Source of the DNA: Variovorax paradoxus
Lineage (GTDB): Bacteria; Pseudomonadota; Gammaproteobacteria; Burkholderiales; Burkholderiaceae_C
Reading direction: 5' to 3'
Length of the DNA stretch: 64,000 nt
NCBI GenBank assembly: GCA_016806145.1
Contig: CP063166.1
Coordinates: 992,001 to 1,056,000, forward strand
A program made the position numbers and the translations under genes. Below the pieces are notes generated by a model. The model saw nothing but the letters and a program-made list of their open reading frames with translations. It had not been told where the DNA came from and did no database searches. Of the stretch, positions 1 through 64,000 are shown one piece after another; the first letter of the stretch is position 1, and each line of letters opens with the position of its first letter.

Positions 1-1
1 T

Positions 2-340
2 GAAGGCGGCCGGCACATCCCCTTCGACGTCAAGCGGGTCTATTACCTTTACGACGTACCCGCCGGGGAATCTCGAGGCGGCCACGCCCACCATGAGTTG
101 CAGCAATTGATCATTGCGGTAGCCGGAAGTTTCGACGTCGTCCTGGACAACGGATTTGAAAGAAAGACGATCACCTGCAATCGGCCGTTCCAGGGGATTT
201 TCATGAAATCCCTGGTGTGGCGGGAGTTGGAGAATTTTTCTTCCGGCGCCGTTTGTCTGGTTCTTGCTTCCATGCGATACGAGGAATCGGATTACATCCG
301 AAATTACGAAGATTTTATTTCTGTGGCGCGCAAAGGGTAA
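2..340 (+). CDS. Partial FdtA/WxcM-like sugar 3,4-ketoisomerase (3' end)
   Basis: This is the 3' end of a gene that begins before the window; the frame is open from base 2 to a TAA at 338-340 (112 residues). The visible part includes RHIPFDVKRVYYLYDVP and then GGHAHHELQQLIIAV, the double-stranded beta-helix core of the FdtA/QdtA/WxcM-like family. Members convert dTDP-4-keto-6-deoxyglucose to its 3-keto isomer, and the HAH histidines lie in the active site. The next gene, 3 bp downstream, is the aminotransferase expected to use that product. The galacto (FdtA) and gluco (QdtA) epimer-forming types cannot be told apart from this fragment. Confidence 0.85.
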   Translation, partial: EGGRHIPFDVKRVYYLYDVPAGESRGGHAHHELQQLIIAVAGSFDVVLDNGFERKTITCNRPFQGIFMKSLVWRELENFSSGAVCLVLASMRYEESDYIRNYEDFISVARKG

Positions 341-343
341 ATT

Positions 344-1444
344 ATGATTCCGTTTTTCGATATTCATGCCGGCCATGCCGAATTGGCGAACGAATTCACC
401 GAGGCTTTTTCGAGGGTCATGACCAGTGGTCACGTCATCATGGGGCCGGAAGTCAGCGCCTTTGAAAAGGAATTTGCCACCTATTGCGGCGCCAAGCATT
501 GCATTGGCGTGGGCAACGGCCTTGACGCGTTGGCGTTGACGCTGCGTGCGCGCGGCATCGGACCCGGCGACGAGGTGCTGGTGCCCTCGCAGACCTTCAT
601 CGCCTCGTGGCTGGGCGTCTCCATGGTGGGCGCAACGCCCGTGCCGGTCGAGATCGATCCGGCCACGTACCTGATCGACCCGGCGCGAATCAAGGAAAAG
701 CTGACGAGCAAGACCAAGGCCATCATGCCTGTCCATCTGTACGGCCTTCCCGCCGCGATGGACAAGATCAACGAGATCGCCCGCCCACTGGGCATCTTCG
801 TTCTCGAAGATGCGGCACAGGCGCACGGTGCGACCCATCACGGTAAGCGGACCGGCACGCTGGGAAATGCGGCCGCCTTCAGCTTCTATCCCACCAAGAA
901 CCTGGGCGCCATGGGCGATGCGGGCGCGGTGGTGACCGACGACGACCAGTTGGCCGCCGACCTGCGCATGCTGCGCAACTACGGCTCCACCCAGAAGTAC
1001 ATCCATGAAGTCGCCGGCGTGAACTCACGCCTGGACGAACTGCAGGCCGCCTTGTTGCGCACGAAGATCGGGCGGCTCGATGCGTGGAACGACAAGCGCC
1101 GAGCCTTGGCCGCGCGATATTCCGAGGGCCTGAAGGGCGTGGGCGACTTGCGCGTCCCCTTCGTGCCCGCGGACAGCACGCACGTGTTCCACCTCTACGT
1201 GGTCAGCACCCAGCGTCGCGCCGAGCTGTCGGCCCACCTCACGGCAGCGGGTGTACAGACGCTGGTTCACTATCCCATCGCGCCCCACATGCAGGGCGCT
1301 TACGCCGGACTCGGCCTGCCGGCCGACAGCCTGCCGCTGGGCACCGCCGCCGCCAACGAGACCCTGTCGCTTCCCATCTGGCCGCAAATGAAGCCCGAGC
1401 AGGTCGATACGGTGGTGGGCCACATCCGCGGCTTCTTCGCCTGA
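344..1444 (+). CDS. DegT/DnrJ/EryC1/StrS-family PLP aminotransferase, FdtB/QdtB-like
   Basis: A 366-residue type I fold PLP enzyme of the sugar-nucleotide aminotransferase family, the usual length. The PLP-binding lysine is Lys185 in FYPTKNLGAMGDAGAV, and Asp156 in LEDAAQAHGA should contact the pyridine nitrogen. The family transfers an amino group from glutamate to a keto sugar nucleotide. Directly after an FdtA-like ketoisomerase the likely product is a dTDP-3-amino-3,6-dideoxyhexose for surface polysaccharide. The start at 344 leaves a 3-bp gap to the upstream gene, so the two are almost certainly co-transcribed. The exact sugar stereochemistry is inferred only from context. Confidence 0.9.
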   Translation: MIPFFDIHAGHAELANEFTEAFSRVMTSGHVIMGPEVSAFEKEFATYCGAKHCIGVGNGLDALALTLRARGIGPGDEVLVPSQTFIASWLGVSMVGATPVPVEIDPATYLIDPARIKEKLTSKTKAIMPVHLYGLPAAMDKINEIARPLGIFVLEDAAQAHGATHHGKRTGTLGNAAAFSFYPTKNLGAMGDAGAVVTDDDQLAADLRMLRNYGSTQKYIHEVAGVNSRLDELQAALLRTKIGRLDAWNDKRRALAARYSEGLKGVGDLRVPFVPADSTHVFHLYVVSTQRRAELSAHLTAAGVQTLVHYPIAPHMQGAYAGLGLPADSLPLGTAAANETLSLPIWPQMKPEQVDTVVGHIRGFFA

Positions 1445-1458
1445 GCCGGGTTCGCTTC

Positions 1459-2403
1459 ATGCCTTCCACGCTGGTCACTGTCGTCATCCCCATCTTCAAC
1501 CAGGCGGAGTTCGTCGTCGAAACGGTGGGCAGTGCGGTCCGGCAGACCTGCCGAGACCTGCAGATCGTGGTCGTGGACGATGGCTCGACCGATGGGAGCG
1601 CCGATCGGCTCGCCGCCGAATTCGGTGATCGCATCGTGCTGCTGCGGCAGAAGAACGGGGGGCCGTCGGCGGCGATCAATGCCGGCATCGCGGCGGCCAC
1701 CGGATCGTTCATCGCGCTGCTGGGCGGCGACGACGTGTGCGTCGACGACCGCATGGACATCCAGCTGGAGATCATGCGGACGACGTCGCACGACATCGTG
1801 TTCTCGAAGCCGCTGCTGATCGACGGTTCCGGCCAACCGCTGGATGACGCCTCGTTCCCGGTGTTCTTCGACGAGCGGCCCGACCAGCCGTTGCTGCGCA
1901 CCTTGCTGCTCGAAGGCAACTTCCTCTGCGCACCCACCGCGTTCATGCGCCGCGAGGCCGTGCAGATGGTCGGATGGTTCCGCCCCGGCCTGATCCAGCT
2001 GCAGGACTACGACTACTGGCTGCGCGCCGCGGCGGCGGGGTTGAGCCTGGCGGAAACCGGTCCACGTGTCGTCAAGTACCGCAGGCACTCGGCCAATCTC
2101 TCTTCGCCGCGCGCGAGTTTCGCGTCGACCGCGGAGTCGATCCCGATCTTCAAGTCGGTCCTGGACACCGGCGGTGCCGCCGAATTCCGGCGCGCGTTTC
2201 CCTACCTCTTCGAGCCCGTGGCCGATCCCGCCACGCCGTTGACCCGCTTCGACAAGGCGCTGTTCCTCCTGTCCCACCCCCGGGACGAGATGCGCATGAT
2301 CGGCGTCGAATATCTGGTGGCGCTGTCCGAAGACCCGGCTTTCCTCGCCAAAGCCGAGAGCTTCGGACTCAACCTTCCCCGATTCGTCCAGAACGCCCTG
2401 TGA
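1459..2403 (+). CDS. Family 2 glycosyltransferase
   Basis: A 314-residue GT-A fold family 2 glycosyltransferase. It opens with VTVVIPIFNQAEFVVETV, followed by the nucleotide-binding VVVDDGSTDGS and an acidic LGGDDVCVDD stretch in the DxD position. The family moves a sugar from a nucleotide donor to a lipid-linked or saccharide acceptor in the cytosol. No membrane segment is evident. The frame is open further upstream, inside the aminotransferase gene, but the ATG at 1459 gives the normal family N terminus and lies 14 bp after the previous stop. Donor and linkage cannot be predicted. Confidence 0.88.
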   Translation: MPSTLVTVVIPIFNQAEFVVETVGSAVRQTCRDLQIVVVDDGSTDGSADRLAAEFGDRIVLLRQKNGGPSAAINAGIAAATGSFIALLGGDDVCVDDRMDIQLEIMRTTSHDIVFSKPLLIDGSGQPLDDASFPVFFDERPDQPLLRTLLLEGNFLCAPTAFMRREAVQMVGWFRPGLIQLQDYDYWLRAAAAGLSLAETGPRVVKYRRHSANLSSPRASFASTAESIPIFKSVLDTGGAAEFRRAFPYLFEPVADPATPLTRFDKALFLLSHPRDEMRMIGVEYLVALSEDPAFLAKAESFGLNLPRFVQNAL

Positions 2404-2473
2404 GTCGACCGGCGCGAGCGCCGGCGATCGATCAGGAACAATCCCGTCCCGTGCTGCCCGAAAACACTCAACG

Positions 2474-4249
2474 ATGACCATTCGAACAAGACTGAAGGCG
2501 GCTGCACACAGGCTTTTCGGATCTTCGCCCGAGGCGCCCGCGCCGGTGGCCCCGCCGGCGATCGAACCGGCGACCGAGGCCCGCCCGGCCGCGCCCGAGA
2601 TCGACATCTACGCCGAGAACGCCAGGTGGATGGCATTGGCCGCGGAGCGTCGCTTCGACGAGGCCATCGATCTGTGCCGGGCCACGATCGCATCGCCGGA
2701 CACGAGCTTCATGGCCTCGCTGTTCCTCGGCTACGCCGCCGCGCAGACGGGCCGGCCGGCCGACGCGCGGCCGCACCTGCGCACGGCGAGGAAGCTGAAT
2801 CCGAGCGACTACTACGCGAACCTGCTCCTCGCGAACGTGGAAAGCGCGCTGGGCAACCGCCACGAGGCGATCGTGTACTACATGCACTGCTGCGGGCTGC
2901 CGGTCGACTCCGTCGTCGAGCCTTTCGAGGCGGCGATGACGCTGGCGAAAGCGCAGGTCGACAGCGCGGACGGCAACGCGCTCTCCGCGCTCTTCGACGA
3001 GCTGTCGGCGCGGGACAGGCTTCCCGAGCTGTTGACGCTGAAGTTCTTGTTCTACTGGCGGCGCGATGCCGACCTGGCTCGAAGGCTCGCGCACGCAGCC
3101 GATGGCAAGGGAGAGACGAAGCCGTCATTCAGGCGCATCCGTTCCGTGGCGGCCTGGACGCGCGAAGAAGGCCAGCCTTATGTGCGTCTCGGAGAACCGG
3201 CCTCGATCCGCCTCGTCGCGCCGACGGAGGACTATGCCGGCGATCCGCAGGAGAAGCACGTGCTGGCAAGCGAGCCTTACATCGCCGAGGTGCGGGACGC
3301 GACGATCGTCGGCAACTCGAGCCTCGTCTATCTCGGCGACCACGACATCGTGTCCGACGTGCTCGCGCATCCCCAATACGGCATCCAGGTGAGCCTGGAC
3401 TACGACAAGACCGTGTTGGCCCAGCGCTCCGATGCCCTGCTACTCGCCCCCTTGCCAGCCCCTGCGCACCTGGCCGAGGGGATCATGCTCTCGGGCCTTG
3501 CGAGCAATGCCTACGGGCACTGGTTCGCTGAGTTCCTGCCGAAGCTGCGCCACTTCGAAAAACATCCTCGCTTCGAGGAGCTGCCGATCGTCGTCGACGC
3601 CGACATGCCGGCATCCCATTTCGATTTCCTCGCGACGCTCGTGCGCAACCCCGTGCATCGCCTGGAGCGTGGTGCCGCACTGAAGGTCGGCTGCCTTCAT
3701 CTGGCGCCGACGACCACCTTCTTTCCCGTGGAGCTCTTCAAGGACCACACCGTGCCGCCCGAGGACCAAGCGTCATGGACGGCGGAGGCCATGCGCTACA
3801 TCAAGGAGGGCGTTGCCAGGAGCCACGCGCTTGCGCCCGAGCGCACGCGCAGGCTGTTCCTGTCGCGCAAGAACAGCGCCTGGCGAATCCTGCGCAACGA
3901 AGCCGAGATCATCGACGGCCTGTGGGACCTGGGCTTCGAAACGATCTTCCTGGAGGACTACGACTTCGCTCGCCAGGTGCGCACCTTCGGCGAGGCCGAG
4001 TTCATCGTCGCGCCCAACGGGTCCGCGCTCAATAGCCTCATCTTCGCGGCCACCGACGTGAAGACCCTCATTCTTGGCCAGCAGAACAGCTTCAACTGGG
4101 GCGGTTGGCTGGGCCCGATGCTGGACCTCGGGTTCGAGCCGCAGTTCATGGAAGGCGAAGCCACCGAGAGCACCAGCTTCAAGCATTCCGACTATGTCGT
4201 CCCGGCGGACAGGGTGCGCGCGAAAGTGCTTGCCATGCTGGGCTCGTGA
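2474..4249 (+). CDS. GT61/DUF563-type glycosyltransferase with TPR-like N terminus
   Basis: A 591-residue protein in two parts. Residues of about 50-165 look like TPR-type helical hairpins (ERRFDEAIDLCRATI, GRPADARPHLRTARKLNPSD). The C-terminal half is a GT61/DUF563 transferase, with the typical RRLFLSRKNSAWRILRNE segment and an APNGSALNSLIFAA motif where family members usually carry HGAxLxNxxF. GT61 enzymes act in polysaccharide assembly, but the donor is unknown here. It starts 70 bp after the preceding glycosyltransferase and ends just before another aminotransferase gene, so it belongs to the same operon. The His-to-Pro change in the terminal motif is unusual. Confidence 0.8.
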   Translation: MTIRTRLKAAAHRLFGSSPEAPAPVAPPAIEPATEARPAAPEIDIYAENARWMALAAERRFDEAIDLCRATIASPDTSFMASLFLGYAAAQTGRPADARPHLRTARKLNPSDYYANLLLANVESALGNRHEAIVYYMHCCGLPVDSVVEPFEAAMTLAKAQVDSADGNALSALFDELSARDRLPELLTLKFLFYWRRDADLARRLAHAADGKGETKPSFRRIRSVAAWTREEGQPYVRLGEPASIRLVAPTEDYAGDPQEKHVLASEPYIAEVRDATIVGNSSLVYLGDHDIVSDVLAHPQYGIQVSLDYDKTVLAQRSDALLLAPLPAPAHLAEGIMLSGLASNAYGHWFAEFLPKLRHFEKHPRFEELPIVVDADMPASHFDFLATLVRNPVHRLERGAALKVGCLHLAPTTTFFPVELFKDHTVPPEDQASWTAEAMRYIKEGVARSHALAPERTRRLFLSRKNSAWRILRNEAEIIDGLWDLGFETIFLEDYDFARQVRTFGEAEFIVAPNGSALNSLIFAATDVKTLILGQQNSFNWGGWLGPMLDLGFEPQFMEGEATESTSFKHSDYVVPADRVRAKVLAMLGS

Positions 4250-4263
4250 ATATCCAGAGAACA

Positions 4264-5376
4264 ATGCCCATGACCAACCCTGTCTACGTGACCCAGCCCT
4301 ACTTGCCGCCGCTGGACGAGTTCCTGCCTTACCTGCAGCAGATCTGGGACAAGAAGATCCTCACCAACGGCGGTCCTTTCCACCAGCAGTTGGAAAAGGC
4401 GCTGTGCGAGTACCTGGGCGTGGAGCACATCGCGCTCTTCACCAACGGCACGATCGCGCTGGTCACCGCACTTCAGTCGATGCGCATCACCGGCGAAGTC
4501 ATCACCACGCCGTACTCGTTCGTTGCCACGTCGCACTCGCTGCTGTGGAACGGCATCAAACCGGTCTTCGCCGACGTCGATCCGCGCACGCTGAACCTCG
4601 ATCCGGCGTGCATCGAGGCGCTGATCACGCCGCAGACCACGGCGATCATGCCGGTGCACTGCTACGGTCATCCCTGCGATACCAAGGCCATCCAGACGAT
4701 CGCCGACACCTACAACCTGCGCGTGATCTACGACGCGGCCCATGCCTTCGGCGTGCAGGACGAGGGCGGCAGCATCCTGCGGCACGGAGACATGTCCGTG
4801 CTGAGCTTTCACGCGACGAAGGTCTTCAACACCTTCGAGGGCGGCGCCATCGTCTGCAAGGATGCAACCACCAAGACCCGTATCGACCAGCTGAAGAACT
4901 TCGGCCACGTGGGCGAGGTCACCGTGGTGGCGCCCGGCATCAACGGCAAGATGAGCGAGTTCAATGCCGCGCTGGGCCTGCTTCAGCTGAAGCACCTGCA
5001 CACCGCACTGGATCTGCGCCGAGCCATCGACGTCGCGTACAGGCGCCTGCTCGCGGATGTACCGGGCATCGTGTGCCTGCCCGACGCCGGCGAGTCGGTG
5101 GCGAACTTCGCGTACTTCCCGATCCTCGTGGGGCCCGAGTACCGACTGTCGCGCGACGAGCTCTACGCCCACCTGAAGGAGCACGGCGTCCATCCGCGCC
5201 GCTACTTCTATCCGCTGATCTCCGAATTCCCGATGTACCGCGGCCTTCCGACGGCGAGCCGCGATCAGCTGCCGAACGCGAGCCGTGCGGCCGATCGCAT
5301 TCTCTGCCTGCCGATCTATCCGGACCTCGGTCTCGATCAGGTCGAGCGCATCGTCGACCTGATCGCGGCGTTGTGA
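4264..5376 (+). CDS. Second DegT/DnrJ/EryC1/StrS-family aminotransferase
   Basis: A 370-residue sugar-nucleotide aminotransferase, only distantly similar to the one at 344. The PLP lysine is Lys186 in SFHATKVFNTFEGGAIV, and Asp157 in VIYDAAHAFGV is the pyridine partner. The HATKVFNTFEGGA motif places it in the VioA/WecE/Per-like branch that aminates 4-keto sugars, so it may serve a different sugar from the first enzyme. The ATG at 4264 lies 14 bp after the upstream stop; a second ATG at 4270 is equally possible. The frame is open far upstream, but that extension overlaps the GT61 gene and lacks family similarity. Confidence 0.88.
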   Translation: MPMTNPVYVTQPYLPPLDEFLPYLQQIWDKKILTNGGPFHQQLEKALCEYLGVEHIALFTNGTIALVTALQSMRITGEVITTPYSFVATSHSLLWNGIKPVFADVDPRTLNLDPACIEALITPQTTAIMPVHCYGHPCDTKAIQTIADTYNLRVIYDAAHAFGVQDEGGSILRHGDMSVLSFHATKVFNTFEGGAIVCKDATTKTRIDQLKNFGHVGEVTVVAPGINGKMSEFNAALGLLQLKHLHTALDLRRAIDVAYRRLLADVPGIVCLPDAGESVANFAYFPILVGPEYRLSRDELYAHLKEHGVHPRRYFYPLISEFPMYRGLPTASRDQLPNASRAADRILCLPIYPDLGLDQVERIVDLIAAL

Positions 5377-5404
5377 GCGCATTCATGCAATGGATGGAGA
5401 CGCG

Positions 5405-6106
5405 ATGAAGGTCGGGATCATGCAGCCGTACTTTCTGCCCTACATCGGCTATTTCCAGTTGATCGCGGCGGTGGATCTCTTCGTGGTGTACGACAACATC
5501 AAGTACACGAAGAAGGGCTGGATCAACCGCAACCGGCTGCTGCAGGGCGACACCGACGGTATCTTCTCGCTGCCGCTGAAGAAGGACTCCGATGCGCTGG
5601 ACGTCGTCGAGCGCGAGCTGGCGGCCGATTTCAACCGGCAGAAGCTGCTGAACCAGTTCATCGGCGCCTACCGCGGGGCGCCGTATTTCGAGCCTTGCAT
5701 CGAGCTGCTGCGCTCGCTCGTCATGAACGAGGAGGCGAACCTCTTTCGCTACCTCCATGCCTCGATCGTCCAGACCTGCAAGTACCTCGGCATTTCCACG
5801 CGCATCGAGATATCTTCCGATGTGCCGGCCGACCATGCGCAAAAGGGCGAAGACCGCGTTCTCTCCATCTGCGCGGCCTGCCAAGCCGACACCTACATCA
5901 ACACCATCGGCGGCCTGGAGCTCTATTCGCGCGAACGCTTCGCGCGGGAAGGCATCGTGCTGCAGTTCATCCGGTCCTTGCCCGTCGAGTACCGGCAGTT
6001 CGGCAAGGCCCCCTTCGTGCCGTGGCTGTCGATGGTCGACGTCATGATGTTCAATCCGGCCGACGAGATCAGGGACTCGTTGCTGACGAAATTCGAATTG
6101 GTCTGA
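5405..6106 (+). CDS. WbqC-like family protein
   Basis: A 233-residue protein of the WbqC-like family. The N terminus MKVGIMQPYFLPYIGYFQL and the following VDLFVVYDNIKYTKKGWINRNR segment are the family hallmarks. WbqC proteins occur in polysaccharide clusters beside sugar aminotransferases and may modify the amino sugar, but the reaction is not established as far as I know. A GGAG ribosome site about six bases upstream favours the ATG at 5405 over an in-frame ATG at 5390. The gene follows the second aminotransferase by 28 bp, the usual neighbourhood for the family. Confidence 0.85.
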   Translation: MKVGIMQPYFLPYIGYFQLIAAVDLFVVYDNIKYTKKGWINRNRLLQGDTDGIFSLPLKKDSDALDVVERELAADFNRQKLLNQFIGAYRGAPYFEPCIELLRSLVMNEEANLFRYLHASIVQTCKYLGISTRIEISSDVPADHAQKGEDRVLSICAACQADTYINTIGGLELYSRERFAREGIVLQFIRSLPVEYRQFGKAPFVPWLSMVDVMMFNPADEIRDSLLTKFELV

Positions 6107-6108
6107 AC

Positions 6109-7071
6109 ATGTTCAAGTGGAAAAAACTGGGCAAGGTCTTCAACCCCGGCCCGCAACATGGCCGTGAATGGCTCAACGAGTTCGCGCAGGCGCCCGCGAC
6201 GCTGCTGTTCGACGACTTCGTGCGCGTGTATTTTTCATGCCGGCCCAAGGCCGACGCCAAGGGCCAGTACGTGAGCTATTCGGCCTTTCTCGACCTGGAC
6301 CGCCGCGACCTTTTCAAGGTGGTGAACATCGGCGCGGACCCGATCCTGCCGCTGGGGCCGTTGGGTGCCTTCGACGAGTTCGGCATCTATCCCGTGTCGG
6401 TGGCGCGCGACGGCGCGGACGTTCGCGCGTACTACGCGGGATGGACGCGCTGCGAATCGGTGCCGTTCAACGTGGCCATCGGCAGCGCGATCAGTCACGA
6501 CAACGGGGAAACCTTCACCAAGCTCGGCCTCGGGCCGGTGATCGGATATTCACCCGACGAGCCGTTCGTGATGAGCGGCCCGAAGATCCGTCGCTTCAAC
6601 GATCGCTGGTACCTCTGGTACATCGCCGGGCGCAAATGGAAGGTGGTCGACGGGCGCGCCGAGCCGGTCTACAAGATCCGCATGGCCACGTCGGACGACG
6701 GCGTCACCTGGCACAAGGAGAACCGCGACCTCGTCGAGAGCCGCATCGAGGAGGACGAGGCGCAGGCCAGTCCCGACGTGTTCTTCGCGAACGGCAAGTA
6801 CCACATGTTCTTCTGCTACCGCTACAGCGCCGGCTACCGTGGCAAGACCTTCGGCTATCGCATCGGCTATGCCTCCAGCACCGACCTGCTGCACTGGACG
6901 CGCGACGACTACAAGGCCGGAATCGATGTCGCCGACGAGGGCTGGGATTCGGAAATGATCAGCTATCCGCACGTCTTCGAGGTGGACGGGCAGGTCTACA
7001 TGGCCTACCTGGGCAACCAGGTTGGTCGCGAGGGCTTCGGCCTTGCGGTGCTCGACGGAAAGCTGGAGTAA
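6109..7071 (+). CDS. Five-bladed beta-propeller glycosidase-like protein (copy 1)
   Basis: A 320-residue protein without signal peptide, rich in the repeated Trp/Tyr beta-blade motifs of GH43/GH32/GH130-type five-bladed propellers (DDFVRVYFSCR, RWYLWYIAGRKW, NGKYHMFFCYRYS, SSTDLLHWTRDD). Hydrolases and phosphorylases of this fold share conserved acidic residues, but I cannot assign the catalytic set. It starts 2 bp after the WbqC stop. The next gene is a paralogue of exactly the same length. A cytosolic glycosidase-like fold inside a polysaccharide locus suggests a role in processing a sugar nucleotide or glycan intermediate, but this is inference. Confidence 0.7.
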   Translation: MFKWKKLGKVFNPGPQHGREWLNEFAQAPATLLFDDFVRVYFSCRPKADAKGQYVSYSAFLDLDRRDLFKVVNIGADPILPLGPLGAFDEFGIYPVSVARDGADVRAYYAGWTRCESVPFNVAIGSAISHDNGETFTKLGLGPVIGYSPDEPFVMSGPKIRRFNDRWYLWYIAGRKWKVVDGRAEPVYKIRMATSDDGVTWHKENRDLVESRIEEDEAQASPDVFFANGKYHMFFCYRYSAGYRGKTFGYRIGYASSTDLLHWTRDDYKAGIDVADEGWDSEMISYPHVFEVDGQVYMAYLGNQVGREGFGLAVLDGKLE

Positions 7072-7075
7072 GGAC

Positions 7076-8038
7076 ATGGCGATGAAGTGGAAGAGGCTGG
7101 GCAAGATATTCGACCCGACGGCGCACGCGCTCCCCAACGGATGCGCGCAGTTCGCGCAGTCGCCGCAGACGCTGGTCTTCGACGACTTTGTGCGGATCTA
7201 CTTTTCGACGCGCGCCATCGATCCGAAGAACGGCAAGTTCCTGAGCCACATCGCCTTCGTCGACGTCGCCGCCGACATGCGGACCGTGATCCGTGTGGCC
7301 GACAAGCCGGTCATCCCGCTGGGCGAACTGGGCTGCTTCGATGAGCACGGCATCTTCCCGATCAACGTGGTGCGCCACGACGGAAAGATCTCGGCCTTCA
7401 CCTGCGGCTGGAACCGGCGCGTGTCGGTGTCGGTCGATACCGCGGTTGGCCTGGCCGAGAGCCATGACGACGGCCTCACCTTCAACAAGCTGGGCCATGG
7501 GCCGGTCATGGGCGCATCGTTGCACGAGCCCTGCCTGGTGGGCGATGCCTTCGTGCTGCCGGTCGATGGCGTGTTTCATATGTGGTACATCTTCGGCACC
7601 GGCTGGAAGCAGTACGCCGACGGCGCGGCGCCCGACCGTACCTACAAGATCGGCCACGCGACCTCGACCGACCGGATCCACTGGAGCAAGGAGGAGGCAC
7701 GGCAGATCGTCTCCGACAGCCTCGGGCCGGACGAGAGCCAGGCGCTGCCCACGGTCGTCAGGATTGGCAGCCGCTTCCACATGTTCTTCTGCTTTCGCCA
7801 GTCGTTCGATTTCCGCACGACCAAGGGCCGCGGCTACCGCATCGGCCACGCGTGGTCGGACGACCTCTCCAACTGGATGCGCGACGACGACAACCCGCGG
7901 CTGGACATCCCCGAGGCGGACTGGGATTCGGACATGCAGTGCTACCCGCATGCCTTTGCCTTCCGGGACAAGGTCTACCTGCTCTACAACGGCAACGAGT
8001 TCGGACGCCACGGCTTCGGGCTGGCCGTGCTCGAGTGA
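7076..8038 (+). CDS. Five-bladed beta-propeller glycosidase-like protein (copy 2)
   Basis: A 320-residue paralogue of the preceding gene, sharing the order of motifs (KRLGKIFDP, AQFAQSPQTLVFDDFVRIYFSTR, FHMWYIFGTGWKQYAD, RFHMFFCFRQS, SDDLSNWMRDD). Equal length and adjacent position point to tandem duplication followed by divergence. The ATG at 7076 is preceded by GGAG seven bases upstream; the ATG at 7082 has AAGGA at similar spacing and would match the N terminus of copy 1 better. No export signal is visible. Function is unknown beyond the glycosidase-like fold. Confidence 0.7.
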   Translation: MAMKWKRLGKIFDPTAHALPNGCAQFAQSPQTLVFDDFVRIYFSTRAIDPKNGKFLSHIAFVDVAADMRTVIRVADKPVIPLGELGCFDEHGIFPINVVRHDGKISAFTCGWNRRVSVSVDTAVGLAESHDDGLTFNKLGHGPVMGASLHEPCLVGDAFVLPVDGVFHMWYIFGTGWKQYADGAAPDRTYKIGHATSTDRIHWSKEEARQIVSDSLGPDESQALPTVVRIGSRFHMFFCFRQSFDFRTTKGRGYRIGHAWSDDLSNWMRDDDNPRLDIPEADWDSDMQCYPHAFAFRDKVYLLYNGNEFGRHGFGLAVLE

Positions 8039-8049
8039 TACGGAAAACG

Positions 8050-8514
8050 ATGCAGCCAGAGCGCTTCGAGTTGGCGGTCGACCGGGCCTCGGCCGACCAG
8101 ATCGCCGGGCACCTGCGGGAGTGCAGCGAGAGCTTCACGCCGCCGCTCGCCGGGCGCGTGGACATCGCCGCCTACGCCGAGAAGATCGCGCGCAGGGCGA
8201 CGCGTTTCGAGGCCTGGGACGCGGCGTCGGGGCTCGTGGGACTGGTCGCGGTGTATGACAATCCGCAACTCGAGGTCTTCGTGACCAACGTCAGCGTGGC
8301 GCCTTCCTGCCGCGGCGCGGGTCTGGCCCGGCGCCTGCTGCAGGGTTGCTTCGATCGGATGGACATTCCTCATGCCAGGCGCTACAGGCTCGAGGTCGAT
8401 CCGCGCAGCGAGGCGGCGGTCCGCCTGTACACCCGCATGGGCTTCGTCCCGGTATCGCAGGTGGGAGAAATGATCAGCATGGAGCGCCCGGCGACGGGTG
8501 GGGACAAGGAATGA
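8050..8514 (+). CDS. GNAT-family N-acetyltransferase
   Basis: A 154-residue GNAT protein. The acetyl-CoA binding loop is VSVAPSCRGAGLARRLLQ, and the C-terminal RLYTRMGFVPVSQ beta-bulge is standard for the family. GNAT enzymes acetylate amino groups, so an amino-sugar intermediate from the two aminotransferases is a natural substrate, as with WecD in other bacteria; this is inferred from context. The chosen ATG at 8050 is 11 bp after the previous stop. The TGA at 8512-8514 overlaps the methyltransferase start, so the two genes are translationally coupled. Confidence 0.85.
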   Translation: MQPERFELAVDRASADQIAGHLRECSESFTPPLAGRVDIAAYAEKIARRATRFEAWDAASGLVGLVAVYDNPQLEVFVTNVSVAPSCRGAGLARRLLQGCFDRMDIPHARRYRLEVDPRSEAAVRLYTRMGFVPVSQVGEMISMERPATGGDKE

Positions 8515-9260
8515 GCACAGAACGCAACTACGACCAAGAGATCTCGGACGCGGCGGACCACCAGTACGCGTATGGATTTGACTTCGACGTCATGCATCCG
8601 TACATGCTGAGGTCGTTCGAGCCCTTCATCCGGCCGGGAAAGGTGCTGGAGCTGGGCAGCTTCAAGGGCGACTTCACGCGGCGCCTGGTGGAACGGTTCG
8701 ACGACGTGACCTGCGTCGAGGCCTCCGAGGTGGCGCTGGGCGAAGCGAGGAGGCGGCTGGGCGACAAGGCGCAGTTCATCCATTCGCGCTTCGAGGATGC
8801 GACGCTGCCGCACCGCTACGACAACATCGTGCTCACCCATGTGCTCGAACACCTGGACGATCCGGTCAAGGTGCTCAAGCGGATCAACGAGGAGTGGCTG
8901 AGCGACGACGGGCGCTTCTTCCTGGTGTGCCCGAACGCGAATGCGCCCTCGCGGCAGATCGCGGTGAAGATGGGCCTGATCACGCACAACGCCGCGGTCA
9001 CGCCGGCCGAGGCGCAGCACGGGCACCGGTGCACCTACTCGCTGGACACGCTGGAGCGCGATGCGGTGGCGGCGGGGCTGCGGGTGGTGCACCGCAGCGG
9101 GATCTTCTTCAAGGCGCTGGCGAACTTCCAGTGGGACCGCCTGTTGAAGACCGACATCATTTCCAAGGAGTACCTGGAAGGCTGCTACCAGCTCGGACAG
9201 GTCTATCCGGACCTGTGCTCCAGCATCTTTCTCATGTGCGAACGCGGGCCCGGAAAATGA
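8511..9260 (+). CDS. Class I SAM-dependent methyltransferase
   Basis: A 249-residue methyltransferase of the Methyltransf_11/23 type. The SAM-binding motif I is VLELGSFKGDFTRRLVERF, with an acidic CVEASEVAL loop after beta-2 and a VLTHVLEHLDDPVKVLKRI segment typical of ubiquinone/menaquinone-like methyltransferases. In a polysaccharide locus it may methylate a sugar or a chain end. The ATG at 8511 overlaps the stop of the GNAT gene, and its own TGA at 9258-9260 overlaps the start of the next glycosyltransferase, so the three genes form a tightly coupled run. Confidence 0.85.
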   Translation: MSTERNYDQEISDAADHQYAYGFDFDVMHPYMLRSFEPFIRPGKVLELGSFKGDFTRRLVERFDDVTCVEASEVALGEARRRLGDKAQFIHSRFEDATLPHRYDNIVLTHVLEHLDDPVKVLKRINEEWLSDDGRFFLVCPNANAPSRQIAVKMGLITHNAAVTPAEAQHGHRCTYSLDTLERDAVAAGLRVVHRSGIFFKALANFQWDRLLKTDIISKEYLEGCYQLGQVYPDLCSSIFLMCERGPGK

Positions 9261-10174
9261 AGATTTCCTTTGTCGTCGCCGTCTATCAGAACGAGGGCGC
9301 GATCTCCAAGACGCACGAGAAGATCGCGGGCGTCTTCGCGGACCGACTCAAGGCGCACGAGTACGAGGTGGTCTTCATCGACGACGGTTCGACCGATGGC
9401 TCGCTGGAGGAGATCCGCAGCTTGCGCGCGATCGATCCCAACGTGAAGGGCCTGACCTTCACGCGCAACTTCGGCCAGATGGCCGCGATGCTGGCGGGCT
9501 TCAAGGAGGCGACAGGCGACGCCGTCATCAATATCTCGGCGGACCTGCAAGACCCGGTGGACCTGATCCCCGAGATGGTCGACAAGTGGATCGCGGGATC
9601 GGAGATCGTCATCTGCCACCGCACGGACCGTGCGGACACCTGGCTGGCCAAGACGTACTCGAGCCTGGCCTACGGCATGCTGCGCATGGCCATTCCGCAG
9701 ATGCCGTCGGGCGGCTTCGACTTCGTGCTGATGGACCGCAAGGTCATGGACGAATTCAACGCCATCGACGTGCGTCACCGGTTCTTCCAGGGCGACCTGT
9801 TGTGGACCGGCTACCGGACCAGCCTGATCCCCTACGAGAGGCAGAAGCGCACCATCGGCAAGTCGCAGTACAACTTCGGCAAGAAGCTGAAGAATTTCCT
9901 CGATGCGATGCTGGATGCGTCCTATCTGCCCATCCGTTTCATCTCCCTGGTGGGGTTGCTGACTTCCAGTCTGGGTGTGCTCTACAGCATCAGCATCGTA
10001 GTTGCATGGGCACGGGGGGAGACGCCCTTCGACGGCTGGGCGCCGCTCATGATCGCCGTCCTGCTGATCGGCGGACTCATCATGGTGATGCTGGGCGTGG
10101 TCGGTGAATACGTGTGGCGTATCAACGAGGAAGTGCGCAAGCGGCCGAACTATATCGTCAGGGACCGCTTCTGA
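9257..10174 (+). CDS. GtrB/DPM1-like polyprenyl-phosphate glycosyltransferase
   Basis: A 305-residue GT2 enzyme with two C-terminal membrane helices (around residues 235-258 and 264-292). It shows the GtrB/ArnC/DPM1 pattern: SFVVAVYQNEGAI, VVFIDDGSTDGS, LTFTRNFGQMAAMLAGF and the catalytic ISADLQDP. Family members move a sugar from its nucleotide to undecaprenyl phosphate on the inner membrane face. The flanking GtrA flippase-like gene and a large polytopic membrane protein complete the classic three-gene Gtr arrangement. Its start overlaps the methyltransferase stop. Confidence 0.88.
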   Translation: MKISFVVAVYQNEGAISKTHEKIAGVFADRLKAHEYEVVFIDDGSTDGSLEEIRSLRAIDPNVKGLTFTRNFGQMAAMLAGFKEATGDAVINISADLQDPVDLIPEMVDKWIAGSEIVICHRTDRADTWLAKTYSSLAYGMLRMAIPQMPSGGFDFVLMDRKVMDEFNAIDVRHRFFQGDLLWTGYRTSLIPYERQKRTIGKSQYNFGKKLKNFLDAMLDASYLPIRFISLVGLLTSSLGVLYSISIVVAWARGETPFDGWAPLMIAVLLIGGLIMVMLGVVGEYVWRINEEVRKRPNYIVRDRF

Positions 10175-10184
10175 AATCCGGCGC

Positions 10185-10598
10185 GTGATTCGTCTCAAGT
10201 CTCTCGCCGCGCAGTTCTCCAAGTTCACCGTCGTCGGGGGGGTGAACTTCTTTTTCACGCTGGTGCTTTTCTATCTGGCCGTGGTCGTGCTGCGCATCAA
10301 CCACCTGATCGCGTTGGTGCTGGTCTCGCTGATCGGGATGCTGCTCACCTACACGCTCAACTACTACTGGGTCTTCAAGCCGAGCGAGAAGATCACCTTC
10401 GGCTCACGGCTGGCCAAGTACATCGGCGCGGGCCTGGTCTCGGTGGCGCTGAACGTGCTGTTGCTGCATCTGCTCACCTCGAACACGCACATCGCGCCGT
10501 TCTATGGGCAACTGCTGCTGATCCCGTTCGTCGTGCTGTTCAATTTTCTTTCCGCGAAGCTCTGGTCGTTGCGGGTCGAGCAGCCCTCGACGCCATGA
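10185..10598 (+). CDS. GtrA-family membrane protein (putative lipid-linked sugar flippase)
   Basis: A 137-residue GtrA/DPMS3 family protein with four predicted membrane helices (FTVVGGVNFFFTLVLFYL, LIALVLVSLIGMLLTYTL, YIGAGLVSVALNVLLLHL, LLLIPFVVLFNFLSAKLW). The TLNYYWVF and FNFLSAKLW segments are typical of the family. GtrA proteins are thought to flip undecaprenyl-phosphate sugars to the periplasm. I chose the GTG at 10185, which gives VIRLKSLAAQFSKFTVVGG as the usual short lead; it lies 10 bp after the GtrB stop. The stop overlaps the next gene by four bases. Confidence 0.85.
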   Translation: MIRLKSLAAQFSKFTVVGGVNFFFTLVLFYLAVVVLRINHLIALVLVSLIGMLLTYTLNYYWVFKPSEKITFGSRLAKYIGAGLVSVALNVLLLHLLTSNTHIAPFYGQLLLIPFVVLFNFLSAKLWSLRVEQPSTP

Positions 10599-12343
10599 GA
10601 TCCGTGGACGAGGGCACGCCCGTCGACGAGGCGGGTGGCAGTGCAACAGCCCCGTGGCGAGCGCTGGAGGCGGCGGTCGCCGCGTTCGTGCTGGTCGCCG
10701 CATGCGCGGTGATCGTCTATGCGGTCTGGTCGCGCAACCGCGGCTTCGAGATCACGGACGAGGCCTACTACCTCCTGCTCGCGATCCATCCCGCCGAGAC
10801 CCGGTTCTATATCAGCGCCCAGCAATGGGCGACGGCGCCGATCTGGCAGCTCACCGGCAGCCTTGCATCGTTCCGAATGGCCGGCCTCGTGCTGCTGGCG
10901 GGCAGCGCGGCGGTGCTCGGCATGGGCGCGCTGGCTGCGGCGCGCGGGCTTGCCACGCCTGGCCGGCCGCCGATGTCGGGGCGTGTGGCCGTGATCGGCG
11001 GCGCGGTCGTTTGCGCGCTGCTGTATGCGATCACCATCAACGTGTCGCCGAGCTACAACCTGCTGGCTTCCGCGGGTGCCTATCTGGCTCTGGGACTGGT
11101 GTTGCTGGCTGGCGGCAAGACATCGACGGTCTCGCGCACCGCGCTTTTCGGCGTGGCCGGCGTCGCGCTTGCGGTGGAGTTCGTCTGCAAGCCATCGTCG
11201 GGCGTGGCCACCTTCGTGCTCGTGGCAGTCGCCGTGCTGTGGCTGGACCGGTCGGGCGGTCGCAAGACGGTGGCATTGGCAACCGTGGTCGCCGGCGGAT
11301 CGCTCGGGCTTGCCGCGCTGCTCTTCTCGCAATCCACGCCAGGCGAAGCCGTGCAGGCCTTCAGTGGCGGCATGGCGCTCTTCAGGATGGTCCAGTCCGA
11401 GCCCATCTTCACGCGGCTGGCTCGCTATGCCATCGAGTTCGGGGGCTACGCAGCCGATGCGATGCGCGCGAACGTATTCCTGATCGTCGCGGTGCTCGTG
11501 TACCTGATCAGGACAAGTCGGGTGACGATCGCACTTGTGATCGCCGCGGTCGGCCAAACGCTTCTCGCCACTCGGTACTTCGAGTACGGAATGCCGCAAT
11601 ACATCGAGTACATGCAACGGGCACTGGTTTTCCTGGCGCTCATGCTCGCGGTCCTGTGGCAGGCCATGCCTGTGCGCTTCAGAGGGCTCATTTCCGTGCT
11701 GGCCCTGTTGCCCTACACCGTGGCCATGGGAACCGGCAACGCGCTCTTCGGGCAGGTGATCATTTCTCTGGCCTCCTGGGGCGCCTTGATGGCGCTCGCC
11801 GCCTATGCCAGGCCGTCGGCGAGCAGGGATGCGGCGGTGCCGATGGCCATCCTCGTCGGGTTCGTCGCACTGACGAGCGCCCAGATCCTCGTCTACAAGG
11901 CCAAGATCCCCTACAACCTGAACGAGCGCATGGACCGGCAGTCGTTTCCCGCCACGATCGGCCCGTTGGGGCGGGTGAAGGTGGATGCGGAAACCGTGCG
12001 GTTCATGCAGCAGGTCGACGCGGCGGTCGCGAAATGCCGCATTGCGCCGGGCGCGCCGTTCCTGGGGCTCTACAACGTTCCTGGCCTCGCGCTGGCGCTG
12101 AACGCGGTGCCCATCGATACGCCCTGGCTGAACAACGTCGCCCAGGCCGATGCGGTGCTCTCGTCGAACGAAGCCATTGTCGGCAACGCCGTGCTTGCCA
12201 TCCGGCTGAACGCCGACGCGAGCCTACCGCCGCTCCCCGTCGCGCTGAAGGGGTTTTCAGCGAATTTCGAGCACTGTGGGGATGCGGTGTTTCCTCACGA
12301 GCAGCAGAAGATCCAGATCTGGAGCGGTCTCTCGCGCAGATAA
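10595..12343 (+). CDS. Polytopic membrane protein, probable GT-C type glycosyltransferase
   Basis: A 582-residue protein with about ten to twelve hydrophobic segments and a hydrophilic C-terminal domain after about residue 435. In the first periplasmic loop it carries EITDEAYYLLLAIHP; an acidic pair in this position is the mark of GT-C enzymes such as ArnT and PMT, which use polyprenyl-phosphate sugars. It overlaps the GtrA gene by four bases and ends the gtrB-gtrA run, the place of the serotype-specific transferase in classic Gtr operons. The specific sugar and acceptor are unknown; GT-C assignment rests on topology, this motif and context. Confidence 0.65.
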   Translation: MRSVDEGTPVDEAGGSATAPWRALEAAVAAFVLVAACAVIVYAVWSRNRGFEITDEAYYLLLAIHPAETRFYISAQQWATAPIWQLTGSLASFRMAGLVLLAGSAAVLGMGALAAARGLATPGRPPMSGRVAVIGGAVVCALLYAITINVSPSYNLLASAGAYLALGLVLLAGGKTSTVSRTALFGVAGVALAVEFVCKPSSGVATFVLVAVAVLWLDRSGGRKTVALATVVAGGSLGLAALLFSQSTPGEAVQAFSGGMALFRMVQSEPIFTRLARYAIEFGGYAADAMRANVFLIVAVLVYLIRTSRVTIALVIAAVGQTLLATRYFEYGMPQYIEYMQRALVFLALMLAVLWQAMPVRFRGLISVLALLPYTVAMGTGNALFGQVIISLASWGALMALAAYARPSASRDAAVPMAILVGFVALTSAQILVYKAKIPYNLNERMDRQSFPATIGPLGRVKVDAETVRFMQQVDAAVAKCRIAPGAPFLGLYNVPGLALALNAVPIDTPWLNNVAQADAVLSSNEAIVGNAVLAIRLNADASLPPLPVALKGFSANFEHCGDAVFPHEQQKIQIWSGLSRR

Positions 12344-12345
12344 GC

Positions 12346-14031
12346 TCAACGGGCCGTTCGCCGCTCGATTTCGTCGAGTTCGATGGCCAGCCGATCCGGA
12401 TCTATCGTGTAGCTGTCCTGAAAGAGGCCGGGGTCTGCAATGGTGAGTTCGTCGCCCGGTCGAAACAGCGGATGACTCCCCGCAAGAACTCTGTAGCGAC
12501 AGCCTGCGAACAATGCCATGTTGGATTGCGAGCAGAAGAGCTGAGCATAAGGCGATGCAAGCGCGAGCACTTCCGTCTCCGGCTTGCAGAAGATCAGGTT
12601 GGTGAAGGCCGCGCCCATCGCTCCGATGATCGTTCTCGCTTCGGAGAACAGGCGTACCTGCTGCTCGAAGGAAAGGGTTCCGGTATCGACGACCTCGTAC
12701 CCGAACGATGCGACGAGTGCTTCGATCTCCGATGCGTTGGCGATGTTGCGCCCGCTGCGACGCGCCAGGAATACCTTGCGCACTCCCCTGACGGACGGGT
12801 CGATGCCGAATTTCGAGAAAACCGTGGTCTGCATATGCTGCAGTGTCTTGAAGCAAACCGCGGAGGTTTTCCACATGGGCTCGCGCAGGTTGTCGGCCAA
12901 ATTGGTACACGACGACGGCACGTAGAGATTGTCGACATTCAGCAGCGTTGAGTTGTCGAGGCGATATATCGGCCAATCGGGTAGAAGAGCCTGTAGCGAT
13001 TCGAATTCCTGTTCGAACATGCCGTCGGCCACGAGCAACGGGATTTTTTCCAATTGGGGTTGCCCCGACAACAGGTAGGCCTTCCCCAGATACTCGATCA
13101 GCCAATGATAGTAATTGGGGCTGCATCGGCCACCGAGCAAGATGGCTGCCGGAAGCGTGATCGTCTTCTCATGGCGAAACCAGAGGAAAATATCGCGTTT
13201 GTGGTTCAGCGATACAACGTATTGCCAGATTCCCGCGACAAAGCCCTCGTGAGGATTTGCCGCCGGTTCGTAAATAACAAATTGATCGCCGGACAATACC
13301 TGAAATCCGCCGACGACTTTCGCGTCCTTTATCGACGCGATCCATTGTTCAGGGACTTCGACCGTTCGAGGTGGCCGCTCTGCGGTCGAGTCGACGACCT
13401 CCGGCTCTCGAAATGTCATTGGGTAGGACGGTTCGAGGATTTGAATCTCATGGCCTGCGTCGACCAGTTCCGTATATGAAATCGTTTTGAACTTACCCAG
13501 CAAAATCTGATTTTCGTGCAGGTTCAATTGGCGAGAGATTTCGTTTGCCACGAAACTCGTGAAAATCCCCTTTTGAGCATCTTCGAAAAGCATGCGCCTG
13601 TAACTTTCCAGGACAGCCTCGGTGGGTGGGATTTTCTTGAAGTCCCTGATTTTCAGCTTCAAGAAAAAGGCCCATGTAGCGAGCGTCGCCGAAGCCTCGT
13701 TGATCTTCCTGTTTTCCTTGCGCCCAATGCTGGCGTAGTGTTCAGCGGGAGAAAGCCCTTTGCCGGCGACATCCGGGTAGTATTTCAGGTAGAATTTTTC
13801 GTCGAGAAAAAACCTGATCAGAAAACTGGTGGTTTTTTCGAAATGCCAAATTGAAAACTTTTCCATCCCGAGGTTGGGGTGCCTTCCCTCGGAAAATCCG
13901 TAGTGGAAATAATGATAGTTCGTGTCGAGGCCGGATCTTGCCACGTCACGATATTTATTCTTATAATACTCGTCGTCGACAATCCTGGTCTTGGACAGGA
14001 TTTTTAATGCCAAGGCGTTGAGTCGGTTCAT
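12346..14031 (-). CDS. GT61/DUF563-type glycosyltransferase
   Basis: A 561-residue protein whose C-terminal half matches GT61 transferases (KVFLARRSGRNIANASEIEAL, IIGAMGAAFTNLIFCKPETEV). The N-terminal region carries short Tyr/His/Pro-rich blocks (YYKNKYRDVARSG, FYLKYYPDVAGKGLSPAEHY) resembling repeats found near glycosyltransferases of other surface loci. It is convergent with the membrane protein before it (2 bp apart) and divergent from the acetyltransferase after it. Base composition is visibly lower in G+C than in neighbours, above all in its 5' half (13400-14031), so recent acquisition is plausible. Confidence 0.75.
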   Translation of the reverse strand: MNRLNALALKILSKTRIVDDEYYKNKYRDVARSGLDTNYHYFHYGFSEGRHPNLGMEKFSIWHFEKTTSFLIRFFLDEKFYLKYYPDVAGKGLSPAEHYASIGRKENRKINEASATLATWAFFLKLKIRDFKKIPPTEAVLESYRRMLFEDAQKGIFTSFVANEISRQLNLHENQILLGKFKTISYTELVDAGHEIQILEPSYPMTFREPEVVDSTAERPPRTVEVPEQWIASIKDAKVVGGFQVLSGDQFVIYEPAANPHEGFVAGIWQYVVSLNHKRDIFLWFRHEKTITLPAAILLGGRCSPNYYHWLIEYLGKAYLLSGQPQLEKIPLLVADGMFEQEFESLQALLPDWPIYRLDNSTLLNVDNLYVPSSCTNLADNLREPMWKTSAVCFKTLQHMQTTVFSKFGIDPSVRGVRKVFLARRSGRNIANASEIEALVASFGYEVVDTGTLSFEQQVRLFSEARTIIGAMGAAFTNLIFCKPETEVLALASPYAQLFCSQSNMALFAGCRYRVLAGSHPLFRPGDELTIADPGLFQDSYTIDPDRLAIELDEIERRTAR

Positions 14032-14093
14032 TTTATGGTGCTGTGTGTTCCGGTAAGGCGAGCAATTGTTCCGCTTTTAAACTTCTTGATTAA

Positions 14094-14573
14094 ATGAATT
14101 CTGATAATTCAATATTCATTCACCCTCTGGCGGATGTTCAGGCAACCGAAATCGGAGCGGGAACGAAGATCTGGCAATTCAATGTCGTGGCGGCGGGGGC
14201 TCGCATAGGAAAGAATTGCAATATCTCGGCGCATTGTTTCATAGAGGGCGGAGCGGTGGTCGGCGACAACGTCACATTGAAATGCGGTGTCTATCTATGG
14301 GATGGAATTACGCTCGAATCCGATGTTTTCGTGGGCCCGGGAGCCTTGTTCACCAACGACATGTTTCCTCGGTCCAAGGTCTATCCTGAGTCCTTTTTGC
14401 GAACTACGGTTTGCGAGGGTGCGTCGATCGGTGCGGGAGCCGTCTTGACGCCTGGTATCACCATAGGACGGCATGCCATGATAGCGGCAGGTGCAGTGGT
14501 GAAGAGGGATGTCGAACCTTTTTCTCTCGTAAGAGGAGTGCCGGCCCGGCATGTGAGATTCATTGATGTTTGA
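14094..14573 (+). CDS. Left-handed beta-helix acyltransferase, FdtC/QdtC/WbpD-like
   Basis: A 159-residue hexapeptide-repeat acyltransferase. The order IHPLADVQ, IGAGTKIWQFNVVA, NCNISAHCFIEGG, VTLKCGVYLWDGI, VFVGPGALFTNDMFPRS is characteristic of the FdtC/QdtC/WbpD/WlbB group, trimeric enzymes that N-acetylate dTDP- or UDP-3-amino sugars using acetyl-CoA. It would complete the FdtA-FdtB route to a 3-acetamido-3,6-dideoxyhexose, although it lies about 13 kb from those genes. The region is AT-rich compared with the flanks. The start lies in a 62-bp spacer shared with the divergent GT61 gene. Confidence 0.82.
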   Translation: MNSDNSIFIHPLADVQATEIGAGTKIWQFNVVAAGARIGKNCNISAHCFIEGGAVVGDNVTLKCGVYLWDGITLESDVFVGPGALFTNDMFPRSKVYPESFLRTTVCEGASIGAGAVLTPGITIGRHAMIAAGAVVKRDVEPFSLVRGVPARHVRFIDV

Positions 14574-14754
14574 GTTGAAGATATAAAAATCCCGGGAATC
14601 GATTGTTCGAAAGCTCGCATTTTAATCCGGCTCTACATAAATATTTACTTGGATCAATTTGGCGTCCGGTCCGCGTGACTTCGCGCTCTGGCGGGAAGGC
14701 CGGTCTGGGGCACCACGGTAAACTTCGTGAACCTAAAGAAATCAGGAGAAGCAG
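14574..14754. other. AT-rich intergenic spacer between two acyltransferase genes
   Basis: A 181-bp spacer with runs such as ACATAAATATTTACTTGG that contrast with the GC-rich surroundings. I see no gene, clear promoter pair or terminator hairpin. It continues the low-G+C stretch that covers the 5' half of the GT61 gene and the preceding acetyltransferase, and composition returns to the local norm inside the next gene. Confidence 0.5.
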
Positions 14755-15510
14755 ATGATTCATCCCACCGCGCACATCGAAAAGGGCGCACAGCTAGGAG
14801 AGGGCGTTTCCATCGGAGCATTCTCGATCGTCCATCGCGAGGCAATCATCGGCGACAGGACTGTCATCGAGAGCCACTGTGAAATCGCGTATCCCTCCAA
14901 GTTGGCGAACGGAGAGCTGCTCACGATCGGCCAGGACTCCTTGATTCGCTCGCACAGCGTTTTTTACGCTGGCTCCACCTTCGGGGAGAAATTGGTGACC
15001 GGCCACCGCGTTACCGTTCGCGAATTGACAAAAGCTGGGAAGAATTTCCAGATCGGGACATTGGGCGACATACAAGGCCATTGCGAAATTGGCGACTATG
15101 TGCGAACCCACAGCAACGTTCACATCGGGCACGCATCGAAGGTCGGAAGCTTCGTATGGATCTTCCCGTATGTCGTCCTGACCAATGATCCTCACCCGCC
15201 GAGCGAGACCTGCATTGGCTGCGAGATCGGTGACTATGCCGCCATCGCGACCATGTCGGTGGTGTTGCCAGGCGTCAAGGTTGGCGAACACTCGTTGATT
15301 GCGGCACTCAGCTGCGTCGGAAGGGATGTCGAACCGCACACGGTTGTCGGTGGTTCGCCCGCGAAGTTCCTGTGCAAGACCGAGAAGATCAAGCTGCGCG
15401 ATGGCACTGGCCGTAATGCCTATCCGTGGACCACCCATTTTCACCGCGGGTACCCAGAGGAGGTCGTATCGCAGTGGCTGGCGGAGGCTGCCACCCGAGC
15501 CACGGCGTGA
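14755..15510 (+). CDS. Left-handed beta-helix acyltransferase (hexapeptide family)
   Basis: A 251-residue hexapeptide-repeat protein with two blocks of repeats (IHPTAHIEKGAQLGEGVSIG; IGTLGDIQGHCEIGDYV; SNVHIGHASKVGSFVWIFP) and the family endpiece VVGGSPAKFLC. It resembles LpxA/DapH-like and sugar O- or N-acyltransferases; a PHPPSE loop after TND parallels the loop of the preceding gene's family. The C-terminal 40 residues are non-repetitive (WTTHFHRGYPEEVVSQWL). The substrate is unknown, presumably a polysaccharide precursor. An AGGAG ribosome site stands seven bases before the ATG at 14755. Confidence 0.75.
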   Translation: MIHPTAHIEKGAQLGEGVSIGAFSIVHREAIIGDRTVIESHCEIAYPSKLANGELLTIGQDSLIRSHSVFYAGSTFGEKLVTGHRVTVRELTKAGKNFQIGTLGDIQGHCEIGDYVRTHSNVHIGHASKVGSFVWIFPYVVLTNDPHPPSETCIGCEIGDYAAIATMSVVLPGVKVGEHSLIAALSCVGRDVEPHTVVGGSPAKFLCKTEKIKLRDGTGRNAYPWTTHFHRGYPEEVVSQWLAEAATRATA

Positions 15511-15583
15511 CGCCGTAGTTCGAGCTCGGCCCTTCGCACCGGGCCACCATTCCTTCAGCCGCGAGAGGCGGGAGGCCTGACTG

Positions 15584-16285
15584 CTAGCACTCCACGATCC
15601 GCCCGTGCTCCAGGCGGATCACGCGGTTGCACTCCTTGGAAATCAGGTCGGGGGAGTGCGACGCCAGCACCAGGATGCCGGACTTGGCCACCACTTCGCG
15701 CATGCGCCGCTCGGCCTTTTCGGTGAACTCGGCGTCACCGACCGACAGCCATTCGTCCATGAGCAGGATGTCGGCCTCGATGCTGGTCGAGATCGAGAAG
15801 GCCAGGCGCATCAGCATGCCGGTGGAGTAGGTGCGCACGGGCATGTTCACGTACTCGCCCAGGCCGCTGAATTCGCAGATGTCCTGCGTGAGCTGTTCCA
15901 CCCGCTTGCGGCTCATGCCCATGACCAGGCCGCGCAGCATGATGTTCTCCAGGCCGCTGGCATCGACTTCGATGCCCAGCACCGGGTCGATCAGGCTGGC
16001 GACGGTGCCTTGCCGCGTGAAATCGCCCGAGGAGGGCTCGTAGACGCCGGCCAGCGTACGCAGGAGCGTCGACTTGCCGGCGCCGTTGTGGCCGATCAGG
16101 CCCAGCCGGTCGCCGCTGTTGAGCTCGATGCTGATGTCGCTGAGCGCCTGCACGACGGTCACGCCCGTCTCCTTGCCGAGCCGTCCGCCCGTCACGGAGG
16201 CAGCCAGGGTCTTGCGCAGCGAACTCGCGCCGGCCCCGTAGATGGGGAAGTTGACCGAAACGTTCTTGAGGGAAATCAGAGCCAT
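15584..16285 (-). CDS. Wzt-like polysaccharide ABC exporter ATPase
   Basis: A 233-residue ATPase of the Wzt/KpsT/TagH class. Walker A is GHNGAGKST at residues 65-73, the signature is TYSTGMLMRL near 152-161, and Walker B is ILLMDE at 173-178, followed by the D-loop SVGD. It starts 3 bp after the permease stop and should form the Wzm2-Wzt2 exporter. Many O-antigen Wzt proteins have a C-terminal carbohydrate-binding domain of about 150-200 residues that reads the chain terminus; this one ends right after the nucleotide-binding domain, as in KpsT or in systems not needing a terminator. Confidence 0.9.
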   Translation of the reverse strand: MALISLKNVSVNFPIYGAGASSLRKTLAASVTGGRLGKETGVTVVQALSDISIELNSGDRLGLIGHNGAGKSTLLRTLAGVYEPSSGDFTRQGTVASLIDPVLGIEVDASGLENIMLRGLVMGMSRKRVEQLTQDICEFSGLGEYVNMPVRTYSTGMLMRLAFSISTSIEADILLMDEWLSVGDAEFTEKAERRMREVVAKSGILVLASHSPDLISKECNRVIRLEHGRIVEC

Positions 16286-16288
16286 GGG

Positions 16289-17092
16289 TCAGAGCCAGTA
16301 GACGACGCGGCGGCGGTACTTGATGAACAGCAGGCTGGCGCAGATCACGCTGAAGACGGTCCAGCCTGCGATCGCCAGCCAGTGGTGCAGGTCCGGTATG
16401 CCGCCCATCAGCGGCGTGCGCAGCAGGTCGAGCATCTGCGCCAGCGGGTTCCAGAGCACGTAGCGGGCACGTCCCGGCAGGTTCTCGGGCAGCCAGAAGA
16501 CCGGAGTGAGGAACATCAGCATCTGCATCATGCTCGTGACGATCTGCGTCACGTCGCGAAAACGCGTGCACACCAGCCCGAGCACCAGCCCGACGGCGTG
16601 CGCGTTGATGATCAGGAGCATGAACGCCGGCACGAACAGCAGCGCATGCCAGGACAGCGAGATGCCGGCCCACAGCGCGACCGGAACGTAAAGCACGATC
16701 TGGTGTGCGAACTGGATGATGTTGCGCGACAGGCCGCGCCAGACGAACAGCGTGATCGGAAAGTAGCCCTGCTTGAGGTAGTGGGCCGAATTCACGAAGG
16801 TATGGCACGCATCCGTCACGATGTTGGAGAAAAAGCCCCAGAAGATGACGCCCAGTGCCAGGTGCGGGAAGAAGCGTGAGAGTTCGGTGCCGAACAGGCC
16901 GCTGTAGAGCGGCCCCATGCCGCCGATCATGATGCCCATGCTCAGAGTCAGCCACAGCGGGCCGAGCAGGGAGCGGCGATAGCGCAGGACGATGTCGAAC
17001 CACGCGAGGGTCCACCAGATGTCGGGCCTACGGGTGCCGTCCCACCAGTCGGCCCAGGCGCCACGGTGGAGGTTGGAATGGACTTGGCTCAT
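16289..17092 (-). CDS. Wzm-like polysaccharide ABC exporter permease
   Basis: A 267-residue ABC-2 type permease of the Wzm/TagG/KpsM family with about six membrane helices and an N-terminal amphipathic lead (WWDGTRRPDIWWTLAWFDIVLRY). The RYRRSLLGPLWLTLSMG and LTPVFWLPENLPG segments are typical of O-antigen and capsule permeases. It transports undecaprenyl-diphosphate-linked glycan across the inner membrane, powered by the adjacent ATPase. The Wzm/Wzt pair runs leftward while the glycosyltransferase genes on its right run rightward from a shared 340-bp spacer. Confidence 0.9.
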   Translation of the reverse strand: MSQVHSNLHRGAWADWWDGTRRPDIWWTLAWFDIVLRYRRSLLGPLWLTLSMGIMIGGMGPLYSGLFGTELSRFFPHLALGVIFWGFFSNIVTDACHTFVNSAHYLKQGYFPITLFVWRGLSRNIIQFAHQIVLYVPVALWAGISLSWHALLFVPAFMLLIINAHAVGLVLGLVCTRFRDVTQIVTSMMQMLMFLTPVFWLPENLPGRARYVLWNPLAQMLDLLRTPLMGGIPDLHHWLAIAGWTVFSVICASLLFIKYRRRVVYWL

Positions 17093-17432
17093 GTGTGCAG
17101 GGAATCGCCGGCCGCTGAGGCGCCGTTGCTTCGGCTTGTTGGGAGGGGGGGCTGGGCAGCGATGGCCGCCAGCTTCTGGTCGCCTATGGTAGTCAAGCGA
17201 GATTTCTCTTTCCGTGAATGGCCCGGTCGGCGATCGTCTGTGGCAAACGCAGGCCGGGACGCGAAAGCCGCGTCCCGGGGTCAGGGTCCACTGGGTTGGG
17301 AGTGAAGTGGGCGATAATTTTACCGGCGCTGATCAGGCTGTACGCCAGACTCCAGCCGCCGGTGGCTGGCAGAACAAAAAAGCGTCCGCGAATAACGAAT
17401 CGACGGGCAGCGCTTCGAAGAGCGAGCAACCC
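17093..17432. other. 340-bp divergent spacer between exporter and glycosyltransferase genes
   Basis: This non-coding stretch separates the leftward wzm-like gene from the rightward glycosyltransferase. A GATAAT hexamer at 17313-17318 could be the -10 element for the rightward gene, but no convincing -35 hexamer stands at the right distance. I looked for a JUMPstart/ops element, which many polysaccharide operons have, and did not find one. A G-rich run lies near 17142-17150. Nothing else is apparent. Confidence 0.45.
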
Positions 17433-18434
17433 ATGAGCAATCTCCATCCTATCCAGGTTTCCGTTGCGCTGTGCACGCACAACGGCGCGCGCTTCCTGCG
17501 CGAGCAGGTGCGCAGCATCTGCCTGCAGACCGTGCCGCCGGCGGAAATCGTCCTGTCCGACGACGCGTCGAGCGACGGCTCGGTCGAGGTGGTGCGGGCC
17601 ACGGTCGCCGAATGCGCGGCCGAATCGGGCCGCACGGTGCCATTGCGCGTGTTCGAGAACGCGGTGGCGCTGCGTGTCGTCAAGAACTTCGAACAGGCCA
17701 TCCGGGCCTGCAGCCACGAGCTGATCGCGCTCAGCGACCAGGACGACGTGTGGATGCCCGACCGGCTGGCCAGGATGGTTCCGCTCTTCGAACAGGACCC
17801 GAAGCTGCTGCTGCTGCACACGGACGCGCGGCTGGTGGATGCGCAGCGAAAGGATCTCGGGCAATCGCTGTTCTACGCGCTGGAGGTGACCCCCGCCGAG
17901 ATCGAGCGCGTGCATGCGGGCGCGGCATTCGACGTGTTCCTGCGGCGCAACCTCGTCACGGGCGCGACGGCCATCTTCCGGCGTTCGCTGGTCGACGCCG
18001 CGGTACCGCTTCCCGTGGAATGGGTGCACGACGAGTGGCTGGCGATCGTCGCCTCGGCGATCGGACGGGTCGACCTGCTCCAGGATGCGCTGATCGAGTA
18101 CCGGCAGCACGAGTCCAACCAGATCGGCGCGCGGCGCGACAGCTTCATGGGCAAGGTGCGCAAGGCGCTGGCCTCGCGCGGCACCATCCACGCGGAGCGC
18201 GGCGCCAAGGCCGATCTGCTCCTGGCCAAGCTGCTCGAACTGGGCGGGCGCGTCGATCCGGTCGCCATCGACAAGGTGCGTGGCAAGATCGAACACCAGC
18301 GCTTCAGGGCTGCGCTGCCGGCGTCCCGGATCGCGCGCTGCCTGCCGATCCTGCGCGAAGCCATGACGGGCCGCTACGACAAGTTCGGCCGGGGCTTTCG
18401 CGGCGTGGTCCGCGACCTCTTCGAATCCGTCTAG
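17433..18434 (+). CDS. Family 2 glycosyltransferase, rhamnosyltransferase-like
   Basis: A 333-residue GT2 enzyme. It opens with VSVALCTHNGARFLREQV, has VLSDDASSDGSVEVV for the nucleotide, and SDQDDVWMPDRLARM at the catalytic acidic position; this SDQDDVW form is common in rhamnosyltransferase-like members such as RfbF. EWVHDEWLAIVASAIG is the acceptor-side motif. No membrane segment is seen. The frame extends upstream to 17214, but the ATG at 17433 (MSNLHPIQ) gives the usual N terminus. The next glycosyltransferase starts 28 bp after its stop. Confidence 0.85.
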   Translation: MSNLHPIQVSVALCTHNGARFLREQVRSICLQTVPPAEIVLSDDASSDGSVEVVRATVAECAAESGRTVPLRVFENAVALRVVKNFEQAIRACSHELIALSDQDDVWMPDRLARMVPLFEQDPKLLLLHTDARLVDAQRKDLGQSLFYALEVTPAEIERVHAGAAFDVFLRRNLVTGATAIFRRSLVDAAVPLPVEWVHDEWLAIVASAIGRVDLLQDALIEYRQHESNQIGARRDSFMGKVRKALASRGTIHAERGAKADLLLAKLLELGGRVDPVAIDKVRGKIEHQRFRAALPASRIARCLPILREAMTGRYDKFGRGFRGVVRDLFESV

Positions 18435-18462
18435 ATCCGGGTTGAACCGACAACTACAACAG

Positions 18463-19527
18463 ATGACCACCATGAACGCTTCCCTGGTCCCCAATCCTGC
18501 CGACCCGAGCGGCATCCCGCCGGATGTCGTGGTGATCATCCCGTTCTACAACGGCGCCGATTTCATCGAGCGTTCCGTGCGCAGCGTGTTCGAGCAATCC
18601 ATGCCCGCCAGCGAAGTGATCGTGGTCAACGACGGTTCGCGCCCCGAGGAGCGGGCCGCGCTCGATGCCCTGGCGCTCCGGTACCCGTTCCGCATCCTCG
18701 ACAAGGAAAACGGTGGCCAGGGTTCGGCGCGCAATGCCGGCGTGGCGGCCTCGAGCGCGCCCTTCATCTGCTTCCTCGACCAGGACGACTTCTATCTTCC
18801 CAACCACATCGAGACCCTGGTGACCTCGATCCCGGCGGATGACCGGCTGTTCGGCTACATCTATGCCGACCTCTACGAGGCCGACGGCGACGGCAACGTG
18901 ATCCGCACCGGCGTCATCAAGGAGCACTCGACGCATCCGAAGCGCAGCATCTTCGATCTTCTGCGCAACGACATGTTCGTGCTGCCTTCCGCCGCGCTGG
19001 TGAGCCGCAAGGCCTTCGACGCGGTCGGTGGCTTCGATCCCCAGTTCATGGGCTACGAGGACGATGACCTGTTCCTGCGCATCTTCCGCAAGGGCTACAG
19101 CAATCACTTCGTCGACAAGGCGGTCACGGTGTGGTGCATCCACACCGCGAGCACCTCGTTCAGCATCCGCATGCTGCGCAGCCGCTTCAAGTACTTCAAG
19201 AAGCTGCTGCAGATGTTCCCCGACGAGCATCAGCGCGGCCGCTACTACTTGCGCGAATACCTGATGCCCCGCTTCCAGGTGTTCTTCGTGAACGAGGTGA
19301 TCGAGGCCATCAAGAAGGACGACCAGTACCGCGACGAGATGAGTGCCGTGCTCGACGAGTACGCGGCGGTCGTGTTCGCGAATCCCTATGTGGGGCGCAA
19401 GAAGAAGCTGCGGCTGTGGATCACGGTGTTCCTGCTGCGCCACAGCACGCCGGGAATCATCCGCTTCATCGGCGCGCTCACGCGGCTGCCGATCATTCGC
19501 AACCTGCGCAAGGTCTACAAGTCCTGA
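18463..19527 (+). CDS. Family 2 glycosyltransferase
   Basis: A 354-residue GT2 enzyme with VVVIIPFYNGADFIERSV, VIVVNDGSRPEERAAL, ENGGQGSARNAGVAAS and the acidic FLDQDDFYLPNHIE motif, followed by GGFDPQFMGYEDDDLFLR, the usual GT2 ED motif. The ATG at 18463 is preferred to a TTG at 18442; a further ATG at 18472 is possible. Some 90 C-terminal residues beyond the catalytic domain are mainly helical. It is likely co-transcribed with the preceding gene and ends at a hairpin shared with the convergent acyltransferase. Confidence 0.85.
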   Translation: MTTMNASLVPNPADPSGIPPDVVVIIPFYNGADFIERSVRSVFEQSMPASEVIVVNDGSRPEERAALDALALRYPFRILDKENGGQGSARNAGVAASSAPFICFLDQDDFYLPNHIETLVTSIPADDRLFGYIYADLYEADGDGNVIRTGVIKEHSTHPKRSIFDLLRNDMFVLPSAALVSRKAFDAVGGFDPQFMGYEDDDLFLRIFRKGYSNHFVDKAVTVWCIHTASTSFSIRMLRSRFKYFKKLLQMFPDEHQRGRYYLREYLMPRFQVFFVNEVIEAIKKDDQYRDEMSAVLDEYAAVVFANPYVGRKKKLRLWITVFLLRHSTPGIIRFIGALTRLPIIRNLRKVYKS

Positions 19528-19530
19528 GCG

Positions 19531-19556
19531 AGGCCCGCGCGTGCTGCGGCGGGCCT
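19531..19556. terminator. Hairpin between convergent genes
   Basis: An 8-bp perfect stem, AGGCCCGC paired with GCGGGCCT around a 10-base loop, lies four bases after a glycosyltransferase stop and 24 bp before the end of the convergent acyltransferase gene. There is no long T run on either strand, so termination is likely but weak by sequence. Confidence 0.45.
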
Positions 19557-19579
19557 TCGCCGGGAGTCGCAGGCCTCGG

Positions 19580-21643
19580 CTAACGGGGCGCCGCGACCGG
19601 CACGGAGGTCATGGCGGGGTCCATGAAGGTCGCGAACTTGCGCACGTACTCGGCGCGCAGGTGGCCGGCGTCCTTGTAGATCGGCGTGGCGTCGGCGTCG
19701 GCGCGCGTGCACCAGTCCTTGTCGCACAGCGTGGGGATCGGGTCGATCACGATGGCGCCGCTGCGCTCGGCGATCTGCCGCATGCGCTCGTGCAGTGCCT
19801 TCTGCTTCGCGTCCCACGGCGCCGTTGGCGACATGCGGCCCACCGTCATGTCGCCGAGGCGCCCTCCCTTGACGAACTCCTCGGGGCCGAAACCGTTGCT
19901 GGTCGGGTGGTCCAGCACCAGGTAGACCTGCTTGTGCTTGGCGAGATTGGTCAGCACCGTCTCGAGCATCGCGAGCGCCATGTCGACGCCGCCGCCGCCC
20001 ATGAAGCGGTGCTTGTTCTTTCCATCGAAGAAGTAGTAGCGATCCGCCTTGGCGGTCTTCGCGTCGGGCTTGCCGGTTTCGGTGAAGTAGCAGTTCCAGC
20101 AGCCGCCGAAAACCACGGCGTCGAACTTGTCGCTCACCGCGAGGCGCATGCCGCCATCCCTGCGCTCGGCGCACACGCTGTTCCCCTCGTCGACCACATT
20201 GGGAATGGGCGGGCAGGCCCCCCAGGTCGCGAACGAGAGCGAGTCCAGCGTGTCCGGCGAGGTCTTCGACAACTCGACGGCGCGCGGCCCGTACTGCTCG
20301 ATGTGGCTGTCGCCGAAGAGCAGCACCCTGCGCTTGCCGTGGCCGATCTGCATGACCACTTCGCCATCGACCTTGATCGGGTTCAGGCCGTCGGGATAGG
20401 CCCAGTCCTTGGCCGCGGCAGCGGTCTTGACGAAGTAGGGATCGCTGTGGCGGCCCACGTAGTAGCGCGTGGTGGCCAGCAGGCCGAGCACCACGAAGCC
20501 CACCATCACGGCCGTCAGGGCGGCGGTGACCGCCGGGTTCTCGCTGCGGCGCGCATGGCGCTCGGCGAAGCGATAGGTCAGCCAGGCGAGCACGAACGCG
20601 ATGGCGAGCATCAGGGCGCGCATGCCTTCGGAGGGCAGGTCGCCCTCGATGATGCGCGCGTAGCTCAGGAGCGGCCAGTGCCAGAGGTACAGCGGATAGC
20701 TGATCAGCCCCACCCACACCATCGGCCGCGAGGCCAGCACGTAGCGGTTCAGCACACCGCTCGGACCGGCCGCGATGCAGAAGAAGGCGCCCAGCGTCGG
20801 CAGGATCGCCCAGAAGCCCGGGAAGGCCTTGCCCCCGCGGATGAAGCACAGGCCCAGCACGATCAGCGCCACCCCCGCGATGGACTGGGCATGGCGGCCC
20901 CAGCCGGGCTTCGGCGCTGGCCGGTGCAGCCGTGCGTAGGCCAGCATGCCGCCGAGCATCAGCTCCCAGAAGCGCGACAGCGGAGAGTAGAACGCCGCGG
21001 TGCGGTGGCTGTGGATCGTTCCGACGTTGAGCAGGAACGAGAGGCCCGCCACGATGCCCAGCACGGTCAGCACGCGCCACTTGCGCTTCCACGCCAGGCC
21101 CAGCAGCACGGGCCAGAAGATGTAGAACTGTTCTTCGATGGCCAGCGACCACAGGTGCAGCAGCGGCTTGGTTTCGGCGGCATTGTCGAAGTAGCCGGCC
21201 TCGCTCCAGAAGGCGAAGTTCGACACGAAACCCGCGCCCGCGGCCACGTGCTTGCCGAGCTGCTCCCATTCGTGCGGCAGCAGCGTGTACCAGCCGAAGG
21301 CCAGCGACGCCGCCAGCACCAGCGCGAGCGCCGGAAAGATCCGCTTGACGCGCCGGGCGTAGAACTCGCGATAGCTGAAGCCGTCGCCCTCGAAGCTGCC
21401 CAGGATGATCGTGGTGATCAGGAAGCCCGAGATGACGAAGAAGATGTCGACGCCGATGAAGCCGCCCTTGATCCACTGCGGGAACGCGTGGTAGCCCAGG
21501 ACCGAGAGCACCGCCACGGCGCGCAGCCCGTCGATGTCCGGGCGGTATTTGGGGTGGACCAGGTGGGCGTCGTGGGGCGTGGGGCTCGTCGTTGTCGTCG
21601 TCATCGTTGCTGTGAAGGCGCGCTTGCTTTTTTCGTTCCCCAT
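19580..21643 (-). CDS. OafA/YrhL-family acyltransferase with C-terminal SGNH domain
   Basis: A 687-residue acyltransferase-3/SGNH fusion. Residues of about 30-370 hold the membrane acyltransferase-3 domain with roughly ten helices; the motif DIDGLRAVAVLSVLGYHAFP contains the conserved Arg and His. After a linker comes a periplasmic SGNH domain with LLFGDSHIEQYG (nucleophile Ser) and DAGHLRAEY (catalytic Asp and His). Such proteins move acetyl groups across the membrane onto O-antigen or other glycans. The ATG at 21643 has GGGGAC upstream; a later ATG at 21604 is possible. It follows a glycosyltransferase gene by 27 bp. Confidence 0.9.
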   Translation of the reverse strand: MGNEKSKRAFTATMTTTTTSPTPHDAHLVHPKYRPDIDGLRAVAVLSVLGYHAFPQWIKGGFIGVDIFFVISGFLITTIILGSFEGDGFSYREFYARRVKRIFPALALVLAASLAFGWYTLLPHEWEQLGKHVAAGAGFVSNFAFWSEAGYFDNAAETKPLLHLWSLAIEEQFYIFWPVLLGLAWKRKWRVLTVLGIVAGLSFLLNVGTIHSHRTAAFYSPLSRFWELMLGGMLAYARLHRPAPKPGWGRHAQSIAGVALIVLGLCFIRGGKAFPGFWAILPTLGAFFCIAAGPSGVLNRYVLASRPMVWVGLISYPLYLWHWPLLSYARIIEGDLPSEGMRALMLAIAFVLAWLTYRFAERHARRSENPAVTAALTAVMVGFVVLGLLATTRYYVGRHSDPYFVKTAAAAKDWAYPDGLNPIKVDGEVVMQIGHGKRRVLLFGDSHIEQYGPRAVELSKTSPDTLDSLSFATWGACPPIPNVVDEGNSVCAERRDGGMRLAVSDKFDAVVFGGCWNCYFTETGKPDAKTAKADRYYFFDGKNKHRFMGGGGVDMALAMLETVLTNLAKHKQVYLVLDHPTSNGFGPEEFVKGGRLGDMTVGRMSPTAPWDAKQKALHERMRQIAERSGAIVIDPIPTLCDKDWCTRADADATPIYKDAGHLRAEYVRKFATFMDPAMTSVPVAAPR

Positions 21644-21670
21644 TGTCCCCGCAAACGCTTTTCGCCCCGC

Positions 21671-22429
21671 TCAGGCGCCGGAGCGACGCAGCCGGCGATA
21701 GCGCCAGAACGCGCCCGAGCTCCAGATCTTCAGCAGGCTGGTGACATGCCAGTAGAGGTACTTGCTGCTGCGATGGCTCGCGCGCTGGGCGTCGTGCCGC
21801 GCGCGGAGCTGCTCGCCGACCTGCAGCCGCCAGCCGGCCAATCGCACCCGCGCGCAGATGTCGAAGTCCTCGCCGTACATGAAGAAGCGTTCGTCGAAGC
21901 CGTGGATGGCGGCATAGGCCTCGGCGCGAAACAGCATGAACAGGCCCGGCACCCAGGCCGGCACGGCCGGGCGCGCATAGCCGGGCTTCTTGCGCGTGAG
22001 GATCTCCAGCGGCGTCAGGATGTCGCGGTGCTGCTCGGGCTCGCGCTTGCCGGGCTCCATGATGCGCGGCGTGAGCAGCCCCGCATCGGGCGCGGCCAGG
22101 GCGATCAACGGCGCCAGCACGTCGGCATCGAAGCGGATGTCGGGGTTGAGCACCAGGAACCATGGCGTGGCGCAGCGCTCGAAGGCCTGGTTGTGGTTGG
22201 CGCCGAAGCCCTTGGGCTGCGCGTTCTCGATGCGTTCGAGCGCGAAGCCCCAGGCGGCGCCGGCCAGTGGGGCGTCGGACTCGGGGATGTTCAGCGTCAG
22301 CACCACCTTGGCCACCTGCGCGCGGCTGAAGCGGTCGATCTGGTCGAGCAGCGGTCGCACGAGCTCGAGCTGCCCATGGCTCACGATCGAAATCGTGACG
22401 GCGGGGGAGGTCGTAGCGGGGATGGCCAT
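21671..22429 (-). CDS. Family 2 glycosyltransferase, WbbL-like
   Basis: A 252-residue GT2 protein related to WbbL/RfbF rhamnosyltransferases: VTISIVSHGQLELVRPLL, NAQPKGFGANHNQAFERC, FLVLNPDIRFDADVL and FDERFFMYGEDFDICARVRLAGW. The NPDI motif stands at the metal-binding position and the ED pair in GEDFDIC is the catalytic base region. Its position next to a WecA-like initiating transferase fits an early step, such as adding the second sugar to the lipid carrier, but this is inferred. It is the first gene of a leftward pair with the acyltransferase. Confidence 0.85.
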   Translation of the reverse strand: MAIPATTSPAVTISIVSHGQLELVRPLLDQIDRFSRAQVAKVVLTLNIPESDAPLAGAAWGFALERIENAQPKGFGANHNQAFERCATPWFLVLNPDIRFDADVLAPLIALAAPDAGLLTPRIMEPGKREPEQHRDILTPLEILTRKKPGYARPAVPAWVPGLFMLFRAEAYAAIHGFDERFFMYGEDFDICARVRLAGWRLQVGEQLRARHDAQRASHRSSKYLYWHVTSLLKIWSSGAFWRYRRLRRSGA

Positions 22430-22472
22430 GGTCTAATTTCGCCCGGGGATTCTAGGGGCCCCGTTACCACCC

Positions 22473-23570
22473 ATGATTGCCCTGATCGTCATCAGCTTCT
22501 TCGTCGCCGCCTTCGCGGTCCAGATCTTCATGCGCCGCGCCCGCCGCCATGCGCGGCTGTACGGTGCCGACATGCCGCAGCGCTTCCACAAGGGCCACGT
22601 GCCGCGGCTGGGGGGCGCGGGCATCATCCTCGGCATGGGCGTGGCCTGGCTCGCGGCCGGCATCACGGGCACCGATCCGTTCAACGTCTCGTGGCCCGTG
22701 TCGGCCTCGATGCTGATGCTGGTCTGCATCCTGCCGGCCGTGCTCGGCGGCATCGTCGAGGACGTCACGCAGCGCGTGCAGGTGCGCTGGCGGCTGATGC
22801 TCACCCTGGGCGCGGCGCTGCTCGTGTGCTGGGTGCACGGCCTGAGTCTCGCGCGCACCGGCATCCCGCTGCTCGACGGCTGGCTCGCGGCCGTGCCCTA
22901 TGCCTCGGTGCTGTTCGCCGCGCTCGCCATCGGCGGCCTGCCGCATGCCTTCAACATCATCGACGGCTACAACGGCCTCGCGGGCACGGTGGCGGTCTTA
23001 GTCTGCCTCGCCATCTCGCATGTGGCGCTGCAGCTCGGCGACCGCCAGCTCGCGGCCATGATGGTCTGCCTGGTCGGCGCGACCTTCGGTTTCCTGATCT
23101 GGAACTATCCGCGCGGCAAGATCTTCGCGGGCGACGGCGGCGCCTACGTCTGGGGCATGGTGATCGCGGTGGCCTGCGTGACGCTGGTGCAGCGCCACCG
23201 CGTCGTTTCGCCCTGGTTCCCGATGCTGCTGCTCATCTATCCGGTGTGGGAGACCCTGTTCTCCATCTACCGCAAGCTCGCGCGCGGCCAGTCGCCGGGC
23301 ACGGCCGACGCGCTGCACTTCCACCAGCTGATCTTCCGCCGCATCGTGCGCGTGGCCTTCGCCGACGACGAGGCGCGCCAGCTGCTCGCGCGCAACAACC
23401 GCACCTCGCCCTACCTGTGGATCTTCGCGGCGATGTCGGTGGTGCCCGCGGTGCTGTTCTGGAACAACACCTGGGTGCTGATGTTCTTCTGTCTTCTGTT
23501 CGTCACGACCTACGTCGGCGCCTACCTCATGATCGTGCGATTCAAGGTGCCGCGCTGGCTGCGCCCCTGA
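22473..23570 (+). CDS. WecA/MraY-family polyprenyl-phosphate sugar-1-phosphate transferase
   Basis: A 365-residue membrane enzyme of glycosyltransferase family 4 with about ten or eleven helices. Diagnostic motifs are FHKGHVPRLGGAGI, the Mg-binding NIIDGYNGLA (Asp164), FAGDGGAY (Asp221) and the carbohydrate-recognition loop LHFHQLIFRR. The family transfers a HexNAc-1-phosphate to undecaprenyl phosphate and starts O-antigen or enterobacterial common antigen synthesis. The LHFHQLIFRR loop resembles the HIHH-type loop of WbpL/WecA enzymes. It faces away from the leftward glycosyltransferase and marks the edge of the polysaccharide locus, 58 bp before argB. Confidence 0.9.
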   Translation: MIALIVISFFVAAFAVQIFMRRARRHARLYGADMPQRFHKGHVPRLGGAGIILGMGVAWLAAGITGTDPFNVSWPVSASMLMLVCILPAVLGGIVEDVTQRVQVRWRLMLTLGAALLVCWVHGLSLARTGIPLLDGWLAAVPYASVLFAALAIGGLPHAFNIIDGYNGLAGTVAVLVCLAISHVALQLGDRQLAAMMVCLVGATFGFLIWNYPRGKIFAGDGGAYVWGMVIAVACVTLVQRHRVVSPWFPMLLLIYPVWETLFSIYRKLARGQSPGTADALHFHQLIFRRIVRVAFADDEARQLLARNNRTSPYLWIFAAMSVVPAVLFWNNTWVLMFFCLLFVTTYVGAYLMIVRFKVPRWLRP

Positions 23571-23581
23571 TCGTTTCTCTT

Positions 23582-23590
23582 TGCGAGAAT
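23582..23590 (+). promoter_or_regulatory. Possible extended -10 element upstream of argB
   Basis: The nonamer TGCGAGAAT (TG, one base, then a -10-like hexamer) lies 38 bp before the argB start. The same nonamer occurs before slmA. No good -35 hexamer is seen. Assignment rests only on this resemblance. Confidence 0.3.
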
Positions 23591-23628
23591 CCCGTCCCAT
23601 CGTTCACCGTCCCGGAGCCTGACCGCCC

Positions 23629-24522
23629 ATGACCGATCCCGTCCTCAACATTCCCCCGCGCGACAAGGCCGAGATCCTGGCCCAGGCGCTGCCGTACATC
23701 CGCAAGTTCCACGGCAAGACCATCGTCATCAAGTACGGCGGCAACGCCATGACCGACCCGGCGCTGCAGGCCGACTTCGCGGAAGACGTGGTGCTGCTCA
23801 AGCTGGTCGGCATGAATCCGGTGGTGGTGCACGGCGGCGGCCCGCAGATCGAGGCCGCGCTCAACCGCCTGGGCAAGAAGGGCAGCTTCATCCAGGGCAT
23901 GCGCGTGACCGACGCCGAGACCATGGAAGTCGTCGAATGGGTGCTGGCCGGCGAGGTGCAGCAGGACATCGTGGGCCTGATCAACCAGGCCGGCGGCAAG
24001 GCCGTGGGCCTGACCGGGCGCGACGGCGGCCTGATCCGCGCGCAGAAGCTCAAGCTGGCCGACCGCGCCGATCCCAGCGTGCACCACGACGTGGGCCAGG
24101 TCGGCGACATCGTCTCGATCGACCCGAGCGTGGTCAAGGCGCTGCAGGACGACGCCTTCATCCCGGTCGTGAGCCCGATCGGCTTCGGCGAGGAGAACGA
24201 GAGCTACAACATCAACGCCGACGTGGTGGCCGGCAAGCTGGCGACCGTGCTCAAGGCCGAGAAGCTGATGCTGCTGACCAACACCCCCGGCGTGCTCGAC
24301 AAGAACGGCAAGCTGCTCACCAACCTGAGCGCGCGCGAGATCGACGACCTGTTCGCCGACGGCACGATCTCGGGCGGCATGCTGCCGAAGATCGAGGGCG
24401 CGCTCGACGCGGCCAAGAGCGGCGTCAACGCCGTGCACATCATCGACGGCCGCGTGCCGCACGCGATGCTGCTCGAGATCCTGACCGACCAGGCTTACGG
24501 CACGATGATCCGCGCGCGCTGA
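23629..24522 (+). CDS. argB: Acetylglutamate kinase
   Basis: A 297-residue amino-acid kinase family enzyme that phosphorylates N-acetyl-L-glutamate in the second step of arginine synthesis. [12 protein letters not shown] is the phosphate-binding N terminus, [14 protein letters not shown] binds acetylglutamate, and [14 protein letters not shown] with [14 protein letters not shown] are standard ArgB blocks. Length is as expected. The N-terminal extension (residues 1-28) is of the type found in arginine-sensitive, hexameric ArgB proteins, though feedback behaviour cannot be read with certainty. It lies between the polysaccharide locus and slmA. Confidence 0.97.
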
Positions 24523-24600
24523 GCGCGTTGGGCTGCGAAGGCCGGTCCCGAGGCGGGCCGGCGGCCAGCGGGCGCGCGGGGAGGCGCGCGCTCACTGCTG

Positions 24601-24609
24601 TGCGAGAAT
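24601..24609 (+). promoter_or_regulatory. Possible extended -10 element upstream of slmA
   Basis: The same TGCGAGAAT nonamer as before argB, here 31 bp before the slmA start. No clear -35 hexamer is seen. Confidence 0.3.
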
Positions 24610-24640
24610 CAATTGTTTACATCTTCCGCACGCGCCTCCC

Positions 24641-25288
24641 ATGCAAAACGAAGAGACAGTCGTCCCCGGTGCAGAGACCCAGGCCGAGACCGCGCCGGCC
24701 GCTCCGGCGCGCAAGCGTCCCAAGCCCGGCGAGCGGCGCGTGCAGATCCTGCAGGCCCTGGCCGCGATGCTCGAGCAGCCCGGCGCCGAGCGCGTGACCA
24801 CCGCGGCGCTGGCCGCCCGCCTCGAGGTCAGCGAGGCCGCGCTCTACCGCCACTTCGCGAGCAAGGCGCAGATGTTCGAGGGCCTGATCGACTTCATCGA
24901 GCAGAGCGTGTTCACCCTGGTCAACCAGATCCTCGAGCGCGAATCCACGGGCAAGGAACAGGCGGCCCGCATCATCGCGATGCTGGTGCAGTTCGCCGAG
25001 CGCAACCCCGGCATGACGCGCGTCATGGTCGGCGATGCGCTGGTCTACGAGAACGAGCGGCTGCAGCAGCGCATGAACCAGTTCTTCGACAAGATCGAAG
25101 CCAGCATCCGCCAGGCGCTGCGCGAGGACCGCGCCGCCGAAGGCTCGGCCACGCCGAGCGTCGATGCGCAGGTGCGCGCCTCGGCGCTGACCTCGCTGGC
25201 GGTCGGCCGCCTGCAGCGCTTCGCGCGCTCGGGCTTTCGCCGCGAGCCTTCCGAACACCTCGACGCACTGCTCGCGCTGGTGCTCTGA
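24641..25288 (+). CDS. slmA: TetR-fold nucleoid occlusion factor SlmA
   Basis: A 215-residue TetR-family protein matching SlmA. The helix-turn-helix region (residues of about 25-70) reads RRVQILQALAAMLEQ, VTTAALAARLEVSEAALYRHFASK, with the SlmA-type continuation QMFEGLIDFIEQSVF and the later RNPGMTRVMVGDALV. SlmA binds chromosomal sites and blocks FtsZ ring assembly over the nucleoid. The first 25 residues are a charged/Ala-Pro-rich tail absent from the enterobacterial protein. Closeness to argB is familiar from Burkholderiales. It is probably constitutive. Confidence 0.9.
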   Translation: MQNEETVVPGAETQAETAPAAPARKRPKPGERRVQILQALAAMLEQPGAERVTTAALAARLEVSEAALYRHFASKAQMFEGLIDFIEQSVFTLVNQILERESTGKEQAARIIAMLVQFAERNPGMTRVMVGDALVYENERLQQRMNQFFDKIEASIRQALREDRAAEGSATPSVDAQVRASALTSLAVGRLQRFARSGFRREPSEHLDALLALVL

Positions 25289-25301
25289 GCCGCTGAGGCA
25301 C

Positions 25302-25320
25302 GGGGCCGCGCCGCGGCCCC
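25302..25320 (+). terminator. GC-rich hairpin after slmA
   Basis: A perfect 8-bp stem, GGGGCCGC paired with GCGGCCCC around a GCC loop, begins 13 bp after the slmA stop. It lacks a T tract, so it is a likely but not certain terminator separating slmA from the catalase gene. Confidence 0.5.
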
Positions 25321-25345
25321 GGCTTATCGCCGGCATAGGCAATCG

Positions 25346-25369
25346 CAATCGAAACCGGTCATTCGATTG
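25346..25369. promoter_or_regulatory. Palindromic candidate operator upstream of catalase
   Basis: CAATCGAA, then ACCGGTCA, then TTCGATTG: a perfect 8-bp inverted repeat with an 8-bp spacer, 41 bp before the catalase start. An ATAG tetranucleotide at 25335 hints at an OxyR-like site, but the ATAG-N7-CTAT spacing is not met. A regulator binding site for peroxide or stress control is the simplest reading. Confidence 0.45.
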
Positions 25370-25410
25370 TTGAAAATAAACGGGCTCACACAACCGATAG
25401 GAAAAGCCCA

Positions 25411-26934
25411 ATGACCGAATCCCGCACGCTCACCACCGAGAACGGCGCGCCCGTCGAGAACAACCAGCAGTCGCAGACCGCCGGCGTGAACGGCCCCGTG
25501 CTGATGCAGGACCACCACCTGATCGAGAAGCTCGCGCGCTTCGACCGCGAACGCATTCCCGAGCGCGTGGTGCATGCGCGCGGCTCGGGTGCCTTCGGCA
25601 CTTTCGAGGTGACGGCCGACGTCACGAAATGGACCAAGGCGAAGTTCCTCGGCCAGGTCGGCAAGAAGACGGAGGTGCTCGCGCGCTTCTCGACCGTCGC
25701 GCTCGAGCTCGGCTCGGCCGACACGGTGCGCGATCCGCGCGGCTTCGCGCTCAAGTTCTACACCGAGGAAGGCAACTACGACCTGGTGGGCAACAACACG
25801 CCGATCTTCTTCATCCGCGATCCGCTCAAGTTCCCCGACTTCATCCATTCGCAGAAGCGCGACCCCTACAGCCACGTGCAGGAGCCCGACAACGCCTGGG
25901 ACTTCTTCTCGCACTCGCCCGAGGCCACGCACCAGTTCACCTGGCTGTTCGGCGACCGCGGCATTCCGAGGAGCTACCGCCACATGGACGGCTTCGGCTC
26001 GCACACCTTCCAGTGGGTGAACGCGCAGGGCGAGGCCTTCTGGGTCAAGTACCACTTCAAGACCAACCAGGGCATCGAGACCTTCGTCGCGGAAGAAGCG
26101 CAGCGCGTGGGCGGCGAGAACCCGAACCACCACCACCTTGACCTGCTGCACTCGATCGAGCGCGGCGAGTTCCCGAGCTGGCGCGTGCAGGTGCAGATCA
26201 TGCCGGTGGCCGAGGCGCAGAGCTACCGCTTCAATCCCTTCGACCTGACCAAGGTCTGGTCGCACAAGGACTATCCGAAGATCGACATCGGCATCCTCAC
26301 GCTGAACCGCAACCCCGACAACTACTTCGCCGAGATCGAGCAGGCCGCGTTCAACCCGGCCAACTTCGTGCCCGGCATCGGCCCCTCGCCCGACAAGATG
26401 CTGCAGGGTCGCCTGTTCAGCTACGGCGACACGCAGCGCTACCGCCTGGGCATCAACCACACGCAACTGCCCGTGAACCGGCCGCATGCGACCACGGCAC
26501 GGAACTACGGCCGCGACGGCGCGATGCGTGGCGACGGCAACGGCGGCCGCGGCCCGAACTACGAGCCCAACAGCTTCAGCGATGCGCCCAAGCAGAGCAA
26601 CGAGCCGGTCTATGCGCCGCTGCAGATCCACGGCTGGACCGGCAGCCACCAGTGGCAGCAGCACGAGGCCGACACCGACTTCGCGCAGGCCGGCGACCTC
26701 TACCGTCTGATGGACGAGGCCGCGAAGGAGCGCCTGGTGAACAACATCGCGGGTGGCCTGGGCGCGGTCCGGCGGCAGGACATCATCGACCGCTCGGTGA
26801 GCTATTTCCGCCAGGCCGATGCCGACTACGGCGCGCGGCTCGAGAAGGCGATCAAGGCGGTGCAGGCCAGGATCAAGGGCGACGACAACAGCGTGCAGGT
26901 CGGCCAGCCCGCGCACGACGCGAGCAAGAGCTAG
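25411..26934 (+). CDS. katA: Monofunctional heme catalase (small-subunit type)
   Basis: A 507-residue catalase that breaks down hydrogen peroxide to water and oxygen. The distal histidine is His55 in VVHARGSGAFGTFEV, the distal asparagine lies in DLVGNNTPIFFIRD (128/129), and the proximal heme-ligand tyrosine is Tyr338 in RLFSYGDTQRYRLG. The length fits clade 3 small-subunit enzymes. There is no signal peptide, so it should be cytosolic. An AGGAAAA ribosome site precedes the ATG. The gene stands alone behind a hairpin and a palindromic element. The symbol follows common usage for this clade. Confidence 0.93.
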   Translation: MTESRTLTTENGAPVENNQQSQTAGVNGPVLMQDHHLIEKLARFDRERIPERVVHARGSGAFGTFEVTADVTKWTKAKFLGQVGKKTEVLARFSTVALELGSADTVRDPRGFALKFYTEEGNYDLVGNNTPIFFIRDPLKFPDFIHSQKRDPYSHVQEPDNAWDFFSHSPEATHQFTWLFGDRGIPRSYRHMDGFGSHTFQWVNAQGEAFWVKYHFKTNQGIETFVAEEAQRVGGENPNHHHLDLLHSIERGEFPSWRVQVQIMPVAEAQSYRFNPFDLTKVWSHKDYPKIDIGILTLNRNPDNYFAEIEQAAFNPANFVPGIGPSPDKMLQGRLFSYGDTQRYRLGINHTQLPVNRPHATTARNYGRDGAMRGDGNGGRGPNYEPNSFSDAPKQSNEPVYAPLQIHGWTGSHQWQQHEADTDFAQAGDLYRLMDEAAKERLVNNIAGGLGAVRRQDIIDRSVSYFRQADADYGARLEKAIKAVQARIKGDDNSVQVGQPAHDASKS

Positions 26935-26939
26935 CGAAC

Positions 26940-28001
26940 TCAGCCGGCGACCGCGACCCCCACCTTCGCGCCCGCCGCCACGATCTCGCCCCAGGTCGCA
27001 TCGTCGACCCAGATCCCGTCGCGCCGCCGCGCCGCGCGCGCCTGGCGCTCGGGCTCGCCCGCGATCTGCACCGCGTCGAAACCCTGGCCCGGCGGGCTGC
27101 GGCGCAGCCAGTCGACGAACTCGCGCGCCTCCTGATCGAAGCTGGCCTGGGTGCCTAGGCGCTCGGGATCGATCAGCACGGTGAGCATGCCGTTGATCAC
27201 GCTGCGGCTGGTGTCGGCCGGCCGGTGCCAGGTGCCGCCGCCGGTCAGCGCGCCGCCCAGCAGCTCGCAGGCCAGCGCCATGCCGTAGCCCTTGTGCTCG
27301 CCGAAGGTCATGAGCGCGCCGAACAGGCCGTTGCCCTGCGGCACCACCACCACGCCGGGGTCGTCGGTGGGCGCGCCCTTCTCGTCGATGAGGTAGCCCG
27401 GCGGCACGCGCTCGCCCTTGTTGTGGGCCACGCGCATCTTGCCCTGCGCCACGCGGCTGGTGGCGTAGTCGAGCACGAAGGGCTCGGCCCCCGCGAGCGG
27501 TATGCCGATGCAGCAGGGGTTGGTGCCGAAGCGCCCGTCGCCGCCGCCCCAGGGCGCGACCACCGGGCGCGAGAGCACGTTGACGAAGTGCATCGACACC
27601 AGCCCCTGCGAGGTCGCCATCTCGGCGAAGTGGCCGATGCGGCCCAGGTGGTGCGCATGCGCGAGCGTGAGGATGCAGCTGCCATGGCGGCGCGCGCGCT
27701 CGATGCCGAGCTCCATCGCCTGCACGCCCACCACCTGCCCGTAGCCGTGCTGGCCGTCGAGCGACAGCATGGTGCCGATGTCGAGGTTGATGCGCACCGC
27801 CGCGTTGGGATGCAGGCCGCCTTCGGCCACCGCGTCGATGTAGCGCGGCAGCATGCCCACGCCGTGCGAGTCGTGGCCGCTGAGGTTGGCCATCACGAGG
27901 TTGGCTGCGACCTGTTCGGCCTCGGCCTGCTGGCTGCCCGCCGCGCGCAGGATGCTCGCGACGGTGGATTGCAGGCTCTCGGCCTGCAGTGTTCTCGGCA
28001 T
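26940..28001 (-). CDS. Ldh/YbiC-family NAD(P)-dependent oxidoreductase
   Basis: A 353-residue protein of the malate/L-lactate/ureidoglycolate/sulfolactate dehydrogenase family, which is unrelated to classical LDH. Motifs include VMANLSGHDSHGVGMLPRY, the CILTLAHAHHLGRIGHFAEMA histidine region, and APWGGGDGRFGTNP for cofactor binding. It oxidises 2-hydroxy acids or reduces 2-keto acids. As the last gene of the leftward sugar-acid operon it could handle the 2-hydroxy acid (lactate or glycolate) released by the FAH hydrolase, or act as a reductase elsewhere in the route. It ends 5 bp from the convergent catalase gene. Confidence 0.85.
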   Translation of the reverse strand: MPRTLQAESLQSTVASILRAAGSQQAEAEQVAANLVMANLSGHDSHGVGMLPRYIDAVAEGGLHPNAAVRINLDIGTMLSLDGQHGYGQVVGVQAMELGIERARRHGSCILTLAHAHHLGRIGHFAEMATSQGLVSMHFVNVLSRPVVAPWGGGDGRFGTNPCCIGIPLAGAEPFVLDYATSRVAQGKMRVAHNKGERVPPGYLIDEKGAPTDDPGVVVVPQGNGLFGALMTFGEHKGYGMALACELLGGALTGGGTWHRPADTSRSVINGMLTVLIDPERLGTQASFDQEAREFVDWLRRSPPGQGFDAVQIAGEPERQARAARRRDGIWVDDATWGEIVAAGAKVGVAVAG

Positions 28002-28004
28002 GGT

Positions 28005-28937
28005 TCAGATTCCTTTGGCGTTCACGGTGATGGCGTAGAGCGAGCTGGTGGCGCAGACGAACAGGCGGTTGCGCTTGGGCCCGCCGAAGCAGACGTTGGC
28101 CACGCGCTCGGGCACCAGCAGCTTGCCCAGCAGCGTGCCGTCGGGGTGGTAGACATGCACGCCGTCGGCGGCGCTGGTCCAGATGCGGCCCTCGGTGTCG
28201 AGCCGGAAGCCGTCGAACAGGCCCGTGGTGCATTCGGCGAACACCTCGCCGCCACGCAGGCTCTTCTTGTCCGGGTTGACGAGAAAGCGGCGGATGTGCC
28301 GCGGCCCGTTCGCATCGTGGCTCGCGCCGGTGTCGGCGATGTAGAGCATGTGCTCGTCGGGCGAGAAGGCCAGCCCGTTGGGCTTCACGAAGTCGTCGGC
28401 CACTTGCTCGACCGCGCCACTGGCCGGGTCGATGCGATAGACATGGCAGGTCCCGATCTCGCTGTCGGCGCGCAGGCCCTCGTAGTCCGACAGGATGCCG
28501 TAGCTCGGGTCGGTGAACCACACGCCGCCGTCCGAATGCACCACCACGTCGTTCGGCGAGTTGAGCCGCCGGCCCTGCCAATGCGAGGCCAGCACGGTGA
28601 TCGAGCCGTCGTGCTCGGTGCGCACCACGCGGCGCGCCAGGTGCTCGCAGCTCACGAGCCGGCCCTGGCGGTCGACGGTGTTGCCGTTGGTGTTGTTCGC
28701 GGGTTCGCGCAGCACCGCGGCCTGGCCGTTGCGCTCGTCCCAGCGCAGCAGGCGGTCGTTCGGAATGTCGGACCACACCAGCGTGCGCAGCGCGCCGAAC
28801 CAGGCCGGGCCCTCGCACCAGCGCCCGCCGGTCCACAGCCGCTCGAGCCGCTCGGGCTTGGGCACCAGGCCCGTGAAGCGCGGGTCCAGCGTCTCGAAGC
28901 CGGTGCCTTCCAGCGCACCGAAGGGAAGCGTCGTCAT
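28005..28937 (-). CDS. SMP-30/gluconolactonase/LRE-family lactonase
   Basis: A 310-residue six-bladed propeller lactonase. The metal-binding and catalytic segments WCEGPAWF (Glu), LNSPNDVVVHSDGGVWFTDPSYG (Asn, Asp) and KPNGLAFSPDEHMLYIADTG are all present. The family hydrolyses aldonolactones to aldonates using Ca or Zn, in the cytosol or periplasm; no signal peptide is visible. It lies between the dehydratase and Ldh-family genes, which fits opening of the lactone formed by a sugar 1-dehydrogenase. Confidence 0.88.
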   Translation of the reverse strand: MTTLPFGALEGTGFETLDPRFTGLVPKPERLERLWTGGRWCEGPAWFGALRTLVWSDIPNDRLLRWDERNGQAAVLREPANNTNGNTVDRQGRLVSCEHLARRVVRTEHDGSITVLASHWQGRRLNSPNDVVVHSDGGVWFTDPSYGILSDYEGLRADSEIGTCHVYRIDPASGAVEQVADDFVKPNGLAFSPDEHMLYIADTGASHDANGPRHIRRFLVNPDKKSLRGGEVFAECTTGLFDGFRLDTEGRIWTSAADGVHVYHPDGTLLGKLLVPERVANVCFGGPKRNRLFVCATSSLYAITVNAKGI

Positions 28938-28950
28938 CGGCCGCGCGCTC

Positions 28951-30477
28951 CTACATCACCGCGCCGACCTGCCAGGGCACGAACTCGTTCTGCCCGTAGC
29001 CGTGCTGCTCGCTCTTCGAGGGCGTGCCCGAGGCCGTGGCCAGCACCAGCTCGAAGATGCGCTGGCCCATCTCCTGGATCGAGGTCGTGCCGTCGACGAT
29101 CTCGCCGCAGTTGATGTCCATGTCCTCTTCCTGCCGCTTCCACAGCGCCGAGTTGGTCGCGAGCTTGAGCGAAGGCGAGGGCGCGCAGCCGTAGGCCGAG
29201 CCGCGGCCGGTGGTGAAGCAGATCAGGTTGGCGCCGCCGGCCACCTGGCCCGTGGCGCTCACCGGGTCGTAGCCCGGCGTGTCCATGTAGACGAAGCCGT
29301 GCGCGGTCACCGGCTCGGCGTATTCGTAGACCGCCTCGAGGTTGCTGGTGCCGCCCTTGGCCACCGCGCCCAGCGACTTCTCGAGAATAGTGGTGAGGCC
29401 GCCGGCCTTGTTGCCCGGCGAAGGGTTGTTGTTCATCTCGCCCTCGTTGATGGCCGTGTAGTGCTCCCACCACTTGATGCGGTCCACCAGCTTCTGGCCC
29501 ACCTCGCGCCGTACCGCGCGCCGCGTCAGCAGGTGCTCGGCGCCGTAGACCTCGGGCGTCTCGCTGAGGATCGCGGTGCCGCCGTGCGCCACCAGCAGGT
29601 CGACGGCCACGCCCAGCGCGGGGTTGGCGCTGATGCCCGAGTAGCCGTCGGAGCCGCCGCACTGCAGCCCGATCGTGATGTGGGCCGCGCTGCAGGGTTC
29701 GCGCGTCACGGCATTGGCGCGCGGCAGCATCTCCTCGATCAGCGCCACGCCCTTGTCGACCGTCTTGCGCGTGCCGCCCGTGTCCTGGATGTTGAAGACG
29801 CGCAGGTTCTCGCCCTCGGCGAGGTTGCCGGTCGCGAGCCAGGCGTTGATCTGGTTGGCCTCGCAGCCCAGGCCCACCACCAGCACGGCCGCGAAGTTGG
29901 CGTGCGTGGCATAGCCGGTCAGCGTGCGCTCGAGGATCTGCATGCCCGTGCCCTGCGTGTCCATGCCGCAGCCGGTGCCGTGCGTCAGCGCGATCACGCC
30001 GTCGACGTTGGGGTAGGCCGCGAGCGCCGCCGGGTTGGTCTTGCGCGAGAAGTGGTCGGCGATCGCGCGCGCGGCCGTGGCCGAGCAGTTCACGCTGGTC
30101 AGCACGCCGATGTAGTTGCGCGTGGCCACGCGGCCGTCGGCGCGCCTGATGCCCATGAAGGTGGCCTCGCGCTTCGCGGGCGCGGGCTTCACGTCGGCGC
30201 CGAAGGCGTAGTCGCGTTCGAAGTCGCCCTTGTCGGGCCCCATGTCGAGGTTGTGCACGTGCACGTGCTCGCCGGGCGCGATCGCCTTGCTCGCGAAGCC
30301 GATGATCTGGTTGTAGCGGCGCACCGGTTCGCCGGCCGCGATGGCGCGCATCGCGACCTTGTGGCCCGGCGGTATCAGGCCATGGACCTTGACGTTCTCG
30401 ACGACGGTGCCGCCGAGCAGTTGCGAGCGCGCGATGACGACGTCGTCGGCGGGGTGGAGTCTTATGTAGGGATTCAT
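28951..30477 (-). CDS. UxaA-family (altronate/galactarate-type) sugar-acid dehydratase
   Basis: A 508-residue full-length UxaA-family dehydratase. Residues 1-80 form the SAF domain (DDVVIARSQLLGGTVVENV, IAPGEHVHVHNLDMG), and the catalytic part carries RRADGRVATRNYIGVLTSVNCSATAARAI, HGTGCGMD and GLQCGGSDGYSGISANPA. The family removes water from aldonic or aldaric acids to give 2-keto-3-deoxy acids using a metal centre. Altronate is the classical substrate, but with SDR and FAH enzymes nearby a 6-deoxy-hexonate or pentonate is likely here. It follows dctM by 34 bp in the same operon. Confidence 0.88.
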   Translation of the reverse strand: MNPYIRLHPADDVVIARSQLLGGTVVENVKVHGLIPPGHKVAMRAIAAGEPVRRYNQIIGFASKAIAPGEHVHVHNLDMGPDKGDFERDYAFGADVKPAPAKREATFMGIRRADGRVATRNYIGVLTSVNCSATAARAIADHFSRKTNPAALAAYPNVDGVIALTHGTGCGMDTQGTGMQILERTLTGYATHANFAAVLVVGLGCEANQINAWLATGNLAEGENLRVFNIQDTGGTRKTVDKGVALIEEMLPRANAVTREPCSAAHITIGLQCGGSDGYSGISANPALGVAVDLLVAHGGTAILSETPEVYGAEHLLTRRAVRREVGQKLVDRIKWWEHYTAINEGEMNNNPSPGNKAGGLTTILEKSLGAVAKGGTSNLEAVYEYAEPVTAHGFVYMDTPGYDPVSATGQVAGGANLICFTTGRGSAYGCAPSPSLKLATNSALWKRQEEDMDINCGEIVDGTTSIQEMGQRIFELVLATASGTPSKSEQHGYGQNEFVPWQVGAVM

Positions 30478-30511
30478 CGTGTGGGGGCCGGCGCGGGATC
30501 GCCGGTCGGGG

Positions 30512-31906
30512 TCATTGCATGATCTTCGGCAGCCACAGCACCGTGGCGGGCCAGTAGGTGATGATGCCCAGGCTCAGCAGCAACGGCACCAGCCAGGGCA
30601 GGATCGCCATCGTCGTGCGCTCGATGCTGAGGTTGGCGATGCGCGCGAGCACGAACAGCACCATCCCCATCGGCGGATGCAGCACGCCGATCATGAGGTT
30701 GAGCACCATCACCACGCCGAAGTGCACCGGGTCGATGCCGAGCTGGTTCGAGATCGGCAGCAGGATCGGCACCAGGATCGTGATCGCGGCCGTGGTCTCG
30801 AGGAAGCAGCCGACGAACAGCATCAGCAGGTTCGCGAGCAGCAGGAAGACCCAGGCCTCCTTCGTGAAGTTGAGCACCCAGCTCGCGATGTCGGCCGTGA
30901 CGCCGGTGGCGGTCAGCATCCAGCCGAAGATCGAGGCCGCCGCCACGATGAAGAGCACGGTCGAGGTCGATTCCACCGTCTCGAGGCAGACCTTGACGAA
31001 CATCTTCCACTTGAGCGTGCGATACCAGAAGAAGCCCAGCACCATCGCCCACACGCAGGCCGCGATCGCGCCCTCGGTGGCGGTGAACAGGCCGGTCGCC
31101 ATGCCGCCGATCAGCAGCACCGGCGTCATGATCGGCAGCACCGCCTCGAACCGGAAGACCTTGTCGGCCACGAACAGGATCGCCAGCGCGATCAGCACCG
31201 CGGGCTGCGCGGGCGCGCCGAACTTGTCGACCGCGAACCACAGCAGCGTGGGCCACAGGCACACCACCAGCAGCTCGACCAGCGCCTTCATGAGCCGCGG
31301 CCACTGGAACTTCACGTCCGCGCCCCAGCCGTTCTTGTGCGCGTAGTAGGCCACCGTGAGCATCATCAGCAGGGTCATGATCAGGCCCGGCATCAGGCCC
31401 GCGATGAACAGCGCGCCCACCGACACGTTGGCCATCATCCCGTAGATCACGAACGGCAGGCTCGGCGGAATGATCGGGCCCAGCGTGGCCGAGGCCGCGG
31501 TCACGCCGACCGCGAACTCGGTCGAGTAGCCGTGTTCCTTCATGGCCTTGATCTCGATCGTGCCCAGGCCGGCCGCGTCCGCGATCGCGGTGCCGCTCAT
31601 GCCCGAGAAGATCACCGAGCCGAGGATGTTGACGTGGCCCAGCCCGCCCTTGAGCCAGCCCACCAGCGCGAGCGCGAAGTTGTAGATGCGGTTGGTGATG
31701 CCGGCGTTGTTCATCAGGTTGCCGGCGAGGATGAAGAAGGGAACGGCCAGGAGCGGGAAACTGTCGACGCCGCTCACCATGCGGTGGATGACGACGAAGC
31801 CCGGCAGGTTGCCGCTCCAGAGGATGTAGACCAGCGAGGCGCCGGCCATGGCCACGGCGACCGGGATACCGGCGCTCATGAACAGCAGAAAGACGATCTT
31901 CAGCAT
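30512..31906 (-). CDS. dctM: TRAP transporter large permease (DctM)
   Basis: A 464-residue DctM subunit that catalyses Na-coupled uptake of an organic acid. The expected blocks are present (VIFSGMSGTAIADAAGLGTIEIKAM, SATLGPIIPPSLPFVIYG, ATEGAIAACVWAM, ILVPILLPISNQLGIDPVHFG). It is 30-40 residues longer than usual; the extra stretch lies between VKFQWPRLMKALVELL and PIMTPVLLIGG and adds a hydrophobic segment. It follows the small permease by 21 bp. Confidence 0.93.
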   Translation of the reverse strand: MLKIVFLLFMSAGIPVAVAMAGASLVYILWSGNLPGFVVIHRMVSGVDSFPLLAVPFFILAGNLMNNAGITNRIYNFALALVGWLKGGLGHVNILGSVIFSGMSGTAIADAAGLGTIEIKAMKEHGYSTEFAVGVTAASATLGPIIPPSLPFVIYGMMANVSVGALFIAGLMPGLIMTLLMMLTVAYYAHKNGWGADVKFQWPRLMKALVELLVVCLWPTLLWFAVDKFGAPAQPAVLIALAILFVADKVFRFEAVLPIMTPVLLIGGMATGLFTATEGAIAACVWAMVLGFFWYRTLKWKMFVKVCLETVESTSTVLFIVAAASIFGWMLTATGVTADIASWVLNFTKEAWVFLLLANLLMLFVGCFLETTAAITILVPILLPISNQLGIDPVHFGVVMVLNLMIGVLHPPMGMVLFVLARIANLSIERTTMAILPWLVPLLLSLGIITYWPATVLWLPKIMQ

Positions 31907-31927
31907 GTCGTGGGAATGGTTCTGACC

Positions 31928-32485
31928 TCAGCGGTCGTCGATCGTGGATTCGGGCCGTTCGAGCACGCAGTAGCCGCGGCGCCAGTGCACCACGCTGACC
32001 TGCACCGAGCGGACCAGCATGGCGGCGAAGCCCAGCAGGCAGACGCCGTAGACGATGTTCATCGGCAGGTCGACGATGGTCATGCTGGCGTTGTTGCCGA
32101 TCTTGATCATCATCTGCACCGTCATCACCACCGCGGCCGCGAAGAAGGCGGTGCGCAGCACGTCGACCAGCAGGCCCAGCGCGCGGCCCACCTTGAGCGG
32201 CAGGTGGCGGTAGAAGAAGTCGACCTGGATGTGGTTGTTGCGCGCCACGCCGATCGCGGCGCCGACGAACACCGTGCCCACGAGCAGGTAGCGCGCGATC
32301 TCCTCGGTCCAGGAGGCCGAGTCGTTCAGCACGTAGCGCGTGATGAACTGGTAGAGGACGGTCAGTCCCAGCACCCAGAACAGGCCCAGCGCGACCCAGC
32401 CCTCGATCGTGGTGCCGGACAGGTCGACGGCCTCGTCGGTGACGTGGAACTCGCCGTCGTCGCCCAGCAGCTTTTCATCGCTCAT
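31928..32485 (-). CDS. dctQ: TRAP transporter small permease (DctQ)
   Basis: A 185-residue DctQ subunit with four predicted helices and the family motif SWTEEIARYLLVGTVFVGAAIGVARNNHIQVDFF, here present in pieces such as WTEEIARYLL and NNHIQVDFFYRHLP. The N-terminal 25 residues are acidic (GDDGEFHVTDEAVDL). It forms the membrane complex with DctM. A 10-bp perfect hairpin separates it from the upstream binding-protein gene. Confidence 0.9.
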   Translation of the reverse strand: MSDEKLLGDDGEFHVTDEAVDLSGTTIEGWVALGLFWVLGLTVLYQFITRYVLNDSASWTEEIARYLLVGTVFVGAAIGVARNNHIQVDFFYRHLPLKVGRALGLLVDVLRTAFFAAAVVMTVQMMIKIGNNASMTIVDLPMNIVYGVCLLGFAAMLVRSVQVSVVHWRRGYCVLERPESTIDDR

Positions 32486-32510
32486 CGTGTCTCCTCGTTG
32501 TCGTGCAAGG

Positions 32511-32535
32511 GCGGCCGGCCATGACGGCCGGCCGC
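32511..32535. repeat. Strong intercistronic hairpin between dctP and dctQ
   Basis: GCGGCCGGCC pairs perfectly with GGCCGGCCGC around a 5-base loop (32521-32525). It lies in the 58-bp gap between the end of the binding-protein gene and the small permease gene, read leftward. Such hairpins often protect the upstream mRNA and raise binding-protein output over permease. Confidence 0.7.
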
Positions 32536-32543
32536 GCGCGGCT

Positions 32544-33554
32544 TCACTGGATGGCGATGATCCGGTCGTAGTCCTGCTGGCGGTAGCCGTGGTCGGTCGG
32601 CTTGGTGTTCTTGAGCACGGCCTCGCGGAACGCGTTCTTGTCGACCACGATCACGTTGTTGCCCTTCTTCTTGAACTCCTCCACCAGCCGGGCCTCGGAG
32701 GCGATGATCTCGCGGCCGGTCTTCTCGGCCGCTTCCTGCATCACGTCGCTGAACATCTTCTTCTCGTCGGCGCTGAGCTTGCCCCAGAGCTGGCCCGAGA
32801 CCACGGTCAGCAGCGAGTCGACGATGTGGCCGGTCAGCGAGATGTTCTTCTGCACCTCGAAGAACTTCTTCGCCTCGATGGTGGGCAGCGGGTTCTCCTG
32901 CGCGTCGACCGTGCCGCTCTGCAACGCGAGGTAGACCTCGGCGAAGGCGATCGGCGTGGCATTGGCGCCCAGCGACTTGGGGAAGGCCAGGTAGGCCGGC
33001 GCGTCGGGCACGCGGATCTTCAGGCCCTTCATGTCTTCCGGCTTGGCCACCGGCCGCGCCGCGCTCGAGGTCACGTGGCGCGCGCCGTAGTAGTTGAGCG
33101 CCGTGATGTGGTTGCCGGTCTTGTCGTCGTAGCCCTTGGCGAGCTCCCTGAACACGTCGCTCTTGGCGTACTTGAGCTGGTGCTCGGCGTCGCGGAAGAT
33201 GAACGGGAAGTAGGTGATGGCCAGCGGCTTGTAGCTGTTGCCCGCGAAGCTCGCGCCGGTCAGCACGATGTCGACCGTGCCGAGCGTCAGGCCCTGGTTG
33301 ATGTCGGCTTCCTTGCCGAGGCTGGAGGCCGGGAAGACCTGGATGTCGTACTTGCCGTTGCTGCGCTTCTTGATCTCCTCGGCGGCCCACACCGAGTACT
33401 TGTGGAAGGGCTCCGAGGTCTCGTAGACGTGGGCCCACTTGAGCTTGGTCTGGGCCGAGGCGAGGCCCGACACGCCGAGCGCGCCGGCCGCGAGGGCGCA
33501 GGCGGCCAGGGCCTTGAGGGCGGTGCGCTTGCTGTTCTTGCTGTCTCTGATCAT
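32544..33554 (-). CDS. dctP: TRAP transporter periplasmic substrate-binding protein (DctP)
   Basis: A 336-residue extracytoplasmic binding protein. The first 35 residues are a Sec signal (basic start, hydrophobic ALAACALAAGALGVSGLAS, cleavage near ASAQ). KWAHVYETSEPFHKYSVWAA and GLKIRVPDAPAYLAFPKSLG follow the DctP pattern; the Arg in KIRV binds the ligand carboxylate in the family. The ligand is therefore an organic or sugar acid. It is the first transporter gene after the FadR-type regulator, with a 55-bp gap. Confidence 0.93.
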   Translation of the reverse strand: MIRDSKNSKRTALKALAACALAAGALGVSGLASAQTKLKWAHVYETSEPFHKYSVWAAEEIKKRSNGKYDIQVFPASSLGKEADINQGLTLGTVDIVLTGASFAGNSYKPLAITYFPFIFRDAEHQLKYAKSDVFRELAKGYDDKTGNHITALNYYGARHVTSSAARPVAKPEDMKGLKIRVPDAPAYLAFPKSLGANATPIAFAEVYLALQSGTVDAQENPLPTIEAKKFFEVQKNISLTGHIVDSLLTVVSGQLWGKLSADEKKMFSDVMQEAAEKTGREIIASEARLVEEFKKKGNNVIVVDKNAFREAVLKNTKPTDHGYRQQDYDRIIAIQ

Positions 33555-33609
33555 GTGGCTTGTCTCCGTTGTATTCGTTGGGGCAGTTGGCAGGAATGCT
33601 GGCGAGGTG

Positions 33610-34317
33610 TCAGGAAGGCTTCGCGCGTCGCCAGCTCGCGCTGAATCGCTGATGGGACTTGTCCATGTGCTCGTGCATCGCGGCGCGCGCGGCCTCGGCG
33701 TCGCGCGCGGCCACCGCGTCGCGGATCGCCTCGTGCTCGGCGATGGCCGAGCGCCACGAGGACACCGTCTCGAAGTAGCCGCCCAGGCGCGTGAAGATCG
33801 GGCCCTTGCGCGAGTCCCAGAAGTTCTGCACCGTCTCGATCAGCACCGCGTTGCCGCTGGCGCCGACGATCGCGAGGTGGAAGGCACGGTCGCCCTCGAG
33901 CGGCATCACCGTGCGGTCGGCCAGTTCGCGCATGACCTCGATGGCGCGCGTCATCGCGTCGACGTCCTTGCGCTTGCCCGTCTGCGCCGCGATGGCCGCG
34001 GTCTCGCCCTCGATCACGCGGCGCGCGCGGATCAGCTCGAGCGGCCCCCATTCGGTGGGCGCCACCGGCGCGCTCGCGCGGTGCGAGCGGTCGAGCACGT
34101 AGACGCCCGAGCCCGTGCGCACCTCGACCCAGCCCTCGACCTCGAGCGCGATCAGCGCCTCGCGCACCGAGGGGCGGCTCACGCCGAGCTGCTTGGCCAG
34201 GTCGCGCTCGGCCGGCAGGCGCGCGCCCACGGCGAACTCGCCCTGGCCGATCAGCGCACGCAGCTGGTCGGCGATCTGGCGATAGAGGCGTTGGGGTTCG
34301 ACGGTCTGCAGCGGCAC
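33610..34317 (-). CDS. FadR-subfamily GntR transcriptional regulator
   Basis: A 235-residue regulator with an N-terminal winged helix (LYRQIADQLRALI, LPAERDLAKQLGVSRPSVREALIALEVEG) and a C-terminal FCD domain with metal-ligand candidates (Asp/His in GDRAFHLAIVGASGNAV, then EHEAIRDAV and MHEHMDKSHQRF). FCD regulators of this type are repressors released by sugar acids. I chose the GTG at 34317 (VPLQTVEPQRLY); there is no strong ribosome site, and the frame stays open upstream through the operator. It probably controls both its own leftward operon and the divergent SDR genes. Confidence 0.88.
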   Translation of the reverse strand: MPLQTVEPQRLYRQIADQLRALIGQGEFAVGARLPAERDLAKQLGVSRPSVREALIALEVEGWVEVRTGSGVYVLDRSHRASAPVAPTEWGPLELIRARRVIEGETAAIAAQTGKRKDVDAMTRAIEVMRELADRTVMPLEGDRAFHLAIVGASGNAVLIETVQNFWDSRKGPIFTRLGGYFETVSSWRSAIAEHEAIRDAVAARDAEAARAAMHEHMDKSHQRFSASWRRAKPS

Positions 34318-34346
34318 GGAGACGAGAAGGCGAGTGGGTTTAAGGG

Positions 34347-34385
34347 TTGTCCTGAATTGGACAAGTGGTAAGGCCAATTCAGAAT
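34347..34385. promoter_or_regulatory. Divergent operator/promoter for the sugar-acid operons
   Basis: Two interlocking perfect palindromes lie between the divergent regulator and SDR genes. CTGAATTGG (34352-34360) is inverted as CCAATTCAG (34374-34382) over 13 bp, and TTGTCC (34347-34352) is inverted as GGACAA (34359-34364) over 6 bp. TTGGAC at 34357-34362 and CAGAAT at 34380-34385 form a 17-bp-spaced promoter for the rightward genes. The TTGTCC complement could be the leftward -35. Repressor binding here would block both directions. Confidence 0.7.
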
Positions 34386-34436
34386 ACGATGCGCGGCCCG
34401 TGCCACCCATCGGGCCAAACCCGAATCGGAGACACC

Positions 34437-35171
34437 ATGAGATTGAAGGGAAAGACCGCGCTCGTCACCGCGGCCGGCCAGGGCATCGGCCATGCGAGCG
34501 TGCTCGCGCTCGCGGCCGAGGGCGCGCAGGTCTGGGCCACCGACGTCAATGCGCAGCTGCTCGAGCGCTACGCCGGCGTGCCGAACGTCACGGCCGCCAG
34601 GCTCGACGTGCTCGACAAGGCCGCCATCGGCGCGCTGGTGTCGACCCTGCCGCCGCTCGACGTGCTGTTCAACTGCGCGGGCGTGGTGCACAACGGCACC
34701 ATCGAGCAGGCCAGCGACGACGACCTCGCCTTCGCCTTCGCGCTCAACGTGCGCGCCCAGATGTGGACCATCCAGGCCGTGCTGCCCGGCATGCTCGCGG
34801 CGGGTCGCGGCAGCATCATCAACATGGCGAGCGTGTGCTCGAGCATGAAGGGCCTGCCCAACCGCTTCGTCTACGGCACCACCAAGGCCGCGGTGCTGGG
34901 CCTCACCAAGAGCGTGGCGGCCGACTACGTCACGCGCGGCATCCGCTGCAATGCGGTGTGCCCCGGCACGGTCGACACGCCCTCGCTCGGCGACCGCATC
35001 AACGCCAACGCCGACCCCGAGGCCGCGCGCAAGGCCTTCGTCGCGCGCCAGCCCATGGGCCGGCTCGCGCGCGCCGAGGAGATCGCGCCCGTGGTCGTGT
35101 TCCTCGCCAGCGACGAATCCATCTTCGCGACCGGCCAGGCCTTCACGGTCGACGGCGGCATCACCATATGA
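34437..35171 (+). CDS. SDR-family 2-keto-3-deoxy-sugar-acid dehydrogenase (DHRS6-like)
   Basis: A 244-residue short-chain dehydrogenase with TAAGQGIGHASVLALA, the NCAGV motif, and catalytic SVCSS...YGTTKAA (Ser, Tyr, Lys). The segment GIRCNAVCPGTVDTPSLGDR strongly resembles DHRS6 and 2-keto-3-deoxy-L-fuconate/L-rhamnonate 4-dehydrogenases, whose Arg residues bind the acid carboxylate. Probable reaction: NAD-dependent oxidation of C4 of a 2-keto-3-deoxy acid, giving the 2,4-diketo acid cut by the downstream FAH hydrolase. The ATG at 34437 follows a CGGAGA ribosome site. Its stop overlaps the next gene. Confidence 0.85.
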   Translation: MRLKGKTALVTAAGQGIGHASVLALAAEGAQVWATDVNAQLLERYAGVPNVTAARLDVLDKAAIGALVSTLPPLDVLFNCAGVVHNGTIEQASDDDLAFAFALNVRAQMWTIQAVLPGMLAAGRGSIINMASVCSSMKGLPNRFVYGTTKAAVLGLTKSVAADYVTRGIRCNAVCPGTVDTPSLGDRINANADPEAARKAFVARQPMGRLARAEEIAPVVVFLASDESIFATGQAFTVDGGITI

Positions 35172-35920
35172 ACCAGCTCGACTTCGCCGGCCGCCACGCG
35201 GTGGTCACCGGCGGCGCCACCGGGCTGGGCTTCGGCATCGCGCAGCGGCTGGTCGCCTCGGGCGGCACCGTCACGCTGTGGGACCGCGACGAGGCCGCGG
35301 CCGCGCGCGCCGCCGAGTCGCTGGGTCCGGGCAAGGCGCGCGCGCTCAAGGTCGACGTCTCGCAGCAGCCCTCGGTGGCCAAGGCGGTGGCGGCCACGCT
35401 CGCGCAGGCGCCGCGCATCGATGCGCTGGTCAACAGCGCCGGCATCACCGGCCCCAACGCCAAGCTCTGGGACTACCCGGTGGACGACTGGCGCCAGGTG
35501 ATGGAGGTCAACGTCAACGGCGTGTTCCTGTGCTGCCGCGAGGTGGTGGCGCAGATGCGCGCGCAGGGCGGGCAAGGGCGCATCGTCAACATCGCCTCGG
35601 TGGCCGGCAAGGACGGCAATCCCAACGCCAGCGCCTACAGCGCCAGCAAGGCCGCGGTGATCGGCCTCACCAAGTCGCTCGGCAAGGAGCTCGCCGACAC
35701 CGGCATCCGCGTCAACTGCGTGACGCCGGCCGCGGTCAAGACCGCGATCTTCGACCAGATGACGCCCGACCACATCGCCTTCATGCTGTCGAAGATCCCG
35801 CAGGGCCGCTTCGGCACCGTCGAGGAGGTCGCGGCGCTGGTAGGCTGGCTGTGCACCGACGACTGTTCGTTCTCGACCGGCGCGGTGTTCGACCTCTCGG
35901 GCGGCCGCTCGACCTACTGA
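35168..35920 (+). CDS. SDR-family dehydrogenase, probable sugar 1-dehydrogenase
   Basis: A 250-residue classical SDR: TGGATGLGFGIAQRL for cofactor binding, NSAGI, and the Ser/Tyr/Lys catalytic set in NIASVAGKDGNPNASAYSASKAA. The acidic WDRDE after beta-2 favours NAD over NADP. It overlaps the upstream SDR by four bases (ATGA). In related loci a second SDR oxidises the free sugar (for example L-fucose or L-rhamnose) to its lactone, which would suit the SMP-30 lactonase across the divergent promoter. That role is inferred; it could instead act on a sugar-acid intermediate. Confidence 0.82.
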   Translation: MNQLDFAGRHAVVTGGATGLGFGIAQRLVASGGTVTLWDRDEAAAARAAESLGPGKARALKVDVSQQPSVAKAVAATLAQAPRIDALVNSAGITGPNAKLWDYPVDDWRQVMEVNVNGVFLCCREVVAQMRAQGGQGRIVNIASVAGKDGNPNASAYSASKAAVIGLTKSLGKELADTGIRVNCVTPAAVKTAIFDQMTPDHIAFMLSKIPQGRFGTVEEVAALVGWLCTDDCSFSTGAVFDLSGGRSTY

Positions 35921-35966
35921 TCGCCCCTTCCCACAGAACCATCCAACCACCCAAGGAAAAGCAAGC

Positions 35967-36815
35967 ATGAAACTCGTCCGCTACGGCAACCCCGGCAAGG
36001 AGAAGCCGGGCCTCGTCGACGCCAACGGCCAGCTGCGCGACCTGAGCGCCGTCGTCAAGGACATCGGTCCCGAGCAGCTCGGCGATGCCGCCATCGCCAA
36101 GCTGCGCAAGCTCAAGACCGACAAGCTGCCGCTGGTCAGGGGCAAGCCGCGCTACGGCAGCCCCGTGGCCCGCGTCGGCAAGTTCATCGCCATCGGCCTC
36201 AACTACGCCGACCATGCGGCCGAGTCCGGCCTGCCGGTGCCCAAGGAACCCGTGGTGTTCATGAAGGCCACGAGCTGCATCCAGGGCCCGAACGATCCCG
36301 TGATGCTGCCCAAGGGCTCGGTCAAGAGCGACTGGGAAGTCGAGCTCGGCGTGGTCATCGGCACGCGCGCGCGCTACGTCTCGCAGAAGAGCGCGCTCGA
36401 TCACGTGGCCGGCTACTGCGTCATCAACGACGTCAGCGAACGCGAGTTCCAGATCGAGCGCGGCGGCACCTGGGACAAGGGCAAGGGCTGCGACACCTTC
36501 GGCCCCATCGGTCCCTGGCTGGTGACGCGCGACGAAGTCGAGAACCCGCAGAAGCTCGCGATGTGGCTCGACCTCAACGGCCAGCGCGTGCAGACCGGCA
36601 GCACCAAGACCATGATCTTCAGCGTGGCGAAGATCGTGAGCTACGTGAGCCAGTTCATGACGCTGGAACCCGGCGACGTGATCACCACCGGCACCCCGCC
36701 CGGCGTGGGCATGGGCATGAAGCCGCCGCTGTTCCTCAAGAAGGGCGACGTGATGGCGCTCGGCATCGAGGGCCTGGGCGAGCAGCGCCAGGAAGTGCTG
36801 CCCTTCAAGCTCTGA
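35967..36815 (+). CDS. FAH-family hydrolase, 2,4-diketo-3-deoxy-acid hydrolase-like
   Basis: A 282-residue fumarylacetoacetate hydrolase superfamily enzyme. The metal-binding acidic residues occur in KSDWEVELGVVIG and INDVSEREFQ, and GKGCDTFGPIGPWLVTRDEV plus TGTPPGVGMGMKPP are typical of the branch often annotated as ureidoglycolate lyase. Members include the L-2,4-diketo-3-deoxyrhamnonate/fuconate hydrolase that yields pyruvate and L-lactate. Downstream of the DHRS6-like SDR this is the most probable role. A strong terminator follows 38 bp after the stop. Confidence 0.87.
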   Translation: MKLVRYGNPGKEKPGLVDANGQLRDLSAVVKDIGPEQLGDAAIAKLRKLKTDKLPLVRGKPRYGSPVARVGKFIAIGLNYADHAAESGLPVPKEPVVFMKATSCIQGPNDPVMLPKGSVKSDWEVELGVVIGTRARYVSQKSALDHVAGYCVINDVSEREFQIERGGTWDKGKGCDTFGPIGPWLVTRDEVENPQKLAMWLDLNGQRVQTGSTKTMIFSVAKIVSYVSQFMTLEPGDVITTGTPPGVGMGMKPPLFLKKGDVMALGIEGLGEQRQEVLPFKL

Positions 36816-36852
36816 GTCCGGCGGCAGCCGGGCCTCTCGCTGCCTGCCATCG

Positions 36853-36880
36853 ACGGCCCCTTCGGGGGCCGTTTTCGTTT
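36853..36880 (+). terminator. Rho-independent terminator after the FAH hydrolase gene
   Basis: ACGGCCCC pairs perfectly with GGGGCCGT around a TTCG tetraloop and is followed by TTTCGTTT. It is a textbook intrinsic terminator and closes the rightward sugar-acid operon. Confidence 0.88.
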
Positions 36881-36893
36881 CCGCGCGCATTCA

Positions 36894-36915
36894 AATGTCC
36901 CATTGACAGAACATT
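36894..36915. promoter_or_regulatory. Candidate promoter/operator of the GntR-ABC array
   Basis: AATGT (36894-36898) is inverted as ACATT (36911-36915) over 12 bp. Inside lies a consensus -35 hexamer TTGACA at 36903-36908; no good -10 stands at 17 bp, with AAACAT at 36926 the nearest. Overlap of the inverted repeat with the -35 suits autoregulation by the GntR protein that starts at 36939. Confidence 0.4.
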
Positions 36916-36938
36916 GAAACTGCAAAAACATCGCCTGC

Positions 36939-37730
36939 ATGTCGCAGATGCCCTTGCCCAAGTACCACCAGATCTACCTGGTGCTGCGGGAGCAGTTGCA
37001 TGAGGGCCGCTTCGCCGCCGACGGGCTGCCGGGCGAGCTCGCGCTCATGCAGCAGTTCGGCGTGGCGCGCGTCACCGTGCGGCGCGCGCTCGAGCAGCTC
37101 GCCGCCGAAGGGCTGATCTCGCGCACGCCGGGCCGCCGCACGCGGCCCATCGGCCCGGTCGCGGGCGAGCCGCCGAGCGCGCCGGCCACCGAGCGCGCCA
37201 ACCTGCGCGGCCTGCTCGAGAACCTCGTGACCATGGGCCTGCACACCTCGGTCAAGGTGCTCGAGGTCGCGACCATCACGGCCTCCTCGCAGGTGGCCGA
37301 GGCGCTGCAGTTGCAGCTCGGCGACCCGGTGCAGAAGGCGGTGCGCGTGCGCGCCACGCGCGAAGGCCCGCTCTCGCACATCACCACCTACGTGCCCGAC
37401 ACGATCGCGCGCCGCTTCGGCCGCCGCGAACTCTCGAAGAAGCCGATCCTGGTGCTGCTCGAGGAGTCGGGCGTGAAGGTGGGCCGGGCCCACCAGACCC
37501 TCTCCGCGCGCCTGGCCGACAACGTGCTCGCGCAGCACCTCGACGTCTCGGTCGGCTCGGCCCTGCTCGCGGTGCGCCGCCTGATCTACGACGAAGACGA
37601 GCGCCCGGTGCAGTGGCTGCACGGCTTCTACCGTCCCGACCGCTACACCTACGAGATGCAACTGTCCCGCGTCGGCAGCATCGACGCCAAGGTCTGGGTC
37701 AGCCGGGACGTGTCGGCCAAGTTCAACTGA
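36939..37730 (+). CDS. HutC/UTRA-subfamily GntR transcriptional regulator
   Basis: A 263-residue GntR regulator. The N-terminal winged helix covers residues of about 6-75 (YHQIYLVLREQLHEGRF, ELALMQQFGVARVTVRRALEQLAAEGLI), and the rest is a UTRA ligand-binding domain (VTMGLHTSVKVLEV, HITTYVPDTIARRFG, GSALLAVRRLIYDEDERPVQW). UTRA domains sense small metabolites. It stands first in a long same-strand run of transport and catabolic genes and is the obvious local regulator. A second ATG at 36948 could also be the start. Confidence 0.9.
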   Translation: MSQMPLPKYHQIYLVLREQLHEGRFAADGLPGELALMQQFGVARVTVRRALEQLAAEGLISRTPGRRTRPIGPVAGEPPSAPATERANLRGLLENLVTMGLHTSVKVLEVATITASSQVAEALQLQLGDPVQKAVRVRATREGPLSHITTYVPDTIARRFGRRELSKKPILVLLEESGVKVGRAHQTLSARLADNVLAQHLDVSVGSALLAVRRLIYDEDERPVQWLHGFYRPDRYTYEMQLSRVGSIDAKVWVSRDVSAKFN

Positions 37731-37753
37731 AGACAAAGAAAAGGAAACGCCCC

Positions 37754-38956
37754 ATGCAGACCCGTCGCCGCTTCGTTTCGCAGTCCGCCACCCTGGCCTC
37801 CGCGCTCGCCTTCCCGCTGATCGGCGGGGCCCAACCCAAGCCGCTGAAGGTGGGCGTGCTGCACCCGGTGACGGGCGCGCTCGCCTACTCGGGCCAGCAG
37901 TGCCGGCTCGGCGCGCAGCTCGCGATCGAGGACATCAACGCCGCGGGCGGCATCAAGTCGCTCGGCGGCGCGAAGCTCGAGGCCCTGCTGGGCGACGCGC
38001 AGTCGCAGCCGCAGGCGGGCGCGGCCGAGGTCGAGAAGATGAACGAGGCCGGCGTCAGCGCCATCGTCGGTGCCTTCGCCTCGGCGATCTGCCTGGCCAC
38101 CACGCAGGCCGCGGCCAAGTACAACCTGCCGCACGTAGTCGACGTCGGCGTGGCCGACCAGATCGTCGAGCGTGGCCTGAAGAACACCTTCCGCTTCGGC
38201 CCCGGCTACCGCAAGTCGACCGAGGTCGCGATGGCCAACCTGCTGGTGCTCAACAAGGCCGCGGGCAACCCGGCCAAGACGGTGATGGTGATCCACGAGG
38301 AGTCGCTGTTCGGCGCCGGCACCGCGCAGCTGCTGTCGCGCGAGCTGCCCGGCTACGGCTTCGAGGTGAAGGAGGTGGTGAAGCACGCCAACCCCACGCG
38401 CGACTTCAACAACATCGTGCTGCGCATGAAGTCGATCAACCCCGACATCGTGATCCCGGCCAACTACTACAACGAGTACGCGCTGCTGGTGCGCACCATG
38501 CAGCAGCAGAAGGTGGTGCCGAAGGCGATCTTCTCGGTGCTCGGCGGCGCGGCCTCGAGCTACAAGTTCGTGAAGGAGTTTCCCGACGCGGCCAACGGCA
38601 TCATCGACTGCAACCACTGGTTCAACCCCAAGGACAAGCGCGCGCAGGACCTGCGCAAGCGCGTCGAGGCCAAGGGCCAGTTCTTCAGCTACGAGGTCTT
38701 CATGACCTATGCCGCGATGTGGCTGCTGGCCGATGCACTGGAGCGTGCCAGGTCGGGCGAGCGCGCCGCGATCGTCGACGCGCTCGAGAAGAGCACCTTC
38801 TCGAACCACTTCATGCCCTATGGCCCCACCAAGTTCGTCAACGGCCAGAACGAGGGCGCGCAGCCGCTGATGACGCAGGTGGTGAAGAACGACATCAAGG
38901 TCATCATCCCGCGCGACTACCGCGAGGTGGAGCCGCTGTTCCCGCTGAAGGCATGA
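37754..38956 (+). CDS. Liv-type ABC transporter substrate-binding protein (Tat-like signal)
   Basis: A 400-residue type I periplasmic binding protein of the Leu/Ile/Val-amide family (VGVLHPVTGALAYSGQQ, GAQLAIEDINAAGGI, AIVGAFASAICLATTQAA). The N terminus TRRRFVSQSATLASALAFPL resembles a twin-arginine signal, which would mean folding before export. These proteins bind amino acids, amides, aromatic acids and other carboxylates, so the ligand is unknown. It is 24 bp after the regulator and separated from its permease genes by a 268-bp spacer containing a large palindrome. Confidence 0.9.
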   Translation: MQTRRRFVSQSATLASALAFPLIGGAQPKPLKVGVLHPVTGALAYSGQQCRLGAQLAIEDINAAGGIKSLGGAKLEALLGDAQSQPQAGAAEVEKMNEAGVSAIVGAFASAICLATTQAAAKYNLPHVVDVGVADQIVERGLKNTFRFGPGYRKSTEVAMANLLVLNKAAGNPAKTVMVIHEESLFGAGTAQLLSRELPGYGFEVKEVVKHANPTRDFNNIVLRMKSINPDIVIPANYYNEYALLVRTMQQQKVVPKAIFSVLGGAASSYKFVKEFPDAANGIIDCNHWFNPKDKRAQDLRKRVEAKGQFFSYEVFMTYAAMWLLADALERARSGERAAIVDALEKSTFSNHFMPYGPTKFVNGQNEGAQPLMTQVVKNDIKVIIPRDYREVEPLFPLKA

Positions 38957-39020
38957 GCGTGCGACGCACCATGTCACGGTATTCAGGCAGCCGTCGATCA
39001 GGCGCGGAGCCCGGCGTGCG

Positions 39021-39180
39021 GTGTGGGGCGGGCGATCCCCTCTGCGCCGCCGAGGAGCGCAGCGTTTCGCGGATCAGGGCTCGCAGCTGTTTGAGCGAAG
39101 CGAGTTCTGCGAGACCCCGCGAAACGCGAGCACCGCAGGGCAGCCGCGAAGCGGCCGGCGCAGTGGGGTCGCTCGACCCG
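39021..39180. repeat. REP-like imperfect palindrome between binding protein and permease genes
   Basis: A nested palindrome of about 160 bp. TGCGCCG (39043-39049) pairs with CGGCGCA (39156-39162), GCGTTTCGCGG (39062-39072) with CCGCGAAACGC (39117-39127), and CTCGCAG (39080-39086) with CTGCGAG (39107-39113). The ends (39021-39040 and near 39164-39183) are also roughly inverted. The central TTTGAGCGAAGCGAG resembles a dispersed repeat I associate with Comamonadaceae genomes. It fills the 268-bp gap, which holds no gene. Confidence 0.75.
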
Positions 39181-39224
39181 CACCGCATGCCGGGCGGTCT
39201 CCACCCCACGCGCGACGACAAAAA

Positions 39225-40097
39225 ATGCTAGACCCCAGCATCCTCTTCCCCTCGGTGCTCAACGGCCTCACGACAGGCGCCGTCTACGCACTGATCGCCT
39301 TGGGCCTCACGCTGATCTACGGCGTGCTGCACATCATCAACTTCGCGCACGGCGCCTGCCTGATGGTGGCGCTGTACGCGGTGTACTTCCTCAAGGAGCG
39401 GCTGGGCATCGATCCCTACCTCGCGCTGCCCGTGGTGGTGCTCGGCATGTTCGCGCTCGGCTATGCGCTGCAGCGCGTGGTCATCAACCGCGCGGGCCAT
39501 GGCAAGGACGAGAACATCCTGCTGGCCACGCTCGGCATCGCGATCGTGATGGAGAACCTCGCGCTGCTGTTCTTCAAGTCCGACACGCGCAACATCGACA
39601 CCGCCTATTCGCTGAGCACCGTGGCCATCGGCCCCGCGATGATCGCCGTGCCCAAGCTGGTGGCCTTCGCGGGCGCGCTCGTGGTCTCGGGCATCCTGTT
39701 CTGGATCATGGGCCGCACCGACCTCGGCCGCGCCATCCGCGCCGTTGCCAAGGAGAAGGAGGGCGCCAAGCTCATGGGCATCGACGTCGACCACGTCTAC
39801 GCCATGAGCTTCGGCATCGGCCTGGCCTGCCTCGGCGCGGCCGCCTGCTTCCTGCTGCCGGCCTACTACGTCAACCCGCAGGTCGGCGGCGGCTTCGTGC
39901 TCGTGGCCTTCACCATCGTCGTGCTCGGCGGCATGGGCAGCTTCGTCGGCGCGCTGATCGGCGGCTTCCTGGTCGGCGTGGTGGAGTCGCTCGGCGGCCT
40001 CTACCTCGGCGAATCGCTGGGACAGATCGGCATCTTCGCGATCTTCATCGGCGTGGTGCTGTTCCGGCCGCAGGGCATGTTCGGGGCCAAGGCATGA
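39225..40097 (+). CDS. Liv-type ABC transporter permease (LivH-like)
   Basis: A 290-residue inner-membrane permease with about eight helices and the LivH pattern (GLTTGAVYALIALGLTLIYGVLHIINFAHGA, in part; GKDENILLATLGIAIVMENLALL; VALGGMGSFVGAL-like VVLGGMGSFVGALIGG). The frame is open upstream through the palindromic spacer, but the ATG at 39225 gives the standard N terminus MLDPSILFPSVLNGLTTG. It overlaps the LivM-like gene by four bases. It forms the channel with LivM. Confidence 0.92.
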   Translation: MLDPSILFPSVLNGLTTGAVYALIALGLTLIYGVLHIINFAHGACLMVALYAVYFLKERLGIDPYLALPVVVLGMFALGYALQRVVINRAGHGKDENILLATLGIAIVMENLALLFFKSDTRNIDTAYSLSTVAIGPAMIAVPKLVAFAGALVVSGILFWIMGRTDLGRAIRAVAKEKEGAKLMGIDVDHVYAMSFGIGLACLGAAACFLLPAYYVNPQVGGGFVLVAFTIVVLGGMGSFVGALIGGFLVGVVESLGGLYLGESLGQIGIFAIFIGVVLFRPQGMFGAKA

Positions 40098-41071
40098 GCG
40101 CCGCGAAGCAACTCGCTGGCATCGCGATGTTCGCGGTATTGGTGGCGTGCGTGCCGCTGGTCACGACCTCGGGCGTCACGCTCAACTTCGTGATGATGGC
40201 GCTCTACGCCACGCTGATCGCGCAGGCCTGGAACATCCTCGGCGGCTTCGGCGGCCAGTTCTCGTTCGGCCATGCGCTGTTCTTCGGCACCGGTGCCTAC
40301 ATCCAGGCCATCGCGCAGCTGCAGGGCGGCATCAATGCCTGGGTCGCGCTGCCGCTGGCCATCGCCGGTGCGGCGCTGGTGGGCCTGTTCATCGGCGCGC
40401 TGAGCTTCCGCTACGGCCTCAAGGGCTCGTACTTCGCGCTGGTCACGCTGGCCTTCGCCGAGGTGTTCCGCATCCTCGCGCTGTCGGTCGACTTCACGGG
40501 CGGCGGCGTCGGCCTGATGGTGCCGCTGCGCGAATCGGTCGCCAACCTGCAGTTCGCCACGCGCGCCGGCTACCTGTGGGTGGTACTCGCGATGGTCGTG
40601 GTGGCGCTGCTCGTCACCTGCTGGCTGCGCAACGGCCGCTTCGGCGCCTACCTGCAGGCGGTGCGCGACAACGAGGACGCGGCGCGCGCCGTCGGCGTCA
40701 ACCCCTTCCGCGTCAAGCTCGCGGCCATCGGCCTGTCGGCCGCCTTCATGGGCGCGGCCGGTGCCTTCTACGTGCAGGTGTTCCAGTACATCGATGCCGG
40801 CATCGCCTACGGCGCGGGCGTGTCGGTCGAGGCGCTGGTGGCGGCCATCGTCGGCGGCATGGGCACCGTGTGGGGCCCGGTGCTCGGCGCGGTCGTGCTG
40901 CACCTGCTGTCGGACTTCACGCGCAACCTGTTCGGCGAGCTGCCGGGCATCAACATGGTGATCTACGGCACCGTGCTCGTGCTGATCGTGATCTTCGTGC
41001 CGCGCGGCATCGCGGGCATCGGCCAGTCGGTGCGGCAGCTCTGGAACGCGAAGGGAGGCCGCGATGAGTGA
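40094..41071 (+). CDS. Liv-type ABC transporter permease (LivM-like)
   Basis: A 325-residue LivM-type permease with ten or so helices. AWNILGGFGGQFSFGHALFFGTGAY, in part, and the cytoplasmic coupling segment RDNEDAARAVGVNPFRVKL are family signatures. It overlaps both neighbours (ATGA with the upstream gene, 8 bp with the ATPase gene downstream), so all four membrane and ATPase genes are translationally coupled. Confidence 0.92.
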   Translation: MSAAKQLAGIAMFAVLVACVPLVTTSGVTLNFVMMALYATLIAQAWNILGGFGGQFSFGHALFFGTGAYIQAIAQLQGGINAWVALPLAIAGAALVGLFIGALSFRYGLKGSYFALVTLAFAEVFRILALSVDFTGGGVGLMVPLRESVANLQFATRAGYLWVVLAMVVVALLVTCWLRNGRFGAYLQAVRDNEDAARAVGVNPFRVKLAAIGLSAAFMGAAGAFYVQVFQYIDAGIAYGAGVSVEALVAAIVGGMGTVWGPVLGAVVLHLLSDFTRNLFGELPGINMVIYGTVLVLIVIFVPRGIAGIGQSVRQLWNAKGGRDE

Positions 41072-41828
41072 ATCGTCCCTGCTGGTGCTCGAGGGCGTCT
41101 CGCGTTCCTTCGGCGGGCTCAAGGCCGTGCAGAACGTGAGCCTCGCCGTGCGCGAGGGCAGCCTCAGCGCGCTGATCGGGCCGAACGGCGCGGGCAAGAC
41201 CACGCTGTTCGCGCTGATGTCGGGCTTCCTCAAGCCCGACGCCGGCAGCGTGCGCTTCGCGGGCCAGGACATCACCGGCCGCGAGCCGCATCGCAATGCC
41301 GCGCTCGGCATGACCCGCACCTTCCAGATCGTGAAGCCCTTCGCCGCGCAGACCGTGCGCGAGAACATCGCGGTCGGCGCGCACCTGCACCTGCGCGGCC
41401 GCACCGAGGCGCTGCGCGAGGCCGAGGCCGTGGCACAGCGCGTGGGCCTCGCGCCGCAGCTCGACAAGCCCGCTTCCGACCTCACCGTGGCCGGCCGCAA
41501 GCGCCTCGAGCTCGCGCGCGCGCTCGCCACCCGGCCGCGCCTGCTGCTGCTCGACGAGGTGCTGGCCGGCCTCAACCCGCAGGAGATCGCCGAGATGATG
41601 CCGGTGGTGCGCGGCATCGCCGCGAGCGGCGTGACCGTGCTGATGATCGAACACGTGATGCAGGCCGTGATGAACCTCGCCGAGCACGTCTGGGTGCTGG
41701 CGCAGGGCCAGCTGATCGCCGAGGGCAGCCCGGCGCAGGTGACCTCCGACGACAGGGTGGTCGAGGCCTACCTGGGCCATGGCACCGCAGCACGGCTGCG
41801 CAAGGCCGCAACGGGAGCCGCGGCATGA
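41064..41828 (+). CDS. Liv-type ABC transporter ATPase (LivG-like)
   Basis: A 254-residue ABC ATPase with Walker A GPNGAGKTT, Q-loop in GMTRTFQIVKPF and Walker B LLLLDEVLAGLNP. The ABC signature is degenerate: LTVAGRKRLELARAL, with Ala at the position that is normally Gly. This form occurs in other LivG proteins, so the protein is probably active. It pairs with the LivF-like ATPase, whose gene it overlaps by four bases. Confidence 0.92.
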   Translation: MSESSLLVLEGVSRSFGGLKAVQNVSLAVREGSLSALIGPNGAGKTTLFALMSGFLKPDAGSVRFAGQDITGREPHRNAALGMTRTFQIVKPFAAQTVRENIAVGAHLHLRGRTEALREAEAVAQRVGLAPQLDKPASDLTVAGRKRLELARALATRPRLLLLDEVLAGLNPQEIAEMMPVVRGIAASGVTVLMIEHVMQAVMNLAEHVWVLAQGQLIAEGSPAQVTSDDRVVEAYLGHGTAARLRKAATGAAA

Positions 41829-42535
41829 GCGCATTGCTTGAAATCGAAGGCCTGCGCGGCGGCTATGGCCGCGTCGAGGTGCTGCGCGGCGTCGACCTGA
41901 AGGTGAACGCCGGCGAGATGGTCGCGCTGCTCGGCAGCAACGGCGCGGGCAAGTCCACCCTCAACAAGATGGTCTGCGGCCTCTGCCCGGCCTGGGGCGG
42001 CACCGTGCGTTTCGACGGCAAGGACCTGAGCGGCGCGCACTACCGCGACGTCGTCAAGGCCGGCCTGATCCAGGTGCCCGAGGGCCGCAAGGTGTTTCCC
42101 AACCTCAGCGTGCGCGAGAACCTCGAGCTCGGCTCGTTCACGCGGGCGCGCGAGCGCCGGGCACGGAACCTCGAGAAATCGTTCGAACTGTTCCCGCGCC
42201 TGCGCGAGCGCATGGACCAGCATGCCGGCACCATGAGCGGCGGCGAGCAGCAGATGCTGGCCATCGCGCGCGGCCTCATGGCCGAGCCCGTGCTGCTGAT
42301 CCTCGACGAGCCCTCGCTGGGCCTCTCGCCGCTGCTGGTCGAGGAGATGTTCACGCTGATCCGCGAACTGCGCGACGGCGGGCTGGCCGTGCTGCTGGTC
42401 GAGCAGAACGTCGGCCAGTCGCTCGAGATCGCCGACCGCGCCTACGTGCTCGAGAACGGCAGCGTGCGCTTCTCGGGGCTGCCCGGCGAACTGCTCGTGA
42501 GCGACGAACTGCGGCGCGCCTACCTGGGACTCTGA
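41825..42535 (+). CDS. Liv-type ABC transporter ATPase (LivF-like)
   Basis: A 236-residue ABC ATPase with Walker A GSNGAGKST, a canonical signature MSGGEQQMLAIARGL and Walker B LILDEPSLGLSP. LQVPEGRKVFPNLSVRENLELG, in part, is typical of LivF. It completes the five-component transporter. The following binding-protein gene begins 37 bp downstream. Confidence 0.92.
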   Translation: MSALLEIEGLRGGYGRVEVLRGVDLKVNAGEMVALLGSNGAGKSTLNKMVCGLCPAWGGTVRFDGKDLSGAHYRDVVKAGLIQVPEGRKVFPNLSVRENLELGSFTRARERRARNLEKSFELFPRLRERMDQHAGTMSGGEQQMLAIARGLMAEPVLLILDEPSLGLSPLLVEEMFTLIRELRDGGLAVLLVEQNVGQSLEIADRAYVLENGSVRFSGLPGELLVSDELRRAYLGL

Positions 42536-42572
42536 GGCGCTCCTCCCCACGATCTCTTTCGGAGAACAACAC

Positions 42573-43529
42573 ATGAAAAGACGCGACATCCTTCTCTCGT
42601 CGCTGGCCGCGGCATGGGCCGGCAACAGCCTGGCGCAGATCGGCGGCGCGCCGGTGCGCATCCTGGTCGGCGCACCCGCGGGCGGCTCCACCGACACGCT
42701 GGCGCGCTCGCTGGCCGTGAGCATGGGCCCGGCGCTGGGCCGCAACGTCATCGTCGAGAACAAGCCCGGCGCGGGCGGCAACATCGCGGCCGATGCCGTG
42801 GCCAAGGCCGCGCCCGACGGCAACACGCTGCTGATGAGCTTCACCAGCCATGCGATCAACGCCACGCTCTATCCGAGCCTGCCCTTCGATCCGGTCAAGG
42901 ACTTCACCGCGCTCACCTGCGTCGCGACCTCGCCTTCGATCCTGGTCGCCCATCCCTCGGTGCCCGCGAAGGACGTGCGCGAGCTGATCGCGCTCGCCAA
43001 GGCCAAGCCGGGCCAGCTCAACTTCGCCATCGGCGCCGTGGGCTCGTCGCTGCACATGGCGGGCGAGGCCTTCAAGATGCAGTCGGGCGTGGACATCGTG
43101 AACATCCCCTACAAGGGGACCTCGCCCGCGGTGCAGGACGTGCTCGCGGGCCAGGTGCAGCTGATGTTCGCGGCCGTGGGCAACGTCAAGGCCCACATCC
43201 AGGCCGGCAAGCTCAAGGCGCTGGGCGTGACCACGGCCAAGCGGCTGCCGGCCTTCCCCGAGGTGCCGGCCATCGCCGAGGCGCTGCCCGGCTACGAGTC
43301 GAGCGCCTGGTTCGGCCTGTTCGGCCCGGCGCGCATGCCCGCCGAGCGCATCAAGCAGATCGGCGATGCCGCACGCCATGCGCTGCAGCAGGCCGACATG
43401 CGCCAGCGCCTCGAGATCGAGGGCGCGATCCCCGTCGGCAATTCGAGCGAGCAGTTCTCGGCCTTCGTGCAGAGCGAGATCGTGCGCTGGGCCAAGGTGG
43501 TCAAGTTCTCGGGAGCCAAGCCCGAATGA
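42573..43529 (+). CDS. Bug/TctC-family periplasmic binding protein (orphan)
   Basis: A 318-residue tripartite tricarboxylate receptor (Bug) protein with signal MKRRDILLSSLAAAWAGNSL. Core motifs are VGAPAGGSTDTLARSLA, VIVENKPGAGGNIAADAVAKAAPDG and GVDIVNIPYKGTSPAVQDVL. Bug proteins are greatly expanded in beta-proteobacteria and bind carboxylates, amides or nicotinate-like acids. No TctA/TctB membrane genes are nearby. Its TGA overlaps the start of the aconitase-like gene, so it is tied to that enzyme in expression. Confidence 0.92.
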   Translation: MKRRDILLSSLAAAWAGNSLAQIGGAPVRILVGAPAGGSTDTLARSLAVSMGPALGRNVIVENKPGAGGNIAADAVAKAAPDGNTLLMSFTSHAINATLYPSLPFDPVKDFTALTCVATSPSILVAHPSVPAKDVRELIALAKAKPGQLNFAIGAVGSSLHMAGEAFKMQSGVDIVNIPYKGTSPAVQDVLAGQVQLMFAAVGNVKAHIQAGKLKALGVTTAKRLPAFPEVPAIAEALPGYESSAWFGLFGPARMPAERIKQIGDAARHALQQADMRQRLEIEGAIPVGNSSEQFSAFVQSEIVRWAKVVKFSGAKPE

Positions 43530-44800
43530 CCTCGACGGCTTCAGCACAGACCCTGGCGCAGAAGCTGATCGCGCGCGCCAGCGGCCGCGAGCGGGTGGCG
43601 GTGGGCGAGATCGTGACCTGCGGCGTCGACCTCGCGATGTTCCACGACTCCTCGGGACCGCGCCGCCTGCAGCCCATGCTCGAGGAACTGGGCGCGCAGA
43701 TCTGGGACCGCTCGCGCGTGGTGCTCGTGATGGACCACTACGTGCCCGAGCGCGACGACGACTCGCGCCGCATCGTGCGCATCGCGCGCGACTGGGCGCG
43801 CGACCAGAAGCTGCCGCACGTCTACGACAGCCAGGGCATCTGCCACGTGGTGGTGCCGCAGCACGGCCACATCCGCCCCGGCATGCTGTGCGTGGGCGGC
43901 GACTCGCACTCGCCCACGGGCGGCGCCTTCGGTGCCTACATGTTCGGCGTCGGCAGCACCGAGATGCTCGGCGTGGTGGTCACGGGCGAGATCTGGCTGC
44001 GCGTGCCCGAGACCCTGCGCATGTGGTGGGACGGCGCGCTGCCCGCGGGCGTGACCGCCAAGGACATGATGCTGCACATGATCGGCCGCTTCGGCATGAA
44101 CGGTGGCCGCTACCAGGCCGTGGAGTTCGCGGGGCCGGCGGTGGTCGCGCTGTCGATGCAGGAGCGCATGACGCTCTCGAACATGAGCGCCGAACTCGGC
44201 GCGCAGGCCGGGCTGATCGCACCCGATGCCACCACGGCCGCGTTCCTGGCCGGTGCCGGCGCGCCGCCGGTCGACATGGCGCCGTGGTTCACCGACGCTG
44301 ATGCGGCGCTCACGGACCACCGCTTCGATGCCGCCACGCTAGAACCCCATGTGGCCGCGCCGCACAGCCCGGCCAATGCGCATGGCGTGAGCCGCTTCGT
44401 CGGCACGCCGGTCGACGTCGCCTACATCGGCGCCTGCACCGGCGCCAAGCTCGACGACCTGCGCGCCGCCGCGCAGGTGCTGCGCGGCCACAAGGTCGCG
44501 AACGGCATCCGCCTGATCGTGGCGCCCGCGAGCCTGCGCGACCAGGAACAGGCGCGCGAGGAGGGCGTGCTGCAGGTGCTGATGGAGGCCGGCGCCGAGC
44601 TGTTCCCCACCGCCTGCGGCGCCTGCTCGGGCTATGGCGATCCGATGGGCGACGACATCACCGTCATCTCGACCACCGCGCGCAACTTCAAGGGCCGCAT
44701 GGGCTCGCCGACCGCGCAGGTCTACCTGGGCTCGCCCTACACGGTGGCGGCCGCCGCGCTGCGCGGCTGCGTGACCGATCCGCGCGAGGTGCTGGCATGA
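43526..44800 (+). CDS. Aconitase-superfamily hydro-lyase, large subunit (LeuC/HacA-like)
   Basis: A 424-residue large subunit of the archaeal-type isopropylmalate/homoaconitase branch, to which dimethylmaleate hydratase also belongs. Three cysteines ligate a 4Fe-4S cluster: Cys304 in YIGACTGAK, and Cys364 and Cys367 in FPTACGACSGYGDP. GGDSHSPTGGAFGAYMFGVGSTE is the usual active-site segment, in part. It should hydrate or dehydrate a substituted malate/maleate. The gene is paired with the small subunit and is far from any leuB-like gene, so leucine synthesis is unlikely. Confidence 0.87.
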   Translation: MTSTASAQTLAQKLIARASGRERVAVGEIVTCGVDLAMFHDSSGPRRLQPMLEELGAQIWDRSRVVLVMDHYVPERDDDSRRIVRIARDWARDQKLPHVYDSQGICHVVVPQHGHIRPGMLCVGGDSHSPTGGAFGAYMFGVGSTEMLGVVVTGEIWLRVPETLRMWWDGALPAGVTAKDMMLHMIGRFGMNGGRYQAVEFAGPAVVALSMQERMTLSNMSAELGAQAGLIAPDATTAAFLAGAGAPPVDMAPWFTDADAALTDHRFDAATLEPHVAAPHSPANAHGVSRFVGTPVDVAYIGACTGAKLDDLRAAAQVLRGHKVANGIRLIVAPASLRDQEQAREEGVLQVLMEAGAELFPTACGACSGYGDPMGDDITVISTTARNFKGRMGSPTAQVYLGSPYTVAAAALRGCVTDPREVLA

Positions 44801-45309
44801 GCGGTCAGAACCTGCACCGTGTCTGGCGCCTGGGCGCCGACATCGACACCGACGCGCTCGCGCCCGGCCATGCGATGAAGCATGGCATCGACCGCATCGC
44901 GCAGCACTGCCTCGAAGCCATCCGCCCCGAGTTCGCGCGCGAGGTTCGCTCGGGCGACGTGATCGTGGCCGGCCCCAACTTCGGCATCGGCTCCTCGCGC
45001 GAGCAGGCCGCGGCCGTGCTGGTGCAGCTGGGCGTGGCCGCGGTGATCGCGCCCTCGTACAGCGGGCTCTTCTTCCGCAATGCCTTCAACGTCGGCCTGC
45101 TGCTGCTGACCTGCGCCGAGGCCGAGTCGCTGCACGACGGCGAACGCATCGCGCTCGACATCGGCACGCCCGCGCTGCGCGGCGCCGATGGGCGCACGCT
45201 GGCCTGCGAGCCCGTGCCGGGCTTCCTGACCGAGATGGTCGAGGCCGGTGGCCTGCTGCCGCTGTTGCGCCGTCGCATGGCGCCGAAGAAGGAAGCCGAT
45301 GCCGCCTGA
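44797..45309 (+). CDS. Aconitase-superfamily hydro-lyase, small subunit (LeuD-like)
   Basis: A 170-residue swivelling domain subunit. WRLGADIDTDALAPGHAMKH is the entry motif, GPNFGIGSSREQAAAVL carries the Ser-Ser-Arg substrate-binding loop, and AVIAPSYSGLFFRNAFNVGL is standard for LeuD. It overlaps the large subunit gene by four bases and the MmgE/PrpD gene by 11 bases, so all three should be made together. Confidence 0.9.
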   Translation: MSGQNLHRVWRLGADIDTDALAPGHAMKHGIDRIAQHCLEAIRPEFAREVRSGDVIVAGPNFGIGSSREQAAAVLVQLGVAAVIAPSYSGLFFRNAFNVGLLLLTCAEAESLHDGERIALDIGTPALRGADGRTLACEPVPGFLTEMVEAGGLLPLLRRRMAPKKEADAA

Positions 45310-46624
45310 CATCGATGCGCAACGCGCGGTGCTGCAGGCCGTGGTGGCGCTGCATGCGGCGCAACCGGCCGATGCCGAAGCCGCCTTGCAGGCGCGCCGG
45401 CTGCTGGTCGACACCGTCGGCTGCGCGCTCGCGGGCCGGCAGGCGGGCGAGGTGCGCCGGCTCGAGGCCGCGCTCGCCGCCTGCGAACCGGGCGGCTTCG
45501 CGTTCCCCACCGGGCAGTCGTTGTCGGTGCAGGCGGCCGCGCAGGTCATCGCCATGGCCGCGACCTGGGACGAGGCCTGCGAAGGCCATGCGCTCGCGCA
45601 CGGCCGGCCGGGCGTGCCGCTGGTGGCGGCGCTGCTGCCGCTCGCATTGCGGCGCGATGCCAGCCTCGGTGACTTCGTCGATGCCTTCGTGCTCGGCTAC
45701 GAGGTCGGCGCGCGCTGCGGCGCCTGGCTGCGCATCCGCCCCGGCATGCATGTGGACGCCAACTGGCCCGCGCTCGGCGTGGCGGCGGGCGCGGCGCGGC
45801 TGCTGGGCCTGGCGCCCGAGGCCATCGTGCAGGCCATCGACATCGCGGCCTGCCAGCTCGCCACCAGCCTCTACCTGCCGGTGGCGCAGGGCCGCACCGC
45901 CCGCAACACCTACCTGGGACACAGCGCCTCGCTGGGGCTGCAGGCGGCCTTCGCGAGCGCGGCCGGCATCAACGCGCCCGAGGGCGCGCTGGCCCACTAC
46001 GCGGCGAATCATGCGGCGTCCTCCGCGCAGCCTTTGCCCGACGCGTCGACGCTGCTGCTGCGCGACGCCTACCTCAAGCCCTTCGCGGCCGTGCGCCACG
46101 TGCACTACGGCGCGACCGCCGCGCGTGCGTTGCGTGAACGGCTGGCCGGCGACACCACGGGCATCCGCCGCATCGTGCTCACGGTCTACGAGGAGGCGAT
46201 CGTCTATTGCGGCAACCGCGCGCCGCGCACGCCGATCCAGGCGCAGTTCAGCCTGAGCTTCGGCCTCGCGGCGATGCTGCGCTTCGGCGACGTCGATCCC
46301 TCGGTCTATGCCGCGCCGCGCTTCGACGACGCCGAGCTGCGCCGGCTCGAGGCGCTGGTCGAGCTCGAGGTCGATGCCGGTCTCACGGCGCGCCGCGAGC
46401 GTGGCGCCACGCTTGCGCTGACGCACGACGGCGGCAGGCTCGAAGAGAGCGTGACCACCATCGCGGGCGACGCCCAGAACCCGCTGGACCGCGCGGCCCT
46501 GTTCGCCAAGTTCGCGCACTACGCCGCGCAGTCCGTCGCACCCGCGCGCGCCCAGGCCTTCTGCGAGGGCGTGCTCGACGCGCCCGCCGGCACCGCGCTC
46601 GGCGCGCTGTGGCAACGGCTCTGA
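45299..46624 (+). CDS. MmgE/PrpD-family protein
   Basis: A 441-residue MmgE/PrpD protein, close to the usual 450. ARRLLVDTVGCALAG, WDEACEGHALAHGRPGVPLV and the C-terminal AAALAKFAHYA-like region (RAALFAKFAHYAAQ) match the family, which includes 2-methylcitrate dehydratase, cis-aconitate decarboxylase and an iminodisuccinate epimerase. These act on tricarboxylates or substituted dicarboxylates without cofactor. The ATG at 45299 follows AAGGA by five bases and lies inside the small-subunit gene. The substrate is unknown; context suggests a dicarboxylate that is also handled by the aconitase-like pair. Confidence 0.82.
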   Translation: MPPDIDAQRAVLQAVVALHAAQPADAEAALQARRLLVDTVGCALAGRQAGEVRRLEAALAACEPGGFAFPTGQSLSVQAAAQVIAMAATWDEACEGHALAHGRPGVPLVAALLPLALRRDASLGDFVDAFVLGYEVGARCGAWLRIRPGMHVDANWPALGVAAGAARLLGLAPEAIVQAIDIAACQLATSLYLPVAQGRTARNTYLGHSASLGLQAAFASAAGINAPEGALAHYAANHAASSAQPLPDASTLLLRDAYLKPFAAVRHVHYGATAARALRERLAGDTTGIRRIVLTVYEEAIVYCGNRAPRTPIQAQFSLSFGLAAMLRFGDVDPSVYAAPRFDDAELRRLEALVELEVDAGLTARRERGATLALTHDGGRLEESVTTIAGDAQNPLDRAALFAKFAHYAAQSVAPARAQAFCEGVLDAPAGTALGALWQRL

Positions 46625-46661
46625 CCCGATTCCTCTTCACCACCTTCACGCCCCACCCACC

Positions 46662-47630
46662 ATGAAACTCCTGCGCTACCTCGCCAGCACGCTGCTCGTG
46701 TGCCTGCCGCTCGTTGCCGCCGCCCAGGCCGGCGGCTTTCCCGACAAGGCGATCCGCATCGTCGTGCCCTTCCCGCCGGGCGGCGCCACCGATGCCGCGG
46801 CGCGGCTGGTCGCGGTGAAGATGAGCGAGCACTGGGGCCAGCCCGTGGTGGTCGACAACCGCGCGGGCGCGGGCGGCAACGTGGGTTCGGACCTCGTGGC
46901 CAAGGCGCCGGCCGACGGCTACACGCTGGTGATGGGCGTGACCGGTTCGCACGCCATCAACACCTCGCTCTACAGCCGGATGCCCTACGACCCGGTGGCC
47001 GACTTCGTCGCCATCAGCCAGGTGGCCGTGGTGCCCAACGTGCTGGTGGTGCATCCCTCGGTGCCCGCTAAGAACCTGGCCGAGCTGGTCGCGCTCGCGA
47101 AGAAGGAGCCCGGCAAGCTCAACTACGCCTCGCTGGGCAATGGCACGGCCGCGCACCTGGGCATGGAGATGCTCAAGGCCGAGGCCGGCGTCGACATCAC
47201 GCACGTGCCCTACAAGGGCAGCGCGCCCGCGGTGTCCGATCTGCTGGCCGGCCAGGTTCAGATGATGGTCGACGGGCTGCCCTCGGCGCTGCCGCACGTC
47301 AAGGCCGGCAAGCTGCGCGCGATCGCGCTCACCAGCCTGCGCCGCTCGCCCTCGCTGCCCGATCTGCCGACCATCGCCGAGAGCTACCCGGGCTTCTATG
47401 CCGATGCCTGGTCGGGCCTGTTCGCGCCCAAGGGCACGCCGCAGCCGGTGGTCGACAAGCTCTCGGCCGAGGTGCAGCGCATTCTCAAGCTGCCCGAGGT
47501 GCGCGAGAAGCTGGCCGCGCTGGGCGCCGAACCGGTGGGTTCCACGCAGGCGGAATTCGCCGCCCACGTGAAAAAGGAAATCGACAAGTGGGCCAAGGTC
47601 GTGAAGACCAGCGGCGCCAAGGTGGATTGA
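46662..47630 (+). CDS. Second Bug/TctC-family periplasmic binding protein (orphan)
   Basis: A 322-residue Bug protein with signal MKLLRYLASTLLVCLPLVAAAQ, in part, and core blocks VVPFPPGGATDAAARLVA, VVVDNRAGAGGNVGSDLVAKAPADG and GVDITHVPYKGSAPAVSDLL. It differs clearly from the one at 42573, so it is not a recent duplicate. No TctA or TctB is nearby. It is followed by a 110-bp palindrome. Confidence 0.92.
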   Translation: MKLLRYLASTLLVCLPLVAAAQAGGFPDKAIRIVVPFPPGGATDAAARLVAVKMSEHWGQPVVVDNRAGAGGNVGSDLVAKAPADGYTLVMGVTGSHAINTSLYSRMPYDPVADFVAISQVAVVPNVLVVHPSVPAKNLAELVALAKKEPGKLNYASLGNGTAAHLGMEMLKAEAGVDITHVPYKGSAPAVSDLLAGQVQMMVDGLPSALPHVKAGKLRAIALTSLRRSPSLPDLPTIAESYPGFYADAWSGLFAPKGTPQPVVDKLSAEVQRILKLPEVREKLAALGAEPVGSTQAEFAAHVKKEIDKWAKVVKTSGAKVD

Positions 47631-47646
47631 AATGAAACACGAACAG

Positions 47647-47756
47647 CCGGACGCGGAGGACGCGAAGGTTTCGCGAAGAACGCAAAAGGGATTCAGGAAA
47701 ACTTTCGAGGTTTTCTTTCGCGACCTTCGCGGAACCTTCGCGTCCTCTGCGTCCGG
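47647..47756. repeat. 110-bp palindromic repeat, copy 1
   Basis: Terminal 29-base arms (47647-47675 and 47728-47756) are complementary at 27 of 29 positions; they begin CCGGACGCGGAGGACGCGAA and end CCTCTGCGTCCGG. The 52-bp middle is purine then pyrimidine rich. A near-identical element sits at 52198-52308, and similarity of the flanks continues about 13 bp to the right. In RNA it would fold into one long stem. It is the only content of the 200-bp gap between the Bug gene and the hydantoinase gene. Confidence 0.88.
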
Positions 47757-47830
47757 AAGTCCGATCCCGTTTCGTGCCCATCCGTCGCCTCGTGCGATGC
47801 GGGTGGCACTCAGTGCAATGGAAAACTGAC

Positions 47831-49525
47831 ATGAACGACACACTCGACCCCGTCACGCTCGCCGTGCTGCGCGGCCGCCTCGAGCAGGTGGCCGACGAGA
47901 TGGACGCCACGCTCTACCGCAGCGCGTTCAATCCCATCATCGCCGAGGCGCACGACGCCTGCCACGGCCTGTACGACGCGACCAGCGGCGACACGCTGGT
48001 GCAGGGCAAGTCGGGCCTGCCGGTGTTCGTCGGTGCCATGGCCTTCGCGGTGCGCGCCACCGTCGCCGCGGCCGCGCCGCGCGGCGGCATGAAGGACGGC
48101 GACATCTGGATCAGCAACGATGCCTACGACGGCGGCACGCACGCCAACGACTTCAAGCTGGTCAAGCCCTTCTTCCGCAACGGCAAGCTCTACTGCCACA
48201 TGGCCTCGGCCGCGCACTGGCACGACGTGGGCGGCGCGGTGCCCGGCAACTACAACCCCGCGGCTACCGAGTGCTGGCAGGAAGCGGTGCAGATCCCGCC
48301 GGTGCGCATCGTGCGCGACGGCAAGCTCGATGCCGACGTGCTCGCGATCCTGCAGGCCAACACGCGCCTGCCCGACAGCTTGTGGGGCGACCTCAACGGC
48401 CAGCTCGCGGCGCTCGAGCTCGGCGCGAAGCGGCTGAACGGCCTGCTCGACGAGTACGGCGACGACCTGGTGCTGAACGCGCTCGGCGAGCTGCGCGGCC
48501 GCGCGCTGCGGCTGATGCGCTCGCACATCGCCTCGCTGCCCGACGGCCGCTACAGCTTCGAGGACCTGCTCGACAACGACGGCATCGTGAACGAGCCGCT
48601 GACCATCGCGCTCGACATGACGGTGGCCGGCGACCGGCTGCTGCTCGACTTCTCGCGCACCTCGGCGCAATGCGCGGGACCGGTCAACATCTCGCGCGCC
48701 ACCGCCGTGGCGGCCTGCTACGTCGCGCTCAAGCACCTGTTCCCCGACGTGCCGGCCAATGCCGGCGTGCTCGACGCGGTGGACTTCGATATCCCCGACC
48801 GGCTGGTGATCAGCGCCGAGCGCCCGCGTCCGGTCGGCGGCTACACCGAGACCATCCTGCGCATGATCGACGTGATCTTCAGCGCCGCCGCGCAGGCCGA
48901 TCCCACGCGCGCCGTCGCGCAGGCCTACGGCACCATCAACGCGCTGTCGATCGCGGGCCACCGCAGCGACAAGGGCCGCGAGGGCCAGCGCTGGGTGATG
49001 TTCAGCTTCTTCGGCGGCGGCCATGGCGGTCACTCGGGCGGCGACGGGCTCTCGCACGGCAATGCGCCGATCTCGACCGCGACCATTCCGCCGCTGGAGA
49101 TCCTCGAGGCGGCCTATCCGGTGCGCTTCACCGAATGGTCGCTGCGCGCCGATTCGGGCGGCGACGGCCGGCACCGCGGCGGCCTCGGCGCCGTCTACGA
49201 GATCGAGCTGCTCGAGCAGGACGCCGAGGTCTTCGTGTTCGGCGAGCGCGGCACCTCGCCGCCCAAGGGCATCGCGGGCGGCGGCGCGGGCGCGGTCAAC
49301 GTGTTCCGCTACGAGAACGCGGGCGAATGGCACGTGCCGCCGATGGTCTCGAAGATGCGCGGCATCCGGCTCGAGCGCGGCGAGCGCGTGCGGCTCGAGA
49401 CGCCGGGCGGCGGCGGCTGGGGCGAGGCCGCCGAGCGGCCCGCGGCGCAGCGCGCGGCCGACCGCGCGATGGGCTATGTGACGACCGGCAACGACAAGAA
49501 CGACAAGGACGAGGCATCCGAATGA
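47831..49525 (+). CDS. Hydantoinase/oxoprolinase B-family subunit
   Basis: A 564-residue HyuB-type subunit. DPVTLAVLRGRLEQVADEMDATL, in part, is the family entry; MKDGDIWISNDAYDGGTHANDF and ASAAHWHDVGGAVPG contain conserved Asp/His residues, and the C terminus has the usual TPGGGGWG. With the A subunit it forms an ATP-dependent amidohydrolase that opens five-membered lactams such as hydantoins or 5-oxoproline, or an acetone-carboxylase-like enzyme. The ATG at 47831 gives MNDTLDPVTL; upstream sequence is the palindromic repeat. Its stop overlaps the A-subunit start. Confidence 0.9.
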   Translation: MNDTLDPVTLAVLRGRLEQVADEMDATLYRSAFNPIIAEAHDACHGLYDATSGDTLVQGKSGLPVFVGAMAFAVRATVAAAAPRGGMKDGDIWISNDAYDGGTHANDFKLVKPFFRNGKLYCHMASAAHWHDVGGAVPGNYNPAATECWQEAVQIPPVRIVRDGKLDADVLAILQANTRLPDSLWGDLNGQLAALELGAKRLNGLLDEYGDDLVLNALGELRGRALRLMRSHIASLPDGRYSFEDLLDNDGIVNEPLTIALDMTVAGDRLLLDFSRTSAQCAGPVNISRATAVAACYVALKHLFPDVPANAGVLDAVDFDIPDRLVISAERPRPVGGYTETILRMIDVIFSAAAQADPTRAVAQAYGTINALSIAGHRSDKGREGQRWVMFSFFGGGHGGHSGGDGLSHGNAPISTATIPPLEILEAAYPVRFTEWSLRADSGGDGRHRGGLGAVYEIELLEQDAEVFVFGERGTSPPKGIAGGGAGAVNVFRYENAGEWHVPPMVSKMRGIRLERGERVRLETPGGGGWGEAAERPAAQRAADRAMGYVTTGNDKNDKDEASE

Positions 49526-51576
49526 GCTCCCCTGGCAACCCCCGCAATTCCCTGGTCGTCGGCGTCGACGTCGGCGGCACCTTCACCGACCTGTTCGTGC
49601 TCGACGAGGCGAACGGCACGGCGCGCATCGTCAAGGTGCCGTCCACACGCGGCGAGGAAGCGCGCGGCTTCATGAACGGCGTGGCACGCGTGGCCGATTC
49701 GGCCGCGGCCATCGCCACCATCGTGCACGGCACCACCGTCGGCACCAACGCGCTGCTCGAGCGCAAGGTGGCGCGCACCGGCATCATCACCACGCGCGGC
49801 TTCCGCGACGTGCTCGAGATGCGCCGCCGCGACCGGCCCCAGACCTGGGGCCTGCGCGGCAGCTTCCTGCCCGTGGTGCCGCGCGACCTGCGCCGCGAGG
49901 TCGACGAGCGCGTGCTGGCCGACGGCACCCTGCACACCGCGGTCGATCTCGACCAGGTGCGCGCCGAGGCGCGCGCGCTGCTCGAGGCCGGCTGCGAGGC
50001 GGTCTGCGTGTTCTTCATCAACACCTACGCCAACCCGGCGAACGAACGGCTCGCGGTCGCGGCAGTGCGCGAGCTCTGGCCGAATCCGCACGTCACATCG
50101 GCCAGCGAGGTGCTGCCCGAGATCCGCGAGTTCGAGCGCTGCTCGACCGCCACGCTCAATGCCGCGCTGCAGCCGGTGGTGGGCAGCTACCTCGGCCGGC
50201 TCGAGTCGGACCTGCGCGCGCAGGGCTTCGCGGGCGAGCTGCTGGTGGTGCAGAGCAACGGCGGCGTGATGTCGCGCCAGACCGCGAGCGACCTGCCGGT
50301 GCGCACCGCGCTGTCGGGCCCGGCCGCCGGCGTGATCGCCTGCGCGGCCATCGCGCGCGCGGCCGGCTTCCCGAACGCGATCACCGGCGACATGGGCGGC
50401 ACCTCGTTCGACGTCTCGCTGGTGGCCAACGGCGAGGCCGCGCTGGCGGCGCAGACCGCGATCGAGTTCGGCATGGTGATCCGCTCGCCGATGATCCAGA
50501 TCGAGACCATCGGCGCGGGCGGCGGCTCCATCGCCTCGGTGGATGCGAGCGGCATGCTGCAGGTGGGCCCCGAGTCGGCCGGCAGCGTGCCGGGCCCGGC
50601 CTGCTACGGGCGCGGCAACATGCGCCCCACGGTGACCGATGCCAACGTGCTGCTGGGCCGCATCGCGGCGGACCGGCCGCTGGGCGGCGGCCTGCTCGCG
50701 GCGCTCGACGGCGAGAAGTCGCGCCAGGCCATCGAGGAGCACGTCGCGCGCCCGCTGGGCCTGGACGTGCATGCGGCCGCCGAGGCCATCCTCACGGTCG
50801 CCAACGCACGCATGGCCGGCGCCATTCGCCTGGTGTCGATCGAGCGCGGGCACGACCCGCGCCGCTTCGCCTACATGCCCTTCGGCGGCGGCGGCGCGCT
50901 GCACGTGTGCGCGATGATGCGCGAGGTCGGCGTGGCCACCGGCATCGTGCCGCGCTATCCCGGCGTGACCTCGGCGCTGGGCTGCGTGATCGCCGACATG
51001 CGTCACGACGCGGTGCAGACCCTCAACAAGCCGCTGGCCGAACTCGACGTGGCGGACGTCCAGCGTCGCATCGACGAGCTGGCCGCGAGCTGCCAGCAGC
51101 GCCTCGACTCCTCGGGCGTGCGCTTCGAGGAGGTGCGCGAGGTGATCGCGCTCGACATGCTCTACGCCGGCCAGACGCACACGCTGCCCGTGGTGCTGGG
51201 CAGCGCGCCGCTCACGGCCGCGGCCATCCGCGCCGCCTTCGAGGCCAGCTACACGGCCGCCTTCGGCCGCGTGCTCGAGGGCATCGCGATCCGCGTGATG
51301 AACCTGCGCTATGCACGCATCGGCGTGCGGCCCAAGTTCGACCTCAAGGTGCTCGCGCCCGAGGGGCAGGGCAGCACCGCGCCGCTGGGCACGCAGCGCG
51401 TGTTCCATGACGGCCGCTGGCACGAGGCGCAACGCTATGCGCGCCTCGAGCTGCCGGTGGCCGCGCGCATCGAAGGGCCCGCGATCCTCGAGCAGGCCGA
51501 CACCACCGTGTGGCTCGAACCTGGCTTCCATGCCGAGGTCGATGCGCACGGCAACCTGCTCGTGAGGCTGTCATGA
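49522..51576 (+). CDS. Hydantoinase/oxoprolinase A-family subunit
   Basis: A 684-residue HyuA-type subunit of the ASKHA ATPase fold. VVGVDVGGTFTDLFVLD is the phosphate-1 motif, TIVHGTTVGTNALLERK and ITGDMGGTSFDVSLVANG are the other nucleotide-binding blocks, and GAGGGSIASVDASGMLQVGP is typical. It supplies ATP for ring opening with the B subunit. The frame is open far upstream, inside the B-subunit gene, but the ATG at 49522 gives the family start and a four-base overlap. Which lactam, imide or ketone it acts on cannot be read from sequence. Confidence 0.9.
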   Translation: MSSPGNPRNSLVVGVDVGGTFTDLFVLDEANGTARIVKVPSTRGEEARGFMNGVARVADSAAAIATIVHGTTVGTNALLERKVARTGIITTRGFRDVLEMRRRDRPQTWGLRGSFLPVVPRDLRREVDERVLADGTLHTAVDLDQVRAEARALLEAGCEAVCVFFINTYANPANERLAVAAVRELWPNPHVTSASEVLPEIREFERCSTATLNAALQPVVGSYLGRLESDLRAQGFAGELLVVQSNGGVMSRQTASDLPVRTALSGPAAGVIACAAIARAAGFPNAITGDMGGTSFDVSLVANGEAALAAQTAIEFGMVIRSPMIQIETIGAGGGSIASVDASGMLQVGPESAGSVPGPACYGRGNMRPTVTDANVLLGRIAADRPLGGGLLAALDGEKSRQAIEEHVARPLGLDVHAAAEAILTVANARMAGAIRLVSIERGHDPRRFAYMPFGGGGALHVCAMMREVGVATGIVPRYPGVTSALGCVIADMRHDAVQTLNKPLAELDVADVQRRIDELAASCQQRLDSSGVRFEEVREVIALDMLYAGQTHTLPVVLGSAPLTAAAIRAAFEASYTAAFGRVLEGIAIRVMNLRYARIGVRPKFDLKVLAPEGQGSTAPLGTQRVFHDGRWHEAQRYARLELPVAARIEGPAILEQADTTVWLEPGFHAEVDAHGNLLVRLS

Positions 51577-52187
51577 GCGAAACGAAACACCCGATCGCGG
51601 CACGCACCGCGCTGGTCGTCATCGACCTGCAGAACGACTTCCTCGACCCAAGGGGCGCCTATGCGCGCGGCGGCGACGCCAACCCGCCCGCGCTGCTGCT
51701 ACCGGCGCGCGTGGCCACGGTGGCGCGCGCGCTCAAGGCCGCGGGCGGCATGGTGGTGGCGAGCCAGTTCACGCTGTGGCCCGATGCCGCGGGCGAGCCG
51801 ATGGTGTCGCCGCACCTGAAGGCGCTGCGCCCCTACCTCGCCAAGGGCGACTTCGCGCCCGGCAGCTGGGGCCAGGCCAACGTCGACGCGCTGGTTGGGC
51901 TGGTCGACGTGACCGTGAGCAAGGTCGCGTACTCGGCCTTCTTCAACACCCAGCTCGACTGGGTGCTGCGCCGCGCGGGCATCGACACGGTGGCGGTCTG
52001 CGGCATCGTCACCAACGGCGGCGTCGCGAGCACGGTGCGCGATGCGCACATGCGCGACTACCGCACGCTGGTGCTGGCCGACGGCTGCGCGGCCTTCGGC
52101 GAGGAGCGCCACCAGACCTCGCTGGCCGACATGCGCAACGTGGCCGAGGTGACGGACTGCGCGGCCTTCGCCGCGTCGCTGCGATGA
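51573..52187 (+). CDS. Isochorismatase-fold protein lacking the nucleophilic cysteine
   Basis: A 204-residue isochorismatase/nicotinamidase-fold protein. The catalytic Asp18 (VVIDLQNDF) and Lys117 (VSKVAYSAFFNT) are present. In cysteine hydrolases the third residue is a Cys in the pattern TxxCV; here it is CGIVTNGGVAST, with Gly150 at that position. True isochorismatases also lack this Cys, so the protein could be a vinyl-ether hydrolase-like enzyme, a lyase, or inactive, but is unlikely to be a normal amidase. It overlaps the HyuA-type gene by four bases. Confidence 0.85.
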   Translation: MSETKHPIAARTALVVIDLQNDFLDPRGAYARGGDANPPALLLPARVATVARALKAAGGMVVASQFTLWPDAAGEPMVSPHLKALRPYLAKGDFAPGSWGQANVDALVGLVDVTVSKVAYSAFFNTQLDWVLRRAGIDTVAVCGIVTNGGVASTVRDAHMRDYRTLVLADGCAAFGEERHQTSLADMRNVAEVTDCAAFAASLR

Positions 52188-52197
52188 AGTACAACAA

Positions 52198-52308
52198 CCG
52201 GACGCAGAGGACGCGAAGGTTTCGCAAAGAGCGCGAAAAAGAAATTCAAAATTTTTTGCTGTCTTCCTTTGGCGTCCTTCGCGGAACCTTCGCGTCCTCT
52301 GCGTCCGG
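52198..52308. repeat. 110-bp-class palindromic repeat, copy 2
   Basis: Terminal 28-base arms (52198-52225 and 52281-52308) are complementary at 27 of 28 positions and match those of copy 1 at 47647-47756. The middle differs from copy 1 and is AT-rich near 52240-52257. It begins 10 bp after the stop of the isochorismatase-fold gene and ends 36 bp before the flavoprotein gene, so it lies inside the same run of genes. Confidence 0.88.
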
Positions 52309-52344
52309 AAGTCCGTTCCCGCCTTCCGACGAATCCACCCCCTC

Positions 52345-53769
52345 ATGGCTGAAATGACCCCCATGCTTTCACGCAGGATCCGTCGCGCGGCCTCGGTCGA
52401 GGCCGAGGTGCGCGTGCCGGTGGCGATCGTCGGCGGCGGCGCCTGCGGGCTCACGGCCGCGCTGATGCTGGCCGACGCGGGCGTGGACTGCGTGGTGCTC
52501 GAGCGCGATGCGCTGCCGAGTGGATCGACCGCGCTGTCCTCGGGCTTCATCCCCGCGCCCGGCACGCTCGCGCAGCGCGCGCACGGCGTGCTCGACGACA
52601 GCGCCGAGCGCTTCGCCGCCGACATCCAGGCCAAGGCCCATGGCCGCGCGGCGCCCGCGCTGGTCGCGGCCTATGCGGGCGCCATCGGCCCGGCGCTCGA
52701 TGCGCTGCAGGCGCGGCACGGGCTGCGGTGGCTGCTGCTCGATGGCTTCCTCTACCCGGGCCATGGCGTGCATCGCATGCATGCGCTCGAACAGAAGACC
52801 GGCGCCGCGCTGATGGCGGCGCTGCAGTCGGCCGCCGAGGCGGCAGGCATTCCGGTGCTGACGCAGGCGCTGGTCGACACGCTGGTGCTCGATGACGGCG
52901 ACCGCGTGGTCGGCGTCGAGTACGCGCGCCCCGACGGCAGCCGCGAGACGCTGGGCTGCGATGCGCTGCTGCTGGCCTGCAACGGCTTCGGCGGCAATGC
53001 GCCGATGGTGCGCGCGCTGCTGCCCGAGATGGCCGAGGCCGCGTTCGGCGGCCATGTGGGCAACGACGGCAGCGCGATCCTCTGGGGCCAGGCGCTGGGC
53101 GCGCGACTGCGCGACCTCGGCGGCTACCAGGGCCATGGCTCGTGGGTCACGCCGCAGGGCGCGCTGATGTCCTGGGCCGTGATGATGGAAGGCGGCGTGC
53201 AGCTCAACTGCGAGGGCCGGCGCTTCCACGACGAGACCCAGGGCTACTCGGAGGCCGCGGTGCATGTGCTCGCGCAGCCGGGCGGCATCGCCTGGAACGT
53301 GTTCGACGCGCCGCTGCTCGCGCTGGCGCGCGGCTTTCCCGACTTTTGCGAGGCCGAGGCGGCGGGTGCCGTGCGGCGCTGCGAGTCGGTGGCCGCGCTC
53401 GCCGACTGCATCGGCTGCGAGGCCGCGGTGCTGCAGGCCACGCTCGACGCGATGCGCGCCGGCGAACCCGCACCCGACGGCCGCGCGTTCGCGCGCGGCC
53501 TCGACGCTCCGTACTTCGCGGTCAAGGTCACGGGCGCGCTGTTCCACACCCAGGGCGGTCTCGACACCGCGCCCGACATGCGCGTGCTGCGCCACGACGG
53601 CACGCCCTTTCACAACCTGCTGGCCGCGGGCGGCGCGGCGGGTGGCGTGTCGGGCGACGCGGTCTGGGGCTATCTCTCCGGCAACGGCCTCCTGAGCGCC
53701 GTGGCCGGCGGCTACATCGCGGCGCGCACGCTCGCCGCGCCCATCCCAACCAGGACGAACTCCGCATGA
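52345..53769 (+). CDS. FAD-dependent oxidoreductase, fumarate-reductase flavoprotein-like
   Basis: A 474-residue flavoprotein of the FAD_binding_2 family. VAIVGGGACGLTAALMLADAG binds the ADP part of FAD, in part, LNCEGRRFHDET and the C-terminal LLAAGGAAGGVSGDAVWGYLSGNGLLSA, in part, are typical of fumarate reductase, tricarballylate dehydrogenase and 3-ketosteroid dehydrogenase relatives. It probably removes or adds hydrogen across a C-C bond next to a carboxylate. Three in-frame ATGs (52345, 52354, 52363) are possible starts, none with a strong ribosome site. Its stop overlaps the lyase gene. Confidence 0.82.
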   Translation: MAEMTPMLSRRIRRAASVEAEVRVPVAIVGGGACGLTAALMLADAGVDCVVLERDALPSGSTALSSGFIPAPGTLAQRAHGVLDDSAERFAADIQAKAHGRAAPALVAAYAGAIGPALDALQARHGLRWLLLDGFLYPGHGVHRMHALEQKTGAALMAALQSAAEAAGIPVLTQALVDTLVLDDGDRVVGVEYARPDGSRETLGCDALLLACNGFGGNAPMVRALLPEMAEAAFGGHVGNDGSAILWGQALGARLRDLGGYQGHGSWVTPQGALMSWAVMMEGGVQLNCEGRRFHDETQGYSEAAVHVLAQPGGIAWNVFDAPLLALARGFPDFCEAEAAGAVRRCESVAALADCIGCEAAVLQATLDAMRAGEPAPDGRAFARGLDAPYFAVKVTGALFHTQGGLDTAPDMRVLRHDGTPFHNLLAAGGAAGGVSGDAVWGYLSGNGLLSAVAGGYIAARTLAAPIPTRTNSA

Positions 53770-54629
53770 CGAATCCCTCCTTCAAGACCCGGCTCGCGCG
53801 CAACGACATCGTGCTCGCGCCCGGCGTGTACGACGCGCTCAGCGCACTGGTGGCCGAGCAGGCCGGCTTCGAGGCGCTGTACCTCTCGGGCGCCTCCATC
53901 GCCTACACGCGGCTCGGCCGTTCCGACGTCGGCCTCACCACCTTCACCGAGGTGGCCGACACGCTGGCGCGCATCACCGAGCGCGTGCGCGTGCCGGTGA
54001 TCGTCGATGCCGACACCGGCTTCGGCAACGCGCTCAACACCCAGCGCACCGTGCGCGGCTTCGAGCGCGCGGGCGCGGCCATGGTGCAGATCGAGGACCA
54101 GACCTTTCCCAAGCGTTGCGGCCATCTCGACGGCAAGGCCGTGGTGTCCGAGCGCGAGATGGTCGGCAAGCTCAAGGCCGCGCTCGATGCACGCAGCTCG
54201 AGCGAGACCCTGATCCTCGCGCGCACCGACGCGGTGGCGGTCGAGGGCATGGAGGCCGCGCTCGACCGCGCCGAGGCCTATCTCGCCTGCGGCGTGGACG
54301 CGCTCTTCATCGAGGCGCTGCGTTCGCCGGAGCAGATGGACGCGGCCTGCCGGCGCTTCGGCGACCGCGTGCCGCTGCTGGCCAACATGGTCGAAGGCGG
54401 CAAGACGCCGATCGAGGATGCCGATGCATTGCAGCGGCACGGCTTTCGCATCGCGATCTTTCCGGGCGGCACGGCGCGCGCCGTGACGCACACGCTGCAG
54501 GGCTACTACGCGAGCCTGCACCGGCACCGCACCACGCAGCCGTGGCGGCCGCAGATGCTCGACTTCGATGCGCTCAACGCGGTGATCGGCACGCCCGAGC
54601 TGATGCTCGAAGGACAGAAGTACGAATAG
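53766..54629 (+). CDS. Isocitrate lyase/PEP mutase-family C-C lyase
   Basis: A 287-residue member of the ICL/PEPM superfamily. The flexible catalytic loop FPKRCGHLDGK holds Cys118, as in lyases (methylisocitrate, 2,3-dimethylmalate lyase) rather than PEP mutases. VPVIVDADTGFGN binds Mg and ILARTDA is the usual beta-strand motif. Such enzymes cleave 2-hydroxy-dicarboxylates to pyruvate or glyoxylate plus a carboxylate. It ends the long array and would follow the aconitase-like hydratase. The symbol prpB is not used because no methylcitrate synthase is present. Confidence 0.87.
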   Translation: MTNPSFKTRLARNDIVLAPGVYDALSALVAEQAGFEALYLSGASIAYTRLGRSDVGLTTFTEVADTLARITERVRVPVIVDADTGFGNALNTQRTVRGFERAGAAMVQIEDQTFPKRCGHLDGKAVVSEREMVGKLKAALDARSSSETLILARTDAVAVEGMEAALDRAEAYLACGVDALFIEALRSPEQMDAACRRFGDRVPLLANMVEGGKTPIEDADALQRHGFRIAIFPGGTARAVTHTLQGYYASLHRHRTTQPWRPQMLDFDALNAVIGTPELMLEGQKYE

Positions 54630-54632
54630 GCT

Positions 54633-55520
54633 TCAGCGCAGCGCGCGCACGAGCTCGTCGTAGACCAGCCGCACGCGCGCCGGCACCGGCGCGCGCTGCG
54701 AGCGGTAGACATGGATCGGCCAGGACTCGGGCGCCTCGGCCTCGAGCACCTCGACCAGCTCGCCCGAGGCGATCAGCGGCTCGGCCAGTGGCCCCGCGAG
54801 CTGGCCGAAGCCCAGGCCCGCGCGCACGGCGGTGCACTCGGCCTCCACGTCGTCGCTGATGAAGGCCGGCGCCGCGACCGGCATCTGCCGCCCCTTGCTG
54901 AAGAACCAGGACCAGGGCCGGCCCACGCTGCGGTCGAGCAGCGCCGTGAGCGGAAAGCCCGGCAGCGCCTCGATGTTCTCGGGGATGCCGGTGCGCGCGA
55001 TCAGCGCCGGCGCCGCCACCACGCGCAGCTGCATGCGCCCGACCGTGCGCGCGACGAAGCGCGCATCGCGGATCGGGCCGGCGCGCACGCCGATGTCGAT
55101 CTGCTCGTCGACCACGTCGGCATGTTCCTCCGACAGCCGCAGGTCGAGCACCAGGCCCGGGTGCGCCGCCAGCATCGGCGCCAGCGCCTCGGGAATCAGC
55201 CGCCGGCCGTAGACGTTGGGCGCGGTGACGCGCACCGTGCCCGCGTGCTGCGACAGCGCGCGCCGGTCGGTGCGGTGGAACAGCGCATCGACGCCGCCGA
55301 CCGCGGTGCGCGCGCGCTGCGCGAGCTGGCGTCCGAAGTCGGTGAGCTGTACGCCGCGCGTGCTGCGGTGAAACAGCGGCTCGCCCAGTTCCTCCTCGAG
55401 CTCGCGCACGGCGCGCGTGACCACCTGCGGCGAGACCGCCAGGCGCACCGCGGCATCGCGGAAGTTGGCCGCATCGGCGGCGGCGCAGAACACGCGCAGG
55501 GCTTCGAGCCGGTTCGACAT
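54633..55520 (-). CDS. LysR-family transcriptional regulator
   Basis: A 295-residue LysR regulator: residues 1-60 are the winged helix (LEALRVFCAAADAANFRDAAVRL, in part, and QVVTRAVRELEEELGEPLFHR), and the rest is the substrate-binding domain with the usual RVTAPNVYGRRLIPEAL start. It is convergent with the lyase gene (3 bp apart) and divergent from an SDR gene, which is the likely target. Whether it also senses a product of the upstream array is unknown. Confidence 0.92.
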   Translation of the reverse strand: MSNRLEALRVFCAAADAANFRDAAVRLAVSPQVVTRAVRELEEELGEPLFHRSTRGVQLTDFGRQLAQRARTAVGGVDALFHRTDRRALSQHAGTVRVTAPNVYGRRLIPEALAPMLAAHPGLVLDLRLSEEHADVVDEQIDIGVRAGPIRDARFVARTVGRMQLRVVAAPALIARTGIPENIEALPGFPLTALLDRSVGRPWSWFFSKGRQMPVAAPAFISDDVEAECTAVRAGLGFGQLAGPLAEPLIASGELVEVLEAEAPESWPIHVYRSQRAPVPARVRLVYDELVRALR

Positions 55521-55558
55521 GGGTGGGCGGATGGGTGGGTTGACGGGAGAGCTGGGTG

Positions 55559-55579
55559 TTCCTGAATCAGGAATTCTGA
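55559..55579. promoter_or_regulatory. Candidate LysR-type operator between lysR and SDR genes
   Basis: TTCCTGA-A-TCAGGAA (55559-55573) is a perfect 15-bp palindrome, and the overlapping TCAG-GAATT-CTGA (55567-55579) fits the T-N11-A form of LysR boxes. It is 39 bp upstream of the lysR start and 93 bp before the SDR start, the usual place for autoregulation and divergent activation. Confidence 0.6.
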
Positions 55580-55671
55580 AGTCGTGAGAGTTTCATTTAC
55601 GGGAACGCCCGGATTTTCCACACTGCAAGCACTTCTTCAAGTTCTTCAACGCCCACCCCAAGGAAAACACC

Positions 55672-56430
55672 ATGACTTCCGTTCAAGACAACATCCGCGG
55701 CAAGGTTGCCATCGTCACCGGCGCCAGCAGCGGCCTCGGCGAATCCACCGCCCGCCACCTGGCCGCCCGCGGCGCGAAAGTGGTGCTGGCCGCGCGCCGC
55801 ACCGACCGCCTCGAGAAGGTCGTCGCCGAGATCCGCGAAGCCGGCGGCGAGGCCATCGCGGTCGCCACCGACGTGGCGAAGCGCGAGGACCTCGAGCGGC
55901 TCGCCGCCGCCACGGTCGAGGCCTTCGGCCGCATCGACGTGCTGGTCAACAACGCCGGCGTGATGCCGCTGTCGCCGATCGAGAAGCTCAAGGTCGACGA
56001 ATGGGACCGCACCATCGACGTCAACATCAAGGGCGTGCTCTACGGCATCGCCGCCGTGTTGCCGCGCATGCAGGCGCAGGGCAGCGGTCACATCGTCAAC
56101 GTGGCCTCGATCGCCGGCATCAAGGTGTTCACGCCGATCGGCACCGTCTACAGCGCCACCAAGTACGCGGTGCGCGCCATCTCGGAAGGCCTGCGCGTGG
56201 AGGTCGGCAACACCGGCATCCGCGTGACCATCGTCTCGCCCGGCGCGGTCGAGTCCGAGCTGAAGTTCGGCACCACCGATGCCGAGACCGCCGCGGGCGT
56301 GCAGGCCTTCTACGAGGCCAGCCAGATTCCCTCGGACTCGGTGGCGCGCGCGGTGGTGTACGCGGTGGAGCAGCCGGCGAACGTGGACATCAACGAAGTC
56401 GTGCTGCGGCCGGTGGCGCAGGACTTCTGA
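55672..56430 (+). CDS. SDR-family oxidoreductase
   Basis: A 252-residue classical SDR with TGASSGLGESTARHLA, the NNAGVMPLSPIEKLK segment, Ser in NVASIAG and the YSATKYA active site. AARRTDR after beta-2 has basic residues, which favours NADP. The whole sequence resembles the YdfG/NADP-serine-dehydrogenase-like group common next to LysR genes. Substrate unknown; it may detoxify a carbonyl compound. It stands alone, followed by an intrinsic terminator, and is divergent from lysR. Confidence 0.87.
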   Translation: MTSVQDNIRGKVAIVTGASSGLGESTARHLAARGAKVVLAARRTDRLEKVVAEIREAGGEAIAVATDVAKREDLERLAAATVEAFGRIDVLVNNAGVMPLSPIEKLKVDEWDRTIDVNIKGVLYGIAAVLPRMQAQGSGHIVNVASIAGIKVFTPIGTVYSATKYAVRAISEGLRVEVGNTGIRVTIVSPGAVESELKFGTTDAETAAGVQAFYEASQIPSDSVARAVVYAVEQPANVDINEVVLRPVAQDF

Positions 56431-56460
56431 TCAACGGGCCCGGCTTTTCCGCTCCCCTGC

Positions 56461-56494
56461 AACGCCCCGTGCGCCTCGTGCGCACGGGGCGTTT
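56461..56494 (+). terminator. Rho-independent terminator after the SDR gene
   Basis: AACGCCCCGTGCGC pairs perfectly with GCGCACGGGGCGTT (14 bp) around the loop CTCGT, followed by a short T run. It begins 30 bp after the SDR stop. Confidence 0.8.
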
Positions 56495-56591
56495 CGCTTG
56501 CGAGGAGTGCCACGCCACTGCCATGCGAGCGGTATAACCTTTGTTAAATCAAGGTCTTTGCCGGCGAAGAATCGAAAGCCCCTGCAAAATA

Positions 56592-56606
56592 GAACGACCG
56601 TTCGTT
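56592..56606. promoter_or_regulatory. Candidate TetR operator of the beta-oxidation operon
   Basis: GAACG-AC-CGTTC (56592-56603) overlaps AACGA-CCGT-TCGTT (56593-56606), two registers of one palindrome centred 27 bp before the TetR gene start. TetR-type fatty-acid regulators often bind such ACGNNCGT-type sites. It probably gives autoregulation. Confidence 0.6.
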
Positions 56607-56624
56607 TTTGTCTGGAACCCCACG

Positions 56625-57317
56625 ATGTCCGTCAATGCCGTTTCCGCCAAGCCGGCCCGCGCCGCCCAGAAGGGCCAGCAGACCAAGGCCGTGATCGTCG
56701 ACGCCGCATTGGCGCTCGCCGCGCAGATCGGGCTCGAGGGCCTGTCGATCGGCGCCGTGGCCGAGATCACCAAGATGAGCAAGTCGGGCGTGTTCGCCCA
56801 CTTCGGCTCGCGCGAGGAGCTGCAGATCTCGGTGGTGCGCGAGTACCACGCGCGCTTCGAGCAGGAAGTGTTCTTCCCCGCGATCGAGGCCGATCGCGGC
56901 CTGCCGCGGCTGCGCGCGATGTTCGCCAACTGGATGAAGCGCACCTCGACCGAGATCGACTCGGGCTGCATCTACATCAGCGGCGCTTCCGAATTCGACG
57001 ACCGCCCGGGCCCGGTGCGCGACGCGCTGGTGGAATCGGTCTCGATCTGGCAGGCCGCCGTGCTGCGCGCGATCGTGCAGTCGAAGGAGGAGGGCCACCT
57101 CGACGCCGACGCCGACGAGCGCCAGGTCGCATTCGAGATCCACGGCCTGATCCTCGCGCTGCACTACGAGGCCCGCTTCCTGCGCGTGCCCGGTTCCATC
57201 GCCCGCGCCAACACCGGCTTCGACAACATCCTCGGCCGCTATGCGGCGGCCGGCACGCCTGCCCCGGCAGCACCCGCCGCGCCCTCGCGCGTGCGCCGCC
57301 TCAAGACCGTGCGCTGA
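56625..57317 (+). CDS. TetR-family transcriptional regulator of the beta-oxidation operon
   Basis: A 230-residue TetR regulator. The helix-turn-helix (residues of about 18-65) reads TKAVIVDAALALAAQIGLEGL, in part, GAVAEITKMSKSGVFAHFGSREEL; the C-terminal domain matches the TetR_C_33/YcdC-like type (FVNWMKRTS-like FANWMKRTSTEIDSGCIYISGASEF). It probably senses an acyl-CoA and represses the genes that follow. The ATG at 56625 avoids an N-terminal extension that would cover the operator. The downstream acyl-CoA dehydrogenase starts 66 bp later. Confidence 0.88.
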   Translation: MSVNAVSAKPARAAQKGQQTKAVIVDAALALAAQIGLEGLSIGAVAEITKMSKSGVFAHFGSREELQISVVREYHARFEQEVFFPAIEADRGLPRLRAMFANWMKRTSTEIDSGCIYISGASEFDDRPGPVRDALVESVSIWQAAVLRAIVQSKEEGHLDADADERQVAFEIHGLILALHYEARFLRVPGSIARANTGFDNILGRYAAAGTPAPAAPAAPSRVRRLKTVR

Positions 57318-57383
57318 GCGCGCGGCACCGTTTTCCTTTTTCTTTTCCCCTTTCATCTTTCAGTTCGACCAGGAGAGTTCCGG

Positions 57384-59180
57384 ATGCCCAGCTACAACCC
57401 ACCCGTGCGCGACATGCAGTTCGTGCTGCACGAAGTGCTCAACGTCGCCGAGGAACTCAAGGCGCTGCCCGCGCATGCCGAGACCGACGCCGACACCATC
57501 AACGCGGTGATCGAGGAGGCCGGCAAGTTCGCGGCCGAAGTCACCTTCCCGCTCAACATCAGCGGCGACGAGGAAGGCTGCGTGCTCGACAAGACCACGC
57601 ACGAGGTGAAGACGCCCAAGGGCTTCAAGGAGGCCTACGCCAAGTACGTCGAGGGCGGCTGGCCCGCGCTGTCGTGCGACCCGGCCTTCGGCGGCCAGGG
57701 CCTGCCCTTCGTGGTCAACCAGTGCCTGTTCGAGATGCTCAACAGCGCGAACCAGGCCTGGACCATGTACCCGGGCCTCTCGCACGGCGCCTACGAGGCG
57801 CTGGTGGCGCACGGCACCGACGAGCAGAAGAAGACCTACCTGCCCAAGCTGGTGAGCGGCGAATGGACCGGCACCATGTGCCTGACCGAACCTCATTGCG
57901 GCACCGACCTCGGCTTGCTGCGCACCAAGGCCGAACCGCAGGCCGACGGCAGCTACCGCATCACCGGCAACAAGATCTTCATCTCGGCCGGCGAGCACGA
58001 CATGGCCGGCAACATCATCCACCTGGTGCTGGCCCGCCTGCCCGACGCGCCCAAGGGCAGCAAGGGTATCAGCCTGTTCGTGGTGCCGAAGTTCAAGGTC
58101 AAGGCCGACGGTTCGCTCGGCGAGCGCAACCCGATCTTCTGCTCCGGCCTCGAGCACAAGATGGGCATCCACGGCAACGCCACCGCGCAGATCGTGATCG
58201 AGGGCGCCACCGGTTCGCTGGTGGGCGAGCCCAACAAGGGCCTGGCCGCAATGTTCGTGATGATGAACGCCGCGCGCCTGGGCGTGGGCAACCAGTCGCT
58301 GGGCCTGACCGAGGTGGCGTTCCAGAACGCGCTGGCCTATGCCAAGGACCGCTTGCAGATGCGCTCGCTGTCGGGTGTGAAGGCCAAGGACAAGGAAGCC
58401 GATCCGATCATCGTGCACCCCGACGTGCGCAAGATGCTGCTGACCGCCAAGGCCTATGCCGAGGGTGGCCGCGCGCTGCAGGTGTTCTGCACCCTGCTGC
58501 TCGACAAGGAGCACCACCATCCCGACGAGAAGGTGCGCAAGGACAGCGGCGAACTGGTCGCGCTGCTCACGCCGATCGTGAAGGCCTTCATCACCGACAA
58601 CGGCCACATCGCGACCAACGCCTGCATGCAGGTCTTCGGCGGCCATGGCTTCATCAAGGAATGGGGCATGGAGCAGTACGTGCGCGACAACCGCATCAAC
58701 ATGATCTACGAAGGCACGAACACCGTGCAGTCGCTCGACCTGCTGGGCCGCAAGGTGCTGGGCAACAACGGCGCCTCGCTCAAGAAGTTCGGCAAGCTGG
58801 TCGCGAAGCTGGTGGAAGAAGAGGGCGTGAACGAGAAGATGGCCGAGTTCATCAACCCGATCGCGGGCCTGGGCGACCAGCTCACCAAGTTCACGACCGA
58901 GATCGGCTTCAAGGGCTTCCAGAACCCCGACGAGGTCGGCGCCGCCGCGGTGGACTACCTGCGCGTGGCCGGCCACTTCGTGTTCGGCTACCTGTTCGCC
59001 CGCATGGCGCAGGTCGCGCTGCGCGAGATCGCGGCCGGCAACACCGACCCGTTCTACGTCGCCAAGCTGCAGACCGCTCGTTTCTATTTCGCCAAGCTGT
59101 TCCCCGAGACCGCGACGCTGATGCGCACGGCCCGTGCCGGCAGCAAGGTGCTGATGGACACCGACGCCGCGCTGGCCTGA
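57384..59180 (+). CDS. Acyl-CoA dehydrogenase
   Basis: A 598-residue acyl-CoA dehydrogenase of the long, FadE-like class with an extra C-terminal domain. CLTEPHCGTDLG and KIFISAGEHDM bind FAD and substrate, and the catalytic base is the Glu in MIYEGTNTVQSLDLLGRK. The N-terminal 30 residues (YNPPVRDMQFVLHEVLNV) and the C-terminal part are of the type seen in Burkholderiales beta-oxidation operons and in DmdC-like enzymes. It carries out the first oxidation of an acyl-CoA and passes electrons to ETF. An AGGAGA ribosome site precedes the ATG. Confidence 0.92.
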   Translation: MPSYNPPVRDMQFVLHEVLNVAEELKALPAHAETDADTINAVIEEAGKFAAEVTFPLNISGDEEGCVLDKTTHEVKTPKGFKEAYAKYVEGGWPALSCDPAFGGQGLPFVVNQCLFEMLNSANQAWTMYPGLSHGAYEALVAHGTDEQKKTYLPKLVSGEWTGTMCLTEPHCGTDLGLLRTKAEPQADGSYRITGNKIFISAGEHDMAGNIIHLVLARLPDAPKGSKGISLFVVPKFKVKADGSLGERNPIFCSGLEHKMGIHGNATAQIVIEGATGSLVGEPNKGLAAMFVMMNAARLGVGNQSLGLTEVAFQNALAYAKDRLQMRSLSGVKAKDKEADPIIVHPDVRKMLLTAKAYAEGGRALQVFCTLLLDKEHHHPDEKVRKDSGELVALLTPIVKAFITDNGHIATNACMQVFGGHGFIKEWGMEQYVRDNRINMIYEGTNTVQSLDLLGRKVLGNNGASLKKFGKLVAKLVEEEGVNEKMAEFINPIAGLGDQLTKFTTEIGFKGFQNPDEVGAAAVDYLRVAGHFVFGYLFARMAQVALREIAAGNTDPFYVAKLQTARFYFAKLFPETATLMRTARAGSKVLMDTDAALA

Positions 59181-59220
59181 GTCCGCGCTTCCCCTCTTCC
59201 ACCACTTCCCGGAGCCGACC

Positions 59221-59655
59221 ATGAAAGCAAAGCTTGCAGCCCTCGTTCTCGCCGCACTCTCGGCCACGGCCCTGGCCCAGACCACCCCGGTGGGCCTGTG
59301 GCGCAACGTCGACGACAAGACCGGCGAGGCCAAGGCCGAGATCCGCATCGGCGAGGCCGGCGGCGCGCTGGTCGGCCGCATCGAGAAGTCGTTGAAGAAG
59401 GACGGCAAGCCCGACGCGGTCTGCGACGAATGCTCGGACGACCGCAAGGGCCAGCCGATCGCCGGCCCGGAGATCATCCGCGGCGGAAAGAAGGCCGACG
59501 GCAAGGACGTCTGGGAGGGCGGGAAGATCCTCGACCCCGAGAACGGCAAGGAATACCGCGCGAGCTTCACGCCGATCGACGGCGGCAAGAAGCTGGAAGT
59601 GCGCGGCTACCTGGGCCCGTTCTGGCGCACCCAAACCTGGAACCGTGTGCAGTAA
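59221..59655 (+). CDS. DUF2147-family exported protein
   Basis: A 144-residue secreted protein with a clear signal peptide (MKAKLAALVLAALSATALAQ). The mature part opens with TPVGLWRNVDDKTGEAKAEIRI and ends LGPFWRTQTWNRVQ, as in DUF2147. It contains a CDEC pair. The function of the family is not known to me; it is commonly found beside fatty-acid oxidation genes in this group of bacteria. It lies 40 bp after the acyl-CoA dehydrogenase in the same operon. Confidence 0.87.
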   Translation: MKAKLAALVLAALSATALAQTTPVGLWRNVDDKTGEAKAEIRIGEAGGALVGRIEKSLKKDGKPDAVCDECSDDRKGQPIAGPEIIRGGKKADGKDVWEGGKILDPENGKEYRASFTPIDGGKKLEVRGYLGPFWRTQTWNRVQ

Positions 59656-59688
59656 GCCTGCGCGCAACCTATCCAAGAAATACCAAAC

Positions 59689-62088
59689 ATGTCCCGATTT
59701 CAAGTGAAGAAGGTCGCCGTGCTCGGCGCCGGCGTGATGGGCGCGCAGATCGCGGCCCACCTCGTCAACGTGCGCGTGCCGGTGGTGCTGTTCGACCTGG
59801 CGGCCAAGGAAGGCCCGAAGAACGGCATCGTCACGCGCGCCATCGACAACCTCAAGAAGCTCAAGCCCGCGCCGCTGGGCGACGTGGCCGATGCGGGTCT
59901 GATCGAACAGGCCAACTACGACGACAACCTCGACTTGCTCGGCGAGTGCGACCTGGTGATCGAGGCGATCGCCGAGCGCATGGACTGGAAGCTCGATCTT
60001 TACAAGAAGATCGCGCCGCACGTCGCCAAGCACGCGATCCTGGCCTCGAACACCTCGGGCCTTTCGATCACCAAGCTCAGTGAAGCGCTCCCCGAAGCAC
60101 TGAAGCCGCGCTTCTGCGGCATCCACTTCTTCAATCCGCCGCGCTACATGTTCCTGGTGGAGCTGATCAACACGCCCACCACGCAGCCGCAGGTGCTCGA
60201 CGACCTCGAGGCCTTCGTCACCAGCACGCTCGGCAAGGGCGTGGTGCGCGCGCACGACACGCCCAACTTCATCGCCAACCGCGTCGGCATCGCCGGCATG
60301 CTGGCCACGCTGAAGGAAGTCGAGAAGTTCGGCCTCACGCCCGACGTGGTGGACGACCTCACGGGCAAGAAGCTGGGCCGCGCGAGCTCGGGCACCTTCC
60401 GCACCGCCGATGTGGTGGGCCTGGACACCATGGCCCACGTGGTGAAGACGCTGCAGGACAACCTGAACGCCGAGACCGATCCCTTCTACGCCAACTTCGC
60501 GACGCCGCCGGTGCTCGCCAAGCTGCTGGAACTGAAGAACCTGGGCCAGAAGACCAAGGCCGGCTTCTTCAAGAAGGTGGGCCGCGACATCCTGCGCTTC
60601 GACCTCCAGAGCGGCGACTACGTGCCCGCCGGCGCCAAGGCCGACGAGGTCTACGGCCGCATGCTCAAGAAGCCCGCGGGCGAGCGCCTGAAGCTGCTGC
60701 GCGAGAGCGAAGGGCCGCAGGGCCAGTTCCTCTGGGCGATCCTGCGCGACGGCTTCCATTACGCGGCCGTGCACCTGGGCGACATCGCCGAGAGCGCGCG
60801 CGACATCGACTTCGCGATGCGCTGGGGCTTCGGCATGAAGCAGGGCCCGTTCGAGCTCTGGCAGGAGGCTGGCTGGGCGCAGGTCGCGAAGTGGGTGCAG
60901 GAAGACATCGACGCCGGCAAGGCGCTGAGCAGCGCGCCGCTGCCCAAGTGGGTGTTCGAAGGCCCGGTGGCCGAGGCCGGCGGCGTGCACACGCCCGAAG
61001 GCTCGTGGAGCGCCTCGCAGAACAAGTTCGTGCCGCAGCGCAAGCTGCCGGTGCACGACCGCCAGCTGTTCCCCGAGAGCGTGCTCGGCGCGAACGCGGC
61101 CGATGCCAACACGGCAGGCACCACGATCAGCGATGAAGGCGACGTGCGCGTGTGGACGCTCGACGGGGAAGTGCTGATCGCGAGCATCCACTCGAAGATG
61201 CACGCCATCAGCCCCGACGTGGCCGAGGCGCTCGGCGCCGCGGTCGATCTCGCCGAGGCCGAATACAAGGGCCTGGTGATCTGGTCGCCCGACGAGATGT
61301 TCTCGGTCGGCGCCGACCTGCAGGCGATGCTGCCGGCCTTCGTGGTCGCTGGCATCGGCGCGGTCGAGGGCGCGGAGGAAGAGCTGCAGAACGTGATGCT
61401 CAAGATCCGCTATGCCAACGTGCCGGTGGTCTCGGCCGTGCGCGGCCTGGCGCTGGGCGGCGGCTGCGAACTGGCCGTGTACTCGTCGAAGCGCGTGGCG
61501 GCGATGGAAAGCTACATCGGCCTGGTCGAGGTCGGCGTGGGCCTGATCCCCGGCGCCGGCGGCCTGACCTACATCGCGCGCCGCGCGGCCGAGAACGCCT
61601 CGGCCTCGACCGGCACCGACCTGCTGCCCTTCCTCACCGAAGGCTTCACGGCCGCGGCGATGGCGAAGGTGGGCACGGGCGCGCTCGATTCGAGGAAGCT
61701 CGGCTACCTGCTCGACAGCGACGTGATCGTGCCGAACAAGGACGAACTGCTCTACGTGGCGCTGCAGCAGGCCAAGGCCATGGCCGACGCCGGCTATCGC
61801 CCGCCGCTGCGCCGCAGCTTCCGCGTGGCGGGCCGCAGCGGCGCCGCGACGATCAAGGGCCAGCTCGTGAACATGCGCGACGGCGGCTTCATCAGCGCGC
61901 ACGACTTCCACATCGCGAGCCTGATCGCGAACGTGGTCACCGGCGGCGACGTGGACGCGGGCTCGCTCGTGACCGAGGAATACCTGATGGCGCTGGAACG
62001 CAAGGCGTTCTGCTCGCTCATCGTGCATCCCAAGACGCAGGAGCGGATCATGGGGATGCTGAGCACGGGGAAGCCGGTGCGGAATTGA
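59689..62088 (+). CDS. 3-hydroxyacyl-CoA dehydrogenase/enoyl-CoA hydratase fusion, FadN-like
   Basis: A 799-residue bifunctional enzyme. The NAD-dependent dehydrogenase comes first (VAVLGAGVMGAQIAAHLV near residues 7-24; FCGIHFFNPPRYMFLVEL), and the enoyl-CoA hydratase/isomerase domain follows from about residue 480 (VRGLALGGGCELAV with the catalytic Glu; GLIPGAGG). This order is that of FadN/YusL and the reverse of E. coli FadB. It hydrates trans-2-enoyl-CoA and oxidises the 3-hydroxyacyl-CoA. The thiolase partner gene lies beyond the DUF559 insert. Confidence 0.92.
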   Translation: MSRFQVKKVAVLGAGVMGAQIAAHLVNVRVPVVLFDLAAKEGPKNGIVTRAIDNLKKLKPAPLGDVADAGLIEQANYDDNLDLLGECDLVIEAIAERMDWKLDLYKKIAPHVAKHAILASNTSGLSITKLSEALPEALKPRFCGIHFFNPPRYMFLVELINTPTTQPQVLDDLEAFVTSTLGKGVVRAHDTPNFIANRVGIAGMLATLKEVEKFGLTPDVVDDLTGKKLGRASSGTFRTADVVGLDTMAHVVKTLQDNLNAETDPFYANFATPPVLAKLLELKNLGQKTKAGFFKKVGRDILRFDLQSGDYVPAGAKADEVYGRMLKKPAGERLKLLRESEGPQGQFLWAILRDGFHYAAVHLGDIAESARDIDFAMRWGFGMKQGPFELWQEAGWAQVAKWVQEDIDAGKALSSAPLPKWVFEGPVAEAGGVHTPEGSWSASQNKFVPQRKLPVHDRQLFPESVLGANAADANTAGTTISDEGDVRVWTLDGEVLIASIHSKMHAISPDVAEALGAAVDLAEAEYKGLVIWSPDEMFSVGADLQAMLPAFVVAGIGAVEGAEEELQNVMLKIRYANVPVVSAVRGLALGGGCELAVYSSKRVAAMESYIGLVEVGVGLIPGAGGLTYIARRAAENASASTGTDLLPFLTEGFTAAAMAKVGTGALDSRKLGYLLDSDVIVPNKDELLYVALQQAKAMADAGYRPPLRRSFRVAGRSGAATIKGQLVNMRDGGFISAHDFHIASLIANVVTGGDVDAGSLVTEEYLMALERKAFCSLIVHPKTQERIMGMLSTGKPVRN

Positions 62089-62103
62089 TGCGGACCCCTC
62101 TTC

Positions 62104-62140
62104 CTCCTTCCCCCTCTGGGGGAAGGCCGGGATGGGGGCA
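62104..62140. repeat. Left 37-bp inverted repeat of the DUF559 cassette
   Basis: A 37-bp sequence matching the reverse complement of 62506-62542 at 36 of 37 positions. It contains its own perfect hairpin, CCTTCCCCC-TCT-GGGGGAAGG (62106-62126). It begins 16 bp after the upstream stop and ends 8 bp before the DUF559 start. Confidence 0.92.
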
Positions 62141-62148
62141 AGCAGCCC

Positions 62149-62565
62149 ATGCAGAACCAATCCTCTCCCAATGCACAGCGGAACGCCCGCGCCCTGAGGC
62201 GCGAGATGACCGACTCGGAGCGCAAGCTCTGGAGCGGCCTGCGTGGCGAGCAATTGGGCGTGAAGTTCCGCCGGCAGCATCCGCTCGGCAGCTACATCGC
62301 CGACTTCGCATGCCTCGATCCGAAGCTGATCGTCGAACTCGACGGATCGCAGCATCAGGCGCAAGCAGACTACGACGCTCGGCGCGACGCCTTCCTGCGT
62401 GCCCAGGGATTCGATGTGCTGCGTTTCGGATCGAACGATCCATTCGTCAATCTTGAAGGGGTGCTGCAGGCGATCGTCAACCGACTTGCCGAGTTGACGG
62501 CCGCGTGCCCCCATCCCGACCTTCCCCCAGAGGGGGAAGGAGCCCAATCCAGGAGCCTTCCATGA
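62149..62565 (+). CDS. DUF559 (Vsr/restriction-endonuclease-like) protein
   Basis: A 138-residue DUF559 protein. RALRREMTDSERKLWSGLRG and LGVKFRRQHPLGSYIADFACLDPKLIVELDGSQH are family hallmarks, given here in part; Asp52, Glu63, Asp65 and His69 are candidates for the metal-binding site of a Vsr-like nuclease fold. The function is unproven. The last 19 residues (from Cys120) are read from the right inverted repeat and its flank (CPHPDLPPEGEGA), so they are probably not part of the fold. The TGA overlaps the thiolase ATG. Confidence 0.85.
   Translation: MQNQSSPNAQRNARALRREMTDSERKLWSGLRGEQLGVKFRRQHPLGSYIADFACLDPKLIVELDGSQHQAQADYDARRDAFLRAQGFDVLRFGSNDPFVNLEGVLQAIVNRLAELTAACPHPDLPPEGEGAQSRSLP
62506..62542. 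repeat. Right 37-bp inverted repeat of the DUF559 cassette
   Basis: The inverted partner of 62104-62140, with one mismatch. It encodes the tail of the DUF559 protein from residue 120 and contains the same GC-rich hairpin. The thiolase ribosome site (AGGAG at 62551-62555) lies just beyond it. Confidence 0.92.
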
Positions 62566-63758
62566 AACAAGTCCAAGACGCCTACATCGTCTCCGCCACC
62601 CGCACCCCCATTGGCAAGTCCCACCGCGGCTACTTCCGCAACCACCGCCCCGACGACCTGCTCGCGACCACGCTGAAGGCCGCGCTGGCGGCAGTGCCCG
62701 GTCTCGATCCGAAGGCCATCGAGGACATCATCTGCGGCTGCGCGATCCCCGAGGCGCAGCAGGGCCTGAACGTCGCGCGCATCGGTGCGGTCCTCGCGGG
62801 CCTGCCGACCAGCGTCGGCGGCATCACGGTCAACCGCTTCTGCGCCTCGGGCCTGTCGGCGGTGCAGATGGCGGCCGACCGCATCCGCGTCGGCGAGGCC
62901 GACGTGATGATCGCGGCCGGCGTCGAGAGCATGAGCATGGTGCCGATGATGGGCAACTCGCCCTCGCTGTCGCCGTCCATCTTCGAGCGCGATGGCGACG
63001 TGGGCATCGCCTACGGCATGGGCCTGACGGCCGAGAAGGTCGCGCAGCAGTGGAAGGTGAGCCGCCAGGCCCAGGACGAATTCGCGCTGGCCTCGCACCA
63101 GAAGGCGCTGGCCGCTCAGAAGGCCGGCAAGTTCGCGGACGAGATCACGCCGATCGAGGTGACCGACCGCGCGCCCGATCTCGAGAGCGGCGAAGCGATC
63201 GCGACCACGCGCACCGTGAACCTCGACGAAGGCGCGCGCCCCGACACCTCGATCGAAGGCCTCGCCAGGCTGCGCACCGTGTTCGCCGCGCGCGGCACGG
63301 TCACGGCCGGCAACAGCTCGCAGACCTCCGACGGCGCGGGCGCGCTGATCCTGGCGAGCGAGAAGGCGGTCAAGCAGTTCGGCCTGACGCCGCTGGCGCG
63401 CTTCGTGAGCTTCGCGAGCAAGGGCGTGCCGCCGCACATCATGGGCATCGGCCCGATCGAGGCGATCCCCGCGGCGCTGCGCTATGCCGGCCTGAGCCAG
63501 CAGGACATCGACTGGATCGAGCTCAACGAGGCCTTCGCGGCCCAGTCGCTCGCGGTCATCGACACCCTGGGGCTCGACCCGTCGAAGGTCAACCCGATGG
63601 GCGGCGCGATCGCGCTGGGCCATCCGCTGGGTGCCACCGGTGCGATCCGCTCGGCCACGGTGGTGCACGCGCTGCAGCGCGAGAAGCTCAAGTACGGCAT
63701 GGTCACAATGTGCGTGGGCATGGGGCAGGGCGCCGCCGGCATCTTCGAGCGCGTCTGA
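62562..63758 (+). CDS. Acetyl-CoA C-acyltransferase (thiolase), FadA-like
   Basis: A 398-residue thiolase. The acyl-accepting cysteine is Cys94 in NRFCASGLSAVQ, His354 is in GGAIALGHPLGATGA, and the second cysteine is Cys384 in MVTMCVGMGQGAAG; all catalytic groups are present. It cleaves 3-ketoacyl-CoA to acetyl-CoA and a shortened acyl-CoA and should work with the upstream dehydrogenase/hydratase. The ATG at 62562 overlaps the DUF559 stop and follows AGGAG by six bases. Upstream extension of the frame runs through the inverted repeat and is rejected. Confidence 0.94.
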   Translation: MKQVQDAYIVSATRTPIGKSHRGYFRNHRPDDLLATTLKAALAAVPGLDPKAIEDIICGCAIPEAQQGLNVARIGAVLAGLPTSVGGITVNRFCASGLSAVQMAADRIRVGEADVMIAAGVESMSMVPMMGNSPSLSPSIFERDGDVGIAYGMGLTAEKVAQQWKVSRQAQDEFALASHQKALAAQKAGKFADEITPIEVTDRAPDLESGEAIATTRTVNLDEGARPDTSIEGLARLRTVFAARGTVTAGNSSQTSDGAGALILASEKAVKQFGLTPLARFVSFASKGVPPHIMGIGPIEAIPAALRYAGLSQQDIDWIELNEAFAAQSLAVIDTLGLDPSKVNPMGGAIALGHPLGATGAIRSATVVHALQREKLKYGMVTMCVGMGQGAAGIFERV

Positions 63759-63811
63759 TCGATCACGCGCCAGGCCACGCGACGAGGGCCGGCGCCAGAA
63801 GGAGACAAGCC

Positions 63812-64000
63812 ATGCATCAGACGCAGCAGTTGCCGGTCGACGGCGGCGCGCACGAACTGGCGGTGCGCCGCTACGAACCCGCCGGCGCGCCGCGCGCCAG
63901 CATCGTGATCGGCGGCGCGATGGGCGTGCGCCAGTCCTTCTACGAGGCCTTCGCGCGCTGGCTCGCGGGCCAGGGGCTGCGCGTCTGGACCTTCGACTAC
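63812..64000 (+). CDS. Alpha/beta hydrolase (5' part, cut by window end)
   Basis: The first 63 residues of a protein continuing past the window. RYEPAGAPRASIVIGGAMGVRQSFYEAFARWLAGQGLRVWTFDY, in part, matches the start of YheT/serine-aminopeptidase-like alpha/beta hydrolases, with the oxyanion strand at IVIGGAMGV. The nucleophile elbow is not yet reached. An AAGGAGA ribosome site lies six or seven bases before the ATG. It may be the last gene of the beta-oxidation operon, possibly a thioesterase or esterase. Confidence 0.8.
   Translation, partial: MHQTQQLPVDGGAHELAVRRYEPAGAPRASIVIGGAMGVRQSFYEAFARWLAGQGLRVWTFDY

Follow-up and report, generated by a model that had tools for sequence, protein, structure and literature searches.

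A Variovorax gene array that looks like an undescribed pathway of ring opening and acid cleavage

In the window, a 64,000-nucleotide stretch of Variovorax paradoxus DNA, 16 neighbouring genes on one strand (36939-54629, +) constitute an array that looks like an undescribed ring-opening and acid-cleaving pathway; the gene combination was not found in the open-access literature searched for it. The array probably encodes a single inducible catabolic pathway of two modules, the first opening a cyclic imide or amide and the second hydrating and cleaving a methyl-substituted maleate. Computation shows the gene content and order, the conservation of the lower module and the use, in relatives, of two unrelated hydrolase families in place of HyuB-HyuA.

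Gene content and organisation

Pfam searches assigned all 16 genes to the families named in the first-pass annotation (UTRA regulator, Liv-type ABC transporter, two Bug receptors, LeuC/LeuD, MmgE/PrpD, HyuB/HyuA, isochorismatase fold, flavoprotein and ICL-family lyase) and, in agreement with it, identified no leuB-like or prpC-like gene among them. The features are as follows.

36939..37730, +, GntR/UTRA regulator (PF07702 110.8 bits, PF00392 55.4 bits)
37754..38956, +, LivK-type periplasmic substrate-binding protein (PF13458 171.9 bits)
39225..40097, +, LivH-type permease (PF02653)
40094..41071, +, LivM-type permease (PF02653)
41064..41828, +, LivG-type ATPase (PF00005, PF12399)
41825..42535, +, LivF-type ATPase (PF00005)
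42573..43529, +, Bug1, TctC-family receptor (PF03401 239 bits)
43526..44800, +, aconitase-family large subunit, LeuC/HacA-like (PF00330)
44797..45309, +, aconitase-family small subunit, LeuD/DmdB-like (TIGR02087 156 bits)
45299..46624, +, MmgE/PrpD-family protein, accessory (PF03972, PF19305)
46662..47630, +, Bug2, TctC-family receptor, accessory (PF03401 270 bits)
47631..47830, no strand, spacer between Bug2 and HyuB, containing one copy of a palindromic repeat
47831..49525, +, HyuB-type subunit of a putative ATP-dependent cyclic amide hydrolase (PF02538 547 bits)
49522..51576, +, HyuA-type subunit (PF01968, PF05378, PF19278)
51573..52187, +, isochorismatase-fold protein, IsoC (PF00857)
52188..52344, no strand, spacer between IsoC and the flavoprotein gene, containing one copy of a palindromic repeat
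52345..53769, +, FAD_binding_2 flavoprotein with a flavocytochrome c / urocanate reductase fold (Pfam, Foldseek)
53766..54629, +, ICL/PEP-mutase family lyase (PF13714 145 bits)

Trained on these genes, a gene finder based on codon usage recovered all 16, with one start off by 9 bases. Four-base ATGA overlaps occur at 7 of the 15 junctions, including Bug1-LeuC, LeuC-LeuD, HyuB-HyuA, HyuA-IsoC and FAD-ICL, and three gaps are wide (LivK-LivH 268 bp, Bug2-HyuB 200 bp, IsoC-FAD 157 bp). The latter two each carry a palindromic repeat, the arm of which occurs 117 times in the genome (at most 2 mismatches). The UTRA start and the ICL stop fit as the ends of the array. Of the genes beyond them, those for SDR and FAA-hydrolase on the upstream side and for LysR on the downstream side are kept by some Variovorax loci but not by others.

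The hydratase-lyase module

The LeuC-LeuD pair and the ICL-family lyase are a conserved lower module. A LeuD relative lies within the stretch analysed of all 103 main-clade loci with a scorable ring-opener state, and 87 of these loci have an ICL-family relative of 50% identity or more; chance clustering thus does not account for the array. A relative of the UTRA regulator was identified in 90 of the 103. The occurrence of the modules apart in relatives, which the first-pass annotation had named as evidence against its reading, was observed in weak form: 10 loci that are intact on both sides, and the truncated L148, have LeuCD-ICL but neither ring opener nor flavoprotein, and three complete loci (L131, L144, L167) have LeuCD and lack ICL, flavoprotein and ring opener alike. 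A Cupriavidus metallidurans locus carries UTRA-Bug1-LeuC-LeuD, and no ICL-family relative was found in it. The gene set is present in many Variovorax genomes, and LeuC relatives of the array kind (E at most 1e-95, minimal clusters counted in) were identified in 20 of the 399 genomes sampled from the order and in 14 of the 398 sampled from the phylum.

The large subunit passes the subfamily cut-offs of the hacA_fam model TIGR01343 (405.1 vs 385.7 bits) and of the general model NF001614 (528.5 vs 385 bits) and narrowly misses that of IPMI_arch (403.8 vs 410.15 bits). It scores below the equivalogs HacA_Meth (349.3 vs 550 bits) and LeuC (TIGR00170, 230.9 vs 560.25 bits; TIGR02083, 345.6 vs 610.65 bits). 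It belongs to the same superfamily as the LeuCD isopropylmalate isomerase and the archaeal HacAB, being closest to archaeal IPMI/citramalate isomerase and homoaconitase, but differs from them in lying under all LeuC and HacA equivalog cut-offs. The cysteines of its GaCtgak and CgaC motifs, which we take to be the Fe-S ligands, are conserved among relatives. The small subunit passes the LeuD/DmdB family model TIGR02087 (156 vs 108.95 bits), and its loop, DTDALAPGHAMKHG, carries Lys at the position of Arg in the homoaconitase small subunit.

For the lyase, PrpB is the top NCBIfam model, the cut-off of which is not reached (291.8 vs 354.4 bits). Its KRCGH motif at residue 116, presumably the loop that marks the lyase branch of the ICL/PEP mutase superfamily, is retained in 8/8 listed relatives (at least 61% identity), altered in 4/4 listed relatives at 33-41% identity and found in at least 97% of 90 aligned sequences. 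A few close relatives are named 2,3-dimethylmalate lyase in the databases, and others oxaloacetate decarboxylase or 2-methylisocitrate lyase-like. The assignment of LeuC/LeuD and the lyase as the genome's own leucine or methylcitrate enzymes, against which the first-pass annotation had already argued, was rejected on account of these scores below the equivalog cut-offs and of separate genes for both: three other loci exceed the LeuC cut-off (top score 774 bits), and a PrpB above its cut-off is encoded elsewhere (C2:2246748).

The ring opener and its associated genes

Across relatives, the place of the ring opener is filled by three unrelated families of cyclic-amide hydrolases. The 119 main-clade loci include 53 with HyuB-HyuA, 16 with an allantoinase/hydantoinase-type metal amidohydrolase (CAH) and 15 with a PuuE/imidase-type protein; none is visible in the remaining 35, many of them truncated. 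No ring opener is present in the 20 loci whose LeuC is more distant, and the state changes at least 17 times on the LeuC tree. Among loci showing all the genes concerned, a count that leaves out 5 Hyu and 1 CAH loci missing one of them, HyuBA (48/48) and CAH (15/15) are encoded on the same strand as LeuC, in the interval from LeuD to the flavoprotein. Counting against a common place, the PuuE gene is outside this interval in 11 of the 12 PuuE-branch loci where the three genes are all seen. In two genomes assigned to the same coded family, PrpD-Bug2 is followed by HyuB-HyuA-IsoC in L114 and by IsoC2-PuuE-PuuE in L116. With 6 HyuA genes in 9.4 Mb, the arithmetic chance of one in a given 20 kb is about 1.3%.

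The domain make-up of HyuAB (PF02538; PF05378, PF01968 and PF19278) fits the ATP-dependent hydantoinase/oxoprolinase type, and the glycine-rich stretches VGVDVGGTFTD and TGDMGGTSFD are present, which we take to be phosphate-binding motifs. Acetophenone carboxylase models are also matched by both subunits, so that HyuAB alone is no proof of ring hydrolysis. The nearest NCBIfam models are the alpha (HyuA, 518.6 bits) and beta (HyuB, 277 bits) subunits of caprolactamase, represented by the ATP-dependent CapAB of Pseudomonas jessenii (excerpt of PMC8453981), and both scores are far under the equivalog cut-offs of 1000. In the 16 CAH proteins, the nearest solved relatives of which are allantoinases and hydantoinases, six positions (HxH, Lys, His, His, Asp) are conserved in the alignment, presumably the ligands of a binuclear metal site. 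Two PuuE-type proteins match the PuuE allantoinase 3cl6 by sequence (82.3 and 105.5 bits). Passages of two papers relate the fungal cyclic imidase HxnM to the PuuE family (PMC9304392) and place imidase in the cyclic amidohydrolase family (PMC4437985). All three families also hold ureide-cleaving enzymes.

The Liv transporter, the ring opener and usually the flavoprotein form an upper module. Of the 84 loci with a ring opener, 75 have LivK, as against 1 of the 19 lacking one, and a Bug1 relative adjoins many minimal LeuCD-ICL clusters. MmgE/PrpD and Bug2, which the first-pass annotation had listed among the parts of the array, are accessory, since each occurs in only 12 of 53 Hyu loci. The flavoprotein, also listed there, is usual, yet absent from a short and complete Paraburkholderia operon (L174) consisting of just regulator-Liv-LeuC-LeuD-HyuB-HyuA-IsoC-ICL. 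Four further loci (L124, L126, L127, L147) have ring opener and LeuCD without flavoprotein and also miss the ICL-family gene; L108 and the truncated L093, L104, L139 and L140 have a flavoprotein without visible ring opener. The raw counts strongly link flavoprotein and ring opener (concordant 48 and 15, discordant 3 and 1), but the link is not significant with relatedness allowed for (median p 0.125; 6 starred pairs, mean 4.1 in the same direction, 0 opposite).

The isochorismatase fold of IsoC was confirmed, RutB, 3kl2 and biuret hydrolase being nearest. D18, K117, G149 and G150 are present in 21/21 aligned sequences, and Gly150 stands at the position of Cys in the amidase relatives 3kl2 and RutB. 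The triad of the cysteine amidases of this fold (RutB, maleamate amidase), which we take to be Asp, Lys and a nucleophilic Cys, is thus incomplete in spite of Asp18 and Lys117, and a classical cysteine amidase was rejected. The obvious half-amidase is therefore not a classical one, which counts against the simplest scheme by leaving loss of the second C-N bond in the Hyu and CAH branches without an explanation; relatives of either IsoC reference were found in 0/16 CAH loci. The flavoprotein is best matched in Foldseek by 6t86, 6t85 and 1qjd. Its Tyr301, shared by all 23 sequences of an alignment, falls on residue 402 of flavocytochrome c3 when the profile is aligned with 1jrz, itself the Arg402Tyr mutant. 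Arg402 being, on our understanding, the catalytic residue of flavocytochrome c fumarate reductase, that assignment was rejected. TcuA models, among many matched, reach 101 bits (cut-off 369).

Proposed pathway and alternatives

From these data we infer the substrate class, the reaction order, pyruvate as a product and induction. A small cyclic imide or amide would enter through the Liv-type transporter and be opened by HyuB-HyuA in an ATP-consuming step, and IsoC, with the flavoprotein where needed, may convert the opened compound to a methyl-substituted maleate or fumarate. LeuC-LeuD would hydrate this to a 2-methyl-3-substituted malate, and retro-Claisen cleavage by the lyase would give pyruvate and a second carboxylate. 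The dicarboxylate itself is probably taken up through Bug1, and MmgE/PrpD with Bug2 may be an optional extension. The outline proposed in the first-pass annotation, HyuAB opening followed by an aconitase-like hydratase and an ICL-type lyase, is thus supported in part, both by the two unrelated cyclic-amide hydrolase families that stand in for HyuAB in relatives and by the separateness of LeuC/LeuD and the lyase from the genome's leucine and methylcitrate enzymes. Between the products it had offered, pyruvate is favoured and glyoxylate less likely, judging by active-site residues.

The nicotinate fermentation of Eubacterium barkeri employs dimethylmaleate hydratase (DmdAB) together with 2,3-dimethylmalate lyase (Dml), apparently enzymes of the two families that are paired in the array (LeuD passes TIGR02087); it differs in that the array pair is accompanied by cyclic-amide hydrolases and a Liv ABC transporter. 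That fermentation also requires a hydroxylase, a reductase, enamidase, methyleneglutarate mutase and methylitaconate isomerase, none of which was found among the 16 genes (Pfam; NCBIfam for 10), so that the analogy drawn earlier holds for the hydratase-lyase pair and not for the rest. Cyclic imides are degraded by imidase and half-amidase in Blastobacter. An imidase of P. putida and fungal HxnM act in cyclic imide degradation as well (passages of PMC9304392), and HxnM and HxnN yield hydroxyglutarate. The ring openers of these routes belong to the same families as those of the array operons, and the PuuE-type variants with a Cys-type IsoC2 resemble imidase plus half-amidase; however, such routes end in simple acids, whereas the array operon adds hydratase and lyase and its IsoC lacks the Cys. 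The methylcitrate cycle shares the lyase family and likely the product pyruvate, but the array has neither prpC nor acnD, and the genome's PrpB is separate; a putative prpC-acnD-prpF-dml cluster appears in Variovorax WS11 (excerpt of PMC9804861).

Alternatively, the ring may be a ureide (hydantoin, dihydropyrimidine or allantoin-like), opened to an N-carbamoyl acid from which IsoC strips the carbamoyl group, the skeleton passing to LeuCD and the lyase after loss of the amino group. Each opener family has ureide cleavers (allantoinase/hydantoinase for CAH, allantoinase for PuuE, hydantoinase for HyuAB), and the closest relatives of IsoC point the same way. We nevertheless regard this as unlikely: conversion of a carbamoyl amino acid to an alkylmaleate needs a deaminase or ammonia lyase, none of which was found in the array by Pfam or among the L174 annotations, and the Cys used by RutB and biuret hydrolase is missing from IsoC.

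Somewhat less credible is a lower module acting on a tricarboxylate of the methylaconitate/tricarballylate type to give pyruvate and succinate. On this view it would be a catabolic version of the methylcitrate branch, its flavoprotein TcuA-like, and HyuAB would serve an unrelated nitrogen source. The PrpB match, the TcuA matches and the Lys of the LeuD loop are in keeping with it, but both the PrpB (291.8/354.4) and TcuA (101/369) cut-offs are missed and the recurrence of cyclic-amide hydrolases in the operon is left unexplained. That the modules merely adjoin, held together by shared regulation or chance with no common substrate, is very improbable: the minimal LeuCD-ICL loci, the coming and going of PrpD-Bug2 and three further clusters of LeuC-like and ICL-family genes in the genome favour it, but the placing of HyuBA or CAH on the same strand, in the LeuD-to-flavoprotein interval (63/63 loci showing all), the repeated changes of opener on the LeuC tree, the absence of openers from the distant-LeuC loci and the ATGA overlaps oppose it.

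Within the two-module pathway, the boldest reading, more specific but unlikely, is that methyl-substituted maleimides from chlorophyll and heme breakdown are degraded, above all hematinic acid, with its methyl and propionate side chains. Opened hematinic acid is cis-homoaconitate with one extra methyl, which LeuCD, being related to homoaconitase and having a basic residue in its specificity loop, would hydrate, and the lyase would give pyruvate and glutarate, or butyrate if the substrate were methylethylmaleimide. Candidate natural substrates do exist: a passage of PMC7318184 reports maleimides and hematinic acid in senescent leaves.

If the two-module pathway is correct, three unrelated cyclic-amide openings are joined to one hydratase-lyase end-game in many Variovorax genomes, and substrates would be provided for genes now annotated as, for example, 3-isopropylmalate dehydratase and pyrimidine utilization protein B, as in L174. 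Thanks to the exchange of openers between operons, the substrate class is open to a direct test, and the hematinic acid reading, if true, would give bacteria a terminal route for the carbon and nitrogen of tetrapyrroles.

Gene content of the array and of related loci

A Pfam family could be assigned to each of the 16 genes of the array (36939..54629), all of which lie on one strand, and ATGA overlaps are found at seven of the 15 gene junctions. A codon-usage gene finder recovered all 16 genes, which, as it was trained on the array, tests their boundaries more than their existence. Third-position GC is 0.92-0.97 across the array and therefore no part of it looks foreign. Two gaps inside the operon carry copies of a palindromic repeat, whose arm has 117 matches in the 9.4 Mb genome at up to two mismatches, as against none for the reversed control:

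Window 47631-47830, gap inside the operon: palindromic repeat copy, arm AACCTTCGCGTCCTCTGCGT and its complement
Window 52188-52344, gap inside the operon: palindromic repeat copy, arm AACCTTCGCGTCCTCTGCGT and its complement

Upstream on the same strand (window 34437-36815) lie two SDR genes and one fumarylacetoacetate hydrolase-family gene, which are kept in just part of the Variovorax loci.

Regions around LeuC relatives were compared in 139 loci (L031-L169), labelled with tblastn and comprising 80 named genome contigs and 59 other genome regions. The named contigs are the best 80 of at least 521 confirmed loci and close relatives dominate them; among the matches listed, the closest LeuC relatives are from Variovorax (top identity 95%). 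The laboratory strain V. paradoxus NBRC 15149 (L035) is among the carriers of the operon. The main clade, with LeuC at least 52% identical to that of the window, accounts for 119 loci; the other 20, whose LeuC is more distant, were drawn from paralogues and remote relatives and do not form a random control. Two main-clade matches (G186 and G850) were left out of the flank comparison. LeuC is nearly complete in 118 loci, and the ring-opener state, i.e. HyuB-HyuA, a metal-type cyclic amidohydrolase (CAH), a PuuE/imidase-type protein or none, was scorable in 103. Counts for LeuD, the ICL/PEP-mutase-family lyase (ICL), UTRA, PrpD, Bug2, LivK and the isochorismatase-fold protein IsoC refer to a gene anywhere in the fetched stretch, while ring-opener and flavoprotein tallies for the distant and the minimal loci refer to genes within 10 kb of LeuC; the identity thresholds for gene presence were our own choice. 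The array-trained gene finder was poor on L132, L134 and L135 among others, where tblastn labels were used, and three loci found later (L174-L176) are outside all tallies.

A LeuD relative is present in all 103 scored loci, a lyase relative in 87 and the UTRA regulator in 90. PrpD occurs in 12 of the 53 Hyu loci, none of the 16 CAH loci, one of the 15 PuuE loci and none of the 19 loci without a ring opener, with identical counts for Bug2. LeuC, LeuD and the lyase thus constitute a lower module, PrpD and Bug2 are accessory, and PrpD is rejected as a core enzyme. LivK is found in 75 of 84 loci with a ring opener versus one of 19 without, so that the Liv transporter goes with the ring opener. A Paraburkholderia operon (UTRA-LivKHMGF-LeuC-LeuD-HyuB-HyuA-IsoC-ICL) has no flavoprotein, which is therefore either dispensable for the route or replaced by an activity encoded elsewhere. 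The array, read as one unit in the first-pass annotation, holds together in its hydratase and lyase genes but not in PrpD, Bug2 or, in Paraburkholderia, the flavoprotein.

Ten loci complete on both sides carry LeuC-LeuD-ICL without a ring opener or flavoprotein (e.g. among L112-L118); a UTRA gene accompanies them, as does a Bug gene in most cases. Two plasmid loci are of this minimal kind, namely Bug1-LeuC-LeuD-ICL-UTRA (L176) and UTRA-Bug1-LeuC-LeuD (L175), the latter with no ICL-family relative found. LeuC-LeuD without ICL, flavoprotein and ring opener occurs in the complete loci L131, L144 and L167. In the Pigmentiphaga-type loci L065, L066, L068, L077, L084 and L091, the operon is reduced to UTRA-LeuC-LeuD-IsoC-ICL and adjoins two other genes, a divergent one for a Bug protein and one of the arylmalonate decarboxylase/Asp-Glu racemase kind.

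Exchange of the ring opener

In the window, PrpD, Bug2 and then HyuB-HyuA-IsoC occupy the interval between LeuD and the flavoprotein; other records, including two from Ramlibacter and one from Polaromonas, have a 490-aa CAH there instead. The best NCBIfam model for this protein is an allantoinase (211 bits, under the cut-off), followed by further allantoinase and dihydropyrimidinase models and dihydroorotase; among solved structures, allantoinases and hydantoinases come closest to it, and the HxH, Lys, His, His and Asp positions are kept in 16 sequences. In all 63 loci showing all the genes (48 HyuBA and 15 CAH), the ring opener lies inside this interval on the same strand, a test that leaves out five Hyu loci and one CAH locus, each without one needed gene. 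The modules sought by neighbourhood search are found together in these 63 loci; the lower module also stands without ring opener or flavoprotein in the ten minimal loci. No ring opener was seen in the 20 distant-LeuC loci. With six HyuA genes in the genome, simple arithmetic gives a chance of about 1.3% of one falling in a given 20 kb.

The PuuE-type proteins match PuuE allantoinase. The available part of PMC9304392 describes the fungal cyclic imidase HxnM as similar to a P. putida imidase and as related to PuuE through HpPgdA. PuuE genes lie outside the LeuD-flavoprotein interval in 11 of 12 testable loci, mostly on the opposite strand and adjoining a PrpD homologue. L116 alone has them in line, as IsoC2-PuuE-PuuE, at the place that HyuB-HyuA-IsoC takes in L114, a locus coded as the same family.

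The LeuC tree was a quick build, with 33 of 77 inner branches open, from 118 loci dereplicated to 80, of which 70 have a state and 10 are truncated and stateless. The ring-opener state requires at least 17 changes on this tree versus a mean of 36.5 in shuffles, and is thus clustered, yet often changed; well-supported branches alone force four (Hyu), three (CAH) and four (PuuE) changes. Both the flavoprotein and a ring opener occur in 48 loci and neither in 15, with the ring opener only in three and the flavoprotein only in one (Fisher p 3.6e-11, relatedness ignored); the link is not significant in a relatedness-aware test (median p 0.125).

AtuA-family and DUF4387 genes directly precede the regulator in L092, L095, L101, L103, L104, L106, L107, L110 and L139, and operons with these genes are mostly PuuE-type. 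Two PuuE-type genes and IsoC2 adjoin LeuC-LeuD in L126, L127 and L128, with no ICL-family gene or flavoprotein found near LeuC-LeuD. In L126, an acyl-CoA dehydrogenase gene lies between IsoC2 and LeuC; its reading as a glutaryl-CoA dehydrogenase is rejected, the best model being another acyl-CoA dehydrogenase. Opposite UTRA-LeuC-LeuD-FAD-ICL in L102 (FAD, the flavoprotein) stand divergent genes (L102:2809-7332) for two PuuE-type proteins, a Cys-type isochorismatase-fold protein, an Asp/Glu/hydantoin-racemase-family protein and a Rieske oxygenase.

Properties of the encoded enzymes

LeuC scores over the hacA_fam subfamily cut-off and under every LeuC and HacA equivalog cut-off, LeuD over the LeuD/DmdB cut-off and the lyase under the PrpB cut-off, and LeuC and PrpB genes over their own cut-offs are present elsewhere in the genome. 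Leucine and methylcitrate metabolism, argued against at first pass from missing partner genes, are rejected on these grounds. The lyase retains KRCGH. When aligned to 1o5q, a methylisocitrate lyase, it shares Phe and Pro and carries Ile in place of Leu at what we take to be the C2-methyl pocket (Phe186, Leu234 and Pro236 in PrpB), positions at which isocitrate lyases have Trp, Phe and Thr; a literature search on these residues yielded no paper to cite. Of the two products originally suggested, these pocket positions would favour pyruvate over glyoxylate. The LeuD loop is DTDALAPGHAMKHG. At the position of its Lys, the homoaconitase small subunit 2pkp (PGPYLRT) has Arg and the isopropylmalate/citramalate isomerase 3vba (PARYLVY) has Val; relatives usually have Lys here, some carrying Gln, His or Arg instead. 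Under the YLRT rule of homoaconitases, a term not found among the papers listed, the loop Arg binds the extra carboxylate.

Residue 150 of IsoC is Gly, as against Cys in 3kl2 and Ser in the RutB entry shown, which is presumably a Cys mutant. This Gly is present in 21 of 21 aligned sequences, and among 56 sequences of a wider set GIVTNGGVAST is kept at the 97% level. Structure models of IsoC (mean pLDDT 90) and the flavoprotein (mean pLDDT 84) are informative on fold alone. In fold, IsoC comes closest to RutB, 3kl2 and biuret hydrolase; maleamate amidase (Cys149, according to the title of a mutant entry) ranks lower among the matches. An ordinary half-amidase is rejected on the missing Cys. Isochorismatases of the EntB/PhzD kind do not need a Cys either, and by analogy IsoC may be a non-classical amidase or act on an enamide through acid catalysis. 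IsoC accompanies 49 of the 53 Hyu loci, neither IsoC nor IsoC2 relatives were found in the 16 CAH loci, and a Cys-type IsoC2 occurs in five of 15 PuuE loci; the second C-N cleavage is thus unaccounted for in two of the three branches and part of the third. The flavoprotein is predicted to have the flavocytochrome c/urocanate reductase fold. At positions that we take to have known roles in fumarate reductases, it keeps His264 and His401 and has Tyr301 in place of Arg402, and so is a relative of these enzymes and not one of them.

Proposed route and candidate substrates

The genes, their order and the exchange of ring openers are shown by the comparison; all the reactions of the route are inferred, as follows. 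LivKHMGF would import a cyclic imide or amide, HyuAB would open the ring, and the opened compound would give rise to a methyl-substituted maleate, the flavoprotein contributing an oxidation if the ring is saturated. LeuCD would then hydrate this maleate and the lyase would cleave the product to pyruvate and a carboxylate.

The boldest candidate substrates are the tetrapyrrole maleimides. Methyl-, methylethyl- and methylvinylmaleimide each bear a ring methyl, as their names imply, and so does hematinic acid. The available part of PMC7318184 gives these four compounds as the set, cites senescent leaves and lake sediments as sources of maleimides and hematinic acid, and reports hematinic acid and no maleimides in its own leaves. 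PMC8669743, as far as available, places maleimides among the products of bacterial porphyrin transformation and does not describe their use. The titles and abstract openings listed (20 of 111 and 12 of 6,738 matches) report no bacterial growth on maleimides or hematinic acid, which does not prove its absence. The neighbouring genes (AtuA, DUF4387, Rieske oxygenase, racemase families, MlrC peptidase, MBOAT and others) gave no hint of the substrate. Glutarate as a product is a weak lead only: downstream of the lyase, L103 has a gene of CoA-transferase family III, with a relative in L139, that best matches a succinate-glutarate CoA-transferase model far under its cut-off (257/750 bits), and the copy in L123 prefers a formyl-CoA transferase model.

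Each enzyme family is already known, and nicotinate fermentation has the same hydratase-lyase pairing as the array. Its combination with exchangeable ring openers was not found among the papers listed by the literature searches. A PEP-mutase-family stretch of the genome with three internal stop codons (G000 C3:89239-89799) is probably a pseudogene. Further LeuC-like and ICL-family clusters with Bug genes lie at G000 C1:392508-395227 (L151), C2:83670-86586 (L170) and C2:874405-881433 (L171), the latter two also with a UTRA gene, and the pairing of hydratase and lyase looks like a catabolic motif that recurs in this genome.
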